Below, piece by piece: positions 1-64,000 of a stretch of DNA of 64,000 nucleotides. The stretch's first letter is position 1; the number at the start of each line of letters is the position of its first letter. Position numbers and translations under genes: made by a program. Under the pieces are notes generated by a model. The model was not told where the DNA came from, made no database searches, and saw only the letters and a program-made list of their open reading frames with translations. This DNA is from Xanthobacteraceae bacterium (GTDB lineage: Bacteria > Pseudomonadota > Alphaproteobacteria > Rhizobiales > Xanthobacteraceae): NCBI GenBank assembly GCA_029266425.1, contig JAQSWY010000003.1, positions 62,001-126,000 on the forward strand, written 5' to 3'.

Positions 1-2790
1 GGCCTCAACATCGATGCCGAAGAGGCCGACCGGCTGGAGCTCTCGCTCGATCTGCTCGAGGCGCTGTGCTTCGACGAGGCGCTGAGCGGCTGGAACGGCA
101 TCGGCTTCGTGATCCAGGCCTACCAGAAGCGCTGCCCCACCGTAATCGACTTCCTGATCGATCTCGCCCGCCGCAGCGGCCGGCGCATCATGGTGCGCCT
201 CGTGAAGGGCGCCTATTGGGACAGCGAGATCAAGCGCGCTCAGGGAGATGGGCTGGAGGGCTTCCCGGTCTATACCCGCAAGGTGCACACCGACGTTTCG
301 TACCTCGCCTGCGCCCGCAAGCTCTTGGCCGCGCCCGACGCGGTGTTCCCGCAATTCGCCACCCACAATGCGCAGACGCTCGCAGCCGTAATGGAGATGG
401 CGGGCGCGAACTATTATGGCGGCCAGTACGAGTTCCAGTGCCTGCACGGCATGGGCGAGCCGCTCTATGAGGAAGTGGTCGGCAAGGAGAAGCTGAACCG
501 GCCCTGCCGCATCTATGCCCCGGTCGGCACCCACGAGACGCTGCTCGCCTATCTGGTGCGGCGCCTGTTGGAGAACGGCGCCAATTCCTCCTTCGTCAAC
601 CGCATCGCCGACGAGGATGTCTCGATCGACGAGCTGATCGCCGATCCAGTGGAGGTCGCCCGCGCCATCGAGCCGCTCGGCTCGCCGCACCCGCGCATCG
701 CCGCGCCCGCTGACCTGTTCGGCGCCGAGCGCCGCAACTCCGCCGGGCTCGATCTTTCCAACGAACAGCGCCTCGCCTCGCTCGCCGCGGCGCTGCTCGC
801 CGCGTCCGCCGCCCCGATCAAGGCGGTGCCGCTGCTCGGCGACGGCCCGGCTGTTGGCACCGCGCGGACCATCCTCAACCCCGCCGATCATCGCGACGAG
901 GTCGGCACAGTTGAGGACGCGACGCCCGAAATCGCCGCCCGCGCCATGGAACTGGCCGCCGGCGCACTGCCGATCTGGCAGTCGACCCAGCCTGCGGACC
1001 GCGCCCAGTGCCTCGCCCGCGCCGCCGACATCATGGAAGCGCGGCTGCCCTCGCTGCTCGGTGTGATTGTCCGCGAAGCCGGAAAATCATTGCCGAACGC
1101 GATCGGCGAGGTGCGCGAGGCGGTCGATTTCCTGCGCTATTACGGCGCGCAGGTGCGCGACGGCTTTTCCAATGACACCCACCGGCCGCTCGGCCCGGTG
1201 GTCTGCATCAGCCCGTGGAACTTCCCGCTCGCCATCTTCACCGGTCAGGTCGCGGCCGCGCTCGCCGCCGGCAATACGGTGCTGGCGAAGCCTGCCGAAG
1301 AGACCCCGCTGATCGCCAGCCTCGCGGTGAACATCCTGCGCGAGGCCGGCGTGCCGCCCGGCGCGGTGCAGTTGCTGCCCGGCGCCGGCGATGTCGGCGC
1401 GGCGCTGGTGGGCGATCCCCGCACCCGCGGGGTGATGTTCACCGGCTCCACCGAAGTCGCCCGGCTGATCCAGCGCCAGCTCGCCTCGCGGCTCAGCCCC
1501 GAAGGCCGCGCCATCCCCTTGATCGCCGAGACCGGCGGGCAGAATGCGATGATCGTGGATTCCTCCGCGCTCGCCGAGCAGGTAGTCGGCGACGTCATCA
1601 CCTCCGCCTTCGATTCCGCCGGCCAGCGCTGCTCGGCGCTGCGGGTGCTATGCCTGCAGGAGGATGTCGCCGATCGCATCCTCGCCATGCTGAAAGGCGC
1701 GCTGAACGAACTTGCACTCGGCAATCCGGTGCATCTTTCCACCGACACTGGCCCGGTCATCACCGGCGAGGCCAAGGGCACGATCGAGGAGCACATCGCC
1801 GCCATGCGCGAGGCCGGCCGCAGTGTCGAGCAGCTCGACATGCCGGTAGAGTGCGCGCACGGCACCTTCGTGCCGCCGACCTTGATCGAGATCGGCTCGC
1901 TCGCCGAGCTGAAGCGCGAGGTGTTCGGCCCGGTGCTGCACGTGCTGCGCTTCAAGCGGGCGCAGCTCGACAAGGTGATCGACGAAGTCAATGCCACCGG
2001 CTATGGCCTAACCTTCGGCCTGCACACCCGCATCGACGAGACCATCGCCCATGTCACCTCGAAGGTGGAGGCGGGCAATCTCTATGTAAACCGCAACATC
2101 ATCGGCGCCGTGGTCGGGGTGCAGCCCTTTGGCGGGCGCGGCCTTTCCGGCACCGGACCGAAGGCCGGCGGCCCGCTCTATCTGCGTCGCCTGCTCGCGG
2201 TGCGCCCCGACGAGCCGCCGCTGCCGCGCGTCGAGGCGCCGTCGCAGGTCAAGCTCTGGCTGGACCTCATCGGCAACGCCGCGGAGGCGCGCGGGGTGGA
2301 GCACGTCTTTGCCTGCACCCGCGTCGGCGCCACGGTGGAGCTTGCCGGGCCGGTGGGCGAGCGCAATGTCTACACGCTCGCCCCGCGCGGCACCGTGCTG
2401 TGCCACGCCCGCACCGAGTGCGGCCTCGCGATCCAGGTGGCCGCGGCGCTGGCGACCGGGAACCGCGCCTTGATCGACGCCACGGCGCCGGCCGGCACCA
2501 CGCCCTTCAACCTGACGCCGGGCCTGCGCGGCCTGGTCTCCGTGGCGCGCAACCGCAGCGCAGCCAATTTCGACGTCGCGCTGTTCGAAGGCGATGGGGA
2601 CGGGCTGCAGGCGCTGAACGAGGAAATGGCGGAGCGGCCGGGTGGCATCGTCCAGGTCCATGGCGCCACCTCGGCCGGGCTGGCGAGCGGCGGCGAGAGC
2701 TACCCGCTGGAAATGCTTGTCGAGGAGCGTTCGATCAGCACCAACACCGCGGCCGCGGGCGGCAATGCCAGCCTGATGACGATCGGGTGA
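1..2790 (+). CDS. putA: Bifunctional proline dehydrogenase / P5C dehydrogenase PutA, 3' part
   Basis: PutA oxidises proline to pyrroline-5-carboxylate with FAD and then to glutamate with NAD. The frame is open from base 1, so the N-terminal part lies outside the window. Visible residues 1-190 are the end of the proline dehydrogenase barrel, with RLVKGAYWDSEIKRAQ and the RRLLENGANSSF segment. The aldehyde dehydrogenase domain follows, with the CISPWNFPLAIFTGQ and IAETGGQNA motifs and the catalytic Cys at visible residue 544 (GQRCSALR). The extreme C-terminus keeps the PutA signature ending NTAAAGGNASLMTIG. The stop is followed by a REP-like palindrome. The assignment is secure; only the start is missing. 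Confidence 0.96.
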   Translation, partial: GLNIDAEEADRLELSLDLLEALCFDEALSGWNGIGFVIQAYQKRCPTVIDFLIDLARRSGRRIMVRLVKGAYWDSEIKRAQGDGLEGFPVYTRKVHTDVSYLACARKLLAAPDAVFPQFATHNAQTLAAVMEMAGANYYGGQYEFQCLHGMGEPLYEEVVGKEKLNRPCRIYAPVGTHETLLAYLVRRLLENGANSSFVNRIADEDVSIDELIADPVEVARAIEPLGSPHPRIAAPADLFGAERRNSAGLDLSNEQRLASLAAALLAASAAPIKAVPLLGDGPAVGTARTILNPADHRDEVGTVEDATPEIAARAMELAAGALPIWQSTQPADRAQCLARAADIMEARLPSLLGVIVREAGKSLPNAIGEVREAVDFLRYYGAQVRDGFSNDTHRPLGPVVCISPWNFPLAIFTGQVAAALAAGNTVLAKPAEETPLIASLAVNILREAGVPPGAVQLLPGAGDVGAALVGDPRTRGVMFTGSTEVARLIQRQLASRLSPEGRAIPLIAETGGQNAMIVDSSALAEQVVGDVITSAFDSAGQRCSALRVLCLQEDVADRILAMLKGALNELALGNPVHLSTDTGPVITGEAKGTIEEHIAAMREAGRSVEQLDMPVECAHGTFVPPTLIEIGSLAELKREVFGPVLHVLRFKRAQLDKVIDEVNATGYGLTFGLHTRIDETIAHVTSKVEAGNLYVNRNIIGAVVGVQPFGGRGLSGTGPKAGGPLYLRRLLAVRPDEPPLPRVEAPSQVKLWLDLIGNAAEARGVEHVFACTRVGATVELAGPVGERNVYTLAPRGTVLCHARTECGLAIQVAAALATGNRALIDATAPAGTTPFNLTPGLRGLVSVARNRSAANFDVALFEGDGDGLQALNEEMAERPGGIVQVHGATSAGLASGGESYPLEMLVEERSISTNTAAAGGNASLMTIG

Positions 2791-2830
2791 GAGGGTCGGT
2801 GATGCCGGTGGATCGCAGTACCCAAATGGG

Positions 2831-2924
2831 CCGTCGTCCCCGGGCCTGACCCGGGGATCCACGTCGTTGACGCGAGCGCAACCGTGGATGGCCGGGACAA
2901 GTGTTTAGTCCGGAGACATGACGG
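2831..2924. repeat. REP-like palindromic intergenic element
   Basis: A GC-rich element begins CCGTCGTCCCCGGG and ends ATGACGG. Internal inverted segments (CCCCGGG/CCCGGGG, GGATCCACG/CGTGGATGG) allow a long hairpin. A related element lies at 49924-50009. It sits just after putA and may end its transcript. Confidence 0.7.
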
Positions 2925-2971
2925 TGGAAAAGCAGCGCATCGAACTCCGCCGCGACGTGTGCGGTTGGCCT

Positions 2972-3412
2972 CTAGTTCCCGTCCTTCCCCGAGATGGCCT
3001 GCTTCAAGTCCTCCAGCTCCTCGCAGCCCGTCGGACAGAGCCTCGTCAATATGGCGAACTGCTCCCTAGCCTTTTCGATCTGGTTGGTCTCGACATAAAG
3101 CTCGCCGAGATATTCCCGTGCGCTCTTGTGGTCCGGATCGAGCTCCAGCGCCTTGGTGTAATAGGTCAGCGCGTTCGTGTAGTCGCCGGTCTTGCGCAAG
3201 GTGAAGCCGAGGAGGTTGTAGACATCGGCATCCGCATTGTCCCTGGCGAGCTCGCGCAGCTCCGCCAGCGCCGCCGCGTAATCCTTCGCCCGGATCTTCG
3301 CCCGCACCCAGTCGAGATCGTTGTCAGTGACCGATTTCCAGGCATCGACCGCGAGAGCCGGAGCCGCAGACATGGCCAACGCCAGAGCGACGCCGACGGC
3401 GCGCGCACGCAT
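2972..3412 (-). CDS. Small exported TPR-repeat protein
   Basis: The product is about 146 residues. It has a signal peptide (hydrophobic run ending APALA) followed by at least two tetratricopeptide repeats, with the motif ALTYYTKALELDPDHKSA in the middle. TPR proteins scaffold protein contacts, here probably in the periplasm. I chose the ATG at 3412 because it puts the Arg-rich start of the signal peptide first; an ATG at 3433 adds seven unlikely residues. Two Cys near the C-terminus (CPTGCEEL) could form a disulphide. The specific role is unknown. The next gene on the strand, the nuclease at 3447, reads in the same direction and could be co-transcribed. Confidence 0.8.
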   Translation of the reverse strand: MRARAVGVALALAMSAAPALAVDAWKSVTDNDLDWVRAKIRAKDYAAALAELRELARDNADADVYNLLGFTLRKTGDYTNALTYYTKALELDPDHKSAREYLGELYVETNQIEKAREQFAILTRLCPTGCEELEDLKQAISGKDGN

Positions 3413-3446
3413 ATAGGTGACTGCACCCGGCATGGACCTGTCTCCG

Positions 3447-4283
3447 CTAGGGCACCGGGCAGCGGCCGGCGGCGAACGCCGCGTTCAGCATGATCGCCAG
3501 CCTCAGGCCGGCAAGCCCGAGCCGCTGGTCGAGCAGGGCGAGGTGCGCCTTCCGATAAGCATCGTCGAGCACGATATTGGTCGGCACCGATTTCATCAGC
3601 CCGACCGCGAGGCGGTGGCTGTCATTGGCCCAGTCGACGGTCGTGCCGGCGTTCACCATGGTCATGTCGGCGATCTTCAGCCACCCGGCCTCCAGCCGGT
3701 CGACAAAGCCGCCCCAGGACCATGTGGTCTTGTCGATCAGGGTTTCGTCCCACGCCTGATGCAGATTGGCGTTGAACGGCAGGTCGCCATGGACGCCCTC
3801 CTGGGTGACGATGGTGACCTCGACGCCATTGGCACCGCGCTCGTCCTCGATGGCGTGCAGGGGTTGGTGCAGGTCGCCGACGAGGTGCACCAGGAATTTC
3901 AGCGCGCGCGCCCGCTGCTCGACCGGCAGGGTCGGACAGGCGAGGACACCCATGTCCCGCTCGATGGCGGCGATGATGCAGTCGCCCTGCCCCTCGATCA
4001 ACTTGCAGTCGCGCGCCGCGTCATAGGTCGGCGCGGACCCGGGGATGGAGACGAAGTGCCAGCGCATCGTGGTGGGATCGGTGGCGCGGACGTCATCCGC
4101 CCAACTCCCGATCGAGGCAAGCGACGCACCCGGTCCCAGAAGCTCGGCGACGCCCTTCTGCGCGGCGGGATCGAGCCGGCGCTGCGCGATCTCGCCGACG
4201 ATGGAATGTCCGGAACTGCCCCAGGCAAAGGCGGAATTGCAGGCGGCAAGGAGAAGCGTCGCGGCGAGAACGATCCTGAGCAT
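3447..4283 (-). CDS. S1/P1-type zinc-dependent nuclease, secreted
   Basis: The protein has 278 residues. After the signal peptide the mature chain would start at Trp21 (WGSSGH), which in this family uses its free N-terminus as a zinc ligand. Further ligand motifs follow: SWADD, WHFV, VHLVGDLHQPLH and NLHQAWD. Such enzymes cleave single-stranded nucleic acid and some have 3'-nucleotidase or phospholipase activity. The ATG at 4283 has a clear AGGAGG upstream, so longer starts are rejected. The signal sequence also contains a lipobox-like LAAC before the Trp. Lipidation there would leave extra residues ahead of Trp21, so ordinary signal peptidase cleavage seems more likely. Confidence 0.9.
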   Translation of the reverse strand: MLRIVLAATLLLAACNSAFAWGSSGHSIVGEIAQRRLDPAAQKGVAELLGPGASLASIGSWADDVRATDPTTMRWHFVSIPGSAPTYDAARDCKLIEGQGDCIIAAIERDMGVLACPTLPVEQRARALKFLVHLVGDLHQPLHAIEDERGANGVEVTIVTQEGVHGDLPFNANLHQAWDETLIDKTTWSWGGFVDRLEAGWLKIADMTMVNAGTTVDWANDSHRLAVGLMKSVPTNIVLDDAYRKAHLALLDQRLGLAGLRLAIMLNAAFAAGRCPVP

Positions 4284-4525
4284 GGTCGAGGGCCTCCTGT
4301 GAGGAACCTTGGCCTGAGATTTCACCAGGCAGGTGTCAGCCTTGCGACATCGAGTGTGTGACGATCCCAAGGGCGACCAGCCACCATGCCCAGCGCCATG
4401 GCAAGACACCAAGGGCGGGACGGCGCAAACAACGGCTTTGCGGGCACGCCTGCCCATGCCGGACAATCATCGCCTCGAATCAGGATCGTCCGTCCACTGA
4501 CGACCGCCAACTTCTACATACAGTG

Positions 4526-4575
4526 GTAACCTCCCAAGGGGGGATTGCCAGTAACCCCTCCAGGGGGATAGGATA
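4526..4575. promoter_or_regulatory. Tandem G-tract operator for the CsoR/RcnR-type regulator
   Basis: Two adjacent 25-bp units start at 4526 and 4551, each beginning GTAACC and carrying a C-tract followed by a G-tract (CCTCCCAAGGGGGG and CCCCTCCAGGGGG). This matches the C/G-tract operators known for CsoR/RcnR-family repressors. The second unit ends only 5 bp before the sensor gene, so binding would block transcription or initiation. Confidence 0.75.
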
Positions 4576-4580
4576 CTGAC

Positions 4581-4862
4581 ATGAGCGAGCAGCCTCACAT
4601 CCACGAGACCCACCCGGACATCATCAAGCGTCTCAAGCGGGCGGACGGGCATCTGCGCAGCGTCATCGAGATGATGGAGGCCGGCCGGCCCTGTCTCGAC
4701 ATCGCCCAGCAGCTCCACGCCGTCGAGAAGGCGATCATCCAGGCGAAGAAGACCCTTATCCAGGACCATCTGGATCATTGCCTGGATGGCATGGGGTCGC
4801 CGCCGGCGCGGGATCAGAGGCACTCGATCGACGAGTTCAAGAACATCATCAAATACCTCTGA
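4581..4862 (+). CDS. CsoR/RcnR-family metal-sensing repressor
   Basis: A 93-residue all-helical repressor of the CsoR/RcnR/FrmR family. Metal binding releases these proteins from G-tract operators. The positions matching the ligand set are Cys38, His63 and Cys67, with the same 25- and 4-residue spacing as the Cu(I) trio of CsoR and as the nickel sensor InrS; E. coli RcnR has His at the last position. Extra His residues occur at 6, 8, 11 and 24. The neighbour downstream is a nickel/cobalt exporter, so sensing of Ni or Co is inferred from context. The tandem operator just upstream implies autoregulation, and the exporter starts 7 bp after the stop. Confidence 0.88.
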
Positions 4863-4869
4863 GGTCCCG

Positions 4870-6108
4870 ATGCCCGATTTCGCCGAGCTGCTCCAGCAGA
4901 GCGCCGCACACGCCTGGCTGTTCATCCCAAGCGCCATTCTTCTGGGCGCTTTGCATGGGCTGGAACCTGGCCATTCCAAGACCATGATGGCGGCTTTCAT
5001 CGTCGCCGTTCGCGGCACGGTGGCTCAGGCGGTTTTGCTGGGGCTGGCTGCGACGGTCTCCCACACGCTGGTCGTCTGGGTGATCGCCATCGGCGGCATG
5101 TACATCTGGCAGGGCATCGCACCGGAGACCTTCGAGCCTTACCTGCAATTCGTCTCGGCGCTTATCATCATCGCCATGGCGCTCTGGATGCTGTGGCGCA
5201 CCTATGAGGACCAGCAGCGCGCCAAGGCGGCGTCCGGGCACGGCCATGCGCAAGAGGGCCACTCCCACGGGCACGGGCACTCTCATGACCACGGACACGG
5301 CCACGACCATGGACACGATCACCGGCACGGCCATTGCCATGCACCGTCCGATATCCGGATGATCGACACCGGCCACGGCCTGCACAAGCTGGAGCTGCAC
5401 GACCATGGCGGCAGCGATGCGCATTGGCGCTTCAGCCCCGAGCGGGGCAAGCCCTGGACGGCGCGCGAGGTCGTCATCACCGCAGAGCGGCCGGACGGGC
5501 GCGCCCAGAAATTCAGCTTCGTCGAGCGCGACGGCTACATCGAGAGCCTCGAGGCGATCAAACGCCCCTTCGACTTCATGGTCCGTATCCAGCTTGGCCA
5601 TGGAAACCACTCGCACGATTTCGACGTGTCGTTCCTGAAGAGCACCGAAGGCCACGACCACATGCATGAGGAGCTGCGTGGCCTCGAAGTCGGCACCGAC
5701 GGCTTTCAGGATGCGCACGAGCTTGCCCATGCCAACGATATCCGCCGCCGTTTCGCCGATCGGAACGTGACCACCGGTCAGATCGTGCTGTTCGGCCTCA
5801 CCGGCGGGCTCATCCCCTGCCCGGCGGCGATCACGGTGCTGCTGCTCTGTCTGCAGCTGAAACAATTCACCCTCGGCTTCGGGCTGGTGCTGTGCTTCTC
5901 GATCGGCCTCGCCATCACCCTCGTCGCGGTCGGCGCGGCCGCAGCCTTGAGCGTGCAGCACGCGACCAAGCGGTTCACATGGTTCTCGACCTTCGCCCGC
6001 CGCGCTCCGTATTTCTCCAGCATCCTGCTGGTCGCGGTCGGCCTCTATGTCGGCTGGCACGGCTGGACCGGCATCGAGGCCCTGGCCGCGAACCCGCCGA
6101 GCGCATGA
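4870..6108 (+). CDS. Nickel/cobalt efflux protein, NicO/RcnA family
   Basis: A 412-residue inner-membrane protein. The first membrane segments carry the family motif [11 protein letters not shown]. Residues about 123-158 form a cytoplasmic loop extremely rich in His (alternating GH, SH, DH). A soluble stretch follows, and then further membrane segments with [13 protein letters not shown]. This is the RcnA-type layout for Ni/Co export. The start at 4870 follows a GAGG and lies 7 bp after the sensor gene, so both are one operon. A longer open frame from 4786 overlaps the sensor gene and is rejected. Confidence 0.92.
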
Positions 6109-6147
6109 CGGCAATGCCGTGCCTCTGGCGACGTTCGCAAGCTGCCG

Positions 6148-6582
6148 ATGGCTGACCTTGCCGTTTACGGCGGTCTCTTCCTCGCGGCCTTCGCCGCAGC
6201 GACCATCCTGCCGATGCAGTCCGAGGCGGCATTGGTCGGATTGCTGCTGGCGGGCTATCCGCCATGGTTGCTGATTACGGTCGCGAGTGCCGGCAATGTG
6301 CTCGGATCCGTCATCAACTGGCTATTGGGGCGCGCTCTTGAGCGCTTCCGGCACGAACGCTGGTTCCCGGCGAGCGACGCAGCGCTCGACCGGGCCAAGG
6401 GCTGGTATCGGCGCTATGGCAAGTGGTCGCTTCTGCTGAGCTGGGTACCCGTTATCGGCGATCCGCTGACCGTGGTCGCCGGCGTGCTGCGCGAGCCGCT
6501 TCCGGTCTTCCTTACGCTGGTGGCGATAGCGAAGATCGGCCGCTACCTCGCGCTCGCCGGCTTGACGCTGGGCTGGGGCTGA
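6148..6582 (+). CDS. YqaA/DedA-like small membrane protein
   Basis: A 144-residue protein with several hydrophobic segments and the conserved patterns ATILPMQSEA, NVLGSVINWLLG and WVPVIGDPLTVVAGVLR, typical of the YqaA branch of the DedA/SNARE-associated family. Members are thought to act in lipid or envelope homeostasis; the exact substrate here is unknown. It lies 40 bp after the metal exporter on the same strand and may be the last gene of that operon, but nothing in the sequence ties it to metal transport. Confidence 0.82.
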   Translation: MADLAVYGGLFLAAFAAATILPMQSEAALVGLLLAGYPPWLLITVASAGNVLGSVINWLLGRALERFRHERWFPASDAALDRAKGWYRRYGKWSLLLSWVPVIGDPLTVVAGVLREPLPVFLTLVAIAKIGRYLALAGLTLGWG

Positions 6583-6699
6583 GCGGCCGCTCAGGAGATC
6601 GGCGAAGCGACGGCTGCGAATCGGCCTGGGCCCCTCGCCGCTCCTGCGGTGCGCTGGCAGCTCAAGCAGCCGTCGAAATGGTTCTTCCCTGCAGAAGCT

Positions 6700-8553
6700 T
6701 CATGCAACCCCAAACACTACAGGAGGGCGGTCCGATCGCTGTTGCCGGGCGAGCAGGCGCTGGAATGTACTTTCTCTCTTGCTCAGAAGCTCGGTGGGGG
6801 ATCCCTCCTCGATCACCCGGCCCTCGTGAAGACAGATCACGTGATCCGCGGCGCGGAGCGTCTCCAGCCGATGGGTGATGATGAGGATGGTGCGTCCGGC
6901 GAACCGGGTTGCGAGATTGGCGCGGATGCTCTGCTCGATCTCGTGATCCAGCGCGCTGGTCGCCTCGTCGAGGATCAGCAGATCCGGATCGCGCAGGATC
7001 GCCCGTGCCAACCCGATCCGCTGCCTTTGCCCGCCCGAGAGATTAAGGCCCTGCTGGCCGATCCAGGTTTCGAAACCGGACGACGATCGCGCCACGATCT
7101 CCATCACGCCGGCAGCTTCGGCGGCGGACGTGACCTCCGCTTCGCTGGCTTCGGGCCGGGCCATCCGGATGTTGTCGGCGATCGTGCCATCGATCAGGTC
7201 GACGTCCTGGCCCGCGATCGCGACCCGCGACAGCCAGTCGGTGCGCAGCAGATCTTGAAGCACGTCGCCGTCGACCAGGATGCTGCCGGCATCCGGCTCA
7301 TAGAGCCTGAGCAGCAGATTGACGATCGTGGTCTTGCCGGCGCCGCTTGCCCCCACGATCGCCGTGGTGGAGCCGGTGCGGATCGTGAACCTCGCCCGGT
7401 CCAAAGCCGGCAGGCTGCCGCCCATATAGGTGAATGACACGTCGTCGAAGACGATCGATTCACGGAATTGCTCGAACGGGTATTGTCCAGGGGAGACGTA
7501 TCGCTTGTCCGCCGTCTCCAGCATGTTCAGCACGGAACGAATCGGGAGTTCGAGCTGGGCGATATAGAGCAGGTTGCTCTCGAACTCCCGGACATGGGGC
7601 TGCAGCCGGTAGAGCAGGGCCACCGCCGCCAAAGTGGTGGCGAAGCTGGCGCCCATTGGCTGCGCCAGCCCGACGATCAGGCAGAGCAAAGCGAGATAGC
7701 CGATCTCGGTTGCCGGATTGACGAGGCCATAGAGCAATTCGAGCCGGAATGCGTTGCGCCGTGCTTCCGCGGCGACCCCTCGGAATGCTGTGTGTTGTCG
7801 CGCTTCCTGTCCAAAAGCGCGAATCGTGCGCATCCCCTGCAACGTCACCAGAATTCTGTCGGCCAGGCGCTGATTGACGTCGTGAGTCTCCTTGCCCAGG
7901 CGCCGGACCGGCGCGTACAGAAAGCGCAATCCCGCGGAAAGCAGGACCGAGCCGACCAGCGCGATCAGGGTGACGCGCCAGGAAAGGATGAGCAGGAAAG
8001 CAACGAAGATGATGATGGAGCAGAGATTGATGAAGATCCGGGTGAGCCGGACGTAGGCATCCGCAACGGCCCAGGACTCCTTCGCCAAGATGTCCAGGAG
8101 ATGCGCCTGCTCGTGACTCCGGATGAAGTCGTAGGACGTGTACAGGTACTGACGGTGAAGGTTGTTGTGGACGGTCTCGTTGACGCGCGCCTGAACCGAG
8201 GCGCCGATTACGCGATAGAGATAACTGAGCAGTCCTTTCGCCGCGATCAGCGCCAGGATGATCAGGCTGAGCAACCCGGCGCTGCCGATATGCGCCAGCA
8301 GCATCTCGTAGAGCCGGCCGACCACGCCCCCCACCGCGATCGCATCGCCGGCGCGACCCATGGCCGAATAGATGAAGAGAACGACAAGGGTGATGCCGAT
8401 GGTTTCGGTGAAGGAGACGGCCAGGCCGAGCATGATCAGGACCGGTGCCGGCCAACGGCGTTCGGTCGCCAGCGAGATCACCCGCCGAAGATCGGCCAGC
8501 AGCGCGTGTCGCGAGCGCCGCGATCCGCGGCTCGATGGCGCTTCCGTCTTCAT
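6700..8553 (-). CDS. ABC exporter, fused permease and ATPase, polysaccharide cluster
   Basis: A 617-residue half-transporter with an N-terminal six-helix membrane domain (about residues 40-330) and a C-terminal ATPase with Walker A GASGAGKTT, signature LSGGQRQR and Walker B LLILDEATSALD. It is of the MsbA/type I exporter kind. The ATG at 8553 overlaps the stop of the upstream glycosyltransferase as ATGA, so translation is coupled. It is the last gene of the 11.1-6.7 kb operon, which suggests export of a lipid-linked or surface saccharide made by that cluster. Confidence 0.9.
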   Translation of the reverse strand: MKTEAPSSRGSRRSRHALLADLRRVISLATERRWPAPVLIMLGLAVSFTETIGITLVVLFIYSAMGRAGDAIAVGGVVGRLYEMLLAHIGSAGLLSLIILALIAAKGLLSYLYRVIGASVQARVNETVHNNLHRQYLYTSYDFIRSHEQAHLLDILAKESWAVADAYVRLTRIFINLCSIIIFVAFLLILSWRVTLIALVGSVLLSAGLRFLYAPVRRLGKETHDVNQRLADRILVTLQGMRTIRAFGQEARQHTAFRGVAAEARRNAFRLELLYGLVNPATEIGYLALLCLIVGLAQPMGASFATTLAAVALLYRLQPHVREFESNLLYIAQLELPIRSVLNMLETADKRYVSPGQYPFEQFRESIVFDDVSFTYMGGSLPALDRARFTIRTGSTTAIVGASGAGKTTIVNLLLRLYEPDAGSILVDGDVLQDLLRTDWLSRVAIAGQDVDLIDGTIADNIRMARPEASEAEVTSAAEAAGVMEIVARSSSGFETWIGQQGLNLSGGQRQRIGLARAILRDPDLLILDEATSALDHEIEQSIRANLATRFAGRTILIITHRLETLRAADHVICLHEGRVIEEGSPTELLSKRESTFQRLLARQQRSDRPPVVFGVA

Positions 8554-9548
8554 TCTGAAACGGGCCCAGGATCGCCGATGGTAAAGCGGACCGGACTGAT
8601 CCGCTGATCGACGGTGGGGGCGCGATCCAGTGCGCGGCGCACCCGGCGCCAGGCCCGCGCCATCGCGCGCCTTAAGAGGCGATAACCGAAGACTTGAGGC
8701 GCGGTCTGCGGGCCAAGCAGGGCCAGAGTCAGCCGCAGAACATGCCGCCAGCGCCGCGTATGGTAGGCCCGTTCCAGCAGCCACAACGTGTACCGGATGC
8801 CGCCCGCGGTGATCTCGCGGCTCAGTTCCGGATTTCGCTCGTGCATCTCCCGTGCGACGATCACCCGGGATCGGTGCATCTGGCAGTAGTCGCTGGACAT
8901 GTTGTCGGGTAGCTGGCGGTAGCCGGTGAGGCTGTCCGCGACCAAGGCGAAGTGGTATTTCTCGGCGATGCGGAAATAGAGCAGGAGGTCCTCGCAGCCT
9001 TGGGCCTTTCGTGCGCGCAGCGAGGGATCATAGCCGCCGGCCTCCAGCACCGCCGACCTCCGCATCAGCGCCGAGCTGCCATTGCCGACGAAGTTGCCGA
9101 AGCAGATCGGCCCCAGCACGTCGCCGCATTCCATCGGACGGGCCATGCCCCTGACGTTGCCATCGGAGTCAATATGAGCGTACCAGGTGTAGACCAGCCC
9201 GACCCGCTCCCCACCTTCCCGTAGGGCCCGAAGCTGCCGTTCGATCTTATCCGGGGACCAAAGGTCGTCGGCATCAACCGGCGCGATGATCTCGCCTTTG
9301 GATTCGGCGATGCCGCGGTTCCGCGCCGCGGCCACGCCGGCGTTCTCCTGGGAGATGAGGCGTAGGCGGGGATCCTGCTCGGCGTGGCGCTGCGCGATCT
9401 CCACGGTGGCATCCTTCGATCCGTCATCGACCACCAGTATCTCGATCTCGCCGTGGGTCTGGGACCGGATGCTGCGCAGGGTCTCATCCAGTGTTTCGGC
9501 TGCGTTGTAGGCCGGTATGATGACGGAGACGAGGTCGTTGCCGATCAT
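8550..9548 (-). CDS. Family 2 glycosyltransferase
   Basis: A 332-residue GT-A fold transferase. The N-terminus (VSVIIPAYNAAETL), DDGSKDAT and the nucleotide-sugar site PVDADD are clear. The C-terminal third contains the acceptor region and two helices. It overlaps its neighbours on both sides by ATGA, upstream at 9545-9548 and downstream at 8550-8553. It probably adds a sugar to an exopolysaccharide or lipid-linked glycan; donor and acceptor cannot be told. Confidence 0.9.
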   Translation of the reverse strand: MIGNDLVSVIIPAYNAAETLDETLRSIRSQTHGEIEILVVDDGSKDATVEIAQRHAEQDPRLRLISQENAGVAAARNRGIAESKGEIIAPVDADDLWSPDKIERQLRALREGGERVGLVYTWYAHIDSDGNVRGMARPMECGDVLGPICFGNFVGNGSSALMRRSAVLEAGGYDPSLRARKAQGCEDLLLYFRIAEKYHFALVADSLTGYRQLPDNMSSDYCQMHRSRVIVAREMHERNPELSREITAGGIRYTLWLLERAYHTRRWRHVLRLTLALLGPQTAPQVFGYRLLRRAMARAWRRVRRALDRAPTVDQRISPVRFTIGDPGPVSE

Positions 9549-10063
9549 CGTGTCACTTCCACGTTTTGCGCGAAGGTCTCGATTTCCCAGTCTCCGCGGA
9601 TTTCGATCCGCGGCAGGTTCATGGCTGAGTCTCCGAGACGGGCGACGCCGGGCCGGGTGGAGAAGTACAGCTTGTTGCTGCTGGCGGCGGCGATCGTGAC
9701 GAAGATCAGGCAGAGCGCGACTTCTGTGCGATCCCCGGCCAGCACTCCCCGTTCGAGCACGAGGCCTGCATCGCGCAAGACCTGCACACTGTCGCTCTCC
9801 GCGTCGAGAAAGACGAGCCAGGCGGCCGACGCCGCCCTGAGGCCGGCGTTCTGCGCCGCGGCGACGCCACGACCTGGGCCCTCGATGATGCGAAAGCGCG
9901 AGTCGCGCGCCGTATAATCGCTGGTCCCGTCCGCCGATCCGTCATTGACGATGATCGCTTCCCAATCGCGTCGCGTCTGCTGCAACAGGGAGTCCGCAGC
10001 GGCCCCGAGGACGCTTTCCGCATTCTTCGCGGAGAAGACGATGGCGACGGCGGCGCCGGTCAT
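9545..10063 (-). CDS. Short glycosyltransferase-2-like protein, possibly truncated
   Basis: A 172-residue product. The first about 100 residues match the GT2 N-terminus (AIVFSAKNAESVL, VNDGSADGTSDY, AAAQNAGLRAASAAWLVFLDAE), but the usual DxD is FLDAESD and the acceptor-binding half is missing or replaced. Family members normally exceed 230 residues. It keeps an open frame and an ATGA overlap with the next gene, so it is still translated in line. It could be a decayed transferase kept for coupling, or a reduced enzyme. Confidence 0.65.
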   Translation of the reverse strand: MTGAAVAIVFSAKNAESVLGAAADSLLQQTRRDWEAIIVNDGSADGTSDYTARDSRFRIIEGPGRGVAAAQNAGLRAASAAWLVFLDAESDSVQVLRDAGLVLERGVLAGDRTEVALCLIFVTIAAASSNKLYFSTRPGVARLGDSAMNLPRIEIRGDWEIETFAQNVEVTR

Positions 10064-10149
10064 CGCCGGTGCGCCGCGTCAGACCGACCCATCCGGCAAG
10101 ATATGAAGCACGCAGCCGTCACGTTTCCGTCCCCACGGGTATGGTGATG

Positions 10150-11115
10150 CTAGGCGCTCATTGCCGTGTAGTCCGAGGTCAGCTGGCTCCTGAACCACTT
10201 CAAGGTCAGCGCGACGCCGCGCTCATAAGGGATGTGGCAGGTCCAGCCAGGCAGCACCCGGTTCGCGACGGTCAGGTCGGGCCGCCTGTTGGTGGGATCC
10301 TGGGGCACCGGATCGAGATGGGTGATGCGTGCGCCGGGGACCAGACGGCATATGTGACGCGCGACGTCGATCACCGGGATCTCGCGATCGTTGCCCACGT
10401 TGAGCGGCCGCCGATGCTCGATCGGATCGCGCCAGAAGAAGCGCTCCAGACCCTCCACGATGTCGTCGACGTAGCCCCAGCTCCGCGACTGCATGCCGTC
10501 GCCATAGATGGTGACCGGCCGGCCGTTCAGCGCCTGCATGATGAAGTTGGAGACCGCGCGGCCGTCATCCTCGCGGGTCCGCGGGCCATAGACGTTGAAC
10601 AGCCGCACCACGCGAACGTCGAGGCCGCGCATGCGCTGGCTCTCGAACAGGAACGCCTCGGTGCAGCGCTTGCTCTCATCGTAGGAGGAGCGTGGGCCGG
10701 TGCAGTCGACCGAGCCGCGATAGGATTCCGGTTGGGGCGAGACCAGCGGATCGCCATACACCTCGGAGGTCGAGGTGAAGCAAAAGCGGCCGCCGGGCAG
10801 AAGTAGATCGCGCAGGCGGAAGGCACCGAGTAGGTTGGCCGAGATTGTGCGCTCCGGCTCCTGCATGTACCAGGGCGGCGAGGCCGGCGAGGCGAGGTGA
10901 TAGACCTCGTCGAACATGCAGGGCGATTGGAAGCTCTCGACGTCCGAACGAACGAAGGTGAAGCGGGCGTCGCGGATATGGGCGAGGTTCTCCCGCAATC
11001 CAGTCCATAGGTTATCGACCACCACCAGACGCTCGACATCGCTGCGCTTCAGCAAGCGGTCGGCGAGATGCGATCCGATGAAACCGGCGCCGCCGGCAAG
11101 CAAGACCGATTTCAT
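10150..11115 (-). CDS. NAD-dependent nucleotide-sugar epimerase/dehydratase, UDP-xylose synthase-like
   Basis: A 321-residue extended short-chain dehydrogenase. The NAD motif GGAGFIGSHL is at residues 8-17, STSEVYG near 115-121, and the catalytic Tyr145/Lys149 pair in SSYDESKR. The segment EVYHLASPASP is typical of UDP-glucuronate decarboxylases (UXS), so conversion of UDP-glucuronate to UDP-xylose is the best guess; related epimerases cannot be excluded. It heads the polysaccharide operon. Its first codons and upstream region are partly duplicated at 11633-11721. Confidence 0.85.
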   Translation of the reverse strand: MKSVLLAGGAGFIGSHLADRLLKRSDVERLVVVDNLWTGLRENLAHIRDARFTFVRSDVESFQSPCMFDEVYHLASPASPPWYMQEPERTISANLLGAFRLRDLLLPGGRFCFTSTSEVYGDPLVSPQPESYRGSVDCTGPRSSYDESKRCTEAFLFESQRMRGLDVRVVRLFNVYGPRTREDDGRAVSNFIMQALNGRPVTIYGDGMQSRSWGYVDDIVEGLERFFWRDPIEHRRPLNVGNDREIPVIDVARHICRLVPGARITHLDPVPQDPTNRRPDLTVANRVLPGWTCHIPYERGVALTLKWFRSQLTSDYTAMSA

Positions 11116-11186
11116 GTTCCCTGCCCCCTATGAAATATCAAATGGCTTGAAGATCAGCGTCAGACGCCGACGTTTCCGAATCCTGC
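11099..11186. repeat. Direct repeat, copy 1: epimerase 5' end and leader
   Basis: This segment spans the first codons of the epimerase gene and about 70 bp of its upstream region. A diverged copy lies at 11633-11721 in the same orientation. Over the best 56 bp (11131-11186 against 11666-11721) I count 48 identities by eye. Confidence 0.75.
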
Positions 11187-11632
11187 AACGCGGAAGGTGG
11201 CGCTTCGAAGGGCGTGGGCCAGCTCGCCCATGAACCTTGCGCTATTTCCATCCGGTTTGATCAGGTCCAACGCCATCGCAAAGATCGGTCTCGTCATCCT
11301 GTCTACCTTTCAGATGGGGGTGCATCTTCATGCGCGACACGATCACCGCATCGCCATTGGATCGAACTCCAACAATTATAGTATCAATTCAGAGGTGAAC
11401 AATATCATGTATGTCCTTACCTTCATTCCAAGGATACAGTTTGGAATATAGCAGCGGTTACGTCGACATTGTGGCAATCAATGTGTCGGTGTGGACTTTG
11501 TTTGCAGGCTTCATTCTTGAATGTGAGATTTTAGTTGGTCAATTGGTCTCAACTGTCCCAGTTGGCGGGTTGCGATAAGCCTTGGCTACACGCCTTCCAG
11601 TGGCAGATCGTGGCTAGAGTCTTACTTGTCAA
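11187..11632. other. Gene-poor, AT-richer spacer between the two repeat copies
   Basis: About 450 bp with visibly lower GC than the surroundings, especially 11340-11560. No open frame here resembles a known protein. A short open frame at 11197-11451 has no recognisable motif and no convincing ribosome-binding site. It looks like eroded or acquired DNA. Confidence 0.5.
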
Positions 11633-11721
11633 AGCAAAACCGACCTCACGTTCCATGCCATATTATGCAATATCAGATGGCTCGAGGATCAGCGTCTGAA
11701 GCCGACGTTTCCGACACCTGC
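11633..11721. repeat. Direct repeat, copy 2: relic of an epimerase 5' end
   Basis: Read on the minus strand this copy has GTG AGG TCG GTT TTG CTT TGA, corresponding to the real gene's ATG AAA TCG GTC TTG CTT GCC. It is therefore a dead start of a second epimerase copy plus its leader, with the coding part deleted. Confidence 0.65.
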
Positions 11722-11806
11722 GCCAAGCTTCGCCATAACGACAACGGTCGTTTGATCGCAATTAGTATACTAACAAACTTCTGGCATGTCGGGGTATGCA
11801 TCGCAC

Positions 11807-12115
11807 CATCTCGACAAGGATGAAGCAACGATTGCCGCTGTCGCGTTTGTTGGCTTGGAGCACCGCATGGCGGGTTGTGCCGGAGCCTGAAAAGCTATCG
11901 AGCACAATGCTTTCGTCGCATGTCGCAAGATTGAATCGTATGAAGCAGAAGCTACAGTGGTTTGGGTGTATCAAACTCCCCTCAAAATCCCTCAGCAGGA
12001 GCATTGCATCCTGATTTGCGCCCAATTCTGAGTGGAACCACATCGTTGGGGCGTAACACCCTGCTTAACTTCCGAGAGAAATCTCCGGTCGCCCGTCACC
12101 GTTAGCGGCAAACCA
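11807..12115 (-). pseudogene. Relic of a site-specific DNA methyltransferase (Mod-like)
   Basis: The frame from 12043 down reads WFHSELGANQDAM, then VLDSFSGSGTTRHAVL (methyltransferase motif I, SAM binding, near 11872-11893) and GNRCFILVEM. This order is that of the C-terminal part of type III/adenine-specific methyltransferases. The directly preceding piece, RFLSEVKQGVTPQ at about 12058-12084, is in another frame, so there is a frameshift near 12045. The N-terminal half and the extreme C-terminus are gone. No restriction subunit is nearby. Confidence 0.7.
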
Positions 12116-12244
12116 GAGTCTATTCTATTCAGCCTCTGAACCCTGAAGACCGCGGTGAAGGCAGTCACTCGCGACCAGGTCGCATTCCAAGCCGGCAAAA
12201 ATGCCTTAGCATCTGGTACGCAGCCTTGAGCGGAGCCAGCGAGA

Positions 12245-12853
12245 ATGAGCCTTACAAGCACTCCCGATCGGTCAAACCCGTGGCAAACACTGGAAACCCG
12301 ACGCTTCTATGAGTCCCCCTACCTCGACATGGAGGAGGACACGGTGCTCCATCGATCGGGCTGCACTCACCCTTACACCGCTGCCCGCTTTCGGGTGCAC
12401 GGCATTGCTGTCGTCCCCATCCTTTGCGATGGCTCCACACGATTGATCGGCCAATACCGCTATCTGGCGAAGCAGTTCACATGGGAGTTGCCGCGCGGGT
12501 CCGACCCCACGTCAATCCCAGCAATCGAGACGGCGAAGCGCGAACTGGCGGAGGAGACAGGACTTCGGGAGGGAAAGTGGCTCGAATTGTTCCGCCCTCT
12601 CGCCTCCCCCGGCATCACGGATGAGCGCGCGCCCTGCTTCGTCGCGTGGGAGCTTGATGAGACCGAACCGACAGCGCATCCGGAGGAAGTGTTGACCATC
12701 TGCCGTATCCCCTTTCGGGATGCAGTCACCGCGGCTGCGGACGGCACCATCTGCGACGCTGTCAGCATCGCGGCTATTCTCGCCCTGTACGCCAGATTGC
12801 TCCGGGGAGACCTGCCTCAGGATCTCCTGACGACCTTGCGGGGACAGATCTAG
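12245..12853 (+). CDS. NUDIX hydrolase, ADP-ribose pyrophosphatase-like
   Basis: A 202-residue protein with the core of the Nudix box, RELAEETGL, preceded by LPRG. The first Glu of the canonical G-x5-E is replaced by Ile when Gly and Arg are kept in register. These enzymes hydrolyse nucleoside diphosphates linked to another moiety with Mg2+. The flanks (VPILCDGSTRLIGQYRY, HPEEVL) resemble ADP-sugar pyrophosphatases. It is the only intact gene between the methyltransferase relic and the ParA relic. Confidence 0.85.
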   Translation: MSLTSTPDRSNPWQTLETRRFYESPYLDMEEDTVLHRSGCTHPYTAARFRVHGIAVVPILCDGSTRLIGQYRYLAKQFTWELPRGSDPTSIPAIETAKRELAEETGLREGKWLELFRPLASPGITDERAPCFVAWELDETEPTAHPEEVLTICRIPFRDAVTAAADGTICDAVSIAAILALYARLLRGDLPQDLLTTLRGQI

Positions 12854-12898
12854 CCTCTCCGGATCCGCCCCACCGAGCGAACGACCATAAGGAGAGCA

Positions 12899-13078
12899 AT
12901 GGGTCCGACAGGCGGACCAACGATGACACTCAAGATTGCGTGCCTCGGGCGCAAAGACGGGGCAGGCAAATCTACACCCGCCCGGCTAATCCGCGATCAT
13001 GATGCTCGGCAAAAGGACATCATTCGAGTGGACCGTCAATCGCACCACTCAGAACATCGAACCCAGAATTGGTTGTGA
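12899..13078 (+). pseudogene. ParA-like partition ATPase, N-terminal relic
   Basis: A 59-codon frame with a good ribosome site (AAGGAGAGCA before the ATG). Residues 9-33 (MTLKIACLGRKDGAGKST and following ARLI) resemble the deviant Walker A start of plasmid ParA proteins, where KGGxGKST is usual. The rest ends after VDRQ at a stop, so almost all of the ATPase is missing. It lies directly before the att-like site and integrase pseudogene, which suggests a remnant of a mobile element. Confidence 0.45.
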
Positions 13079-13130
13079 GGTCATTCGCCATCCCTTCCGG
13101 AATCTCTCCAAGACTCGCATCCAAATGACA

Positions 13131-13194
13131 TGATAAATATATGAAATCACTGGCGAATTTTTCTGGTGTGGACGACGGGAGGAAAACCCAAGCC
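13131..13194. mobile_element. Degenerate attachment-like site, copy of the tRNA-Leu 3' end
   Basis: This stretch aligns with 57177-57244, the 3' end and downstream flank of tRNA-Leu, in the same orientation. I count about 51 of 68 aligned columns identical by hand. The best block (CTGGTG, one mismatch, GGACGACGGGA) has 17 of 18 bases the same. It lies about 95 bp before the integrase pseudogene. Confidence 0.6.
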
Positions 13195-13287
13195 GCCGCA
13201 AACCGTTGCAAGCACTTCAGAGCGTTGCAGTTACTCGTTCCGTCCCGCACACTGTCCCGAAATCCGTCCCGAAATGGAGCTGGAAAC

Positions 13288-14983
13288 GTGGCGCGGGAGC
13301 AGGTCAATTTGCAGTTCAAGCGAGGCCGCTACTACGCCCGCCTCGGCGTTCCGGTGAAGCTCCGTGAGATCATTGGAAAGCGCGAACTGATTATAGCGCT
13401 CGGCGCAGACAAGAGCCCAGGCGCTCGCGCGATTTCGTGCGGCCATGGGACAGATGCAAGCTGAAATTGAGGGCGCTCGCAAGCGCTTCGCCGAGCCGAA
13501 GCCGCTGGGCATCGCCGTCTCCCCCAATCGCCAACTCACCCCGGCCGAGATCGCCTATAAGCACCTTCAGAGCCTAATCGCGTTCGATGAGGAAATCCGG
13601 AACACCGGCTCGCCATTAGCGAGCGGAGGCCCGGATGAAAATTATGTGCAGCAGCTTCGCGACATCGCTGCCGGACGAATTCCCAACCCGTTGCCGGGAC
13701 CGATACGTGTCGCGTTCAACAAATCCCGCCCGAACGTTGCGCCGAAGGATGAGATTGCAACGTTGCGTGCGCTCGCTCGCGCGGAGCTTGTCGCCATCGA
13801 CATCGACATGCACATAGACGAGGGACACATCCCTCCGCCCATTTCCGGCTGAACTCATTCCGCCAAGGTCTGAATCAAAGTCTGAGCGTTCCGCCCGTAT
13901 CCTCTGCGGCGACTCAATAAAGTCGCTGAGCCAACTGCTTCCGCGCTTCCTGCGTGAGCGCCAGCCGACACCGGCGACGGCGCGAGAGTACGAGGTAACG
14001 GTCCGCCAATTCGAAGAGCTATCAGAGCGCACATTCGCTATCCATGAGATCACGCGCCGGCACGTCCATCGGTTTAAGGATCGCCTGCTGGAGGTGCCAT
14101 CGAGCGCCACCAAACGGTTCCCGAGCCTGCCGCTCTCCGAAACGGCCGAGGCCAACAGGAAGCGGGCAAAGCCCTACCCCACGCTTGAGCCGAAGACGAT
14201 CAATGACAAGGCGCTCGCGCGCCTCCATGGGCTTCTGAATTGGGCAGTGCGGCAGGACATCATTCCCGATAATCCCGCCACCGGCGTGAAGGCCGAAATG
14301 ACCGGCGGAACAGCGAAGACACCTCCCCGCGTCCCCTTCGCGCCGGGTGACCTTACGAAGCTGTTTGCGCCTCGCCTGTTCGCGCCCGAAGGCGAGTTCG
14401 GCGAAGCCCAATGGGCAATGCTGATCGGCCTGTTTGCTGGCCTGCGGCCTTCGGAAAGCGCTCAGATGCGCCTGGACTCGGTCCGACGCGAGCGCGGCGT
14501 GCTCTGCTTTGTCGTCGAGGAAGAGACCAAGACCGAAGGCAGCCGCCGCATCGTGCCCGTTCATAGCACTCTCATGGCCTTGAGCTTCGAAAGCTTTATC
14601 GCGCGGCTGCGAGAAGCGGGTACGACACATTTGTTTCCAAAATGGTACGCAGACGGCATGCAGGCCAAGGCGCGCGCCCGCACCAACGGCAAAGACACGC
14701 TTAATCAGTATTTCCCGCGTTTCATTCCCGACGGTTCAACGTGACCTATCTTAAAAACGCAGGAGTCACGGATGGTCGGAAGGACTTCTACAGCTTCCGC
14801 CACACCTTCAAGACCGGCTTGTCGTCTGCGGGCGTCGATCGCGGCCTAATGGACCAGCTTTGCGGCCATAGGGACGGCTCAGCGGGCTCCGTCTATATTC
14901 ACAGCGTCTCGGTCGAGGCGCTGCGAGATGCCGTGGAGCGGCTGCAATTCGACGGCTTTGACGCTGAAAAGCTAAAGAAGTGA
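13288..14983 (+). pseudogene. Phage/island tyrosine recombinase, disrupted by three frameshifts
   Basis: The protein can be pieced together across frames. The N-terminal part begins at GTG 13288 (REQVNLQFKRGRYYARLGV). A second frame runs 13445-13852, and a third runs about 13863-14744 with the core-binding domain (ARILCGDSIKSLSQLLPRF) and the catalytic Arg in AGLRPSES and Lys in EETKTEGSRR. A fourth frame runs 14741-14983 with YSFRHTF, the CGHRDGSAG box and the Tyr nucleophile in SVYIHSVS. The first His of HxxR is Tyr here. Breaks fall near 13440, 13855 and 14742. The enzyme is dead as encoded. Confidence 0.85.
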
Positions 14984-15065
14984 AAGCGCCTATGGCCAGC
15001 GAAGTATAGCTCCGGCCTGCGCCAGAAGCTGACACTCGTCTCTATCCCGGAAGCGGACAAACAGA

Positions 15066-15905
15066 CTAGATCGCTCCAACTCGCTCCGCGCAGCTGCGCA
15101 GTACTTCTTCGCTCTCGACCGCCCACCAGTTGTTCGAGAAGATTTCAATCTCGGCATGGCCAGCAAACCCCGCCGCGGCGATGCCCCGAAGCATCGAGGA
15201 AAGGTCGATGACCCCGTCGCCTATCATGCCGCGGTCCATCAGAAGATCGGTCGTCGGCACCAGCCAGTCGCAGATGTGAAACGCGGCAATGCGCTGGCTG
15301 CACCCGGCGCGGTCGATGTCGCTCCTCAGCCGCGGGTCCCACCAGACGTGATAGGCGTCGATCGCGACGCCAATTCCTCCTTCACCGTCCGGATCGAGTC
15401 GATCGCATATGTCGAGGGCCTGGCTGAGCGTGTTTATGCAGCAGCGGTCGGCAGCATACATTGGATGGAGCGGCTCGATCGCCAAGGCGACCCGCAACCG
15501 GCGCGCCTCTTCCAGCAGGCGCGCGAGACCATCCTCCACTTGTGTGCGGGCACCGTCGAGATCGCGGCTATCCGTGGGCAACCCACCTGCGACGATCACG
15601 AAGCAGGCGGCACCAAGCTCGGCCGCATCGGAGATCGCGCGGCAGTTCTCCTCATATTGGGCGCGACGCCGCTCCGGTGTGTCGGCGGGAATGGCCGAGC
15701 TGCGGCAATAGCCGGAAACCGCGAGCCCCGCGTCGCGAATGTGCCGGGCAATCGCGCACACATCGCTGCCCTCGATCTCTCGCCGCCACGGAGCGATGGC
15801 GCCAAAGCCGTGGCGCGCAACGGCATCGATCACCTGACCGATCGGCGCCTTGTAGCCGAGCGTCGCGGTATTGATCGAGCAGCGATCCGGTGTCAGCACG
15901 GTCAC
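15066..15905 (-). CDS. Sugar-phosphate isomerase/epimerase-like TIM-barrel protein
   Basis: A 279-residue xylose-isomerase-like TIM barrel. Metal-ligand type motifs are AIEPLHPMYAADR, VAIDAYHVWWDP, AAFHICDW and HAEIEIFSNNWW. Such proteins isomerise or epimerise sugars, or dehydrate shikimate-type substrates (3-dehydroshikimate dehydratase is in the same fold family). The GTG at 15905 overlaps the stop of the upstream gene as GTGA, the pattern seen at every junction of this operon, so longer starts are rejected. It is the last gene of the TetR-controlled minus-strand operon beginning at 19532. Confidence 0.85.
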   Translation of the reverse strand: MTVLTPDRCSINTATLGYKAPIGQVIDAVARHGFGAIAPWRREIEGSDVCAIARHIRDAGLAVSGYCRSSAIPADTPERRRAQYEENCRAISDAAELGAACFVIVAGGLPTDSRDLDGARTQVEDGLARLLEEARRLRVALAIEPLHPMYAADRCCINTLSQALDICDRLDPDGEGGIGVAIDAYHVWWDPRLRSDIDRAGCSQRIAAFHICDWLVPTTDLLMDRGMIGDGVIDLSSMLRGIAAAGFAGHAEIEIFSNNWWAVESEEVLRSCAERVGAI

Positions 15906-16732
15906 GCCCCGATGCCGAAGAAAGCGCACACCGCATCGACCTGTCCCTGCAGCATATGAATGCCGGAATGGGTGCCGCAACCGCGCCGTGAGGCTTCTTC
16001 GAGCAACGGCGTGACGCTCGGCTTCAGGATGATGTCGACGACTAGTGTGGAGGGCGAGAGGCTGTCGACGCGGAGGGGGAAAGGATCGGCCGGAGCCATG
16101 CCGACTGAGGTGCAGTTCACCGCCACGTCGAAGCCAATCGGGTCAGGCTCGCCATATTCGACCGCCACATCCGGCGAGACACGGCGCAACTCCTCGGCGA
16201 TATTCTCGGCGCGACGGCGATCGATATCAAACAGGCGGATTGCTGCCGGCGCCTCATCGAGTACGGCATGGGCGACGGCCCGTCCCGCTCCGCCCAAACC
16301 GATGATCAGTACGCGCCGACCCGCCAATTCATGGCCGCGCTCACGCAGGCCACGTACGAAGCCGATGCCGTCGAAATTGTCCCCGAGAAGGCGTCCATTC
16401 TGCTTGCGGATGACATTGACGGCGCCGATGCGTGCACCCATCGCGCCGACCTCGTCGACCAGTTCCAACGCGGCGACCTTGTGCGGGACGGTGATGATCA
16501 GACCGTCGAAATTCTGCGTCGCGCGGAAAACCTCAATGACCGCCGCGAGATCCGGCGGCGCAACGTGCAACGGCACGAGAACCGCTTCCGCGCCGCGCCT
16601 GCGGAAGGCGGAGTTGAACAGCCGTGGTGAGGCGACCTGCCCAATCGGATCGCCCAGGATGGCGTAGACCCGCGTCGCGCCCGACAACGGGAGCGGAAAT
16701 CCGGGCGCTTCGTCGATGCCGGGCCCGCTCAC
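15902..16732 (-). CDS. Shikimate/quinate dehydrogenase-like protein
   Basis: A 276-residue AroE-family protein. The substrate motif reads GDPIGQVASP, with Val33 in place of the first Ser of the HSxSP signature. The catalytic Lys85 is present in TVPHK, DNFDG stands for NTDG, and the dinucleotide motif GLGGAGRA is at 145-152. AroE reduces 3-dehydroshikimate with NADPH. The altered pocket and the catabolic setting suggest a different hydroxy-acid or quinate-type substrate rather than the biosynthetic enzyme. It starts at GTG, overlapping the previous stop (GTGA). Confidence 0.85.
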   Translation of the reverse strand: MSGPGIDEAPGFPLPLSGATRVYAILGDPIGQVASPRLFNSAFRRRGAEAVLVPLHVAPPDLAAVIEVFRATQNFDGLIITVPHKVAALELVDEVGAMGARIGAVNVIRKQNGRLLGDNFDGIGFVRGLRERGHELAGRRVLIIGLGGAGRAVAHAVLDEAPAAIRLFDIDRRRAENIAEELRRVSPDVAVEYGEPDPIGFDVAVNCTSVGMAPADPFPLRVDSLSPSTLVVDIILKPSVTPLLEEASRRGCGTHSGIHMLQGQVDAVCAFFGIGA

Positions 16733-17946
16733 GCTTCGACCCCGCGCACCGACAGGACCGTGCGCATGCGATGCACCGCCTTCTCCGGATCCCGCAAGAG
16801 GCCCGTGGCATCGGCCATGCGGAAGATTTCCGCAAGATGCACCGTCGAACGGGCGCTCTCCAGGCCTCCGGCCATGGTGAAATGATTTTGATGGCCGTTG
16901 AGATAAGCCATGAACACGACGCCGGTCTTGTAGAACTGGGTCGGTGCGGCGAAGAGGTGCCGCGCCAGCGCCTCGGTCGGCTTGAGGATCGCGCGATAGC
17001 CATCGAGGTCATTCGCCGCGAGCTTTCCGAGGCCAACGGAGGCAGCCGGCGCTATGGCGTCGAAAGCGCCGAGAAGAGCGTGCGAATGCCCCCCCTCGTC
17101 TCCCTCGATAAGGGCGACGTAGTTGAAATCGTCGCCGGTATACATCTTCACGCCCGCCGGCAGGCGGCGGCGCAAGGAGATCTCGTGAGCGGCGTCGAGC
17201 AGCGAGATCTTGATGCCGTCCACCTTGGCAGCGTGATCGTCGATGATGCCGGCGACGACGTCCATCGCCGCGCCAACATCCGCGTCTCCCCAATAGCAGG
17301 CCAGGGCCGGATCGAACATCTCGCCGAGCCAATGGAGCACCACGGGCTGGCGCACCTGGCGCAGCAGGCGGTCATAGACCGCGATGTAATCGTCCGGCCC
17401 GCGCGCAACCTTCGCCAGCGCGCGCGAGGCCATCAGCACGATGCGGCTGCCGGTGGCTTCGATCGCCTCGATCTGCTCCTCATAGGCGCGTACCACGTCG
17501 TCGAGCGTGCGTGCATCGGCGGGAGCCAGCTGGTCGGTGCCGCACCCGGAGGCCACGAGGCGCCCGGGTCCTGCCGCCGCGCTGGTGCGACGGATGAGTT
17601 CCAGCGCCGTCGGCCAATCGATGCCCATGCCGCGCTGTGCGGTGTCCATGGCCTCGGCAATGCCGAGCCCGAGGCTCCACAAGTGCTCGCGGAAGGCGAG
17701 TGTACGGTCCCAGTCGATCGCCGAGGACAGCCAGGGATCGCCGGCAGCAAGCGGATCGACGACCACATGGCCGGCGGCATAGGCGATGCGCGAGAACGGC
17801 CGCTCAGGCGAGCGCGCCACGATCGGGGTGCCTGTCACCCGATAAGTCTCGAGCAACCCGCCTCGCTTCGGAAGCGACAGGCTGAGGCGAGATGTGTCGG
17901 AAGTCGTGGCGAAGGTCATGGCGCGCTCCGGATGGATGAGGGTCAC
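16729..17946 (-). CDS. DUF993 family protein, DHDPS-like TIM barrel
   Basis: About 405 residues. It matches my memory of the DUF993 family, which is annotated as dihydrodipicolinate-synthase-like. Conserved-looking segments are RPFSRIAYAAGHVVVDP, WDRTLAFREHLWSLGLGIAEAMDTAQRG, KVDGIKISLLDAAHE and MYTGDDFNYV (a Lys and Tyr as expected for a class I aldolase barrel). The reaction is unknown. A GTG at 17946 gives a GTGA overlap with the CoA-transferase gene, as at the next two junctions; an ATG at 17919 is the alternative. It probably cleaves or condenses an intermediate between the transferase and the dehydrogenase. Confidence 0.82.
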   Translation of the reverse strand: MTLIHPERAMTFATTSDTSRLSLSLPKRGGLLETYRVTGTPIVARSPERPFSRIAYAAGHVVVDPLAAGDPWLSSAIDWDRTLAFREHLWSLGLGIAEAMDTAQRGMGIDWPTALELIRRTSAAAGPGRLVASGCGTDQLAPADARTLDDVVRAYEEQIEAIEATGSRIVLMASRALAKVARGPDDYIAVYDRLLRQVRQPVVLHWLGEMFDPALACYWGDADVGAAMDVVAGIIDDHAAKVDGIKISLLDAAHEISLRRRLPAGVKMYTGDDFNYVALIEGDEGGHSHALLGAFDAIAPAASVGLGKLAANDLDGYRAILKPTEALARHLFAAPTQFYKTGVVFMAYLNGHQNHFTMAGGLESARSTVHLAEIFRMADATGLLRDPEKAVHRMRTVLSVRGVEA

Positions 17947-19532
17947 GAGGCGGCGCGCAGGCGCGGATGGACGTGCCATTCGCCCGGCATCTCGTCGGCA
18001 ATGCCCATCGGCTCCGGACGGAACAAACGTGAATCCATGAGCTTGAGGCCAGGCGCGATGCGAGGGCGGAAGGCCATCTGGCCGAGAACATCGTGCTCGA
18101 GATCGATCCCGGGAGCGACCTCGATCAGCTCGAGCCCATCCTCGCCGGTGCGGAACACCGCCCGCTCAGTCACGAACAGCGTGGTCTGGCCGCGCGAGCG
18201 TCCATAGGGGCCGCTATATGAGACCTGCTCCACCGCCTCGACGAATTTGCGGTGCTTGCCTTCGGTGAGAATGGTCAGTTCGCCGTCACTTGCACCGACC
18301 TTCAGGCCGCCAGCGGTGAACGTGCCCCCGAACACCATTGTGCGGGCGTTCTGGCTGATATTGACGAAGCCGCCGATCCCGACGACGCGGTCGGCAAACC
18401 GGCTGATATTGACGTTGCCGACCCGGTCGACTTCCACTGCCGAGAGGAAGGCGATGTCGAGCCCGCCACCATCGTAGAAATCGAACTGATAAGGCTGATC
18501 GATCATTGCCCAGTAGTTGCGCGAGGCTCCAGCGTCGAGGCCGGAGGCAGGCGCGCCGCCGATGAGCCCCTGCTCATTGGTGAGCACCATTTGATCGAGC
18601 ATACCCTCCTCGGCACCGACGAGGCCGATGCCGGTGCAGATGCCCGAGCCGATGTTACAGACGGCGCCGCGCCGCAGCTCCATGGCGCAGCGGCGGGCGA
18701 CGATTTTGCGCTCATCGAGCGGCAGCTTCGGGAAGCTATCGAGTGGAATGCGCAACTGACCGGCAAAGGCGGGATCGAACTCGGTCTGGTAGGTCTGCTT
18801 CTGCTCCGGCTCGACCACGACCACATCGACCAGCATGCCGGGGATCTTGACCGCCTTGCCCGGCAGGGTGCCGCGCCGGGCGAGACGCTTGACCTGCACG
18901 ACGACGAGACCGCCACAACGACGCGTCGCCTGCGCCATCGACAGCACCTCGCCGAAGATCGCCTCGTCCTCCATCGAGATGTTGCCATCCTCGTCGGCGG
19001 TCGTGCCGCGCAGGAACGCCACGTCAATATCAAACGGCTTGTAGAACAGCCACTCGCGATCCTTCACGGTGACGAGCTCGACAAGGTCTTCGGAGCAGAT
19101 GCGGCTCTGCTTGCCGCCCGACAGGCGAGGATCGACGAAGGTGTGCAGGCCCACATGAGTGATGAGGCCCGGCCGACCGGCGGCGATCTCGCGGATGAGC
19201 TGGGAGAGCGCGCCCTGAGGCAGCGTATAGCACTCGATGAGATCGCGGCGCGCCATCTCGGCGATCGGCGGCGCATCGACGACGGTCCCGCAGACCACGC
19301 GCCGGATCAGCCCTTCATGGGCGAAGCGCGAGGCTCCGGCTTCGGCGCGATTGCCGAGCCCGACCGGATGGATGGTCGTGATGGAGCGCGGCTGCTGCTG
19401 GTCGACGAACCGCCGCTCGACCGCGGCGATCAGTGCTTCCGGCACGGCGTGCCCCGAACCCGAACCGCCGATGAGAATCGTGTCGCCATCGCGCACGAGC
19501 GCCGCTGCGGCGGACGCCGTGAGGATCTGCAT
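17943..19532 (-). CDS. Acetate/propionate-type CoA-transferase
   Basis: A 529-residue fused alpha-beta CoA-transferase of the YdiF/propionate CoA-transferase kind. The N-terminal half has DGDTILIGGSGSG and THVGLHTFVDPRLSGGK; the second half has the catalytic Glu320 in NEQGLIGG followed by NIS repeats. It moves CoA between carboxylic acids. The ATG at 19532 has GGAG upstream; an in-frame ATG at 19553 is less likely. It is the first gene of the operon 19532-15066, and the palindromic operator lies 42 bp upstream. It may activate or release the acid handled by the pathway. Confidence 0.9.
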   Translation of the reverse strand: MQILTASAAAALVRDGDTILIGGSGSGHAVPEALIAAVERRFVDQQQPRSITTIHPVGLGNRAEAGASRFAHEGLIRRVVCGTVVDAPPIAEMARRDLIECYTLPQGALSQLIREIAAGRPGLITHVGLHTFVDPRLSGGKQSRICSEDLVELVTVKDREWLFYKPFDIDVAFLRGTTADEDGNISMEDEAIFGEVLSMAQATRRCGGLVVVQVKRLARRGTLPGKAVKIPGMLVDVVVVEPEQKQTYQTEFDPAFAGQLRIPLDSFPKLPLDERKIVARRCAMELRRGAVCNIGSGICTGIGLVGAEEGMLDQMVLTNEQGLIGGAPASGLDAGASRNYWAMIDQPYQFDFYDGGGLDIAFLSAVEVDRVGNVNISRFADRVVGIGGFVNISQNARTMVFGGTFTAGGLKVGASDGELTILTEGKHRKFVEAVEQVSYSGPYGRSRGQTTLFVTERAVFRTGEDGLELIEVAPGIDLEHDVLGQMAFRPRIAPGLKLMDSRLFRPEPMGIADEMPGEWHVHPRLRAAS

Positions 19533-19573
19533 ACTCTGACTCCAGAAGGACAACGGGTGGCGAGCACCCAGAA

Positions 19574-19591
19574 ACTTACTTATCAGTAAGT
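19574..19591. promoter_or_regulatory. TetR-type operator, copy 1
   Basis: The sequence is ACTTACTTATCAGTAAGT, with perfect 7-bp arms (ACTTACT/AGTAAGT) around 4 bp. It lies in front of the CoA-transferase operon. Its reverse complement is exactly the copy at 22239. Confidence 0.85.
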
Positions 19592-19720
19592 CAGATTTCT
19601 ATGCTTCGCAAGCCGGCAGCGACGCGCGGGCAGCCGACCTGTCGGGCTCAAGCCGGGCGTGAAGAAGCACACTCCGCGCCGAGCGTTCGCAGACTTTGCT
19701 GGATGCAGGATCGGGAAGGG

Positions 19721-20389
19721 CTATTCGGCCGCGGCGGGCCCTGCGTGCTTCGGAGCGTAGGCCGACAGCATGACGCGGGAAAAAGCCTCGAAGAACTGCT
19801 CGAGCCGCTCGAAGTTGCCGGCATCCTGGGTGAAAACTGAGGAGCTGTTGACGATGTTCACCAGGAGAAAGGCGAGATCGTCGACCGGTGCATCCGCGAC
19901 GAGTTCGCCCTTGTCATGAGCAATCCGCACTGCCACCCGGATCGCCGCGTGGACATTGTCAGTGAAGGATGCCAGCGATTCCCGCGTGCCGGGGCTGAGC
20001 ACCTCGCCCTCGAGGCGCAGGCGACCGATAAGACTCCAGGGCTGCCCGCTCTTGCGGCCGCGATTGAACGCCTTGTAGCGCGTCCGATTGAAGGCAGCGA
20101 CATCACGCAACTTCTCGATCAGCGAGCGATCCGGATTCTCCCAGATCTCCTTGTGCTTCACGCAGGTGCTGGTGACGTAGTCACGCACGACTTCCTCAAC
20201 CAGCTTCTCCTTGTTGCCGAAGTGGTAATGGATGTTGGTCGTCGTGATATCGAGCCGCTCGGCGATGTGGCGAAAGCTCGTTCCGTGGAAGCCGTGGCGG
20301 ATCAGCAATTCGGTCGCCACCTTCTTTATACTGTCGCGCATCGGGAGCCGGCCGGCCGCCGAATTCTCTCCGTCGGATTTGCGCGCCAT
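19721..20389 (-). CDS. TetR-family transcriptional repressor
   Basis: A 222-residue regulator. The N-terminal helix-turn-helix reads GTSFRHIAERLDITTTNIHY followed by HFGNKEKL, the classic TetR pattern; the C-terminal domain would bind the effector. The ATG at 20389 has GGGAG at some distance upstream, and the open frame continues to a TTG at 20464 that overlaps the MaoC gene stop. Three identical-type palindromes flank this gene's neighbours, so it is the likely owner of those sites. The ligand may be a pathway acid or its CoA ester. Confidence 0.88.
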   Translation of the reverse strand: MARKSDGENSAAGRLPMRDSIKKVATELLIRHGFHGTSFRHIAERLDITTTNIHYHFGNKEKLVEEVVRDYVTSTCVKHKEIWENPDRSLIEKLRDVAAFNRTRYKAFNRGRKSGQPWSLIGRLRLEGEVLSPGTRESLASFTDNVHAAIRVAVRIAHDKGELVADAPVDDLAFLLVNIVNSSSVFTQDAGNFERLEQFFEAFSRVMLSAYAPKHAGPAAAE

Positions 20390-20460
20390 CAGCTGGAAAC
20401 TCCCAGAGTCCGGAGCATCATTCGCCCCGCGGAAACAGATGATCAAGGCAATGCAATCGG

Positions 20461-20964
20461 TCAAGCCGACGGCGCGCCGTCGGATCGGCGCCGGCTCATC
20501 ATGAGCAGGGTCTGCCCCTCCTGCACGACGGCTCCACGCTGATTGAGCACGGACGCCTCAAAAGTGACGATGCCTCGGTCGTCCCTTCGGGTGGCCCGCT
20601 TGGCCTGAACGGAAAAGCGCGCCTCGATCCGGTCGCCGATGAAGATTGGCGCCCTGAATGACCAGTTCCACGACAGCGTGGCGATGCCAAGCAGCCGGAC
20701 CGGGCTGCGGGTCTTCAGCCCATCCGTCAAGGCAAGACCCAGAAGGCCGTGAGCGATACGACCGGGAAATCCCTGCTCGCGCGCAAAGGCATCGTCCATA
20801 TGCACGTCGAAAAGATCGCCGGAAATGCCGGCATAGCCGACGACATGGGCCTCGGTGACGGTAACCCCGGAGGTGAGGAAGAAGTCGCCCTCGTTGAGAT
20901 CGTCGTAACCATAAAGGCCGGGCGGTAGTGCGCGCGGTGCGGCGGCGGATTCGTTCAGGGCCAA
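20461..20964 (-). CDS. MaoC-type (R)-specific enoyl-CoA hydratase
   Basis: A 167-residue hot-dog-fold protein. The catalytic Asp and His are in YAGISGDLFDVHMD, followed by GRIAHGLLGLALTDGL. These enzymes hydrate trans-2-enoyl-CoA thioesters. It is encoded directly after operator copy 2 and directly before the TetR gene, probably as one unit. With the CoA-transferase it implies that part of this pathway runs on CoA thioesters. Confidence 0.88.
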   Translation of the reverse strand: MALNESAAAPRALPPGLYGYDDLNEGDFFLTSGVTVTEAHVVGYAGISGDLFDVHMDDAFAREQGFPGRIAHGLLGLALTDGLKTRSPVRLLGIATLSWNWSFRAPIFIGDRIEARFSVQAKRATRRDDRGIVTFEASVLNQRGAVVQEGQTLLMMSRRRSDGAPSA

Positions 20965-20989
20965 GGGGGCGCTTCCATCATGACAAACT

Positions 20990-21007
20990 TACTTACTGAT
21001 AAGTAAC
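20990..21007. promoter_or_regulatory. TetR-type operator, copy 2
   Basis: The sequence ACTTACTGATAAGTAACT differs from copy 3 by one base in the right arm. It lies between the divergent MaoC/TetR unit and the ABC ATPase gene at 21147, so it can control both. Confidence 0.85.
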
Positions 21008-21146
21008 TTCGCATTGACCGCACCCAGCGTCAATGCTAGCTCTCTGCGCAATTGCTCCATCCCATCCGGGCAAAAGTGGGCGCAATTGGAAGCGCATGGC
21101 TGCCCTGTCTTCGCGTTGGCCGCCCCAGGATCGTAAGGCTCTCTTC

Positions 21147-22202
21147 ATGGCATCGGTAACCATCCGCGACGTCCACAAGAAGTTCGGGGAAAGCCACATC
21201 CTGCGTGGCGTGTCGGTCGATATCGCGGACGGCGAGTTCGTAATCCTCGTGGGCCCGTCGGGATGCGGGAAGTCGACCCTTCTGCGCACCATCGCCGGGT
21301 TGGAAACTGTCACCTCCGGCGAGATCCGCATTGGCGACCGTGTGGTGAACGATATCTCGCCGAAGGATCGCGACATTGCCATGGTGTTCCAGAGCTACGC
21401 GCTCTATCCGCATATGACGATCTTCGAGAATATGGCCTTCGCGCTGTCACTACGGCAGGCGCCCAAGGCAGAGATCCAGCAGCGTGTCGAACGTGCCGCG
21501 CAGATCCTCGGCCTGGCTCCCCTCCTCGATCGCTATCCGCGTCAGTTGTCTGGCGGCCAGCGCCAGCGCGTGGCGATGGGGCGCGCCATCGTGCGTGACC
21601 CGCAGGTGTTTCTGTTCGACGAGCCGCTCTCGAATCTTGATGCCAAGCTGCGCGTCGCCATGCGCGCGGAGATCAAGGAACTGCAACTGCGGCTGAAGAC
21701 GACAACCGTCTATGTGACCCATGATCAGATCGAGGCCATGACGATGGCGGACAAGATCGTGGTCATGCGCGACGGCGAGATCGAGCAGATCGGCGCGCCC
21801 CTCGATCTCTATGATCGGCCCGACAACCAGTTCGTCGCGGGATTTATCGGCTCTCCTAGCATGAACTTCTTGGAAGGACGCTTTGCCGACGGCGCGTTCC
21901 ATGCCGGCGACGGTCTCTCCCTGCCCGCAGGAACGCAGTGGACGTCGGCGCCGATCGGCGACGCCATCTATGGCGTGCGCCCGGAGCATTTCCGCATTGC
22001 AGGCGACGGCGTCGATGTCGAGGTCGTGGTGGTCGAGCCGACCGGTTCGGAGACCGAGGTGCTCGTCCGTCGGAGCGGCGTCGAGTTCAACTGCCTGTTC
22101 CGCAGTCGCGTTCCAGTGAAGCCGGGCGATGCCATCCGGGTCCAGCCCGACCCGAGCCAGGTTCATCTGTTCGATCGCTCGACTGGTCGACGGGTCAGCT
22201 GA
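21147..22202 (+). CDS. ugpC: Carbohydrate ABC importer ATPase, UgpC/MalK type
   Basis: A 351-residue ATPase with Walker A GPSGCGKST at 36-44, signature LSGGQRQR near 136, Walker B FLFDEPLSNLDA and the C-terminal OB-fold regulatory domain (GVRPEHF). It energises uptake through the two permeases at 23685 and 24569. ATPases of this type are often shared by several sugar importers. The ATG at 21147 starts the conserved MASVTIRDVHKKFG; an upstream extension is not family-like. Confidence 0.92.
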   Translation: MASVTIRDVHKKFGESHILRGVSVDIADGEFVILVGPSGCGKSTLLRTIAGLETVTSGEIRIGDRVVNDISPKDRDIAMVFQSYALYPHMTIFENMAFALSLRQAPKAEIQQRVERAAQILGLAPLLDRYPRQLSGGQRQRVAMGRAIVRDPQVFLFDEPLSNLDAKLRVAMRAEIKELQLRLKTTTVYVTHDQIEAMTMADKIVVMRDGEIEQIGAPLDLYDRPDNQFVAGFIGSPSMNFLEGRFADGAFHAGDGLSLPAGTQWTSAPIGDAIYGVRPEHFRIAGDGVDVEVVVVEPTGSETEVLVRRSGVEFNCLFRSRVPVKPGDAIRVQPDPSQVHLFDRSTGRRVS

Positions 22203-22238
22203 CAAAGGCGGCGCGAGATAGTGGGAGCGCATTTATTG

Positions 22239-22256
22239 ACTTACTGATAAGTAAGT
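22239..22256. promoter_or_regulatory. TetR-type operator, copy 3
   Basis: The sequence ACTTACTGATAAGTAAGT is a full palindrome in its 7-bp arms. It lies between the ATPase gene and the binding-protein gene, so the latter (with the permeases) has its own repressed promoter. Confidence 0.85.
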
Positions 22257-22377
22257 TTATCGTGACGGAAAATAAGATGCGACAAGGCATGGGCCGCAGG
22301 CTTGTCGCGCACAATCGCAGCGTCGTGCGCAGGCAAGACGCACTCGACAGTCCGGCCCTCATCTGGAGGAAATACCT

Positions 22378-23637
22378 ATGACGCCTTGCTTTCCTCGCCG
22401 TGCCCTACTCAAGAGTTTGAGCGCGTTCGCGCTGACCTGCGGCATGCTGGTTCCGCTGGCCACGTCGGCAATCGCCCAGGAAACGCTGGTGATCAACACC
22501 GATCGCAGCGGGCCGGGACAGAAGGCCGCGATGAACAAGATCGCCGCCGACTTCGAAGCCGCCAATCCGGGCGTCAAGGTCACGGTGAACTACAGCGACG
22601 TCGAATCCTACAAGACCTCGATCCGGAACTTCCTGGTGGCGAGCCCGCCGGATGTGGCCTTCTGGTTCACCGGCGCCCGCATGCGCGCCTTTACCAAGCG
22701 TGGCCTGTTCGAGGATATCAGCGGCTTCTACAAACAGACTGGTCTCGAAAAGCAGATGGCGCCGTTTCTGCCCGCCGTCACCGACGGCGGCAGGCAGTAC
22801 ATGATGCCGACCAATTTCAACACCTGGGGCTTCTTCTACAATAAGGAGGTCTTCTCCAAGCTCGGCGTCGAGCCACCCAAGACCTGGAATGAGCTCATGG
22901 CCATTGCCGAGAAGGCCAAGGCCGCCGGCATCGTGCCGTTCACCATCGGCACGCGCGACCTCTGGGCCAACGCGCTATGGTTCGACTATCTCACCAAGCG
23001 GATCAACGGCCTCGACTTCTACATGGGCCTCATGGACGGCAAGGAGAGCTACACTGATCCGAGGCTGAAGAAGGTGTTCGACACCTGGCGCGTACCGATC
23101 GAGAAGGGCTACTTCCTCGACAACGCGTCATCCTATGGCTGGCAGGAAGCGATCCCCTTCCTGTCGCAGGGCAAGGCCGCAATGTATCTGCTCGGCCCCT
23201 ATGTACTGACCTCGCTCCCCGAGGAGGCACGCAAGAACATCGGCTTCTTCCCCTTCCCGACGGTGGATCCGGCGGTGCCGAACTTCGAACAGGTCTCGAT
23301 CAACGGCGTCGGCATTCCGAAGGGCGCGAAGAACAAGGAGCTGGCCCTTAAGTTCCTGGCGTTCCTGGCCGAGCCGGCGAACCTTGAAGCTTTCGCCAAA
23401 GGAGGCTCCGTTGTGCCGGCGCGCACCGACATCGCAATCGACAAGAACGATTTCGCGTCGGTGCAAATGGAGCAGGTGCGAAATTCAGCTGGATCCTCGC
23501 AGTTCTATGACCGCGACACCGACCCGGAAATGGCGCAGACCGGCATGAAGGGCTTCCAGGAATTCCTGGCCCGACCGGACCGCGAGGACGCGATCCTCGA
23601 GCGGCTTGAAGCAACCAGCAAGCGTATCTTCAAGTGA
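22378..23637 (+). CDS. Extracellular solute-binding protein, sugar ABC family 1
   Basis: A 419-residue periplasmic binding protein. It has a signal peptide (Arg-rich start, hydrophobic core, cut after AIAQ/E) and the family pattern VNYSDVESYKTSIRNFL, then PDVAFWFTGARM and a C-terminal AFLAEPANLEAFAKGGSVVPAR. A GGAGG precedes the ATG. It binds a carbohydrate-like solute for the permeases that follow. The identity of the solute is not readable; the catabolic genes around it suggest a polyol, cyclitol or sugar acid. Confidence 0.9.
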   Translation: MTPCFPRRALLKSLSAFALTCGMLVPLATSAIAQETLVINTDRSGPGQKAAMNKIAADFEAANPGVKVTVNYSDVESYKTSIRNFLVASPPDVAFWFTGARMRAFTKRGLFEDISGFYKQTGLEKQMAPFLPAVTDGGRQYMMPTNFNTWGFFYNKEVFSKLGVEPPKTWNELMAIAEKAKAAGIVPFTIGTRDLWANALWFDYLTKRINGLDFYMGLMDGKESYTDPRLKKVFDTWRVPIEKGYFLDNASSYGWQEAIPFLSQGKAAMYLLGPYVLTSLPEEARKNIGFFPFPTVDPAVPNFEQVSINGVGIPKGAKNKELALKFLAFLAEPANLEAFAKGGSVVPARTDIAIDKNDFASVQMEQVRNSAGSSQFYDRDTDPEMAQTGMKGFQEFLARPDREDAILERLEATSKRIFK

Positions 23638-23644
23638 CGCGACC

Positions 23645-23666
23645 GGGGCCCGCCATGGCGGGCTCC
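23645..23666. terminator. Hairpin after the binding-protein gene
   Basis: A 9-bp stem with one G-U pair and a CATG loop is followed by TTTC. It lies just after the binding-protein stop and before the first permease start. It probably dampens read-through so that more binding protein than permease is made. Confidence 0.5.
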
Positions 23667-23684
23667 TTTCCTGCCGAGGTCCCC

Positions 23685-24569
23685 ATGCTCCGTCTCTGGC
23701 GCCGAAATCAGTCCTGGCTGACGCCGATCATCCTATTGCTGCTGCCGCTATGCCTGTTCCTGATGATGATCGTCTGGCCGATCATCCAGAGCATCGCCAT
23801 CAGCTTCTACGATTGGGACGGCACGGGTCCGGCGACCTTCATCGGGCTGAACAATTATCGCGAGCTCTTTTCCGATGAGCAGTTCTTCGTCTCGCTGAAG
23901 AACAACATCATCTGGATCGTGCTCTTCCTGCTCGCGCCGGTGTTCGGCCTCGCACTGGCCTTGTTCCTGAACCAGCCGCTGGGTGAGATGCGGATCATCA
24001 AGTCGGTCTTCTTCATTCCCCTCGTGCTCGCTAACGTCATCATCGGCGTCGTGTTCACCTGGTTCTACGATCCGACCTTCGGCATCCTCGCCATCGTGAT
24101 GCGCTCCTTCGGCCTCCAGCCGTTCGCCATCCTCTCCGACGAGCATTTCGTCACCTTCGGCATCGTCTTTGCCGCGCTGTGGGCCCAGACGGCCTTCTGC
24201 CTGGTGCTGTTTCTCGCAGGCCTCTCGCAGCTCGACAGCGAGTTGATCGCTGCCGGACGCATCGACGGCGCCTCGGGCTGGAAGCTCCTGCGCCACATCG
24301 TGCTGCCGCAGCTGCGCGCCGTCACTTTTGTCGCGACCATCATCACGGTTATCGGCTCGCTCAGAAATTTCGACCTGATCGCCGTCATGACCCAAGGCGG
24401 GCCCTACGGCAGCTCCACGGTCCTGGCCTACCAGATGTACGACGCGACCATCTTCAGCTACCGCGCCGGCTATGGCGCTGCCATCGCGACGGTCCTGTTT
24501 CTAATCATGAGCATCTACATCGCCTTCTTCCTGCGCCACACGCTGCGGCGCGAATCGAGGGGTGCCTGA
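23685..24569 (+). CDS. Sugar ABC transporter permease, MalF type
   Basis: A 294-residue inner-membrane protein with six predicted segments and the EAA loop AAGRIDGASGWKLLRHIVLP, which docks on the ATPase. GAGG precedes the ATG at 23685; an in-frame start at 23634 overlaps the preceding gene's stop and lacks that site. Its stop overlaps the start of the second permease (TGATG). Confidence 0.9.
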   Translation: MLRLWRRNQSWLTPIILLLLPLCLFLMMIVWPIIQSIAISFYDWDGTGPATFIGLNNYRELFSDEQFFVSLKNNIIWIVLFLLAPVFGLALALFLNQPLGEMRIIKSVFFIPLVLANVIIGVVFTWFYDPTFGILAIVMRSFGLQPFAILSDEHFVTFGIVFAALWAQTAFCLVLFLAGLSQLDSELIAAGRIDGASGWKLLRHIVLPQLRAVTFVATIITVIGSLRNFDLIAVMTQGGPYGSSTVLAYQMYDATIFSYRAGYGAAIATVLFLIMSIYIAFFLRHTLRRESRGA

Positions 24570-25420
24570 TGTATCCCAGTCCCATCACCGAACGCGCGCC
24601 GCAGTTTCGGCTCGGCTATCGCGTCGCCCTCTACGCTGCGATGCTGGTCTGGATGCTGCCGCTGATCGCCATCATGATGACGGCGATCCGTCCGCAGGGC
24701 GACCTGCTGGCCGGCAATTACTGGGGCGCCCCCTCGCATTTCGCGCTATTCGACAATTATCGCGAGGTATTCGCCACTTCGCCGATGTGGGGCTTCTTCT
24801 TGAACAGCATCACCGTCACCGGGACGACCGTGATCCTCGTGCTGATCCTGGCGACCATGGCGGCGGTGGCGCTGGCGAAGTACCGAATTCCCGGCAGCAC
24901 GCTGCTCTTCGCCATGTTCATCGGCGGCAACTTCATTCCCTACCAGATCCTGATGATCCCGGTGCGCAACATGGTGCTCGGTGTCGGGCTCTACGACACG
25001 GTGTGGGGACTGATCCTGTTCCACACCGCGTTCCAGACCGGCTTTGCCACGCTGTTCCTGCGCAACTTCATCATCTCGCTGCCGAATGAGCTGTTCGAGG
25101 CGGCCCGCATCGAAGGAGCAACCGAGTTCCAGATCTTGAAGCGTATCGTCCTGCCACTGTTACGGCCGGCGCTCGCCGGCTTGGCCGTGCTGATCTTCAC
25201 CTTCGTCTGGAACGACTATTTCTGGGCGCTGGTGCTGGTGCAGAGCGACTCGGCAAAGCCGCTCACGCTCGGCATCGCCGGCCTAAAGGGCGAATGGCTG
25301 ACGGCGTGGAACCTCATCTCGTCGGCGGCGCTCTTCGCTGCGCTCCCGCCGGTGTCTCTATTCTTTCTGATGCAGAAGCACTTTGTAGCCGGGCTGACAG
25401 CGGGCGCGGTGAAGGCATGA
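24569..25420 (+). CDS. Sugar ABC transporter permease, MalG type
   Basis: A 283-residue partner permease with six membrane segments and the EAA loop EAARIEGATEFQILKRIVLP. The ATG at 24569 shares bases with the previous stop, so the pair is translated together. It completes an importer of ATPase, binding protein and two permeases in the TetR regulon. Confidence 0.9.
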   Translation: MYPSPITERAPQFRLGYRVALYAAMLVWMLPLIAIMMTAIRPQGDLLAGNYWGAPSHFALFDNYREVFATSPMWGFFLNSITVTGTTVILVLILATMAAVALAKYRIPGSTLLFAMFIGGNFIPYQILMIPVRNMVLGVGLYDTVWGLILFHTAFQTGFATLFLRNFIISLPNELFEAARIEGATEFQILKRIVLPLLRPALAGLAVLIFTFVWNDYFWALVLVQSDSAKPLTLGIAGLKGEWLTAWNLISSAALFAALPPVSLFFLMQKHFVAGLTAGAVKA

Positions 25421-25648
25421 CAATATCACGTATCAAAAATTGGCCCGCTTCGCGCCATTTGCGGAACTTGGGCTGCCACCCGAAAGCAGACCTCCACCGT
25501 GTAACCCAGCCAGGACTGGAATCTCCCCTCAGCGACTTTGCGAACTGCACTAATCCAAGGGACCAGGGTTGCGCCCCATTTCCGTCATCGATCGCGAGGA
25601 AAGCAATGACGATTGGCGCATATGATTCGTGGATGAAAGGAAGACGGC

Positions 25649-26629
25649 GTGCGGAGGATCTGGCGTTCCGTAGCCTTCGTCACGCTCTTGCTTGCCGCTT
25701 TCATCTGTCTCAACAACACAAGCTTGCTAGGGCCCCCGCAGCCCGGCAAGCCAGTGCTTCTTGCGCATCGCGGAATTGCACAGCAGTTCGATACGACAGG
25801 TCTCGCGAACGACACCTGCACGGCGTCCAGGATGTTGCCGCCCACCCACGGCTACCTCGAGAACACGATTTCCTCCATGCAGGCGAGCTTCGAGGCCGGA
25901 GCCGACATCGTGGAACTCGACGTTCATCCGACCACCGACGGGCGGTTTGCGGTCTTCCACGACTGGACGCTCGACTGCCGCACCGACGGTCACGGCGTCA
26001 CCCGTGAACGGTCCATGGCCTACTTGAAAGGCCTCGACATCGGCTACGGCTACACCGCCGATGGCGGCAAGACCTTCCCCTTCCGTGGCAAGGGTATCGG
26101 GCTGATGCCGTCCCTGGACGAGGTCCTGCAGGCGTTTCCAGAGCGGCCGCTCCTGATCAACGTGAAGAGCAACGATCCGACAGAGGGGGAGCGGCTCGCG
26201 GCGGTGCTCAACAGCCTGGGCCATGAGAGGCGGGTGTCGCTGCTGGCCTACGGCGGCGACAATCCGATCGCGGCTTTGAGCACGCGCGTCCCCGACATCA
26301 AGACCATGTCCCGTAGTACCCTGAAGGCGTGCCTGCTGCGCTACATTGCCTATGGCTGGACCGGTGCGGTGCCTGGAGCCTGCCGGTCGATGGTGATCTT
26401 CGTACCGATCAATATCGCGCCCTGGCTCTGGGGTTGGCCCAACCGCTTCCTCGACCGCATGGCTTCGGTTGGAAGTGCAGTCTTTGTCGTGGGCCCCTAT
26501 CACGGGGGAGACTTCTCGACCGGAATTGACACCAAGGAAGATTTCGGACGGCTGCCGGGAGCCTATTCGGGCGGCATATTGACGAATGAGATCGAGATGG
26601 CCGCCTCATGGCTCAAAGCGCGCAATTGA
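25649..26629 (+). CDS. Glycerophosphodiester phosphodiesterase-family protein, membrane-anchored
   Basis: A 326-residue protein that begins with a hydrophobic anchor or signal (SVAFVTLLLAAFICL). The GDPD core follows with LAHRG, LENTISSM, VELDVHPTTDGRFAVFHD and KSNDPTEGERL. The two His and the Glu/Asp metal ligands are present. These enzymes split glycerophosphodiesters to glycerol-3-phosphate, here outside the cytoplasm. The start is GTG at 25649 with AAAGGA upstream. It stands 229 bp after the permease gene and is not obviously part of that operon. Confidence 0.88.
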   Translation: MRRIWRSVAFVTLLLAAFICLNNTSLLGPPQPGKPVLLAHRGIAQQFDTTGLANDTCTASRMLPPTHGYLENTISSMQASFEAGADIVELDVHPTTDGRFAVFHDWTLDCRTDGHGVTRERSMAYLKGLDIGYGYTADGGKTFPFRGKGIGLMPSLDEVLQAFPERPLLINVKSNDPTEGERLAAVLNSLGHERRVSLLAYGGDNPIAALSTRVPDIKTMSRSTLKACLLRYIAYGWTGAVPGACRSMVIFVPINIAPWLWGWPNRFLDRMASVGSAVFVVGPYHGGDFSTGIDTKEDFGRLPGAYSGGILTNEIEMAASWLKARN

Positions 26630-27005
26630 ACATTGCCACGACGCCCTCGGCGCGACCCGTCGTCCAAGCTGCAGCATCCCCAAAGCGACGGCGCCTTCCG
26701 TCAAGCTCGCGCCATGAGCGTAAGTTCGACGGTCTCCATAAAGCGGACATCCGCATCCAGCCTGAGGGAAGGCCGCTCAACGGACGATACAGTCAATCGA
26801 GAAGCTTCGTGCCGGATCCGGACGAATGAGTCATCTGGCATGCAGTCGGCCCAAAGGGCGATGATGTCGAACTCATAGATGACGGCGCCTGACTTTCAAT
26901 GCTGTGGTCAATATGGGCTTGGAGCAAGCCGCGCGCATGTTGGAAAACGGGACAATCCGTTTCCGTCCGTGACCAACTCCCCCGGGAGCTAGAGCGGGAG
27001 TATCC
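26630..27005. other. Intergenic region between two convergent genes
   Basis: About 375 bp without a recognisable gene. Short open frames on the plus strand (for example 26608-26829) have low-complexity Arg/Ser-rich translations typical of chance frames. I see no clear terminator with a T-tract. Confidence 0.5.
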
Positions 27006-28505
27006 TCAATCCTCCTGCTGCTGGAAGCGTTCGAGGCCCTTGAGAAGCAGCGGGGCCACGAGGGCTAGCGCGGCGATGGCGAGGAGAGTCGCCGAGCCGG
27101 GATTTTCCAACAGGATCATCGGATCACCGAGGCTCATCTGCAGCGCGCGCCGGAGCTGGTTGTCGGCCATCGGCCCCAGGATGACGCCAACGACGGCCGG
27201 CGCGATCGGGTAATCGTAGCGGCGCATCAGGAAACCGATGAAGCCGAAACCGATGAGCATCGCGAGTTCGACCACGGACGGGTCGGCGGCGATGGTGCCC
27301 ATGGCGGCGAAGACGAGGATGCCCGCATAGAGCCAGGGCAGCGGTATAGCCAGCAGCCGCACCCAGATGCCGATCAGCGGCAGGTTGAGAACGATGAGCA
27401 TCGTGTTGGCGATGAACAGCGAGGCGATCAGGCCCCAGACCAGATCGGGCTCCTTGGCGAACAGCAGCGGACCCGGCTGCAGGCCGTATTGCTGGAACCC
27501 CGCGAGCATGATCGCCGCAGTGGCTGATGTCGGTAGCCCTAGCGTAAGCAGCGGCACCAGCGTGCCGGCGGCGGACGCATTATTGGCCGCCTCAGGTCCC
27601 GCGACGCCCTCGATGGCGCCATGGCCGAACTCTTCCGGGTTCTTCGCCAGCTTGCGCTCGGTCGTGTAGGAAAGAAACGTCGGAATCTCGGCGCCACCGG
27701 CGGGCAACGCCCCGATGGGGAAGCCGAAGCAGACCCCGCGCAGCCATGGCTTCCACGAGCGTTTCCAGTCCTCGCGCGTCATCCAGAGCGAGCCCTTCAC
27801 CGGGATCGGCTTCTCCGGCGCGTGCAGATGCCGTGACGCGACGAATAGAGCCTCGCCGATGGCGAACAGCCCGACGGCCAGCGTCGTCACTTCGATGCCG
27901 TCGAACAGTTCGGGGATCGCAAAGGTCAGCCGCGCCTTGCCGGTCAGTTGGTCGATGCCGATGATGCCAAGCACAAGACCAAAGGCGAGGCTGGTCAGCC
28001 CGCGGAGCGGCGACGAGCCGAAGGTGGCAGAGACTGTGACGAAGGCCAGGACCATCAGGGCGAAATAGTCCCACGGCCCGAAATTGACAGCCAGGCGGAC
28101 CAGGACGGGTGCCAGAAAGGCGAGGCCGATGGTCGCCATCGTGCCGGCGACGAAGGAGCCGATCGCCGCGGTGGCGAGCGCGGGCCCGCCGCGGCCGGCC
28201 CGCGCCATCTTGTTGCCTTCGAGCGCCGTCACCACCGAGGCGCTTTCGCCAGGCGTATTGAGGAGGATCGCCGTGGTCGAGCCGCCATACATGCCGCCAT
28301 AATAGATGCCGGCGAACATGATGAGCGAGCCGCCGGGATCAAGCTGGAAGGTCACCGGCAATAGCAGGGCGACGGTCAGCGCCGGGCCGATGCCGGGCAG
28401 GACGCCGACGGCGGTGCCGAGCACGACGCCGATCCCGGCGAAAAGCAGGTTGATCGGCTCGAACGCGACCGAAAAGCCATGTGCCAGCGCGATAAGCGAT
28501 TCCAT
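27006..28505 (-). CDS. tctA: Tripartite tricarboxylate transporter large membrane subunit TctA
   Basis: A 499-residue multi-spanning protein with the family signatures [39 protein letters not shown] and [19 protein letters not shown]. TctA forms the proton- or sodium-coupled channel for a (tri)carboxylate delivered by TctC. It follows tctB after 12 bp and is the last gene of the tctCBA operon. Confidence 0.94.
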
Positions 28506-28517
28506 TGCCGATGATCC

Positions 28518-29012
28518 CTAGAAAAGGCGCTCGATCGGCCCTTCGGGCAGCGTCAGCGACAGTAGATTGTTGAAGACGAGGAAGATCACGACGGCGAGCA
28601 CGGCACCGATCGCGAGATCGGCCAGAAAAGCCTTGCGGCCGAAGGAGCGCGCGGTCAGGGCGAACAGCAGCGCCGAGCCGAGAATGAAGCCGCCGCCGAA
28701 TGCGACCGAGGCCATCAGGGCGAAGAGCCCGGCCACCATGAGCGCGACGGCCTTCCAATCCGCAGGCTCCGACGGCCAGGTCCTCGGGTCGGCTGTCGGT
28801 TCCCAACCCCGGAACGCCGCGATGAAATGACAGAGGCCGAGCACCGCGAGCAGAGTGGCAACCACGTAAGGGATCGCGGCCGGGCTGATGCCATAGGTGA
28901 AGCCGCTCTGGATATGGCTGGCGTCCAGGCCGACGATCACCGCCGCCGCCAACAGAATGATGCCGACGACAATAGGCACGCGATCCGGCGCCCGAAGGGT
29001 TTTCTGCTTCAT
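28518..29012 (-). CDS. tctB: Tripartite tricarboxylate transporter small membrane subunit TctB
   Basis: A 164-residue protein with four hydrophobic segments, the usual size and topology of TctB, including GISPAAIPYVVATLLAVLG and a C-terminal segment FLVFNNLLSLTLPEG. It lies between tctC and tctA on the same strand. Its function is inferred from size, topology and position, since the family is poorly conserved. Confidence 0.9.
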   Translation of the reverse strand: MKQKTLRAPDRVPIVVGIILLAAAVIVGLDASHIQSGFTYGISPAAIPYVVATLLAVLGLCHFIAAFRGWEPTADPRTWPSEPADWKAVALMVAGLFALMASVAFGGGFILGSALLFALTARSFGRKAFLADLAIGAVLAVVIFLVFNNLLSLTLPEGPIERLF

Positions 29013-29181
29013 CGCGGTCTCTTCTCGTTGGGGCGTCCGCCTTCGTGCCCACCCGCGATGAGGATGGGCCGCCGGTACGGGCGACTATCGAAAGCGGCCT
29101 TGGCGATCGCCGCCGAAGGCGGCCAACGTGCTTTCAGCCGGTCTTGCGAGACTAAGGCGCCGTCGATCGGTGCGGCAGGAA

Positions 29182-29215
29182 GGATCGCGGCCGGCGGCTC
29201 TGCCGGCCGCGATCC
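29182..29215. terminator. Perfect 14-bp hairpin after tctC
   Basis: The arms GGATCGCGGCCGGC and GCCGGCCGCGATCC pair perfectly around a 6-nt loop, 4 bp past the tctC stop. There is no T-tract, so it is more likely an mRNA stabiliser or partial attenuator that favours the binding protein over the membrane subunits. Confidence 0.75.
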
Positions 29216-29219
29216 GATT

Positions 29220-30200
29220 TCACTTGGCGAGACCGAGCGACTTCAGGATTTCCTGAACGCGGGTCTGCTCGGAGGCGAGGAACGCGGCGAATTCGGGAGC
29301 AGGCGCGTAGTAGTTGGACCATCCGCGGGCCTTGAGGACCTCAGCCCACTGGGGCGACTTGACCGTCTTCTCGACGAGCCCGGAAATCGGCTGCTGCTGC
29401 TCGGGAGTGAGGCCCGGTCCGGCGAAGATGCCGCGCCAGTTCACCACTTCCACATTGACGCCGAGCTCCTTGAGCGTCGGCACATTGACGCCGGCAAGGC
29501 GTTCGGGCGAGGAAACCGCGAGCGCGCGCAGGGCGCCGGCCTCGATCTGGCCCTGGAACTCGCCATAGCCCGACACGCCGGCGCTGACGCGACCACCCAG
29601 CATAGCGGCCAGCGCCTCGCCACCGCCGGAGAAGGCGACATAATTGGTCTTCGCCGGATCGGCCCCCGCCGCCTTGGTGACGAGCGCGGCGAGGATGTGG
29701 TCGGCGCCGCCAGCAGAGCCGCCGGCCCAGATCGTACCGGCGACGTCCTTCTTGATCGCGCCGATGAGATCGGGAACCGTCTTGATCGGCGAACTCGCGG
29801 GAACCACGATCACCAGCGGATCGCCGGTGAGACGCGCGATCGGCGTCACCTGCTTCAGTGTCACCGGCGACTGGTTGCTGATGATGGCGCCGACGAGGGT
29901 GATGCCCGCGACCATGAGTTCATCCGGCTTGCCGGACGCTTTGGTTGCAAACTGCGCAAGGCCGACGGTGCCGCCTGCACCCGGAACATTGACGACCTGC
30001 ACGCTGCGCGCGACACCAATCGCCGTCATGACCTGCTGCAGCGAACGGGCCGCGGTGTCCCAGCCCCCGCCGGCACCTGCGGGCGCCAGAATCTTCAGTT
30101 CAGGCAGCGTACCCTGCGCGGCCGAGCTGATGGAGCCTGTGGCAAGCAGCGCTGCGGCTCCCACGGCGGCGATAAGGTGGCGTCGGTTGAAATGTGGCAT
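29220..30200 (-). CDS. tctC: Tripartite tricarboxylate transporter substrate-binding protein TctC/Bug
   Basis: A 326-residue Bug-family binding protein with a Tat/Sec-like signal (FNRRHLIAAVGAAALLATG) and the Bug motifs KILAPAGAGGGWDTAAR, NVPGAGGTVGLAQF, GSAGGADHI and WRGIFAGPG. It captures a carboxylate in the periplasm for TctAB. The gene is divergent from the GntR regulator at 30433 and leads the operon. Confidence 0.93.
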   Translation of the reverse strand: MPHFNRRHLIAAVGAAALLATGSISSAAQGTLPELKILAPAGAGGGWDTAARSLQQVMTAIGVARSVQVVNVPGAGGTVGLAQFATKASGKPDELMVAGITLVGAIISNQSPVTLKQVTPIARLTGDPLVIVVPASSPIKTVPDLIGAIKKDVAGTIWAGGSAGGADHILAALVTKAAGADPAKTNYVAFSGGGEALAAMLGGRVSAGVSGYGEFQGQIEAGALRALAVSSPERLAGVNVPTLKELGVNVEVVNWRGIFAGPGLTPEQQQPISGLVEKTVKSPQWAEVLKARGWSNYYAPAPEFAAFLASEQTRVQEILKSLGLAK

Positions 30201-30318
30201 TGAATCCTCCCTGAGTTATTTGGTGGGTCAACCGCCCTGGGCGGTCCAAACCCGACGGCGCCGTCTTGGTCGACATGGGCATTGGCGCCGTCTTTATTGG
30301 GAACAGGATTGCAGTAAA

Positions 30319-30333
30319 TGATTTTAAAAATCA
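30319..30333. promoter_or_regulatory. Perfect palindrome between tctC and the GntR gene
   Basis: TGATTTTAAAAATCA has 7-bp arms around one base. It is in the divergent 30201-30432 region and is the best candidate operator for the adjacent GntR-type regulator. Confidence 0.6.
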
Positions 30334-30432
30334 ATATCACCCGAAGCGGCTTTTGCCACATATATCGGCGTGCTAGCGGCGAGGCCGCGTCCGGCACGCT
30401 GCTCCTTGCGCCGGATTGGGAGTGAAAACGAG

Positions 30433-31323
30433 ATGGCGCGGCCAAGTCTCGCCTCGCAGACCGCAAGCCGGATTCTGGCGCTGATTCAAAGTGAAGGCGC
30501 CCAGCCGGGGCAGCATCTGCCGGCACAAAGGCTGGCAGATGCGCTGCGCGTGTCGCGCGCGCCGGTCAATGCCGGACTGAAGCTGCTCGAATCGGATGGC
30601 GTGGTGCGTTTCGAGCCCAATCGCGGCTATTTTCTCGCCCGAGGCCATGCGGACATCCAGCAGCGATCGGTCGCGACCGCTCCGCAGGCGGAGCCCGAGG
30701 ATGAATTCTACGCCGCGCTCATCGAGGATTGCCTGTCGGGCAAGCTTCCCGAGCGGGTCAGCGAAAGCGAGCTGGCGCGGCTCTACGGGCTGCCGCGCCT
30801 GCGCATGCTGAAGATACTGCACCGCATCCAGACCGAGGGCTGGGCGGAGCGGCGGCCGGGCAATGGGTGGGAATTCCTGCCGCAGATGACCTCGCGCGCC
30901 AGCTATGAGGAGGCCTACCAGTTCCGCGCTGCCATAGAATCGCAGGCCCTGCTGCTTCCGAGTTTCCGCATTGACCGCGATGCATTTGTCCAGGCGCGCC
31001 GGCTCCAACAGGAAATCCTCGATGGCGGCTTTGAGCGCCTCGCGCGAGCCCGACTCTTTGAGATCAACTCGCAGTTCCACGAAATGCTGGTCGGTTGCGG
31101 CGGCAACTCCTTCTTCGCGGAGGCGCTGGCGCGCGTGAACCGGCTTCGGCGGCTGCTCGAATACAAGGTGACGATCGACAGGAGCCGGCTTCCGCTGCAA
31201 AGCCGGGAGCATCTGCTGATCCTCGACCTAGTCGAGGCAGGCGATCGGCTGAAGGCGTCGGAGTTCCTGAGGACTCACATCCTCGGCGCCAGCGCGATCA
31301 AGAGCCCCGCTCTCGGAGGGTAG
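30433..31323 (+). CDS. GntR-family (FCD) regulator with two winged-helix segments
   Basis: A 296-residue protein. Residues about 1-70 form a GntR winged helix (QTASRILALIQSEGAQPGQH, RLADALRVSRAPVNAGLKLL). Residues about 95-160 form a second winged-helix-like segment (ESELARLYGLPRLRMLKILH). The C-terminus is an FCD-type ligand domain with EINSQFHEMLVGCGGNSFF. The start at 30433 gives the family-like MARPSLASQTASRI. It is divergent from tctC and upstream of the aconitase-like gene, so it probably controls both in response to a carboxylate. Confidence 0.85.
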   Translation: MARPSLASQTASRILALIQSEGAQPGQHLPAQRLADALRVSRAPVNAGLKLLESDGVVRFEPNRGYFLARGHADIQQRSVATAPQAEPEDEFYAALIEDCLSGKLPERVSESELARLYGLPRLRMLKILHRIQTEGWAERRPGNGWEFLPQMTSRASYEEAYQFRAAIESQALLLPSFRIDRDAFVQARRLQQEILDGGFERLARARLFEINSQFHEMLVGCGGNSFFAEALARVNRLRRLLEYKVTIDRSRLPLQSREHLLILDLVEAGDRLKASEFLRTHILGASAIKSPALGG

Positions 31324-31484
31324 CCGCCGCGACGTCATCCATATTGCATTTTATGACCGTATAAGTTTATTTGAGGTGATAGCTCCGGCTGAGAGTCTCC
31401 CTCTGTTGAGCGTGTGACCGTGTTCGTACCGGGGCGCTGCCGATCCCCTCCCGGGGACCGGTGATTGCCGGCGTATGAGGTCCC

Positions 31485-34097
31485 ATGACGACGCAATCCA
31501 CCCGTCTCGAATTCGAAGGGGCCGTGTTCCGCATCGTCGATCTGCCGGCGGAAGCCGGCGCGCGGCTGCATCGGCTGCCGCACATCCTGCGCATCCTGCT
31601 GGAGAACGTGTCGCGGAGCGCTGGAAACGACGCCTCCCGGTCAAAGGCCGCGATCCTCGACTGGCTCGCGACCGGACGCAGCGACCAGGAAATCCCCTTC
31701 CTGCCGACCCGCGTGATGATGCACGACACGACCTGTGGGCCGGCGCTGGTCGACATAGCCGGCATGCGCTCGTCCCTGGCCGAGGCGGGCGGCGATCCGA
31801 CCCGGCTCAATCCGGTGCTGCCCGTCGACGTGTCGACCGATCACTCGCTTGCGGTCGATGTCTATGCCGACCCACAGGCGGTGCGGCTGAACATGGCAAG
31901 CGAACTGCGGCGCAATGCCGAGCGCTACCGCTTCATGAAATGGGCGACCAACAGCCTGTCGCGGTTCCGCGTGCACCCGCCGGGTACCGGGATCATGCAC
32001 ACGCTGAACCTCGAACGGCTGGCCACCGTCGTCGCGGACGAGGAGATCGACGGCGTTCGCTGGGCGATACCGGACGCGATGATTGGCACCGACAGCCATA
32101 CGCCGATGGTCAACGGCCTCGGCGTCCTCGCCTGGGGCGTGGGCGGGCTGGAGGCGGAAAGCGTCATGTTCGGCCTGCCGGTGATGATGCGGGTGCCGGA
32201 GATCGTCGGCGTGCGGCTTGACGGGCATCTGCGCCCCGGCGTTACCGCGACCGACCTCGCCCTTCTCGTCACCGAGCGGCTGCGCCGGATTGATCTGGCG
32301 GACCGCTTCGTGGAGTTCTTTGGACCCGGAGTATCCACACTGTCGGCCGGCGACCGCTGCGTGGTCGCCAACATGACTCCCGAATTCGGCGCCAATACTG
32401 GCTTCTTCCCCATCGACGGCGCCACTCTGGACTATCTGCGCGATACCGGCCGGCCAGCCGAGCGGATCGCGCTCGTCGAGGCCTATGCGCGCCGGCAGGG
32501 GCTGTGGTTCGATCCGTCGGAAGAACCGCGCTTCACCGACCTCGTCGAGATCGACCTCGGCGACGTCGAGGTCAGCGTCGCCGGCCCGCGCCGCCCGCAG
32601 GATCGCCTGCCCGCGAGTGCGACGCAGGCCGCCATGGCGGAACTGCTCGCCGGCTGCCCGCGAACGCCATCCGAAGGTGGGTTCGGTGATGGATCCGTAG
32701 CGATTGCAGCAATCACCAGCTGCACCAACACGACCGATCCGCGGCTGCTCGTCGCCGCTGGCCTGCTCGCCCGCAAGGCGCGCGGGCTTGGGTTGAAGCC
32801 GCCGGCCCATGTGAAGACCTCGCTCGCCCCGGGCTCGCCAACGGCCGAACGGCTTCTGCGTCGGGCCGGCCTGCTGGACGATCTCGAGGCGATCGGCTTC
32901 GGTATCGTCGGCTATGGCTGCACCACCTGCATCGGCAATTCCGGCCCCCTACCGCCGGCCGTGTCGGAAGCAATGGCGAGCGAGGGCATCGTCCCGGTGG
33001 CCGTGCTTTCGGGCAACCGCAACTTTCCGGGCCGTGTGCATCCTCAGCTCGAGGCCGGCTTCCTCGCCTCGCCGCCTTTGGTCATCGCCTTCGCGCTGGC
33101 CGGCGACGTCAATCGCGACATTCTCAACGATCCGATTGTTCGCGCGTCGGACGGGCACGAGGTGTTCCTCGCCGATCTCTGGCCGACCGGCGCCGAGATC
33201 GATGTCGCCCTGGCGACGGCGCGAAACCCGCACGACTATGCGGCGGCCTATGACGCAGCGGAAGCTAGCGCCGACTGGGCCGCGCTCGATGCACCCTCGA
33301 CCCCGCTGTTTCCCTGGGATCCCGGCTCGACCTATATTCGGCGTCCGCCATTCGCCGCCTTCGGCTACAAGAGCCGTCTCGGCTGCTATACCGCCCACCC
33401 CATCATCGTGCTCGGGGACGACATCACGACCGATCATATCTCTCCGGCGAGCGCGGTCCTGCCCGGCAGTGAAACGGCACGCTACCTTGTCGAACGCGGG
33501 GAAGATCCGCGCGATCTCAACGTCTACGCGTCCCGTCGCGGCAACTGGGAGGCGATGTTCCGAGGCCTGTTCGCGGCCAGGTCAGTTCGTAATCTGCTCA
33601 AGCCGGGCATAGGCGCCGGCTCGACTGTCCATGTACCCTCCGGCGAGGAAATGCCGCTATGGCATGCCGCCGAACGCTATCGGACCGAGGGCGAGAACGT
33701 CGTGATCGTCGCGGGCGAGCGCTACGGCATGGGCTCGTCCCGCGATTGGGCGGCGAAGGGCGCGGCGCTGCTCGGTGCCCGCGCGGTGCTAGCGGTCGGT
33801 TTCGAGCGCATTCACCGCTCAAACCTCGTGAATATGGGCGTCCTGCCGCTGCGCCTGCCGCCGGGCGTCACCCCGGCAAAGCTGGACCTGGCCCCGGGCG
33901 ACACCATCGCCATCGAGGCAGAACCCGGCCACCTCGCGCCGCGGGCGCGCGTGCCCGTATCCGTGCTCAGCCAGGACGGGGATATCGCGCGGTTCGAGGC
34001 GATCGCCGCTATCGAGACGTCGCTGGAGGTCGAGGTGCTGAAATCCGGCGGCCTGCTGCCGATGATCCTGTCCCGCTTCCATTCGGCGGCTCGATAA
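31485..34097 (+). CDS. Aconitase-family hydratase
   Basis: An 870-residue monomeric aconitase-type enzyme. The [4Fe-4S] ligands are in ITSCTNTTD (first Cys) and YGCTTCIGNSGPL (second and third). The swivel domain has GDDITTDHISPA and RYGMGSSRDWAAKGA. It dehydrates and rehydrates a tricarboxylate. GAGG lies before the ATG at 31485. The segment MMHDTTCGPALVDIAGMR replaces the more usual DFTG version. Together with the adjacent tctCBA transporter this suggests a catabolic enzyme for an imported tricarboxylate rather than the housekeeping aconitase. Confidence 0.9.
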   Translation: MTTQSTRLEFEGAVFRIVDLPAEAGARLHRLPHILRILLENVSRSAGNDASRSKAAILDWLATGRSDQEIPFLPTRVMMHDTTCGPALVDIAGMRSSLAEAGGDPTRLNPVLPVDVSTDHSLAVDVYADPQAVRLNMASELRRNAERYRFMKWATNSLSRFRVHPPGTGIMHTLNLERLATVVADEEIDGVRWAIPDAMIGTDSHTPMVNGLGVLAWGVGGLEAESVMFGLPVMMRVPEIVGVRLDGHLRPGVTATDLALLVTERLRRIDLADRFVEFFGPGVSTLSAGDRCVVANMTPEFGANTGFFPIDGATLDYLRDTGRPAERIALVEAYARRQGLWFDPSEEPRFTDLVEIDLGDVEVSVAGPRRPQDRLPASATQAAMAELLAGCPRTPSEGGFGDGSVAIAAITSCTNTTDPRLLVAAGLLARKARGLGLKPPAHVKTSLAPGSPTAERLLRRAGLLDDLEAIGFGIVGYGCTTCIGNSGPLPPAVSEAMASEGIVPVAVLSGNRNFPGRVHPQLEAGFLASPPLVIAFALAGDVNRDILNDPIVRASDGHEVFLADLWPTGAEIDVALATARNPHDYAAAYDAAEASADWAALDAPSTPLFPWDPGSTYIRRPPFAAFGYKSRLGCYTAHPIIVLGDDITTDHISPASAVLPGSETARYLVERGEDPRDLNVYASRRGNWEAMFRGLFAARSVRNLLKPGIGAGSTVHVPSGEEMPLWHAAERYRTEGENVVIVAGERYGMGSSRDWAAKGAALLGARAVLAVGFERIHRSNLVNMGVLPLRLPPGVTPAKLDLAPGDTIAIEAEPGHLAPRARVPVSVLSQDGDIARFEAIAAIETSLEVEVLKSGGLLPMILSRFHSAAR

Positions 34098-34104
34098 GGA
34101 CCGC

Positions 34105-34431
34105 TTGTCATTCGGCAGAGGAAGCTCTGGCGCTCTGCTGGGCCAGGTGATCGGGTATGTGGCGGAAAAGCGAGTGATCGCTCCCGCGCTACACACCGAT
34201 ACGGGCGCGGGCGCGCAGCTCCATGCCAGTTCGGAAGCGACTTTGTCCGCAGCGCTGCGTCGCCTGGTTGACGCCGCACAGAGGGCGGGCGCGATCCGAG
34301 CGGAAATCGGTTTTGACGACGTCGCCCGAATGATGGCCGGCATCTGCGGGGGTAGCGATCAGCCAGAATGGGAAGCCAGCGCGCGGCGTTTGCTGGACGT
34401 GATGATGGCGGGGCTGCGCGCAACGCCTTAG
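34105..34431 (+). pseudogene. C-terminal remnant of a TetR-family regulator
   Basis: The frame reads a TetR ligand-binding C-terminal domain: LHTDTGAGAQLHASSEATLS, LVDAAQRAGAIRAEIGFDDV and ARMMAGICGGSDQPEWE. The DNA-binding N-terminal half is absent, having been replaced by the end of the aconitase gene 7 bp upstream. It cannot act as a repressor. Confidence 0.75.
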
Positions 34432-34449
34432 CAAAAGGCGCGGGCAACA

Positions 34450-34781
34450 GGATGGCTCCGCCAGCATCCGTCCGCCTGCAAGAACTGCCAGCTGAAGAGC
34501 CGATGCACGCCTGGTGCGCAGAGAACGATCCACGACTAGTTGATCAAAGCGCGCTCGATCGAATGGAAAGACGCATCTACGCCGATCCCAGCCTGATGCG
34601 GATCAGGCGATGTACTGTCGAACACCCCTTCGGCACCATCAAACGAATGTCCGGCGGAGGTAGATTCCTTACCCGAGGCCTACGGAAGGTGAAGGCGGAA
34701 GCGGCCTTATCGGTCCTGGCCTTCAATATCATCCACGCCGTGAACGCCTACGGCTCCGAAAAGATGGTCGGCAGGGACTGA
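34450..34781 (+). pseudogene. IS1182-family transposase, C-terminal remnant
   Basis: One frame carries CKNCQLKSRCTPGAQRTIHD (34481 onward), the Cys-rich motif ahead of the last catalytic region. After a frameshift near 34540 another frame continues with CTVEHPFGTIKRM, where the Glu is the last of the DDE triad, and then ALSVLAFNIIHAVNAYG. The order fits IS1182-type DDE transposases. The rest of the element is gone and no inverted repeats are obvious. Confidence 0.75.
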
Positions 34782-34844
34782 CGGGCTTCTGCAACTCGTC
34801 AGCGGATCGCGGCACCTCCCTCCTCCGCGGGTTTCTGCACAGCC

Positions 34845-35361
34845 TGGGAGGTGGCCCACCTCAAGGTCGCCGATATCGACAGCGCCCGCATGCTGATCCG
34901 GGTCGAGCAGGGCAAGGGGCGCAACGACCGCTACGTGATGCTCGCGCCCAATCTGCTCGACCTGCTGCGCCGCTGGTGGAAGGAGCGGCGCCCACAGGGC
35001 TGGCTGTTTCCCGGCCGCGACCCAGGCCAGCCCATCACCACCCGTCAGCTCGACCGGGCCTGCAGGACGGCAGCCTCCGCCGCCCGGCTCGACAAGCGCG
35101 TGTCCATGCACACCCTGCGGCACAGCTTCGCCACCCACCTGCTGGAGCGCAAGACCGATATCCGCGTCATCCAGGTATTGCTCGGCCACAGGAAGCTCGA
35201 CACCACGGCCGTCTATACCTGCGTCGCCCTTAAGACCCCGGTTCTTCCTGCCGGTGCGGGTGCTGTCCCGCCTGTTCCGGCGGCTCTTCCTCTACGGCCT
35301 TCGCGCCGTCCATGCCGCCGGCCGGCTCGCCTTCTCCGGCGACCTCGCCCCACTGGCCGAC
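34845..35361 (+). mobile_element. IS91-type element remnant: recombinase end plus transposase piece
   Basis: The segment 34845-35230 encodes the catalytic C-terminal half of a tyrosine recombinase (EVAHLKVADIDSARMLIRVE, MHTLRHSFATHLLE, LLGHRKLDTTAVYT) of the kind found with IS91 elements. In the next frame, 35239-35361 encodes an internal piece of the IS91 transposase (FLPVRVLSRLFRRLFLYGLR, AGRLAFSGDLAPLAD). A deletion must have joined the two. Neither product is complete. Confidence 0.7.
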
Positions 35362-35508
35362 ACGCCTGCCTTCGAGGCCATGCTGGACGCCATCGAGGCC
35401 GGCGACGCGGACGTCGCCGAGGCGCTGATGAAGGAGCATATCGGCAACGGCCTCGCGATGTATCGAGAGCGGCTGCACCCCATGCTGCAGGCGGCGAAGA
35501 ACCGCTGA
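35362..35508 (+). pseudogene. FCD-domain tail of a GntR regulator, fused to the IS91 remnant
   Basis: Immediately after the IS91 sequence the same frame continues with EAMLDAIEAGDADVAEALMK and EHIGNGLAMYRERLHPML, the last helices of a GntR/FCD regulator. It lies 49 bp before the enolase-superfamily pseudogene, which the intact regulator probably controlled. Confidence 0.7.
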
Positions 35509-35557
35509 GCCCGCTGCAGCTCGTTTCAATCGAAACTGGTTATTCCTGGAGTGGTTC

Positions 35558-36668
35558 ATGAAGATTGCCCGCGTCGAGGCGCACCACGTCGCCAACATCC
35601 CGATCACGCCGCCACCGTTCCGCAAGCTGCCGAATGTCGAGCAGACCGTGCTCGTCGAGATCGAAACGGATGACGGTCTCATCGGTTGGGGCATGGGCGG
35701 CTACCTCCACCCGATCATGACCGGCTTCATTAACCGGCAAGTCGCCCGCTGCTAATCGGCGAGAACCCGATGCTGGTCGAGCGCATCTTCGCCAAGCTGT
35801 GGAAGCAGTTCATCTTCGCCCAGCGCGACCTTGGCCGCTCGCTTGTCGCCGCGCTGTCCACCATTGATATCGCGCTGTGGGATATCAAGGGACAGGCCTG
35901 CCGCCAGTCCGTCCACCATCTTATCGGCGGCGCGGTCGATATGATTCCGGTGTACATCACCCATGGCGCGGCCTATGGCGGCGCTCCCGTCTACAGCCCG
36001 GAAGAGCTTGCGGCCGAAGCCGCGCACCTCGTCAAGCTGGGCAACCGCTTTCTGAAGAACACGGTCGGCCGTCAGGCGGTACCCAATCCGGAAGACGACT
36101 ATGTCCGTATGAAGGTCATGCGCGAGGCGGTCGGTCCGGGCGTCAAGCTGGCCATGGACGCCAATGCGCGCATGACGGCCGAGCAGGCGATCCGGCTCTG
36201 CAAGCTCGTCGAGGAACTGGATATCGCACTGTTCGAGGAACCGGTGCTCGACAATGATCCGCGGCTCCTCGTCGAGCTGAAAGCCAATACGACAATTCCG
36301 ATCGGCGTTGCTGAGAATCATAAATACGCCATGCGCGACATCCTCGTGGCCAACGCCGTCGATGTGGTGCAGCCGAACGTCAACAATGATGGCGGCTACA
36401 CCGGGGCCTTGAGGATCGCGGCGCTGGCAAAGGCCTTCAACAAGCCGATTGGTCACGGCAACGGCGCGGCCCCCACAATGTGGCACTCCAGGCCGGCCTC
36501 GCGAGCGGCACGATCGTCGAGTACCACTTCCATAAGTGGATGGCGTACAACGCCATTTTCGAAGATGTACCGCAGCCGGCGCATGGCTTTCTCCACGTCT
36601 CACCGGCTAGCGGCACTGGGCTGAAACCTAAGGACGGACTGATCAAAGAATTCGCGGTCACGCCTTGA
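35558..36668 (+). pseudogene. Enolase-superfamily (mandelate racemase-like) sugar-acid dehydratase, frameshifted
   Basis: The first frame (35558-35755) gives the N-terminal capping domain (MKIARVEAHHVANIPITPPP). A shift near 35750 leads to 35770-36480 with the barrel and metal ligands (AMDANARM, FEEPV, GVAENHKYAMR) and GHGNG. A second shift near 36480 leads to the end (GLASGTIVEYHFHKWMAYN to 36668). Repairing both shifts would restore a normal 370-residue protein. The ribosome site GGAG remains at the start. The substrate was probably an aldonate, given the neighbouring sugar transporter remnants and amidohydrolase. Confidence 0.85.
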
Positions 36669-37004
36669 CGTCGCTCCGCGGAAGGGAATCGCCTACTGCT
36701 GGCCGGACCTCTCGCGCTCGCCATCGCGGCCCTCGTAATCCTTACGAAGGCTCTACCGGCTGGCGTCCTGCAGCAGATCGGCGCGGCCTGTCAGTTTCGG
36801 AAGCGCTCGCTCGACAGTTCGACCCCATCCACGCCGTGAAATCGCTATCATGGCCATCTCGGGAGGCGGACCCGCTTATGTTCTTGGCCGAATTGCTCGA
36901 GATGGCGGCCTGGGCAGGGCTGCCACCTTCTGCGCTGCGTTCCATAAGGATTTAATCCAACAGACGTTCGGCCGGTGGTGACGCTGATTGCCTGCAGCAA
37001 TCCC
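36669..37004. other. Intergenic region between two pseudogenes
   Basis: About 335 bp. One short plus-strand stretch (about 36699-36800) translates to a hydrophobic run, LLAGPLALAIAALVILTKAL, that could be a fragment of a membrane protein, but it stops soon after. Nothing else is recognisable. Confidence 0.4.
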
Positions 37005-38025
37005 TCACCGCTTCCCGCGATTCCGATAGACGTCGATGGTCACCGCGGCAACGATGATCATGCCCTTGACGATCTCCTGATAGTAGGCGTCGACCCGGAG
37101 AAAGGTGAAGCCGGACGACATGACGCCGAGGATCACGACCCCGATCACCGTGCCCATGATGCGGCCTACGCCGCCGGCGAGCGAGGTGCCGCCGATCACA
37201 GCCGCGGCAATCGCGTCAAGCTCGTACATGTAGCCCATTCCGGATTGGGCGGTCTGCGCCCGGGCCGCGGTGACGACGCCGGCGAGGCCCGCGAGCATCC
37301 CGGCGATCGCATAGACCTTGACGAGATGCAGCTCGACATTGATGCCGGAGACCCGAGCCGCCTGGACGTTTGCTCCGATCGCATAAGTGTACTTGCCGTA
37401 TCGCGTATAGCGGAGCGCAATATGGAAGATGATTGCGACTGCGGCGAAGACGACGACCGGCCAGGCGGCTGAGCCGATGAAGATGAACTGCTCGGTCAGG
37501 CCGGAGATTGGCTGCCCTTTCGTGTACCACTTCGAAATACCTCGCGCCGAAACCATCATCCCCAATGTCGCAATGAAGGGCGGAATGCGGGCATAGGCGA
37601 TCAGGGCGCCATTGATCAGTCCCGCCGCCAGTCCGATGAGGACGCCGACACCGAGCGGCACGATCGCCGGCAAATCCGTCAATGAGGGGTAGAGCGCCTT
37701 ACCATTCCGCGGCCTGGGCAAACCCGGCCGCGAACATCGCGGTCGCAGCGACGACGGAGCCGGAGGAGAGGTCGATCCCCCCGGTGATGATGACTTGCGT
37801 AACCCCGATCGCGATGATGCCGACGACGGAAACCTGAAGGATCGTGATCGTCAGCCGCTGCGGATTCCAGACGAAGCTCTGGCCGACCACAAGCCAACCG
37901 AGCACTTCGCAGAGAAGCACGATACCTACCAGTACAAGGAAGATGTTCAGCTCTTGCGGTCTGCGCCAGCGACCTGCGCCGTTCGATTGCTCAGGAATTC
38001 CATCGGCAATTATTTCTTTTGTCAT
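37005..38025 (-). pseudogene. rbsC: Ribose-type ABC permease RbsC, single frameshift
   Basis: The 5' part (38025-37699) encodes the N-terminal membrane segments ending GFAQAAEW and a TAA. The rest (about 37700-37005) continues in another frame with ALYPSLTDLPAIVPLGVGVL and the family loop AAVIGGTSLAGGVGRIMGTV. One extra base next to the TAA near 37702 explains the break. With that base removed the protein would be a normal permease of about 340 residues. Confidence 0.88.
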
Positions 38026-38049
38026 TGAAAGATTCCCCGTATTCTTGGC

Positions 38050-39588
38050 CTATTGTGAGGCAAGTTCCATGATCTTGACCTGGCTCGCTTCATCGCGATC
38101 CAGCACACCGGTGATCTTGCCTTCATGCATCACCATGATCCGGTCGCTCATGCCGAGGACCTCCGGCATTTCGGAGGAAATCAGGATCACGCCTGCGCCG
38201 GCTGCGGCGAGGGATGAAATGAGCGTGTGGATTTCGGCTTTCGCGGCGACGTCGATACCGCGTGTCGGCTCATCTAGGATGAGGATGCTGGGCGCGGTCA
38301 GCAGCCATCGCCCGACCAGGACCTTTTGCTGGTTTCCACCCGAAAGGTTCTCGATCCTGGTGCCGAGCCCCGGGCTCTTGATCCGCAAGGTCCGGCTCAT
38401 CTCCAGGCATGCCGCGGCCAGCGCTTTGCCCTGCACGAAGCCGGCCCGGACGAACCTGCCCTGAAGCGCCGCTATCTGCATGTTCTCCAGGATGTCGAGG
38501 GCGAGTAGGCAGCCGCTTTGTTTTCTGTCCTCGGTGAGAAACGCCATGCCGTTGGCGATCGCCTCCCGTGGCGTCCTCATGTCGACGCGCCGTCCGCCTA
38601 TCCGGATCTCACTGCTCGTCGCCGGAGTGACGCCGAACAGGGCTTCCGCGACGTTCGACCGCCCGGATCCAATCAGGCCCGCGAGGCCGAGGATCTCTCC
38701 CGCCCGTAGATCGAACGACACGCCGGAGAACACGCCTCTCAAGGCGAGGTCCCGCACGGAGAGCAGCACATCATCGGTGGGCACGTTTTCCTTCGGGAAC
38801 ATCCTGGAAATGTCCCGGCCGACCATCATGCGGATGATCTGATCCCGGGTCGCGTCTGCCGCCGAGCGGGAGCCGATATACTTGCCGTCTCGAAAGACGG
38901 AGATGTCGTCTGAGATCTCGAAGATTTCATTCATCCGGTGCGAAATATAAACGATGCCGATGCCCTGGGCCTTGAGCTCCCTGATGATCTTGAACAGGTG
39001 AGCCGACTCGCGCTCCGTCAGCGCCGAAGTGGGCTCGTCCATGATGAGAACGCTCGATCGGTAGGACACCGCCTTGGCGATCTCCACCATCTGCCTGTCG
39101 GCGATCGAGAGATGGCGGACTTCGACTTCGGGATCGAGCTCGATATTGAGTCGGGCGAGAAGATCGCGCGACAGGCGGTTCATCTGCCGATGCTCCACGA
39201 ACCCCAGCCGGTTGCGCGGCTCCCTGCCGATCCAGATGTTTTCCGCCACCGTCATCGACGGCATCAGGTTCAGTTCCTGATGAATCATCGCCACTCCCTG
39301 GGTCAGGGCGTCGAGCGGCGTCTTCAACTGGATCGGAACTCCGTTGAGCCGGATTTCTCCCTTGTCGGGCTGATGTATGCCCGCAAGTATCTTCATCAGC
39401 GTGGATTTCCCGGCACCGTTCTCGCCCATCAAGGCGTGGCCCGATCCCGGCTTGAGATGAAAGCCCACTCCATCAAGGGCGACCACGCCCGGAAAGGACT
39501 TGCTGATCCCTGTCGCGCTCAGCAGGAAGGGCTGAGACGGATCAACGATGTGAGGATGGTGCGACGTTGTGGCGTCTGCTGTCTGCAT
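38050..39588 (-). CDS. rbsA: Ribose-type sugar ABC ATPase, tandem domains
   Basis: A 512-residue ATPase with two nucleotide-binding domains. The first has Walker [15 protein letters not shown] and signature [14 protein letters not shown]. The second has the usual degenerate Walker [17 protein letters not shown] and signature [15 protein letters not shown]. The reading frame is intact although its permease gene (37005-38025) is frameshifted and its binding-protein gene (39660-39960) is truncated. It is thus probably an orphan in a dead operon. Confidence 0.9.
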
Positions 39589-39659
39589 CGATGCGGTCTC
39601 GACTTCGGTTCAATTGGAACAGACGCGCCGGTCGATGACCGGCGCGAAAGATCGCCGGT

Positions 39660-39960
39660 CAGTTCCTCTTCAGGTAATCGCCCATACTGTCCCTGGTGAC
39701 GAGTTCGAGGTGGTGAAGACCTTCTTCTCGGTCTTCTCGCCCCTTGCCAGCTTGAGGACGGTGTCGAGCGCGCCTTTTCCCTGGCTGACGGCATCCTGGA
39801 AGACGGTCACCTTGAGTTCGCCGGCCTTCATCGCGATCAAGGCATCCTGCGTCGCGTCGATCCCGGCAACGACGTAATCCTTCGACGCTCGCCTTGATGG
39901 CCTGTATCGCGCCGAGTGCCATCTCGTCATTATTGGCGATCACGGCGTTGAACTTCATGG
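39660..39960 (-). pseudogene. rbsB: Ribose-type periplasmic binding protein, C-terminal remnant
   Basis: Only the last 100 codons survive, in two frames. NAVIANNDEMALGAIQAIKAS is followed by a shift to DYVVAGIDATQDALIAMKAG and VSQGKGALDTVLKLARGEK, with a shift back to ELVTRDSMGDYLKRN. The N-terminal two thirds and signal peptide have been replaced by the oppositely oriented amidohydrolase gene. It was the first gene of the rbsBAC operon. Confidence 0.82.
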
Positions 39961-39983
39961 GCAATCCGGTAATCGAGGGAAGC

Positions 39984-40811
39984 ATGATCATCGACGCGCA
40001 TAGCCACGTGTGGTCCACGGATGTCCTGCAATATCCCTGGCAGCCGATCCTCGCGCATGTGCCGCCGCCGACTATCGACGCACCGCTCGAGATGCTGCTG
40101 GCGGATATGGATCGCGCGGGCGTCGATCGCGCCGTGCTGGTGCAGCCGAGCGTGTATGGCTGGGACAATCGCTATCTGATGACCTGCCTCGCCGCCTGGC
40201 CGCGGCGTTTTGTGGGCATTTGCCTGATCGACCCGCGCTCGGCCCGCCCCCATGAGGATCTCGCGCGGTGGTGCGGTCCCGACGGGTGCAAGGGGTTGCG
40301 CTTCAATCTCATCCGCCAGGGCGATGCCTCGTGGCTAGCGTCCGAAGAGCGCCGGCCGCTGTTCGAGGCCGTCACCGCCCTTAGGCTCTCGCTCTCCTTC
40401 CACATGGATATTGATCAAGCGCCGGTCATCGCCACACTCGCGGCGCGCTACCCTTCCACGCCCTTCATCGTGGACTATCTCGGCGCCAGCATTCACGACC
40501 GAAGCGACGCGGGCGCCTTTCTGGACCTCCTTGCCGCGCGGAAGAATGTCTATTTCAAGCTGCTCTGCGTTGCGGAGGATGCGCGAACCCCCTACCCGTT
40601 CTCCGACATCATTCCGTTTTACAGCGCCGTGCTGGAGCGCTTCGGCGCCGCGCGCACCATGTTCGGCTCGGATTATCCCGGCGTCGGCACGGTCTGCTCC
40701 TATGAGGACTCCGTTCGATGGGGAGCGAATTTCCCGGGCCTCACCAGCGGCGAACGCAATCTGCTGATGGGGGGCACCGCGGCGCGGATCCTTGGGATCG
40801 CTATCATGTAA
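39984..40811 (+). CDS. Amidohydrolase 2-family hydrolase, sugar lactonase-like
   Basis: A 275-residue TIM-barrel metal hydrolase. HxH is at His6/His8 (IDAHSHVW), LSLSFHMD carries a further ligand, and the last Asp is in FGSDYPG. Members hydrolyse lactones of sugar acids (for example fuconolactone) or decarboxylate and hydrate pyrone-type acids. The ATG at 39984 follows GAGGGA. A longer frame from 39894 overlaps the rbsB remnant and is rejected. It is intact and opposite in direction to the dead rbs operon. Its stop codon overlaps a copy of the GntR-type motif. Confidence 0.82.
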   Translation: MIIDAHSHVWSTDVLQYPWQPILAHVPPPTIDAPLEMLLADMDRAGVDRAVLVQPSVYGWDNRYLMTCLAAWPRRFVGICLIDPRSARPHEDLARWCGPDGCKGLRFNLIRQGDASWLASEERRPLFEAVTALRLSLSFHMDIDQAPVIATLAARYPSTPFIVDYLGASIHDRSDAGAFLDLLAARKNVYFKLLCVAEDARTPYPFSDIIPFYSAVLERFGAARTMFGSDYPGVGTVCSYEDSVRWGANFPGLTSGERNLLMGGTAARILGIAIM

Positions 40812-40821
40812 GACAAGTTTA
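40806..40821 (+). promoter_or_regulatory. GntR-regulon motif, copy A (doubtful role)
   Basis: ATGTAAGACAAGTTTA matches the shared motif well but includes the stop of the amidohydrolase gene. It is also part of an inverted repeat (AAGACAAG/CTTGTCTT, 40810-40832), so it might instead belong to a weak terminator. Confidence 0.45.
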
Positions 40822-41047
40822 CGCCTTGTCTTGACAGGCCTGGGCGCACGGTCCGGATTCCGGCTAGATGGACACGGGTCCCATCCTGCCGCTGCTGTCG
40901 AACCTGGAGCCGTGCGCGCGGCGCCCGTTGCGCGTGCGCTGAACAAGTTCAGCGCCGAGCTGGGGATCATGGCCGCCAAGAGCCATTATCGTTCGGATGG
41001 AATCATCCGAACAATAAGAAAGCGCTCTGGATTCAACAGGCTGGAGT

Positions 41048-41803
41048 TCACGGCTCGGTGCTGTCGGTCAGCACGCGGATGCGGGCATTGTCGATATGGG
41101 TGCGCATCGCCTCACGCGCCTCTTCCGCCTCTTCGGCTTCGATCGCCTTCAGGATGCGCAGATGCTCCATCTGCACCGTTTGCAGCCGTCGCGCGCTGCG
41201 GCGGAGTGACAGTTTGCGGGCAAGCTCGATGCCGCGCAGCGTGTGTTCGCCGAAGACGTCCATGGCGTGCACGAACAGGCGGTTCTGCGTGGCGGCGGCG
41301 ATGGCGATATGGAACGCCTGATCCGCCTCGCTGCCAATCTCCTCATTGGCGATCACCCGCTCCAGATCATCGTAGGCGCGCTTGATTCGATCAAGGTCCG
41401 CCTCGCTTCGGCGCATCGCCGCGAGGAAGGCGGCCTCGCCCTCCAGCGCGACGCGGAACTCCATGCAGCGCATCAGGTCGGCGACATCGCCGATCGGCGC
41501 CAGCAGCGACAGCGCCTGATTGGGCCGGCGCTGGACGTACGAGCCGGAGCCGTGGCGCGAGACCACCACGCCGTCGGCCTGCAACCGCGACAGCGCCTCA
41601 CGCACCACCGGGCGGGAAACGCCATAGATTTCAGAGAGCTGGCTTTCGGACGGCAGCTTGTCGCCCTCCACCATGGAGCCGGTGACGATGCGGTCGAGTA
41701 TCTGCTCGTAGAGCTGGTCGCCGAGGCGCGAGGGCCGCTGCGGCGCTTGCGACGGCCAATCCATCCTGGGCCGCAGCTTGAGTTCGGCGGGTTTCCGGGC
41801 CAA
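41048..41803 (-). CDS. GntR-family (FadR/FCD type) regulator of the 41-56 kb module
   Basis: A 251-residue regulator. The winged helix spans about residues 25-95 (LGDQLYEQILDRIVTGSMVE, PSESQLSEIYGVSRPVVREA), and the C-terminal FCD domain has FRVALEGEAAFLAA and DQAFHIAIAAATQNRL with likely metal-binding His. It lies downstream of the lactonase gene on the same strand. A 16-bp motif recurring before nearly every transcription unit up to 56.3 kb includes the FadR-type core GTnnGAC, so this protein is the probable regulator. The ligand may be a sugar acid. Confidence 0.9.
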   Translation of the reverse strand: MARKPAELKLRPRMDWPSQAPQRPSRLGDQLYEQILDRIVTGSMVEGDKLPSESQLSEIYGVSRPVVREALSRLQADGVVVSRHGSGSYVQRRPNQALSLLAPIGDVADLMRCMEFRVALEGEAAFLAAMRRSEADLDRIKRAYDDLERVIANEEIGSEADQAFHIAIAAATQNRLFVHAMDVFGEHTLRGIELARKLSLRRSARRLQTVQMEHLRILKAIEAEEAEEAREAMRTHIDNARIRVLTDSTEP

Positions 41804-41895
41804 GCCTCTACCTCCTGTTTTCTTCCGGCTACCACTGGACCGCGCGCTCCAGGCGACTTGAAACCAGTTTGGCGATTCCCTGGTATTTTGTAAAA

Positions 41896-41911
41896 TCGTC
41901 CGACAAGTAAA
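41896..41911 (+). promoter_or_regulatory. GntR-regulon motif, copy B
   Basis: TCGTCCGACAAGTAAA lies between the lactonase stop and the GntR start, which suggests autoregulation of the GntR gene. Confidence 0.65.
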
Positions 41912-41919
41912 GCTCTATA

Positions 41920-42798
41920 TTATCCCTTGAAGGACGGCTCCATGACTCCCGTCACGCCCGCATGGACCGCGAACAGGCCGCCGGCCTGCGGCTGGCCCTC
42001 CACCGAGGCTGGCCGAATCGAGGTCACATAGATGGTGTCGAGGCGCGGGCCGCCGAACGCCAGCATGCTTGGCTTGGCGACCGGCATCGCGATGCGGCGA
42101 TCGACCTCACCCTTCGGCGTGAAGCGAACGATTTCCCGGCCATCATTACCCGCCATCCAGTAGCAGCCCTCAGCGTCGACCGCGCCGCCGTCCGGGCGGC
42201 CGGGCATGCCGTGGGTATCAACGAAGACGCGGCGGTTGGTGATGGCGCCGTCATCAGCGTCGAGATCCCATGCCCAGATGGTGCGCACCGCCACATAGGA
42301 ATCCGAGTGATAAAGCGTGCGCCCGTCCGGGCTGAAGGCGAGGCCGTTGGCGACGAAAAGCCCATCGCAGACCCGGGTGCAGCGATGGTCGGCGCTTACC
42401 CGGTAGAGCGATCCCATGGTGCGCGAGGGCTGCACCGGGTCCTCCATGCTGCCGACCCAGAAGCGCCCCTGGAAATCGCAGCGCCCGTCATTCAGCCGGT
42501 TGCCCGGCAGATCGGGCTCCGGGCTTGCCAGCGGGGTGAGCGCGCCGCTTTCCAGTTCATAGCGCGCAAGGCCAGATTTCAGCGCCAGCAGCACGCCGCC
42601 ATCCTCGTACAAGGCGAACGAGCCGATTGCCTCGGGCAGCGTCCACACCCGGTTGGCGCCGCTCGAGGGGTCGAAGCGGTTCAGGCGGCCGGCATAGATG
42701 TCGATCCAGTAGAGTGCGTTCTCGCGAGGCGACCAGACCGGGCATTCGCCAAGCTCGGCTTTTATATCGAGCACGCAGTCGACGTCAGGCTGGCTCAT
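41920..42798 (-). CDS. SMP-30/gluconolactonase-family sugar lactonase
   Basis: A 292-residue beta-propeller. The metal-binding Glu (LGECPVW), Asn/Asp patterns (NRLNDGRCDFQGRFWVGSM, ANGLAFSPDG) and SD near the end of blade 4 (LYHSDS) fit SMP-30 lactonases, which open sugar-acid lactones. It follows the ABC transporter genes with 54 bp between, so it belongs to that operon. A uronate dehydrogenase at 55456-56265 in the same putative regulon would make an aldarolactone, a fitting substrate. Confidence 0.9.
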   Translation of the reverse strand: MSQPDVDCVLDIKAELGECPVWSPRENALYWIDIYAGRLNRFDPSSGANRVWTLPEAIGSFALYEDGGVLLALKSGLARYELESGALTPLASPEPDLPGNRLNDGRCDFQGRFWVGSMEDPVQPSRTMGSLYRVSADHRCTRVCDGLFVANGLAFSPDGRTLYHSDSYVAVRTIWAWDLDADDGAITNRRVFVDTHGMPGRPDGGAVDAEGCYWMAGNDGREIVRFTPKGEVDRRIAMPVAKPSMLAFGGPRLDTIYVTSIRPASVEGQPQAGGLFAVHAGVTGVMEPSFKG

Positions 42799-42852
42799 CG
42801 GCGGGTCCCTCGAGGCGTGAAGCGGCTTGCCCGGAATCAGGACCGCCCGAAA

Positions 42853-44595
42853 TCAGGGCGTCGTTTCCAACTCATAGCGGATGCGGGTGGTCCTGCCGCG
42901 CTGGCGCGGGTCAGGCTTGGGAATGGCGGAAATCAGCGAGCGCGTATAGGCGTGCTGCGGGTCGTCGCACACTGATTGCGTCTCGCCGAGCTCGACGATG
43001 CGGCCGCGATGCATCACCGCCACGCGGTCGCACATGTAGCGTATCACCCCGATGTCGTGGCTGATGAACACGTAGCTCATGTCCAGCTCCTGGCCGATGT
43101 CGAGAAGCAGGTCGAGCACCTGCGCGCGCAGCGACACGTCGAGCGCCGAGGTCGCCTCGTCGGCGACGATGAGCTGCGGCTTCAGCGCGATGGCCCGCGC
43201 GATGCCGATGCGCTGGCGCTGCCCGCCGCTGAAGGCGTGCGGATAGCGGCGCATCGCCTCGCGCGGCAGCCCGACGCGCTGGAGCAGTTCGGCCACGCGC
43301 TCTTCCAGTTCCGGGCCATGCACGATGCCGTGGTTGCGCAGCGGCTCGGCGACGATCTGCAGCACCGTCATGCGCGGATTGAGCGAGGAGAACGGATCCT
43401 GGAAGATCATCCGCATGTCACGCCAATACGGCTTGACCGCGGAGCGCGGCAGCGGGGCGAGATCGACGCCAGCGCTGTCCCGGCCCTTGAAGACGATCCG
43501 GCCGGATGTCGGGTCGAGGATGCGCATGATGCAGCGCCCCAGCGTGGTCTTGCCCGACCCGCTCTCGCCGACGATGCCGAGCGTCTCGCCGCGCTTGAGC
43601 GAAAAGCTGACGCCGTCGAGCGCCTTCACCGGCCCCTCCTGCTTGCGGCCGAAGAAGGGCTGCCGGCCGCCGAACGACATCGACAGGTTCGACACGTCGA
43701 GGATCGCGTCGTCCCGGTTCGACTTCGCCGTCTTGCCGGCGAGGTGCGAGCGCTGCTCCAGCGCCAGCACCGAGTTCAGCAACTGCCTGGTGTAGGCGTG
43801 CTGGGGCGCGAAGAAGATGTCGTTAACCGGGCCGTGCTCCACCACCTTGCCGCGGTACATCACCGCCACGTCGTCGGCGATCTCGGCGACCACGCCCATG
43901 TCATGGGTGATGAACATCAGCGCCATGCCGTGGAGCGTCTGCAGCCCTTTCATCAAATCGAGAATTTCCGCCTGCGTGGTCACGTCCAGCGCCGTGGTCG
44001 GCTCGTCGGCGATCAGGAGCTTGGGCTCGCACACCAGCGCCATGGCGGTCATGGCGCGCTGGCGCATGCCGCCGCTGAACTCGAACGGATAGCTGTCGAA
44101 ACTCTGCTCGGGACGCGGGATCTTGACCTGCGCCAGCATCTCGATCGCCCGCACGCGGGCCTGCGCCCGGCTCATGGGGCGGTGCAGGCGGATAGCTTCG
44201 ACGATCTGGTGGCCGATGGTGTGGACCGGGCTCAGGCTCGACATCGGCTCCTGGAAGATCATGCCGATGTCGCGGCCGCGTATCGCGCGTATCTGCCGGC
44301 CCTTGGGGTCGAGCGCGGCAAGGTTCAGGGCAGCGCCATTCGGGCCGGCGCCGTGCAGGAGGATCTCGCCGCCGATGATGCGGCCGGGCTTCGGCACGAT
44401 GTTGAGGATCGAGCGGGCGGTGATGCTCTTGCCCGAGCCGCTCTCGCCGACCACGCACAGCGTGCGCCCGCGCCGCAGCGTGAGATCGATGCCGTCGACC
44501 GCCTTCAACACGTCGCGGCCGGTGTCGAACCAGGTCGACAGGTTCTTCACCTCCAGCACTATGTCGTTGGGCTCGCTCGTCATGCGCTCTGCCAT
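42853..44595 (-). CDS. Peptide-family ABC transporter ATPase, fused DppD-DppF type
   Basis: A 580-residue fusion of two ATPases, as in GsiA. Domain 1 has GESGSGKSITARS and FSGGMRQRAM; domain 2 has GESGSGKTTLGRC and FSGGQRQRIG with DEATSALD. It powers both membrane subunits. The start at 44595 is 1 bp after the permease stop; a second ATG at 44583 is also possible. This transporter family imports peptides but also oligosaccharides and amino-sugar conjugates. Confidence 0.92.
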   Translation of the reverse strand: MAERMTSEPNDIVLEVKNLSTWFDTGRDVLKAVDGIDLTLRRGRTLCVVGESGSGKSITARSILNIVPKPGRIIGGEILLHGAGPNGAALNLAALDPKGRQIRAIRGRDIGMIFQEPMSSLSPVHTIGHQIVEAIRLHRPMSRAQARVRAIEMLAQVKIPRPEQSFDSYPFEFSGGMRQRAMTAMALVCEPKLLIADEPTTALDVTTQAEILDLMKGLQTLHGMALMFITHDMGVVAEIADDVAVMYRGKVVEHGPVNDIFFAPQHAYTRQLLNSVLALEQRSHLAGKTAKSNRDDAILDVSNLSMSFGGRQPFFGRKQEGPVKALDGVSFSLKRGETLGIVGESGSGKTTLGRCIMRILDPTSGRIVFKGRDSAGVDLAPLPRSAVKPYWRDMRMIFQDPFSSLNPRMTVLQIVAEPLRNHGIVHGPELEERVAELLQRVGLPREAMRRYPHAFSGGQRQRIGIARAIALKPQLIVADEATSALDVSLRAQVLDLLLDIGQELDMSYVFISHDIGVIRYMCDRVAVMHRGRIVELGETQSVCDDPQHAYTRSLISAIPKPDPRQRGRTTRIRYELETTP

Positions 44596-44596
44596 G

Positions 44597-45757
44597 CTAT
44601 TGCCGGTAGGGATCGGCGGCGTCGCGCAGGCCGTCGCCGACGAAATTCAGGGAAAGCACGGCGATCACCACCGCGATGCCCGGGAAGAACAGCCAGGGCG
44701 CGGTGGTGATGGAGCGGATGTTCTGCGCTTCCTGCAGCAGCACGCCCCAGCTCACGATCGGCGGCTGCAGCCCGAGGCCAAGGAAGCTCAAGGCGGTCTC
44801 GGCAAGGATCATGGCGGGAATGGCGAGGCTCACCTCGGCGATGATGTGGCTGACAAAAGAGGGAGCCATCTGGCGGAAGATGATGCGCGGCTCGCTCGCC
44901 CCATCCAGCCGTGCGGCGGTGACGAAATCCTCGGTGCGCAGCGACAGGAAGCGGCCGCGTATCACCCGCGCCAGATTGGTCCAGCCGATCAGCGACAGGA
45001 TGATGGTGATGGCGAGATAGATGCGCAGGGGCGGCCAGTTGGTCGGCATCGCGGCGGCGAGGCCGAGCCAGAGCGGGGTCGTCGGCAACGACAGGATGAA
45101 CTCGATGACGCGCTGGATGATGTTGTCGATCCAGCCGCCATAATAGCCCGATATCCCGCCGAGAATGATGCCGAGCACCAGGCTCATCGCCACGCCGATG
45201 AGGCCGATCGACATGGAAATGCGGGTGCCGTAGATGATACGGCTCAGCATGTCGCGCCCAAGACGGTCGGCGCCCAGCAGATACATCGGGTCGCCTTTCC
45301 TGAGCGGCCCGAACAACCTGGTCTCCAGCGTGAAGATTCCCCACATGTCGTAGGGCTCCGACTTCACGAAGAAGCCGACCGGATATTTCTGGGTCTCGTC
45401 AACCACGAAGATTCGGCGTAGCGCGGTCGGCTCGATGGTCACCTTGTAGCCGTTGACGTGCGGGCCCCAGACCAGACTGCCATCGGCGTCGCGGTCGAAG
45501 AGGTGCAGCGCTTGCGGCGGCGCATAGGTGTAGCGCGGGGTGAAGGTGTTCGGCGAGAACGGCGCCAGGAACTCGCAGAACAGCGCCACCAGCAGGATGA
45601 AAGCCAGCACGATGCTGCTCACCATGGCCAGCCGGTGGCGGCGGAATTGCCACCACATGAGCCGCCACTGCGAGGCTGAAGCCTTGTGCGCCAGTGCCGG
45701 GACGTCCGGCGGCAGGTCCGGCAGCAGCGCGGTCGGCGGGGAAGCGTCAGTTGTCAT
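44597..45757 (-). CDS. Peptide-family ABC permease, DppC/OppC type
   Basis: A 386-residue permease with an N-terminal cytoplasmic extension, the first segment RLAMVSSIVLAFILLVALFC, a long periplasmic insert with YTYAPPQALHLF, and the EAA-like loop ARLDGASEPRIIFRQMAPSF. Its start overlaps the end of the upstream permease gene by 11 bp. The periplasmic insert is typical of the branch that transports oligosaccharide-like substrates. Confidence 0.9.
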   Translation of the reverse strand: MTTDASPPTALLPDLPPDVPALAHKASASQWRLMWWQFRRHRLAMVSSIVLAFILLVALFCEFLAPFSPNTFTPRYTYAPPQALHLFDRDADGSLVWGPHVNGYKVTIEPTALRRIFVVDETQKYPVGFFVKSEPYDMWGIFTLETRLFGPLRKGDPMYLLGADRLGRDMLSRIIYGTRISMSIGLIGVAMSLVLGIILGGISGYYGGWIDNIIQRVIEFILSLPTTPLWLGLAAAMPTNWPPLRIYLAITIILSLIGWTNLARVIRGRFLSLRTEDFVTAARLDGASEPRIIFRQMAPSFVSHIIAEVSLAIPAMILAETALSFLGLGLQPPIVSWGVLLQEAQNIRSITTAPWLFFPGIAVVIAVLSLNFVGDGLRDAADPYRQ

Positions 45758-46733
45758 AGCGGATCCGCGGGTCGAACCACACGAGCAGGATGTCCGACAG
45801 CAGCGTGCCGATCAGCACCAGGATGCACTGGAACATGATGAGGGCGCCGCCGAGATACATGTCCTGTGTCTTCAGCGCCTGTATCAGGATCGGCCCGGCG
45901 GTCGGCAGGCTCAGCACGCTGGAGACAATCACGTCGCCCGACACCAGCACCGGCAGGATCCAGCCGACGGTCGAGATGAAGGGATTGAGCGCCACCCGCG
46001 TCGGGTAGCGCAGTATAAGCTTCAGTTCCGGCAGGCCTTTGGCGCGGCCGGTCTCGACATAGGGCTTGCCGAGTTCGTCGAGCAGATTGGCTCTCATGAT
46101 GCGCACCAGCGAAGCGATGCCGGCGACCCCGAGCACCACGACCGGAATCCACAGATGGGTGAGCAGGTCGCCCACCCTGCCGAGATCCCACGGCGCGTTC
46201 ACATAGTCCGGTGAGAACAGCCCGCCGACCGAATAGCCGAGGAACTCGACCGACAGATACATGACGAACAGAGCGAGCAGGAAGTTCGGCGTCGCCATGC
46301 CGAGGAAGCAGAGGAAGGTGATGATGTAGTCGCCGATGCTATATTGCCGAACGGCGGAATAGATCCCGATCGGAAAGGCGACGATCCACACGAACATCAA
46401 GGTGCAGAAGGCGACCAGCGCTGTCATGCCCAGCCGGTTCCAGATGATGTCGGAGACCGGCGTGCGATACTCGAACGACATGCCGAGATCGCCGTGGAGC
46501 GCATTGCCGACCCAGCGGAAATATTGGACCACCATCGGCTGGTCCAACCCGTAGCGCAGCCGCATGGCGTCGAGCGTCGCGGGGTCCGCGGGCGAGCCGG
46601 AAGTGGCGAGGTCGGCGGCGTAGCTGGTGACGAAATCGCCGGGCGGCAACTGGATGATGGTGAAGGCGACGACCGACACCGCGAAGAAGGACGGGATCAT
46701 CCAAAGCAGACGGCGAAGGATGAAGCTGAACAC
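45747..46733 (-). CDS. Peptide-family ABC permease, DppB/OppB type
   Basis: A 328-residue permease with six segments and the loop ETGRAKGLPELKLILRYPTR. The start is GTG at 46733 with AGGAGG upstream, giving FSFILRRLLWMIPSFF, the normal DppB N-terminus. A hairpin separates it from the binding-protein gene. Confidence 0.9.
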   Translation of the reverse strand: MFSFILRRLLWMIPSFFAVSVVAFTIIQLPPGDFVTSYAADLATSGSPADPATLDAMRLRYGLDQPMVVQYFRWVGNALHGDLGMSFEYRTPVSDIIWNRLGMTALVAFCTLMFVWIVAFPIGIYSAVRQYSIGDYIITFLCFLGMATPNFLLALFVMYLSVEFLGYSVGGLFSPDYVNAPWDLGRVGDLLTHLWIPVVVLGVAGIASLVRIMRANLLDELGKPYVETGRAKGLPELKLILRYPTRVALNPFISTVGWILPVLVSGDVIVSSVLSLPTAGPILIQALKTQDMYLGGALIMFQCILVLIGTLLSDILLVWFDPRIRYDN

Positions 46734-46763
46734 GGTGCCTCCTGCAAGGTCGGAAACGAAAGA

Positions 46764-46797
46764 GCGCCGGCTGGTGGAGGCGATGACCGGCCGGCGC
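46764..46797. terminator. Hairpin between binding-protein and permease genes
   Basis: A 12-bp GC-rich stem with one G-U pair and a 10-nt loop lies 12 bp after the binding-protein stop. There is no T-run. As after tctC and after the sugar-binding protein, it probably sets the protein ratio. Confidence 0.6.
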
Positions 46798-46809
46798 CTC
46801 CTGTACTCG

Positions 46810-48786
46810 CTACTTCGCCGGATCGAAGTAATAGGTCTCGGTACCGCTCGCCACCGGGGTCGGATAGGTCCAAGCGAACGGGCGGGGATAGACGTTGTGC
46901 AGATTGGTCTTCGACACCGAGTAGAGCGGACCGGGCGAGGAGATGCCGATGGCATAGAATTCATCGGCCGAGATCTGCAGCAATTGCTGCATCAGCTCGT
47001 TCTGCTTCACCGGATCGGCATAGCGGGTGATCTGGCGATAGAGGTCCATCTGCTTCTTGACGATGGCCGGCGGCTCCTCGCCGGACTTGCCGCCGGAGGC
47101 GAACCAGTTACCCCATGGCACCGCAAACAGGGATTCGTTCCAGAACGGGAAGTAGAAGGTCGGTTCGAACAGCGCGTCGACCATGCCGCCGCTGCCGAGG
47201 AATACCGAGGCGTCCTGCTCATTATTGTCCTTGCGATCGTAGAACAGCGTGCGATCCACGGTCTGGACCTTGGCGTCGATGCCGACGGCCTGCCAATACT
47301 GCGCGGCGAGCTGGGTGGAATCGAGGAAGTCGCCCAGCGCCGGCATCACCATGATGTTGAAGCTGATGCGCTTGCCGTCCGGCCCGAGGCGGAAGCCGCC
47401 GCTGTCCTTCTTCGGATAGGCCTTGTCGAGCGCGGTATTCGCCTTTTCAACGCTATACTCGGTGTACTGCGTGGCGAGGCGCTCATTATAAAACGGCGAC
47501 TCCTTGCGCGGGGCCGCCTGCCAGGGCTCGCCCTGCCCGACAAAGGCTGCGTCAATGATCGCCTTGCGGTCGATCGCGTAGCTGAGGCCGATGCGGAAAT
47601 CCTTGTTGTTGAAGATCTCACGCTTGACCGGATCCTTGTGAGTCAGGTTCAGCGAGATTATCGTCGTGTTCATGTCGGCATTCGGGCCGTCGGTGATCTT
47701 GATCTTGGCCCTTTCCGCTGCATCGGTGAACACCGCGCGGTTGGAATTGGCGTTGATGTGGCGGTCTTGATAGTCGATTTCGCCATTCACCACTTTCAGC
47801 ACCAGCGTCTGCTTGTCGGCGTTGACCGAGATACGCAGGTCGTTGATGTAGGGAAGCTGGTTACCCTCGGTATCCACTTTGAAATAATAAGGGTTGCGCA
47901 CGAGCGTCACGAGCTGGGCGCCGCTGACATAGGGGTCCTTGATGACCCAGGGCTCCATGGTCGGGCGTTCGGGGTTCTGCCAGCGCTCATTGGCTTCGGT
48001 GTCGACAGCGCACTTCTTGATGAACAGCTCGGTCCAGTTCTGCACGCCCGCTGCCTTGATCAGCGCGTCGATGCCGGCCTTGTTGTAGGTCGGATGGAAC
48101 TGCGAGCAGTAGTGCTTGGCCATCATGGTCATCTGCACGCCGTAGACGCTGGCGAGGCGCTGCGGGAACAGGCCGTAGGGTTCCTTGAAGGTCAGCGTGA
48201 AGGTGGTGTCGTCGACCTTGGCGAACTTGGCGAGCTCACCGCCCGCCACAACCCAGTCGACCGCATTCGGCAGCAATTCCTTGTTGCCGGCGATGTCATT
48301 GATAAAGAAGCCGATGTCATCGCTGCCGAACGGCTTGCCATCCGACCATTTCAGGCCCTTGCGCAGCTTGATGGTGAAGACGGTCGCGCCGTCATTGCTG
48401 GTGACTTCTTCGGCGAGGTTGGGGATGACCTTGCCGCTCCATTCGCGGTCCCAGGCCAGCAGCGGCTCGTAGCCGGCGATGCGGAAAAGCCAGTTGCGAT
48501 CGGAACCGCCCACCATGCCGGAACGCCAGGTGCCGCCATAGTTGCCGACCTTCTCGAACGGCGTGACGACGCGCGGGCTTTCCGGCAGACGCTCCGCCAC
48601 TTTCGGCAGCTTGCCGGCCTTGACCAGATCGCCGAGCATCGGCGCTTCCTTATACTCGACGGCGTTCGCCGCGCTTAGGCTCAGCCATGCGGCACACAGC
48701 GCGACCACGCTCGGCAGCAGCGCCGTTCGGCTCGCTTTCCAGCCTCCAGCACCAGTTGTTCGGGGACTACGATCACGCACCACCAT
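46810..48786 (-). CDS. Extracellular solute-binding protein, ABC family 5
   Basis: A 658-residue periplasmic binding protein with a long signal peptide (core ALLPSVVALCAAWLSLSAANA). Family 5 patterns include LRKGLKWSDGKPFGSDDIGF, FTLTFKEPYGLF and ALDKAYPKKDSGGF. It is longer than usual peptide-binding members, as in oligosaccharide-binding relatives. It leads the operon down to the GntR gene. Motif copy C lies 93 bp upstream and is shared with the divergent RraA-like gene. Confidence 0.9.
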   Translation of the reverse strand: MVVRDRSPRTTGAGGWKASRTALLPSVVALCAAWLSLSAANAVEYKEAPMLGDLVKAGKLPKVAERLPESPRVVTPFEKVGNYGGTWRSGMVGGSDRNWLFRIAGYEPLLAWDREWSGKVIPNLAEEVTSNDGATVFTIKLRKGLKWSDGKPFGSDDIGFFINDIAGNKELLPNAVDWVVAGGELAKFAKVDDTTFTLTFKEPYGLFPQRLASVYGVQMTMMAKHYCSQFHPTYNKAGIDALIKAAGVQNWTELFIKKCAVDTEANERWQNPERPTMEPWVIKDPYVSGAQLVTLVRNPYYFKVDTEGNQLPYINDLRISVNADKQTLVLKVVNGEIDYQDRHINANSNRAVFTDAAERAKIKITDGPNADMNTTIISLNLTHKDPVKREIFNNKDFRIGLSYAIDRKAIIDAAFVGQGEPWQAAPRKESPFYNERLATQYTEYSVEKANTALDKAYPKKDSGGFRLGPDGKRISFNIMVMPALGDFLDSTQLAAQYWQAVGIDAKVQTVDRTLFYDRKDNNEQDASVFLGSGGMVDALFEPTFYFPFWNESLFAVPWGNWFASGGKSGEEPPAIVKKQMDLYRQITRYADPVKQNELMQQLLQISADEFYAIGISSPGPLYSVSKTNLHNVYPRPFAWTYPTPVASGTETYYFDPAK

Positions 48787-48878
48787 GACAACCTCCGCTG
48801 TTCGACTGGGAAATTCCCACCGTTACTTCAGCCTGGGATCGAAGGCTTGCATGACGTACCGAACCTGTCAATAATTCA

Positions 48879-48894
48879 TAAACTTGTCAGGCAG
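48879..48894 (-). promoter_or_regulatory. GntR-regulon motif, copy C
   Basis: On the minus strand it reads CTGCCTGACAAGTTTA, upstream of the binding-protein operon in the 48787-49080 divergent region. Confidence 0.65.
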
Positions 48895-49032
48895 CTATTA
48901 AGCGCCTGATCTTGCCGACGCCGGAATCCCACGAGCCGAGGCACGGTAAAACCTCTTGCCTATCGCTAAGCAAGCATTCACCTTCCTCGACCGGGACCGG
49001 CGGAAACGGCTATAATGCCGGTCTCCGTCAGC

Positions 49033-49048
49033 ATGTAAGACGAGTTAC
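49033..49048 (+). promoter_or_regulatory. GntR-regulon motif, copy D
   Basis: ATGTAAGACGAGTTAC lies 32 bp before the start of the RraA-like gene. A TATAAT at 49010-49015 could be a -10 element just upstream. Confidence 0.65.
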
Positions 49049-49080
49049 TTTAGCGATCCTGCCAGATTTGGAAGGCGTTC

Positions 49081-49797
49081 ATGAGCACGGCACCTCTTTC
49101 GGACGAGACGCGCAGCCTGCTGGCACAGCTCAGCACCGCAACATTGACATCGCAACTCATGGCGCGCGGCCTACGCAACACCTTCATGCAGGGCGTGCGG
49201 CGGCTAACCACTGGCGGGCCCTCCATGGTCGGCGAGGCCTTCACGCTGCGCTACATCCCCTCGCGCGAGGATATCGACGTCTCCGCCGTGTTCGAGGACC
49301 GCAACCACCCCCAGCGCAAGGCGGTGGAGACGGTGCCGCCGGGCCATGTGATGGTGATCGACTGCCGGCAGGACAACCGCGCCGCCGGCGCCGGCAGCAT
49401 CCTCGTCACCCGCATGATGGTGCGCGGCGCAGCGGGGGTCGTCACTGATGGCGGGCTGCGCGACTCGCCCGCCATCGCCGAGCTGGATTTTCCTGTCTAT
49501 TGCGCAGGCCCCGCGGCGCCCAGCAACATCACCCGGCATCACGCCGTCGACATCAATGTGCCGATCGGCTGCGGCGAAGTCCCGGTCTATCCCGGCGACA
49601 TCATCGTGGGCGACCGCGAGGGCGTCGTCGTCATTCCCCCCCATTTGGCCGATCAGGTCGCCCGCGACGGCTATGAGCAGTCGCTGATGGAGGATTTCGT
49701 GACCGAGCGGGTGATGGCCGGCGAGTCCATCTTCGGCCTCTACCCGGCGAATGCCGAGGGCATGGAACGGTTCAGGGCGTGGCGGCAGGGGCGCTGA
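49081..49797 (+). CDS. RraA-like protein / HMG-type aldolase family
   Basis: A 238-residue protein of the RraA/4-hydroxy-4-methyl-2-oxoglutarate aldolase fold. The metal/substrate motif is GVVTDGGLRDSPAI, preceded by RAAGAGSILVTRMMVRGAAG. Family members include oxaloacetate decarboxylases, aldolases and sugar-acid dehydratases. Being the first plus-strand gene divergent from the ABC operon, with motif copy D upstream, it probably cleaves or dehydrates a keto-acid of this pathway rather than regulating RNase E. Confidence 0.87.
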   Translation: MSTAPLSDETRSLLAQLSTATLTSQLMARGLRNTFMQGVRRLTTGGPSMVGEAFTLRYIPSREDIDVSAVFEDRNHPQRKAVETVPPGHVMVIDCRQDNRAAGAGSILVTRMMVRGAAGVVTDGGLRDSPAIAELDFPVYCAGPAAPSNITRHHAVDINVPIGCGEVPVYPGDIIVGDREGVVVIPPHLADQVARDGYEQSLMEDFVTERVMAGESIFGLYPANAEGMERFRAWRQGR

Positions 49798-49923
49798 CGG
49801 GGGCGGACCGCCTGAGGCGCGCGTTCCGGCCTCAGAGCCTGAGCATCCTTCGAGGCTCGGGCCTTGCCCGAGCGCCTCAGTGGCTGACCCGCAATTCATC
49901 GGAAGGAGAAGCCGGCGATTTCC

Positions 49924-50009
49924 GCCGTCATGACCGGGCTTGTCCGGCCATCCACGGTTGATCCCTCGTCACGGGCGGGGATCCCCGGGACAAGCGCGGG
50001 GATGACGGG
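49924..50009. repeat. REP-like palindromic element
   Basis: The element runs from CCGTCATGACCGGGCTTG to GCGGGGATGACGGG and is related to 2831-2924. A fragment of the second REP family (CATCCTTCGAGGCTCGGG) lies just before it at 49847. Both sit between convergent genes. Confidence 0.7.
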
Positions 50010-50063
50010 TCATTTGCTGCATTACGAGCCAGGCTCTCAGAGAGAGCCAGCCGACCTTTCCAC

Positions 50064-52316
50064 CTAAAGCACGTGGTCGCCAAGCTTGGGGATGGTCTCG
50101 ACGCCCCAGATCATCCGCTCGCGGATGATGGCGCGCGGCCGCTCGGGATTGACGCTCTCGAATTCGCGGGCGATGCGGTGGCCGTCGAAAATGGCATCGG
50201 CCAGATAGCGCGGGGCGAGGCAATCGCCGGAGCGCACCACCACCTCGAGGCCGGCATCCGCCCAGCGCTCCTTGCGTGCGACCAGGGCGTCGTAAAGCTC
50301 GCGCTTGGACTCGCGCGCCGTGCACAGCACGACGGTGTCGCAGGCCAGCAGCTCGACCGCGTCGCCGATCCGGCGCGGATACACGCCCGCCTCCGGCTGC
50401 GTGGTGCGGCGATAGCCGTCGCGGTAGCGGTCATAAAGCACGACCTCTACAGCGCCGGGCCCGCCGCGCACCTCCTCAACCCAATGGCCGACGCGATCAT
50501 TGATGCCTTTCTCGCGCATCATGCGGCGGATGTTGTAGCCCTCGAGCGTCAGCTCGGTCATCGGCGCCACCGTCTCGTAATGGGTGACGAGGGTGACCTG
50601 CTTGCCCTGGTCCACCAGCGCCTCGGCGATGCCGATGGCCATGAAGTAGCCGTCGGAATCCAGCACCACCACGCGGTCGCCAATCGGTTTGCCGGCGAAG
50701 AACTGCTCGGGTGTGACGAATTGGTCGAGGTTTGAATCGACGCCCGGAACCGGGTCCGGCCCGCTCGCGCCCAGCCCGTTGCCGACCCAGTAGGCGCCGT
50801 TCGCCAGCACCACGCGCGAGGCGCCGTATTCCAGAATGTCGTCCGCCGTCACCAGCCCGGTGCCGCGCATCAGCGTGACGTTCGCCATGCGCTGGATTTG
50901 GCTTTCGCGGTAATGCACCACGCGCGCCCATTCGGCGAGGCCCGGCAGCTTCACCACGTCTTGCATGTGGCCGCCAAGGGTTTGGCTCGCCTCGCACAGA
51001 TGCACATCGTAGCCGCGGCGGCCGAGCACGCGGGCGCATTCAAGGCCCGAAGGCCCGGCGCCGACCACCAGCACGGTCTTCGCATCGGGGGCCGGCTCGA
51101 AACGCTCGGGATGCCAGCCGCGCCGGTATTCCTCCAGCGCTGTCGGGTTCTGGGTACAGATGATGGCGTTGCTCATATTGTAGCGGGAGACGCAGGCATT
51201 GCAGCCGATGCACTCGCAGATGTCGTCCACCCGGCCTTCGTCGATCTTCCGCGGCAGCCACGGATCGGCGATGGACGGGCGGGCGCAGCCGATGATGTCG
51301 AGCTGGCCAGTGCGCACGATGCGCGCCATCTCGTCGGGATCGGTGAAGCGGCCGACGCCGACCACCGGCACATTGGCGATGGCTTTGACCGTGGAATTCC
51401 ACGGCGCCTGGTGGTTCGACTTGTAGAAGCGCGAGGGACCTGAATCCTCGCCCCACATGTCCTCGCCCGAGCCGCCGATGATGACGTCCCACATATCGAC
51501 CAAGCCGAGCCTTGTGATGTACTCGACGAAGGCCAGCCCCTCGTCGCGCAGTTCAAGCCCCCACGGACCGGCAAGGTCGTCGATGGAGATGCGGGTCGCC
51601 ACCGCGCACTCGTCGCCCGCCACTTTCTTCAGCCGCTCCAGCGCCTCGACCCAGAAGCGGGCGCGGTTCTCGAACGAGCCGCCATATTTGTCGGTGCGCC
51701 GGTTGTAGTGGCGCGACAGCGCATGGACCGGGAACACCCCCGCCGCGCCGTGGACATAGAGGATGTCGAAGCCGGCATCCCTGGAGCGCCGCGCCGCGTC
51801 CTCATACATCTGCATGACGCGGTCGATGTCTTCTTCCGTCGCCGGGTAGGTGTAGACCTTGGGAATGCCGCCAGAGGGGAAACGGTCGAAGGCCGGCGCG
51901 ACGTAGCGGGTGAACAGATTGTCCTTCACGCCGCCGGCGCCGAGCTCCACGGCGGCAAGCGCGCCCCATTTATGCACCTCGTCCACCATGTGGCGGTGGT
52001 TGATGACGTCGCCCTCGTCCCAGATCGTCGCATTGGTCGAGCGCGTCTGGTTGACCTCGGGGTGGATCGAGCAGGATTCGGTGCACAGCCCGCCCCAGCC
52101 GCCCTCGGCCTTCACCGCGCGATGCGCGGCGTTGGAGCCCGGCCGCACATGGCCGATGCCGGTGCATTGCGGCACCTGGTAGAAGCGGTTCTTCATGGTC
52201 TTCGGGCCGATGCGGATCGGCTCGAACAATATGTCGTAGCGCGGATCGCGGCTCGTGTTCCGCGGCGCGGCCGGATCCGAGCGGGCGTCCTGAGAACTGG
52301 CGAACGGCGCGTTCAT
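50064..52316 (-). CDS. NADH:flavin oxidoreductase, trimethylamine-dehydrogenase-like
   Basis: A 750-residue flavo-iron-sulfur enzyme. Residues 1-370 form an Old Yellow Enzyme barrel (ILFEPIRIGPKTMKNRFYQ, YVHGAAGVFPVHALSR, YNRRTDKYGGS). A [4Fe-4S] cluster motif follows (CIGCNAC, then Cys in AIICTQNP). The C-terminal part is an FAD/NAD Rossmann unit (VLVVGAGPSGLECARVLGRR). Relatives oxidise methylated amines or reduce enoyl thioesters and cyclic dienes. In this operon it follows RidA and a PLP enzyme, so an amine or imine substrate is plausible. I use the ATG at 52316; upstream sequence is not conserved-looking. Confidence 0.88.
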   Translation of the reverse strand: MNAPFASSQDARSDPAAPRNTSRDPRYDILFEPIRIGPKTMKNRFYQVPQCTGIGHVRPGSNAAHRAVKAEGGWGGLCTESCSIHPEVNQTRSTNATIWDEGDVINHRHMVDEVHKWGALAAVELGAGGVKDNLFTRYVAPAFDRFPSGGIPKVYTYPATEEDIDRVMQMYEDAARRSRDAGFDILYVHGAAGVFPVHALSRHYNRRTDKYGGSFENRARFWVEALERLKKVAGDECAVATRISIDDLAGPWGLELRDEGLAFVEYITRLGLVDMWDVIIGGSGEDMWGEDSGPSRFYKSNHQAPWNSTVKAIANVPVVGVGRFTDPDEMARIVRTGQLDIIGCARPSIADPWLPRKIDEGRVDDICECIGCNACVSRYNMSNAIICTQNPTALEEYRRGWHPERFEPAPDAKTVLVVGAGPSGLECARVLGRRGYDVHLCEASQTLGGHMQDVVKLPGLAEWARVVHYRESQIQRMANVTLMRGTGLVTADDILEYGASRVVLANGAYWVGNGLGASGPDPVPGVDSNLDQFVTPEQFFAGKPIGDRVVVLDSDGYFMAIGIAEALVDQGKQVTLVTHYETVAPMTELTLEGYNIRRMMREKGINDRVGHWVEEVRGGPGAVEVVLYDRYRDGYRRTTQPEAGVYPRRIGDAVELLACDTVVLCTARESKRELYDALVARKERWADAGLEVVVRSGDCLAPRYLADAIFDGHRIAREFESVNPERPRAIIRERMIWGVETIPKLGDHVL

Positions 52317-52400
52317 GGCTGGCTTTCCCGTATCTCGAATTCCGACAGATGCGAACTCGCGCAAGCTCCGCTACGTAATCCCCGCCCGCGCAAGCTCCGC

Positions 52401-52871
52401 TCAGGGTTCTATTTCGGCAATGGCTTCCACCTCGACGCCGACGCCGCGCGGCAAAGTCGGCGCGCCGACCGCGCTGCGTGCATGCCGTCCGGCCTCGCCG
52501 AAGATCTCGATGAACAGGTCCGACGCGCCGTTGATGACTTTCGGCATATCGGTGAAATCCGGCGTGGCACTGACGAAGCCGGTCAGCTTGGCGATGCGCT
52601 TAACCCGTGAGAGCGAACCGCCGCAGGCGGCTTGCAACTGCACCACCAGATTGAGCGCGCACAGCCGCGCCGCGGCGTAGCCTTCCTCCACGGTGAGGTT
52701 CTCGCCGAGCCGGCCGACGCACATCAGCTGGTCGTCACGGCGCGGCACCTGCCCGGCGAGGAAGACGATGTTGCCGACCACCACCGCCGGAATGTAATTG
52801 GCGCCGGGCACGGTGGCATTGGGCACCTCGGCACCGAGGGAGGCGAGCTTCTCGTCGAAAGTCACGCTCAT
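52401..52871 (-). CDS. RidA-family enamine/imine deaminase
   Basis: A 156-residue RidA-type protein with GNIVFLAGQVP, LNLVVQLQAACG and the active-site region GRHARSAVGAPTLPRGVGVE, containing the key Arg. RidA hydrolyses reactive enamines and imines released by PLP dehydratases. It lies 18 bp after the D-serine-dehydratase-like gene, a sensible partner that would clear its product. Confidence 0.9.
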   Translation of the reverse strand: MSVTFDEKLASLGAEVPNATVPGANYIPAVVVGNIVFLAGQVPRRDDQLMCVGRLGENLTVEEGYAAARLCALNLVVQLQAACGGSLSRVKRIAKLTGFVSATPDFTDMPKVINGASDLFIEIFGEAGRHARSAVGAPTLPRGVGVEVEAIAEIEP

Positions 52872-52889
52872 GTCCGGGTTCCTGTCGGC

Positions 52890-54188
52890 TCAGAAGAAGG
52901 TGCGGATGGCGTCAACCACGACATAATCGTCACCAACCACCGGGATGACCTGCCATTTGTCGAAGGTGGTGCAGGGATGCGAGATGCCGAACGCCACCAT
53001 GTCGCCGACCTGGAGCGGGCTGTCGGCCGGCAGGATCAAGTGGCAATGCTGGTCGTTGAGGCCGGCGACGGCATGACGCTCGGGGATTGGCAGCGGCGGT
53101 CCGGCGCGGCCCGGACGATGCCAATACAGCGGTTCCGGCATCCGCGAGTCATAGGAGACGTCGCGCTTGCCCATGGCGAGGATGGCCTTCTCGGCCTCCG
53201 GGCGGGACTGCACGTAGGCCCACACTTCAAGTGCATGCGCCGGACGCGCCTCCACCCCGTCGATCTCGGGCATGCGCTGGCGCAGATCGAGGAAGCGGTC
53301 CTCATAGGTGCCGGAATCATGGGTGAGGTAGCAGCCGCTGCGAATGACGACCTTGAACCCGCGCGAAAGGCCGGCCGACTTGAAGCGAGTGGCGACGAGG
53401 TCATAGAAGCTCGATCCGCCGGCGGTCAGCAGGATCGGGCCGGGCGCGAAGGCGGCGCGCTGCTCGCAGGCCAGCGCGATCTCGACGAGAAAGTCGAGGA
53501 AGCTATCGATCCGTGCGGCCGCGTCCTTGCCCGCCAGCAGCCCCTCATAACCGCCGACGCCGGCGAGCTCGACGTAAGGCGCGGCGGCGATGATCGCCTC
53601 CATGACATCCATCGCGTCTTCCAGCGTGCGGCAGCCGGTGCGCCCGCCGGGAAAGCCGCCCTCCAGTATGACGCGGAGCGGACGCGCGCCGCCGGCCCCC
53701 TTCACCGCAGCCGCCAGACGCTCGATCCCGGCGACCGAGTCGACGAAGGACCAGAACTGGAAGTCCGGATCGCGGGCCACTTCCTCGGCCATATAGCGCG
53801 CGGCCTGCGCCCCGGTGAGTTGATTGGCGAGCAGGATGCGATCGAAGCCGTATTCGCGGGCGACCCGTATCTGCTGCACGGTAGCGAGCGTGATGGCGAA
53901 GGCCCCATCCGCGATCTGCCGGGCGAAGAGCTGCGGCGACATGGTGGTCTTGCCGTGCGGCGCGATAGCGGCGCCTGTCATGGCGAGGAAGCCGCGCATA
54001 TAGGCGCTGTTGCGCTCCAGCGCGGAGCGCTTCAGCACGGCGAGCGGCAGCGGGAGTTCTTCGCGCAGCACGTTCCAGCCCTGCCCGCCCATTGCGGACA
54101 GCGCCATCGGCCCGGCTCCGGGTGGAACACCCTTGGTGCGGCCATCGACGAGGCTGCCCTCGATCCCGCTCAGATCGATCGCCGACAT
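52890..54188 (-). CDS. D-serine dehydratase / D-threonine aldolase-like PLP enzyme
   Basis: A 432-residue fold-type III PLP enzyme (alanine-racemase barrel). The PLP Lys is Lys80 in APHGKTTMSP. The C-terminal zinc-type motif NDQHCHL matches the His/Cys pair of D-serine dehydratase. Related enzymes include D-glucosaminate dehydratase and 3-hydroxyaspartate dehydratase. The ATG at 54188 starts a normal domain; a longer frame runs into the tandem repeat and is rejected. It heads an operon with RidA and the flavoprotein, with motif copy E upstream. Confidence 0.87.
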   Translation of the reverse strand: MSAIDLSGIEGSLVDGRTKGVPPGAGPMALSAMGGQGWNVLREELPLPLAVLKRSALERNSAYMRGFLAMTGAAIAPHGKTTMSPQLFARQIADGAFAITLATVQQIRVAREYGFDRILLANQLTGAQAARYMAEEVARDPDFQFWSFVDSVAGIERLAAAVKGAGGARPLRVILEGGFPGGRTGCRTLEDAMDVMEAIIAAAPYVELAGVGGYEGLLAGKDAAARIDSFLDFLVEIALACEQRAAFAPGPILLTAGGSSFYDLVATRFKSAGLSRGFKVVIRSGCYLTHDSGTYEDRFLDLRQRMPEIDGVEARPAHALEVWAYVQSRPEAEKAILAMGKRDVSYDSRMPEPLYWHRPGRAGPPLPIPERHAVAGLNDQHCHLILPADSPLQVGDMVAFGISHPCTTFDKWQVIPVVGDDYVVVDAIRTFF

Positions 54189-54223
54189 CCGCGCTCCCCA
54201 TGCCCGCTGCGACTGGACAATTG

Positions 54224-54239
54224 TAAACTTATCAGACAG
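54224..54239 (-). promoter_or_regulatory. GntR-regulon motif, copy E
   Basis: On the minus strand it reads CTGTCTGATAAGTTTA. It lies in the 54189-54340 region between the divergent PLP-enzyme genes and can serve both. Confidence 0.65.
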
Positions 54240-54243
54240 GTTC

Positions 54244-54318
54244 GTGCAAGAAGCGCCGCGTGGTGCAAGAAGCCCAGCGTGGTGCAAGCAGCCCATCGTA
54301 TGCAAGAAGCCCAACGTG
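54244..54318. repeat. Four tandem 19-bp units between divergent PLP-enzyme genes
   Basis: Units start at 54244, 54263, 54282 and 54301 (the last lacks its first base). The shared form is TGCAAGAAGCCCAnCGTG with few differences. They lie next to motif copy E and before the ribosome site of the gene at 54341. They might be a second protein-binding array or simple slippage. Confidence 0.8.
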
Positions 54319-54340
54319 GGCCCAGGGTGGAGAAAAGGCG

Positions 54341-55477
54341 GTGTCTGGGGACGATCTGCTCGCGCGCTACGGTCTCTCGCCGCTGCTGAACGCCTCCGGT
54401 ACCGAAACCGTGTTCGGCGCCAGCCCTGTTCATGCCGACATCATCGCTGAGATCGCCGCCATACTGGCGGTTTCCGTCGACATGGCCGAGTTGCAGGCGC
54501 TCGCCAGCCGCGTGATCGCCGAGGTCACCGGCGCCGAGGCCGGCTATGTCACCAATTGCACCTCGGCCAGCATCGTCATCGCCGCGGCGGCGGCCATGAC
54601 CGGCGACGATCCCGGCCGCGCCGAGCGCCTGCCGGACACCCAGGGACTGCGCAACGAAATCGTTCTACAGAAAGGCCATGTCGTCAATTACGGCTCGCTG
54701 ATCACCGGCGACATCAGGCTGAGCGGCGCCCGCCCAGTCGAGCTCGGCGCCGCCTTCGATGCCGCGCCCTACCAGTTGCGCGCCGCTATCGGCCCCGGCA
54801 CGGCGGCGGCGCTCTATGTGGTCTCCCACCACACCGCGCAGACCGGCATGATCGCGCTTAAGGACTTCATCCACGAGGCGCATGGCGCCGGCGTGCCGGT
54901 GATCGTCGATGCCGCCGCCGAATATGACTGGCCCGGCATGATCGCCGCCGGCGCCGACCTAGTGCTGTTCAGCACGCAGAAAGCGGCTGCCGGCCCCACC
55001 GCCGGCATCATCGCCGGACGGGCCGATCTGGTGCGCGCCTGCGCCGCCCAGTGCTTTGGCGTCGGTCGCCCGATGAAGGCCGGCAAGGAGGCGGTCATCG
55101 GCGCCATCGCCGCGCTTGAACGCTGGAGCCGTCGCGACGAGGCCGCCGAGCAGGCGGCCGTGCTGGATCGCGCGGAAAAGCTGGTTGCGCTGGTGCAGGC
55201 CCTGCCCGGCATCACCGCGTCGATTGCACCGGACGAGACCGGAAACCCCTTCTACCGCGTGATCCTCGAGGTTTCGCCGGCGCTGGCCGGCGGCGATGCC
55301 CATGCGCTGGCCCGCGCCATCGCGAACGGCACGCCCCGCATAATCGTGCGCGATCTGCTCGCGGATCGCGGCCTGTTGCAGGTCGACGTCCGCCGGCTGG
55401 ACGCGGCCCGCCTCGCCTTGCTCGCCGCCCGCATCCACGATGCGGCGAACGCGCTTCAGGCCTTGCGCCGCACATAG
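54341..55477 (+). CDS. SelA-like PLP enzyme, DgaE-type ammonia-lyase
   Basis: A 378-residue fold-type I PLP protein. Its pattern is that of the SelA-like family that includes D-glucosaminate-6-phosphate ammonia-lyase (DgaE). It has LLNASGTETVFGAS at the start, VTNCTSASIVIAAAA, DAAAEYDWPG and the PLP Lys214 in FSTQKAAAGPTAG. No tRNA-binding N-terminal domain of true SelA is present. GTG 54341 with GGAG upstream fits the family start; the frame continues back into the tandem repeat and is rejected there. It is probably a deaminating lyase for an amino-sugar acid. Confidence 0.85.
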   Translation: MSGDDLLARYGLSPLLNASGTETVFGASPVHADIIAEIAAILAVSVDMAELQALASRVIAEVTGAEAGYVTNCTSASIVIAAAAAMTGDDPGRAERLPDTQGLRNEIVLQKGHVVNYGSLITGDIRLSGARPVELGAAFDAAPYQLRAAIGPGTAAALYVVSHHTAQTGMIALKDFIHEAHGAGVPVIVDAAAEYDWPGMIAAGADLVLFSTQKAAAGPTAGIIAGRADLVRACAAQCFGVGRPMKAGKEAVIGAIAALERWSRRDEAAEQAAVLDRAEKLVALVQALPGITASIAPDETGNPFYRVILEVSPALAGGDAHALARAIANGTPRIIVRDLLADRGLLQVDVRRLDAARLALLAARIHDAANALQALRRT

Positions 55478-56265
55478 TCGGCGGCGACGAACGGCCCGCC
55501 CTGGTACTTCACCGCCGGGTCTTCCATGTCGCGCGTGTCGCCATCCGGGATGACGACATCCTTGAAGCTCTCGGCATTGTCCTGCGGGCGGTAATCCACA
55601 TTCGGCGCTGCCGCATTGCTCCACCAGGAGCGGTCATTGTTCGACACGCCATAAAGGATGGTGCAGCCAAGCCTGGGAGCGTTGAAGCACGCCTCTATCA
55701 GGCGCAGCAGATCCTCATAGCTGTGCCAGGTGGAGAGATGGCGCGGATCGATGGGATCCAGCCGCGCGGTGCCGATGCGCAGGCATGCGCTCTCCACGCC
55801 GTATTTGTCGTAATAGAGGCTCGCAAGATCCTCGCCGAATGCCTTGGACACGCCATAGAGCGAGTCCGGTCGGGTGCGCACATTGGCGTCCAGCCGGTCG
55901 TCACGCGTGTAGAAGCCGATGGCGTGGTTCGAACTGGCATAGACGATGGGGCCCGCACCGAAGCGGCGCGCGGCCTCATATACATTGTAGGTGCCGAGAA
56001 TATTGGACGACAGGATCTGGTCGAAACTGGTCTCGTAGGAGATGCCGCCGAAATGGATGATGCGCCCGGCGCCCTCCACGAGGCGGTCCACCGCCGCGGC
56101 GTCCGCGAGATCGGCGATGATGATTTCCTCGCCGGGCAAAGCCGGTCCGAAATCGACGATATCGGTCGAGCGCAGGGCGCCGTATGTCTCGATCAGCCGG
56201 GGGCGCAGCCACTTTCCGAGGATGCCGCCCGCGCCGGTGAACAAGGTAGGACGGTCATTCGCCAT
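55456..56265 (-). CDS. Uronate dehydrogenase-like NAD-dependent oxidoreductase
   Basis: A 269-residue short-chain dehydrogenase with GAGGILG at 11-17, YASSNHAIGFY at 109-119 and Tyr137/Lys141 in LYGVSKAFGED. These segments are typical of uronate dehydrogenases, which oxidise hexuronates to aldarolactones. Its 3' end overlaps the convergent PLP-enzyme gene by 22 bp. Motif copy F lies 55 bp upstream. Its lactone product would suit the SMP-30 lactonase of the same putative regulon. Confidence 0.88.
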   Translation of the reverse strand: MANDRPTLFTGAGGILGKWLRPRLIETYGALRSTDIVDFGPALPGEEIIIADLADAAAVDRLVEGAGRIIHFGGISYETSFDQILSSNILGTYNVYEAARRFGAGPIVYASSNHAIGFYTRDDRLDANVRTRPDSLYGVSKAFGEDLASLYYDKYGVESACLRIGTARLDPIDPRHLSTWHSYEDLLRLIEACFNAPRLGCTILYGVSNNDRSWWSNAAAPNVDYRPQDNAESFKDVVIPDGDTRDMEDPAVKYQGGPFVAADYVRRKA

Positions 56266-56319
56266 TGGCGGAGCCCTTCAGCAAACCTGAGGCCGGCGTC
56301 TGCGGCCGGAATCGACAAC

Positions 56320-56335
56320 TTGTAAGACGATTTTA
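56320..56335 (+). promoter_or_regulatory. GntR-regulon motif, copy F
   Basis: TTGTAAGACGATTTTA lies upstream of the uronate dehydrogenase gene. It contains a full FadR-type core TTGTAAGACGA. Confidence 0.65.
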
Positions 56336-57176
56336 TAAGACTGTCCCCGCTAAACAATGCCTTCGGCAATATTTGCCCAGGGGGCCTTCACAACAGATCT
56401 TCCGAGCCGATAGCCGAGGAGATCAGCAACGCGACCGAGCGCACTTCGGCGACCTTCTGACGCTCGGCCACTCCGCAATCTTGCGAGAATATGAGCTGGC
56501 TGTGACCACAGCAGAATCGTCCACATCGATTCGCTGCTGACAGAACGTAAGCTGTATCTGATCGACTCAGGGCATCGGTAGTCTCTGTGCCCATTGTTAA
56601 CGAATGGCGTCGCGAGGCCCGAACGTGAACTAGCGCCCAAGTAACATTTGCAAAGTCCACGCCGCAGAGTCGCACGAGGACACCCAGTGCAAGATTGGGG
56701 TGAACATGGGCGTCAGGCATAGGATCGAAGCGCAGGCAATGCCAGTGTCCGCTCGCGCTCGGTGCAAAGTACCGCTTCTGGCGCAACTGTACCTCGCGGT
56801 CGGGCGCCGCATGAGCGGCGGCGAACAGGCGCATCGGAACTCGCCTCGGACTCTATAACCGGCAGGTTGGGCCGAGCACCGCGCGCAAATGTCAGCTGAA
56901 TGGCTTAGGTACAATTCCAATGCTGCCAATACGCATAGAAGAGCCGTCTCGTCACCAGTGTGCTCGACCTCGAGTATCTTTTCGCCATCGCGCACGGCAA
57001 ATCGCAACACCGATGTCCGTCTCCATAACCTTGATCGGATCATCTAGGACCGGGTTGAATTCGCTCTCCATGGCGGCGCCTCCCCATCAGAAAAGCGTTC
57101 GTGCTGAGAGGAACACGACTGTTTTCTTTGTCCCGCCGTTTTTCCCGAAATCTGCCCGAAGTCGCCTCCAAACCTA
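56336..57176. other. Region without a recognisable gene at the tRNA end of the island
   Basis: About 840 bp. Overlapping minus-strand frames at 57043-56630 (with FAVRDGEKILEVEHTGDETA) and 56834-56388 are open but match nothing I know. The first could be a short accessory protein of a mobile element that has lost its frame. Codon use looks less regular than in neighbouring genes. Confidence 0.4.
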
Positions 57177-57244
57177 TGATTAAGTATATGAGATGATTAA
57201 CGACTTTTCGCTGGTGCGGACGACGGGACTCGAACCCGTAAGCC
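57177..57244. mobile_element. Attachment-like site at the tRNA-Leu 3' end
   Basis: This segment includes the 3' end of tRNA-Leu and about 35 bp downstream of it, and matches 13131-13194 in the same orientation. tRNA 3' ends are the usual target of tyrosine recombinases. Confidence 0.6.
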
Positions 57245-57298
57245 CTTAAGGGCGCAAGATTTTAAGTCTCGTGCGTCTACCAGTTTCGCCACGTCCGC
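57212..57298 (-). tRNA. tRNA-Leu (anticodon UAA)
   Basis: The acceptor arms GCGGACG and CGTCCGC pair over 7 bp. The D-arm region GTGGCGAAACTGGTAGAC, anticodon arm CGAGA-CTTAAAA-TCTTG (anticodon TAA), long variable arm GCGCCCTTAAGGGCT and T-arm ACGGGTTCGAGTCCCGT are all present. CCA is encoded. The variable arm is that of a class II leucine tRNA. Confidence 0.95.
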
Positions 57299-57385
57299 AA
57301 GGCGCGCGCACCATGACGCGACGGCGGGATTCCGGCAAGGGTTGGGTGGGAACTGTCCTCAAGGGCCGAAGCTCGTTTCTATCCG

Positions 57386-57507
57386 CGCGACCTCATCCTG
57401 AGGTGCCTGGCAACCGCCGGGCCTCGAAGGATGCTCGCCGCGATGGCCGTCTTCTACTTCAACATCCTTCGAGGCCGCCTGCGGCGGCACCCCAGGATGA
57501 GGTCGCG
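57386..57507. repeat. Rhizobial-type palindromic repeat (CCTCATCCTGAGG family)
   Basis: The ends CGCGACCTCATCCTGAGGTG and its inverted partner (CAGGATGAGGTCGCG) enclose CCTCGAAGGATG and its inverted partner CATCCTTCGAGG. A close relative lies at 62618-62737. Such elements are common in Hyphomicrobiales genomes. Confidence 0.85.
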
Positions 57508-57521
57508 AGTAAGGTGCCCTC

Positions 57522-59216
57522 TCAGCTCAACCCACCAATAAACCCGTCCTCGTCGACGAAGATCTGCTCGGCCGCGGGGCGCGAGGGCAGGCCCGGCATG
57601 GTCATCACGTCGCCGCACAGCACCACCACGAAGCCGGCGCCGGCGGAGAGCCGCACCTCGCGCACCGGCAGCACGAAGCCGTGCGGGGTGCCGCGTTGGG
57701 TCGGATCGGCGGTGAAGCTGAATTGCGTCTTCGCCATGCACACCGGCAGATCGCCGAAGCCCTGCGCCTCGAAATCAGCGAGCCGGGCCAGCGCGGCAGG
57801 CTCGAACGCCACCGCGCCAGCGCGGTAGATGCGCCGCGCGATGGTCTCGATCTTCTGCACCAGCGGCAACTCATCGGCATAGAGCGGGCGATAGGCGGAA
57901 GGCATCTCGGCAAGACGGACCACATCGGCGGCGAGCGCGCTCGCGCCCTTCGACCCGTCGGCCCAATGCGTGCACAGATGCACGTCGGCGCCCACCGCGC
58001 GGCACGCCGCCTCGACCGCCGCGATCTCCGCGGGCGTGTCACCGGTGAAGCGGTTGATGGCGACCACCACCGGCACGCCGAACGCCTTCATATTCTCGAT
58101 GTGCCGCACAAGGTTGCCCGCCCCGCTCTCGACCGCGGCGACATCCTCCGGCCCGAGATCCTTCTGCGCGACGCCGCCATGCATCTTCAGCGCCCGCACG
58201 GTGGCGACGATGACCACCACGGACGGGTGCAGACCGGCCTGCCGGCACTTGATGTCGAGGAACTTCTCCGCGCCGAGATCGGCCCCGAAGCCAGCCTCCG
58301 TCACCACGAAATCGGCGAGTCCGAGCGCTGTGCGGGTGGCGATCACGGAATTGCAGCCATGGGCGATATTGGCGAACGGCCCGCCATGGACGAGGGCCGG
58401 CGTGCCCTCCAGCGTCTGCACCAGGTTCGGCTGGAAGGCGTCGCGCAGCAGGGCGACCAGCGAGCCGGTGACATTGAGCTGCCCCGCGGTGACCGCCTTG
58501 CGCGCGCGGGTCTGCGCCACCACCATGCGCCCGAGCCGCTCCTCGAGATCGGCCAGCGAACGGGCGAGGCAGAAGATCGCCATCACCTCGCTGGCAACCG
58601 TGATGTCGAAGCCGTCCTCGCGTGGAAAGCCGTTGGAGACGCCGCCAAGCCCTACCGTGACGCGGCGCAGCGCCCGGTCATTGAGGTCGATCACCCGGCG
58701 CCAGGAGATGCGGCGCACGTCGATGTCGAGGGCATTGCCCCAATAGAGATGGTTGTCGATCGTCGCGGCGAGCAGATTATGCGCCGCGGTGATGGCGTGC
58801 AGGTCGCCGGTGAAGTGCAGGTTGATCTCCTGCATCGGCACGATCTGCGCGTGCCCGCCGCCAGTCGCCCCTCCCTTGGAGCCGAACACCGGGCCCAGGC
58901 TCGGCTCGCGCAGCGCAATCGCCACCCGCTTGCCGGCGGCCTTCAGCGCATCGCCGAGGCCGATCGTGGTCGTGGTCTTGCCCTCGCCCGCCGGGGTCGG
59001 ATTGATGGCGGTGACGAGCACCAGCTTGCCCCTGGGATGGGCTTCGGCCTTGCGGGCGAAATCAAGGTCGATCTTCGCCTTGTACGGCCCGTAGCGATAG
59101 AGATCGGCAGCCGGAATGCCGAGTGCAGCGCCGATCTCCTCGATCGGGCGGGGGGTGATGGAGGCCGCAATGGCGGCGTCGCTGCCGGGATCGACCGTGC
59201 GTGCCGCCAGTTTCAT
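57522..59216 (-). CDS. fhs: Formate-tetrahydrofolate ligase
   Basis: A 564-residue enzyme that makes 10-formyltetrahydrofolate from formate, ATP and THF. The ATP loop [19 protein letters not shown] and the family motifs [18 protein letters not shown] and [13 protein letters not shown] are intact, and the C-terminal [16 protein letters not shown] is standard. The ATG at 59216 has GGGAG upstream; an in-frame extension to 59288 is unlikely. The enzyme feeds one-carbon units to purines or formate oxidation. Confidence 0.97.
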
Positions 59217-59284
59217 GATTGCTGCTCTCCCTTTGGAATCCCCATCAACTAGCCGGTCTGCCGCTTCCGGTTCAAGTCGCGGGA

Positions 59285-59791
59285 TCACGCCACGCCGTCG
59301 CGGATCGGAGGCTGGAATGACAGGCCCATGTCCCAGGGGAAATAGATCCAGGTGTCCTGGCTCACTTCGGTGATGAAGGTATCGACCACCGGCCGCCCGA
59401 GCGGCTTGGCATAGACGGTGGCGTAGTGCGCCTTGGGGAGCATGGCGCGCACCATGCTGACGGTCTTGCCGGTGTCGACCAGATCATCGACCACCAGGAG
59501 CCCCTGCCCGCCCTCCCCGGCAGCCTCGGTCACCACCTGGGCGATCGGCTTCAGCACCTCCATCTCGCCCTGTTTCGTGTAGTCGTGATAGCTGGCGATG
59601 CACACCGTCTCGATCAGGCGGACGCCAAGCTCGCGCGCGACGATGGCGGCCGGTACCAGCCCGCCGCGGGTGATGCACACCAGGCCGGTGAACGGCCCGG
59701 CACCGGCAAGGCGCCAGGCAAGGGCGCGGGCGTCGCGGTGGAACTGGTCCCAGGAGACGGGGAAGGCTTTCTGCTGGCGGGGATCGGACAT
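59285..59791 (-). CDS. gpt: Xanthine phosphoribosyltransferase
   Basis: A 168-residue PRTase of the Gpt type. The PRPP loop is [11 protein letters not shown], and [17 protein letters not shown] and IYFPWDMG complete the pattern. It salvages xanthine and guanine with PRPP. The length and ends match the family. Confidence 0.94.
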
Positions 59792-59897
59792 GAACGCGGC
59801 TCCTCGGCCGGGCGGAAGGCGCCGGGCCGTGCCGCGATCAATAGCCGGAGCCGCCGCGGCGCTCCAGAGGCACGCGGCAATACCCCCAATCCTGCGG

Positions 59898-60104
59898 TCA
59901 GGGCCGGCCGCCGCAGTGGCCGCAATTGTGGGCGATGCTCATGCGTCGGATGATGGCGCGAAGCGGGGCCTTCGCCTCGTCCCGCTCGGCAGCGGCGAGG
60001 TCGCGCCGGCGCGCGGCAATACGGGCCTCGACGAGCGCATCGAGGGAATCGGCGAGCGTGGCGGCGGCGACCGGGCGTGTGGGGTGCATGGGGACCTTGG
60101 ACAT
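59898..60104 (-). CDS. Small uncharacterised protein with a CGHCGG tail
   Basis: A 68-residue product with a perfect AGGAGG 8 bp before the ATG at 60104, so translation is very likely. The body is a charged Ala/Arg/Asp/Glu helix ([20 protein letters not shown]) and the C-terminus is [14 protein letters not shown], a possible metal-binding CxxC. I do not recognise a family. Confidence 0.6.
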
Positions 60105-60236
60105 GATCGGCCTCCTATCCAGGGATGAGGGCAAGTCTCGTTCCGATCCTCGTCCCTATCCCGCCCGGCGGCTGTGACGGCGATCACGCTCCGGCGGAAT
60201 GCCGCGCGGCCCGCCGGAACCCGCGAAAGGCCCGCC

Positions 60237-60977
60237 TCAGCGCGGCAGGCTCGCCAGCATCTCCCTCACCGCCGCCAGCGCCGCGGCGAGCTTTCCTTCA
60301 TCGCGCGAGCGCACCACCAGATTGGCGTTCGGCCGGCCTTCCTCGTCCTGAAACGGATAGCTGCCGATCGACACCTCGGGATGCGCCGCCGCGATCGCCG
60401 CCAGCGGCCCGCCGATGTCGCCCTCCTTGGCATCGGCGCGCACCGTCTCGGCGAGCATGCGCACCCCGGTCTTCAGCTTGGGCGCCACTTCGTCGAGCAT
60501 GGCCTGCATGATGGTCGGCACGCCGGCCATGACGATGACGTTGCCGATCCAGAAGCCCGGCGCCTTCGACACCTTGTTCGCCACCAGCTCGGCGCCGGCC
60601 GGGATCCGCGCCATGCGCAGGCGGGCCTCATTGAGGTCGGCCTCGGGAATGCGCTCCAGCAGCATGGCGCGGGCACGCGGATCGACACCGATGGAGACGC
60701 CGAACGCCTTCGCCACCGCATCCGCGGTAATGTCATCATGCGTCGGCCCGATGCCGCCGGTGGTGAAGACATAGGTGTAGCGCGCCCGCATCGCGTTGAG
60801 CGCGGCGACGATCTCGTCCTCGATATCCGGCACCACCCTCACCTCGGAGAGATCGATGCCGATCGCGGTGAGGTATTCGGCGATGTAGCCGATGTTCCTG
60901 TCCTTGGTCCGACCGGAGAGGATCTCATCCCCGATCACCAGCAGCCCCGCGCTCACCGGACCTGTCGTGTCACTCAT
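60237..60977 (-). CDS. CinA-like molybdopterin-binding domain protein
   Basis: A 246-residue protein with the MoCF/CinA N-terminal motifs LLVIGDEILSGRTKDRN and FTTGGIGPTHDDITADAVAK. It lacks the C-terminal nicotinamide-nucleotide amidase domain of full CinA, so it is the short form. Members act in pyridine-nucleotide clean-up (ADP-ribose pyrophosphatase activity). It stands alone between a small gene and the divergent ATP-grasp gene. Confidence 0.9.
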   Translation of the reverse strand: MSDTTGPVSAGLLVIGDEILSGRTKDRNIGYIAEYLTAIGIDLSEVRVVPDIEDEIVAALNAMRARYTYVFTTGGIGPTHDDITADAVAKAFGVSIGVDPRARAMLLERIPEADLNEARLRMARIPAGAELVANKVSKAPGFWIGNVIVMAGVPTIMQAMLDEVAPKLKTGVRMLAETVRADAKEGDIGGPLAAIAAAHPEVSIGSYPFQDEEGRPNANLVVRSRDEGKLAAALAAVREMLASLPR

Positions 60978-61181
60978 GCGATTCCCTCCCCCACCTCAGT
61001 CGCTTCGCCAATCCCGTCGCCGCAAATGAACGCAAGCCGCGCAGCAGGCAAGGGCAATGCGCCTCACAAATGGGCATTCCGGCCTCCTTGCCGCGAATAT
61101 CGCCGCCTGCACTGGCCCGCCTCTTCCGCTGGCACGCGGTTTGTAGCTAACTAGCCTGCGCAGGGGAGTAGATGTGCACCG

Positions 61182-62603
61182 ATGACCGTCGCGTTCGACG
61201 AAATGACCAATACGGACGGTTCCATCCGCTCCGCCTATGCCGCCCTCTCGCGCTGGCTCCGTGAAGTCCCGCCCGACGTACTCGACTACCGCCGCAAGGA
61301 AGCGGAATTCATCTTCCGCCGCATCGGCATCACCTTCGCCGTCTATGGCGACACCGACGCGCAGGAACGGCTGATCCCGTTTGACATCATCCCGCGCATC
61401 CTCACCGGCGAGGAATGGAAGCGCCTGTCGCGCGGCCTCGAGCAGCGCACCAAGGCGCTGAATCTCTATATCAAGGACGTCTATTCCAAGCGCGAGATCC
61501 TGAAAGCCGGCGTCGTCCCGGAGGATCTCGTCTACCAGAACCCGGTGTTCCGCCCGGAGATGAACGGCCAGAAGGTGCCGCACGATCTCTATGTGCACAT
61601 TGCCGGCATCGACGTGGTGCGCATCGACGCCGAGACCTTCTATGTGCTGGAGGACAATGCCCGCACCCCGTCCGGCGTCTCCTACATGCTGGAGAACCGC
61701 GAGATCATGATGCGGCTCTTCCCGGAGCTGTTCGCGGACAATCGCGTGGCGCCGGTGGAGAACTACACCGACGAATTGCTGGCGACGCTCAAATCGCTCG
61801 CCCCGGTGACGGCGACCTCCGACCCGAACGTCGTGGTGCTCACCCCGGGCATCTACAATTCGGCCTATTACGAGCACTCCTTCCTCGCCGACAAGCTTGG
61901 CGTCGAGCTGGTGGAAGGGCGCGACCTCTTCATCCGCAACGACGTCGTCTATATGCGCACCACCGAGGGGCCGAAGCGGGTCGACGTCATCTATCGCCGG
62001 CTCGACGACGATTTCATCGACCCCCTCGCCTTCCGCCCGGACAGCGTGCTCGGCGTGCCGGGGCTGATGAGCGCATATCACGCCGGCAACGTCACGCTGA
62101 CCAATGCGGTCGGCACCGGCGTCGCCGACGACAAGGCGGTCTACAGCTACATGCCGGAGATCGTCCGCTTCTATCTCGGCGAAGAGCCGCTCCTGAAGAA
62201 CGTGCCGACCTGGCGCTGCCGCGAGGCCGATCACCTCAAATACGTGCTCGACCATCTGGACGAGCTGGTGGTGAAGGAAGTCCACGGTTCCGGCGGTTAC
62301 GGCATGCTGATCGGCCCGAGGGCCGACAAGGCCCAGATCGAACTGTTCCGCGCCAAGCTGAAGCAGGATCCGAGCAACTTCATCGCCCAGCCGACGCTGG
62401 CGCTCTCCACCTGCCCGACCTTCGTCGAGGAGGGCATCGCGCCGCGCCACGTCGATCTCAGGCCCTTCGTGCTGACGGGCCGCGACCGGGTGCGCATCGT
62501 GCCGGGCGGGCTGACGCGGGTGGCGCTGGAGGCCGGCTCGCTGGTGGTGAATTCGAGCCAGGGCGGCGGGACCAAGGACACCTGGGTGCTGGAGGAGAGT
62601 TGA
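61182..62603 (+). CDS. Circularly permuted ATP-grasp type 2 protein
   Basis: A 473-residue protein of the DUF404/DUF407 (CP_ATPgrasp) family. Typical segments are GITFAVYGDTDAQERLIPFD, YVLEDNARTPSGVSYMLENR, EVHGSGGYGMLIGP and DLRPFVLTG. These proteins usually occur with an alpha-E protein and a transglutaminase-like protein, and are thought to make a peptide-like product. Here the alpha-E gene lies at 63395, separated by a repeat and a LysE gene. Confidence 0.92.
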   Translation: MTVAFDEMTNTDGSIRSAYAALSRWLREVPPDVLDYRRKEAEFIFRRIGITFAVYGDTDAQERLIPFDIIPRILTGEEWKRLSRGLEQRTKALNLYIKDVYSKREILKAGVVPEDLVYQNPVFRPEMNGQKVPHDLYVHIAGIDVVRIDAETFYVLEDNARTPSGVSYMLENREIMMRLFPELFADNRVAPVENYTDELLATLKSLAPVTATSDPNVVVLTPGIYNSAYYEHSFLADKLGVELVEGRDLFIRNDVVYMRTTEGPKRVDVIYRRLDDDFIDPLAFRPDSVLGVPGLMSAYHAGNVTLTNAVGTGVADDKAVYSYMPEIVRFYLGEEPLLKNVPTWRCREADHLKYVLDHLDELVVKEVHGSGGYGMLIGPRADKAQIELFRAKLKQDPSNFIAQPTLALSTCPTFVEEGIAPRHVDLRPFVLTGRDRVRIVPGGLTRVALEAGSLVVNSSQGGGTKDTWVLEES

Positions 62604-62617
62604 GCGGCAGGAAATGA

Positions 62618-62737
62618 CGACCTCATCCTGAGGTGCGAGCGCAGCTCGCCTCGAAGGATGCTGAAGCAGAAGACGGCCATCGGAGGCGCACATCCTTCGC
62701 GGCCCGGCTGGCGCCGGGCACCTCAGGATGAGGTCGC
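62618..62737. repeat. Rhizobial-type palindromic repeat, second copy
   Basis: The ends CGACCTCATCCTGAGGTGCG and CACCTCAGGATGAGGTCG pair, with inner GAAGGATG and CATCCTTCG arms. It is the same family as 57386-57507 and lies between the ATP-grasp and LysE genes. Confidence 0.85.
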
Positions 62738-62761
62738 TTCATAGGATCAAGGGGGTAAACA

Positions 62762-63385
62762 ATGCCGATCGAAACCTGGCTGGCCTTCGTCGCCGCCTCC
62801 GCCGTGCTGCTGTTGATACCGGGCCCGACCATCCTCCTGGTGGTCTCCTATGCGCTCGGCCAGGGCCGTCGTGTGGCGCTGCCGGTCGCCACCGGCGTTG
62901 CGCTCGGCGACTTCACCGCGATGACGCTCTCCATGCTCGGTCTCGGCGCACTGCTGGCGGCATCGGCCACGCTCTTCACCGTGTTGAAGTGGATCGGCGC
63001 GCTCTATCTCATCTGGCTCGGCATCAAGCTGTGGCGCGCCGCCGGCACCGGTGCCATCCCCGAGGCACGCGCCGACGGGTCGCCTTTGAAGATGCTGGCG
63101 CACGCCTGGCTGGTCACCGCGCTTAATCCGAAGAGCCTCACCTTCTTCGTCGCCTTCCTGCCGCAGTTCCTCGATCCGACAGGCGACTGGCTCACCCAGA
63201 TGGCGATCTTCGAGGCGACCTTCCTGACGCTCGCCGCCGCCAACGCCTTCGGCTACGCGCTGGTCGCCGGCAGGCTGCGCGGCGCGCTTCGCAGCCCGCG
63301 CATCATCGCCGCCATCAACCGCACCGGCGGCACCCTACTGATCGGCGCGGGGCTCGCCACCCTCGCCTGGCGCAACGCGAAATAG
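62762..63385 (+). CDS. LysE/RhtB-family amino acid exporter
   Basis: A 207-residue membrane protein with the family start LLLIPGPTILLVVSYALGQG, then GVALGDFTAMTLSMLGLGAL and LNPKSLTFFVAFLPQFLD. Six hydrophobic segments are visible. It exports an amino acid or homoserine lactone-like compound. It is placed between the two halves of an ATP-grasp/alpha-E pair and may be an insertion. Confidence 0.9.
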   Translation: MPIETWLAFVAASAVLLLIPGPTILLVVSYALGQGRRVALPVATGVALGDFTAMTLSMLGLGALLAASATLFTVLKWIGALYLIWLGIKLWRAAGTGAIPEARADGSPLKMLAHAWLVTALNPKSLTFFVAFLPQFLDPTGDWLTQMAIFEATFLTLAAANAFGYALVAGRLRGALRSPRIIAAINRTGGTLLIGAGLATLAWRNAK

Positions 63386-63394
63386 AAGCGACCC

Positions 63395-64000
63395 ATGCTG
63401 TCCCGTACCGCCGACAATCTCTATTGGCTGGCCCGCTACATGGAACGGGCCGAATGCCTCGCCCGCATCCTCGACGTCACCCAGCGCCTCGCGCAATTGC
63501 CGGCGGCCTATGGCGGCTCGACCAATGAGTGGAACTCGGCGCTGCTGACCGCCGGCTGCGAGGATATTTTCGCCCGGGTCCACGGCGACGAGGTGAACGA
63601 GAAGAACGTCGTGTCCTTCCTCGCCTTCGCTCCCGAGAACCCGTCCTCGATCCGCAACTGCTTCGAGATCGCGCGCACCAATGCGCGCTCGGTACGAACC
63701 GCGCTCACCATGGAGATGTGGGAGACCATCAACTCCGCCTGGCTGGAGCTGAAGCGCTATTCGACCAAAAACATGACGCGCGAGGAGCTGGCGCGCTTCC
63801 TCTCCTTCGTGAAGGAGACCTCGCTGCGCTTCGACGGCGCCGCCTACCGCACGATGCTGCGCAACGACGCCTTCTGGTTCGCCCGCATCGGCATGTATGT
63901 CGAGCGCGCCGACAACACCGCGCGCATCCTCGATGTGAAGTACCACGTGCTGCTACCGGAATCCGAGCATGTCGGCGGGCCGCTCGATTATTTCCAGTGG
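63395..64000 (+). CDS. Alpha-E domain protein (DUF403), 5' part
   Basis: The frame starts at ATG 63395 and is still open at the window end (202 codons). It begins MLSRTADNLYWLARYMERAE, a hallmark of the alpha-E family, with a second ARIGMYVERADNTARILDVK repeat. The partner is the ATP-grasp protein at 61182. The C-terminal part lies outside the window. Confidence 0.92.
   Translation, partial: MLSRTADNLYWLARYMERAECLARILDVTQRLAQLPAAYGGSTNEWNSALLTAGCEDIFARVHGDEVNEKNVVSFLAFAPENPSSIRNCFEIARTNARSVRTALTMEMWETINSAWLELKRYSTKNMTREELARFLSFVKETSLRFDGAAYRTMLRNDAFWFARIGMYVERADNTARILDVKYHVLLPESEHVGGPLDYFQW

Follow-up and report, generated by a model that had tools for sequence, protein, structure and literature searches.

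A decayed genomic island abutting the tRNA-Leu(UAA) 3' end in an Ancylobacter-type genome, probably composed of two tandem insertions

Here we asked how the DNA that separates putA from fhs in an Ancylobacter-type genome came to lie against the 3' end of a tRNA-Leu(UAA) gene, and whether it represents one integrated element or several. The window, by which we mean the whole analysed stretch of 64,000 nucleotides, comes from a draft assembly (222 contigs, completeness 91.65, contamination 7.51). A preliminary sequence-only reading had proposed a 44-kb catabolic island beginning at position 13131 and bounded by tRNA-Leu-derived repeats, and had considered both old tandem insertions and a long attachment core. 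Taking all the results together, we are highly confident that positions 4350 to 57211 form a composite, decayed genomic island built by two tandem insertions at the 3' end of this tRNA gene, between putA and fhs (Table 1).

Comparison with G022, the closest relative among the genomes compared, provided the empty site. In this genome putA, the TPR gene and the S1/P1 nuclease gene directly adjoin tRNA-Leu(UAA)-fhs, with only 42 bp separating the left flank from the tRNA, and homology to the window ends at position 4349 and restarts at 57212, so that the empty site covers the whole 4350-57211 block and the insert measures about 52.9 kb rather than 44 kb. The empty site had been expected to join sequence near 13.1 kb to the tRNA flank; because in G022 it is instead sequence at about 4.35 kb that is joined to the tRNA, the insert must begin on its left side at about 4349/4350 and not at 13131. 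An island at the tRNA is hence upheld while its proposed extent is not, the island reaching further left than first thought. The genes right of the tRNA, from fhs onward, are core genes colinear with G022 as had been supposed, and third-position GC content is lower in the insert (mean 0.81, 38 genes) than in the flanks (0.87, nine genes; p 2e-4). The locus shows an intact tRNA gene at one end, a 3' fragment of that gene in the same orientation and on the 3' side at the other (13164-13180, one mismatch), an integrase gene, preserved as a pseudogene, inside, and an empty site in a relative; it is a decayed and probably tandem example of an already known kind, the tRNA-gene genomic island.

Table 1. 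Features of the window at the putA-fhs locus, with strand and the content or evidence on which each assignment is based.
Feature	Position	Strand	Content or evidence
Left chromosomal flank	1..4349	.	Colinear with G022, there adjoining tRNA-Leu directly
putA	109-2790		Left flank
TPR gene	2972-3433		Left flank
S1/P1 nuclease	3447-4466 (called)		Left flank; the start as called falls beyond the end of homology and is perhaps placed too far upstream
Block A, putative older element of the same family, outer end lost	4350..13163	.	Absent from G022 site; right end bears family right arm; CsoR-like repressor, NicO, VTT, ABC exporter, two GT2, epimerase, NUDIX, methylase fragment (Pfam)
Right-end arm of block A, partly decayed	13094..13163	+	Models from G010 and G018 only: with core E 4e-9, arm alone E 0.0052
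Att core copy, putative A/B junction	13164..13180	+	One mismatch to tRNA-Leu 3' end
Element B, 44 kb	13164..57211	.	Core copies bound both sides; arms at both ends
Integrase-side arm of element B	13181..13278	+	CCCGAAAT-type repeat units, recognised by eye; E 4.4e-16 in the hold-out model with core (13164-13278)
Tyrosine integrase pseudogene	13243..14977	+	Four pieces, three frame changes (13243-13416, 13412-13843, 13839-14729, 14711-14977); tblastn with G018 integrase
Module 1	15066..25420	.	TIM-barrel isomerase-like, shikimate DH N, DUF993, CoA-transferase, TetR, MaoC, sugar-type ABC transporter (Pfam)
Module 2	27006..34097	.	Tct transporter genes, GntR/FCD regulator, AcnA-type aconitase (Pfam/NCBIfam)
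DDE transposase remnant and second tyrosine recombinase fragment	34368..35225	+	34368-34781 and 34854-35225 (Pfam)
ABC permease (BPD_transp_2) and double ATPase	37005..39588	-	Pfam
Module 3	39894..56377	.	Amidohydrolase, GntR, SMP-30, Opp/Dpp-type ABC transporter, RraA-like, OYE-like, YjgF, D-Ser dehydratase-like, DgaE-like, epimerase (Pfam/NCBIfam)
Right-end arm of element B	57128..57211	+	Hold-out model with core E 3.5e-10; arm alone E 0.039
Att core copy within intact tRNA 3' end	57212..57228	+	
tRNA-Leu(UAA), intact	57212-57298	-	ARAGORN, sole tRNA found in window (tRNA-Leu(taa))
Right chromosomal flank, fhs (57522-59288) and following genes	57299..64000	.	Colinear with G022

If the island begins at 4350, the repeat near 13.1 kb lies within it and requires another explanation. 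The alignment of 13131-13194 with 57177-57244 was reproduced exactly (51 identities in 68 columns, global alignment), and the similarity past the tRNA is real and longer than had been described, running from 13086 to 13180 against 57134-57228 with a local score of 35, where 2000 dinucleotide shuffles never exceeded 16; the portion outside the tRNA core by itself still scores 23, and shuffles reached at most 14. A BLAST search of the own genome with 57100-57300 also finds the 13.1-kb copy (74% over 84 bp, E 1.5e-4), and CTGGTGYGGACGACGGGA is present twice in the window at three or fewer mismatches (13163-13180 and 57211-57228), where 0.18 occurrences are expected by chance. Hold-out models, built from the elements of G010 and G018 with the window excluded, placed a right-end arm to the left of the 13.16-kb repeat, an integrase-side arm to its right and a right arm at 57.1 kb, although the scores of the right-end arms without the core are weak (Table 1). 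Had element B entered between block A and the tRNA, the 13.16-kb site would consist of the right arm of A, the core and the left arm of B, and this repeat copy is best read from its sequence as the internal junction of two elements. Searches by pattern, by 17-mer scan and by arm model gave no third copy of the core near 4350, and no integrase trace was found at this outer edge either. Three core-like 17-mers inside B (window positions 19506, 37815 and 53636; three to four mismatches) were taken as chance occurrences and left unused.

The same tRNA gene is occupied in two other congeners by elements that carry the same integrase type just inside the outer core and cargo different from that of the window. 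Exact 17-bp core repeats bound both the 58.6-kb element of Ancylobacter crimeensis (G018) and the 17.7-kb element of G010, and G007 represents the empty site for the latter, the flank left of the G010 outer core continuing there into the tRNA-Leu end (842 positions, 94.4%; the query stopped at the core). The putA-tRNA interval ranges from 1.3 to 59 kb across 22 genomes; core duplicates with two or fewer mismatches are present in three of these 22 fully fetched intervals, and the same three genomes carry a close integrase (19 genomes were covered in one search and the remaining three in another). When 44 ORFs of the insert were compared with the 21 other intervals, only the integrase pieces, in G010 and G018, found matches at 50% protein identity or above, and in none of these intervals was the whole block seen colinear with core genes, an arrangement that the sequence-only reading had named as contrary to an island.

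The tyrosine-recombinase pseudogene that had been noticed just inside the left repeat copy is confirmed, in four pieces of changing frame, with DUF6538 in one piece (13303-13422) and PF00589 in another (14741-14983). Due to its three frame changes the window holds no intact, putatively active integrase ORF, whereas G018 has an open frame of 594 aa and G010 one of 566 aa. Among nine further homologues (35-63% identity), six have, 50-134 bp ahead of the point where the match begins, a core-like 17-mer with one to four mismatches, and in three the tRNA-Leu core is absent. A collection-wide scan for relatives with two short peptide patterns returned only the record of G018 itself (one of 117 candidate stretches), and the plasmid and phage collections yielded distant relatives alone (24-28% identity; two records at E 1e-20 or better, three at 1e-5 or better). 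The integrase family and its arms supply a testable attP/attB pair, and the empty and independently occupied sites define putA / tRNA-Leu(UAA) / fhs as an integration site in Ancylobacter-type bacteria, together with the integrase that uses it.

We weighed other explanations for this anatomy. The 13.16-kb site might be the undivided attP of a single element that arrived by other means, such as homologous recombination, in which case no tandem junction would exist; the core there has an arm on either side, as a free attP would, and A has neither outer core nor integrase, but the 57.1-kb end also bears an arm and a core at an intact tRNA, the trace of a site-specific insertion, and we regard this account as unlikely. 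A single element inserted once, starting on the left at 13131 and having a long attachment core, would account for the core copies and integrase at 13.16 kb and for similarity extending past the tRNA. Nevertheless, the G022 empty site joins position 4349 and not 13130 to the tRNA, and the uninterrupted run common to both core copies is only 19 bp in G010 and 17 bp in G018; because the sequence left of the outer core in these two genomes is unlike the right arm, a long core is no property of the family, and the left copy of the window does resemble the right arm, as expected of a tandem junction. Of the two options in the sequence-only reading, therefore, the hold-out arms favour tandem insertions, and a long core is very unlikely. 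An assembly chimera is more improbable again: the contig number and contamination of this draft would allow it, yet colinearity with G022 holds for the two flanks on one contig, and other genomes, including the single-contig assembly of G010, show the same repeat and arm anatomy.

Under the reading of two tandem insertions, a tyrosine integrase of the type encoded at 13.2-15.0 kb would recombine a circular element with the tRNA gene, the att site of the element being a copy of the last 17 bp of tRNA-Leu(UAA). The new 3' end would then come from the element, leaving the tRNA intact, and the old 3' end would be displaced to the far edge of the element. At least two such insertions very probably took place at this tRNA, block A presumably first and element B later, between A and the tRNA. 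Subsequent decay would have broken the B integrase by frame changes and removed the outer end, core and integrase of A. The empty site for the whole insert, the intact tRNA, the core repeat, the arms and the broken integrase are all observed; the order of the insertions and the circular intermediate are what this scheme would imply. No relative with A alone or B alone at the tRNA site was found among the genomes compared, nor a clean tRNA junction for B alone. That A was itself an element is suggested by family sequence in only its last 70-80 bp, and since no core or integrase trace lies near 4350 its nature depends on this right arm. Some part of block A is matched in 20 of 30 genomes, mostly at the CsoR/NicO end, which is found at other loci in congeners including G022.

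The cargo consists, as anticipated, of catabolic and transport genes, which from their domains would confer catabolic functions, and of IS remnants, here a transposase remnant and a second integrase fragment (34847-35238 matches G002 at 92.9% nucleotide identity). Neither relaxase nor type IV secretion genes, which characterise integrative and conjugative elements, are present among the Pfam-scanned ORFs of the window (51 of 54 called ORFs plus 10 further ORFs or pieces). Colinear copies of module 1 lie elsewhere in G003 and G002, of module 2 elsewhere in G007, and of module 3 elsewhere in both G022 (two long blocks, 94% and 91% nucleotide identity) and G003 (73-82%). Module 3 is 93.3% identical to the G022 cluster and the flanks 90.6% (third positions, 85.8 vs 79.4%), which could reflect later exchange or only rate differences. 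The stretch 24562-25420 does not enter these pooled figures. No mobility genes flank it in G022 (seven ORFs) or G003 (three ORFs), and these genomes have no common colinear sequence beyond it in the stretches fetched. With cargo queries at E 1e-40, among the matches listed, all 30 genomes match some part of each query, many at 65-75% identity, which we regard as paralogues encoding transporters and regulators; further colinear copies may lie beyond the matches listed. Opp-type transporter genes with 66-70% DNA identity to those of module 3 lie on the same contig as tRNA-Leu, at 18-24 kb from it, in G004, G008, G024 and G101.

Least probable of all is that the block is ancestral here and was deleted in G022 and G021, an account that fits the variable putA-tRNA interval, the group-typical divergence of module 3 and these nearby Opp-type genes, but not the far greater divergence of those genes than of the flanks, the location of the modules proper at other loci, the restriction of 50% protein identity to integrase pieces in the 21 other intervals, or the coincidence of att repeats and integrase in three of three genomes. 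Module 3 looks, judging from its sequence, not foreign to the group, part of the cargo being apparently native or exchanged between congeners. The island may conceivably be a collector, in which resident modules of congeners moved intact into integrase-bounded elements at tRNA-Leu(UAA), shuttling native genus-level clusters rather than distant DNA; we hold this view tentatively and consider it doubtful. It draws on the second loci of modules 3, 1 and 2 listed above, and such modular cargo hints at how catabolic clusters get reshuffled within the genus.

Islander islands in tRNA and tmRNA genes span 2-200 kb and include recorded tandem arrays (PMC4383910); the island described here resembles them in having intact tDNA at one end, a same-orientation 3' tDNA fragment at the other and a tyrosine integrase inside, and differs in that the integrase is broken. 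Their tandem rule (PMC4383910) gives each member its own integrase and tRNA fragment, and since both are missing from the outer end of block A the array falls outside it. The ssrA islands of Dehalococcoides, which carry respiration genes and are thought mobilizable but not conjugating, likewise form tandem series at a single RNA gene, where repeated copies of the gene's 3' end mark them and the integration genes occupy the left edge, although they use a serine recombinase and a tmRNA target where the window island has a tyrosine recombinase and tRNA-Leu (PMC3146451). Tn4371-family ICEs share catabolic cargo and the tRNA-Leu 3' end, and unlike them our island shows no conjugation genes among the scanned ORFs of the window (PMC9960961). 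Finally, the tRNA-gene hot spots of Sinorhizobium meliloti use other tRNA genes, tRNA-Leu not occurring as a term in that text, and receive islands and prophages whose integrases group by target gene; they share with the locus described here repeated integration into a single tRNA gene at its 3' end (PMC11476347).

Comparison with the closest relative examined (G022) located the empty site, where the gene order is putA, TPR, S1/P1 nuclease, 42 bp, tRNA-Leu(UAA) and fhs. Because homology between the window and this genome ends at 4349 and restarts at 57212, the inserted DNA spans about 4350-57211, that is 52.9 kb. The sequence-only reading had proposed a 44-kb block starting at 13131; that left border was not borne out, as the empty site places the left edge near 4350. 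The putA-tRNA distance is likewise short (1.3 kb) in another related genome, G021. GC content (0.68 and 0.67 in the flanks versus 0.61-0.66 in the parts of the insert) and GC3 (nine flank genes at 0.87, 38 insert genes at 0.81; p = 2e-4) agree with inserted DNA, these values alone not being strong evidence.

The tRNA-Leu-derived repeats from which the shorter block had been proposed are real (51 identities over 68 aligned columns), as are the tRNA gene and, matching its earlier description, the integrase pseudogene, and the similarity continues beyond the tRNA even further than had been noticed. Two copies of the 18-bp core lie in the window where chance alone would give 0.18 (at most three mismatches), and the repeat similarity outside the core scored 23, whereas none of 2000 shuffles exceeded 14.

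Coordinates of features in the window
Feature	Position	Content or match	Source
Block A	4350-13163		
Element B	13164-57211		
Repeat pair	13131-13194; 57177-57244	51/68 columns identical	alignment
Extended similarity	13086-13180; 57134-57228		
Integrase-side arm	13164-13278	E 4.4e-16	hold-out model
Integrase piece	14094-14744	77% (G010), 75% (G018)	
Module 1	15066-25420	DUF993 / CoA-transferase / ABC	Pfam, NCBIfam
Module 2	27006-34097	Tct / aconitase	Pfam, NCBIfam
Second integrase fragment and following bases	34847-35386	91-93% to a G002 locus	
Module 3	39894-56377	Opp-type transporter; OYE-like, RraA-like, D-serine-dehydratase-like and DgaE-like enzymes	Pfam, NCBIfam
Repeat, about 200 bp	49843-50041	copies on two other contigs of the same genome, 83-86%	
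tRNA-Leu(UAA), minus strand	57212-57298		
Dispersed repeat, about 110 bp	57387-57505	many copies in genus	

Integrase matches of any kind were found in 13 of 25 genomes searched, close relatives being confined to two congeners, G010 and G018 (the genus includes Ancylobacter crimeensis, G018), and the remainder showing 25-35% identity. In both congeners an exact copy of the 17-bp core (the tRNA 3' end) directly precedes the integrase and the second copy is the tRNA-Leu(UAA) end, bounding elements of 17.7 kb (G010) and 58.6 kb (G018). Inside the outer core lie arms with repeated CTCCCGAAAT-like units, recognised by eye, and the sequence to its left does not resemble the arms. Models of the arms built from these two genomes only, the window being left out, detected the right arm together with its core at two places, 57.1 kb (E = 3.5e-10) and 13.1 kb (E = 4e-9), scores that without the core were weak (E = 0.039 and 0.0052, respectively), and the integrase-side arm at 13164-13278. 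The 13.16-kb site is flanked by arms on both sides and therefore fits the junction expected of two tandem elements. From these sequence features we read block A as a probable older, eroded element and 13164-57211 as a second one; an outer core and an integrase were sought for block A and none was found.

The putA-tRNA interval was obtained whole in 22 of 30 genomes, and these 22 were all covered by the integrase search (19 in one search, three in another). In three of them the 17-bp tRNA end of that genome has a duplicate within the interval (at most two mismatches), and in 19 it has none; the close integrase is carried by exactly these three, namely the window's genome, G010 and G018. In G007, the counterpart of the sequence bordering G010's outer core on the left leads straight into the tRNA-Leu end. 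A search of 296 genomes of the family and 397 of the order added nine integrase homologues at 35-63% identity. Six of them have a 17-mer resembling the tRNA-Leu core (1-4 mismatches) at 50-134 bp ahead of where the match starts, and within the same 1.5 kb the next-best 17-mer has 5-7 mismatches. Of the three lacking such a 17-mer, one (L080 1313-1429, 35% identity) is located immediately behind an intact tRNA-Ser(GCT), which suggests that the target tRNA has changed within the integrase family; upstream of the other two the sequence looks, by eye only, like tRNA-Ser ends. The same arm units recur in the tRNA-Leu flank of G011 (approximately L029 18490-18589; E = 4.3e-6), beside a different tRNA end, and no integrase match was found in this genome. 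In G014, G019 and G015 (L060, L061, L062), putA is inverted relative to tRNA-Leu.

The transport and catabolic cargo with IS remnants noticed earlier was recovered in the Pfam and NCBIfam predictions, with one transposase remnant beside the second integrase fragment (about 34.4-35.2 kb) and no relaxase or secretion genes among the ORFs scanned. The G002 locus matching that fragment is some 4 kb away from a cluster of NicO type that resembles block A's. The modules occur elsewhere in congeners: 15199-25418 at other loci of G003 and G002, 27010-34070 at another locus of G007, and 39962-56377 in G022 and G003, away from the tRNA-Leu site, matching G022 in two long blocks (94% and 91%) and shorter ones (87% and 76%). 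With 93.3% identity to G022, module 3 slightly exceeds the flanks (90.6%), and it is therefore native to the group or exchanged among close relatives rather than acquired from afar. The 200-bp repeat inside it is missing from the G022 version (an alignment gap); the 110-bp repeat directly right of the tRNA has an inverted-repeat look. Apart from integrase pieces, nothing with at least 50% protein identity to the 44 insert ORFs was found in the 21 other whole putA-tRNA intervals, the elements of G010 and G018 included. Four genomes with only partly covered intervals (G004, G008, G024, G101) have Opp-type genes 18-24 kb from tRNA-Leu with 66-70% DNA identity to module 3, which we take to be paralogues and which count against a clean picture.

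Titles of papers on the site or genus gave no apparent description of this island, which does not prove its absence from print. The anatomy of the insert matches tRNA-gene islands as Islander defines them (PMC4383910), tandem islands at a single RNA gene occur in Dehalococcoides (PMC3146451), Tn4371-family ICEs use tRNA-Leu 3' ends (PMC9960961), and Sinorhizobium has hot spots at tRNA genes (PMC11476347).
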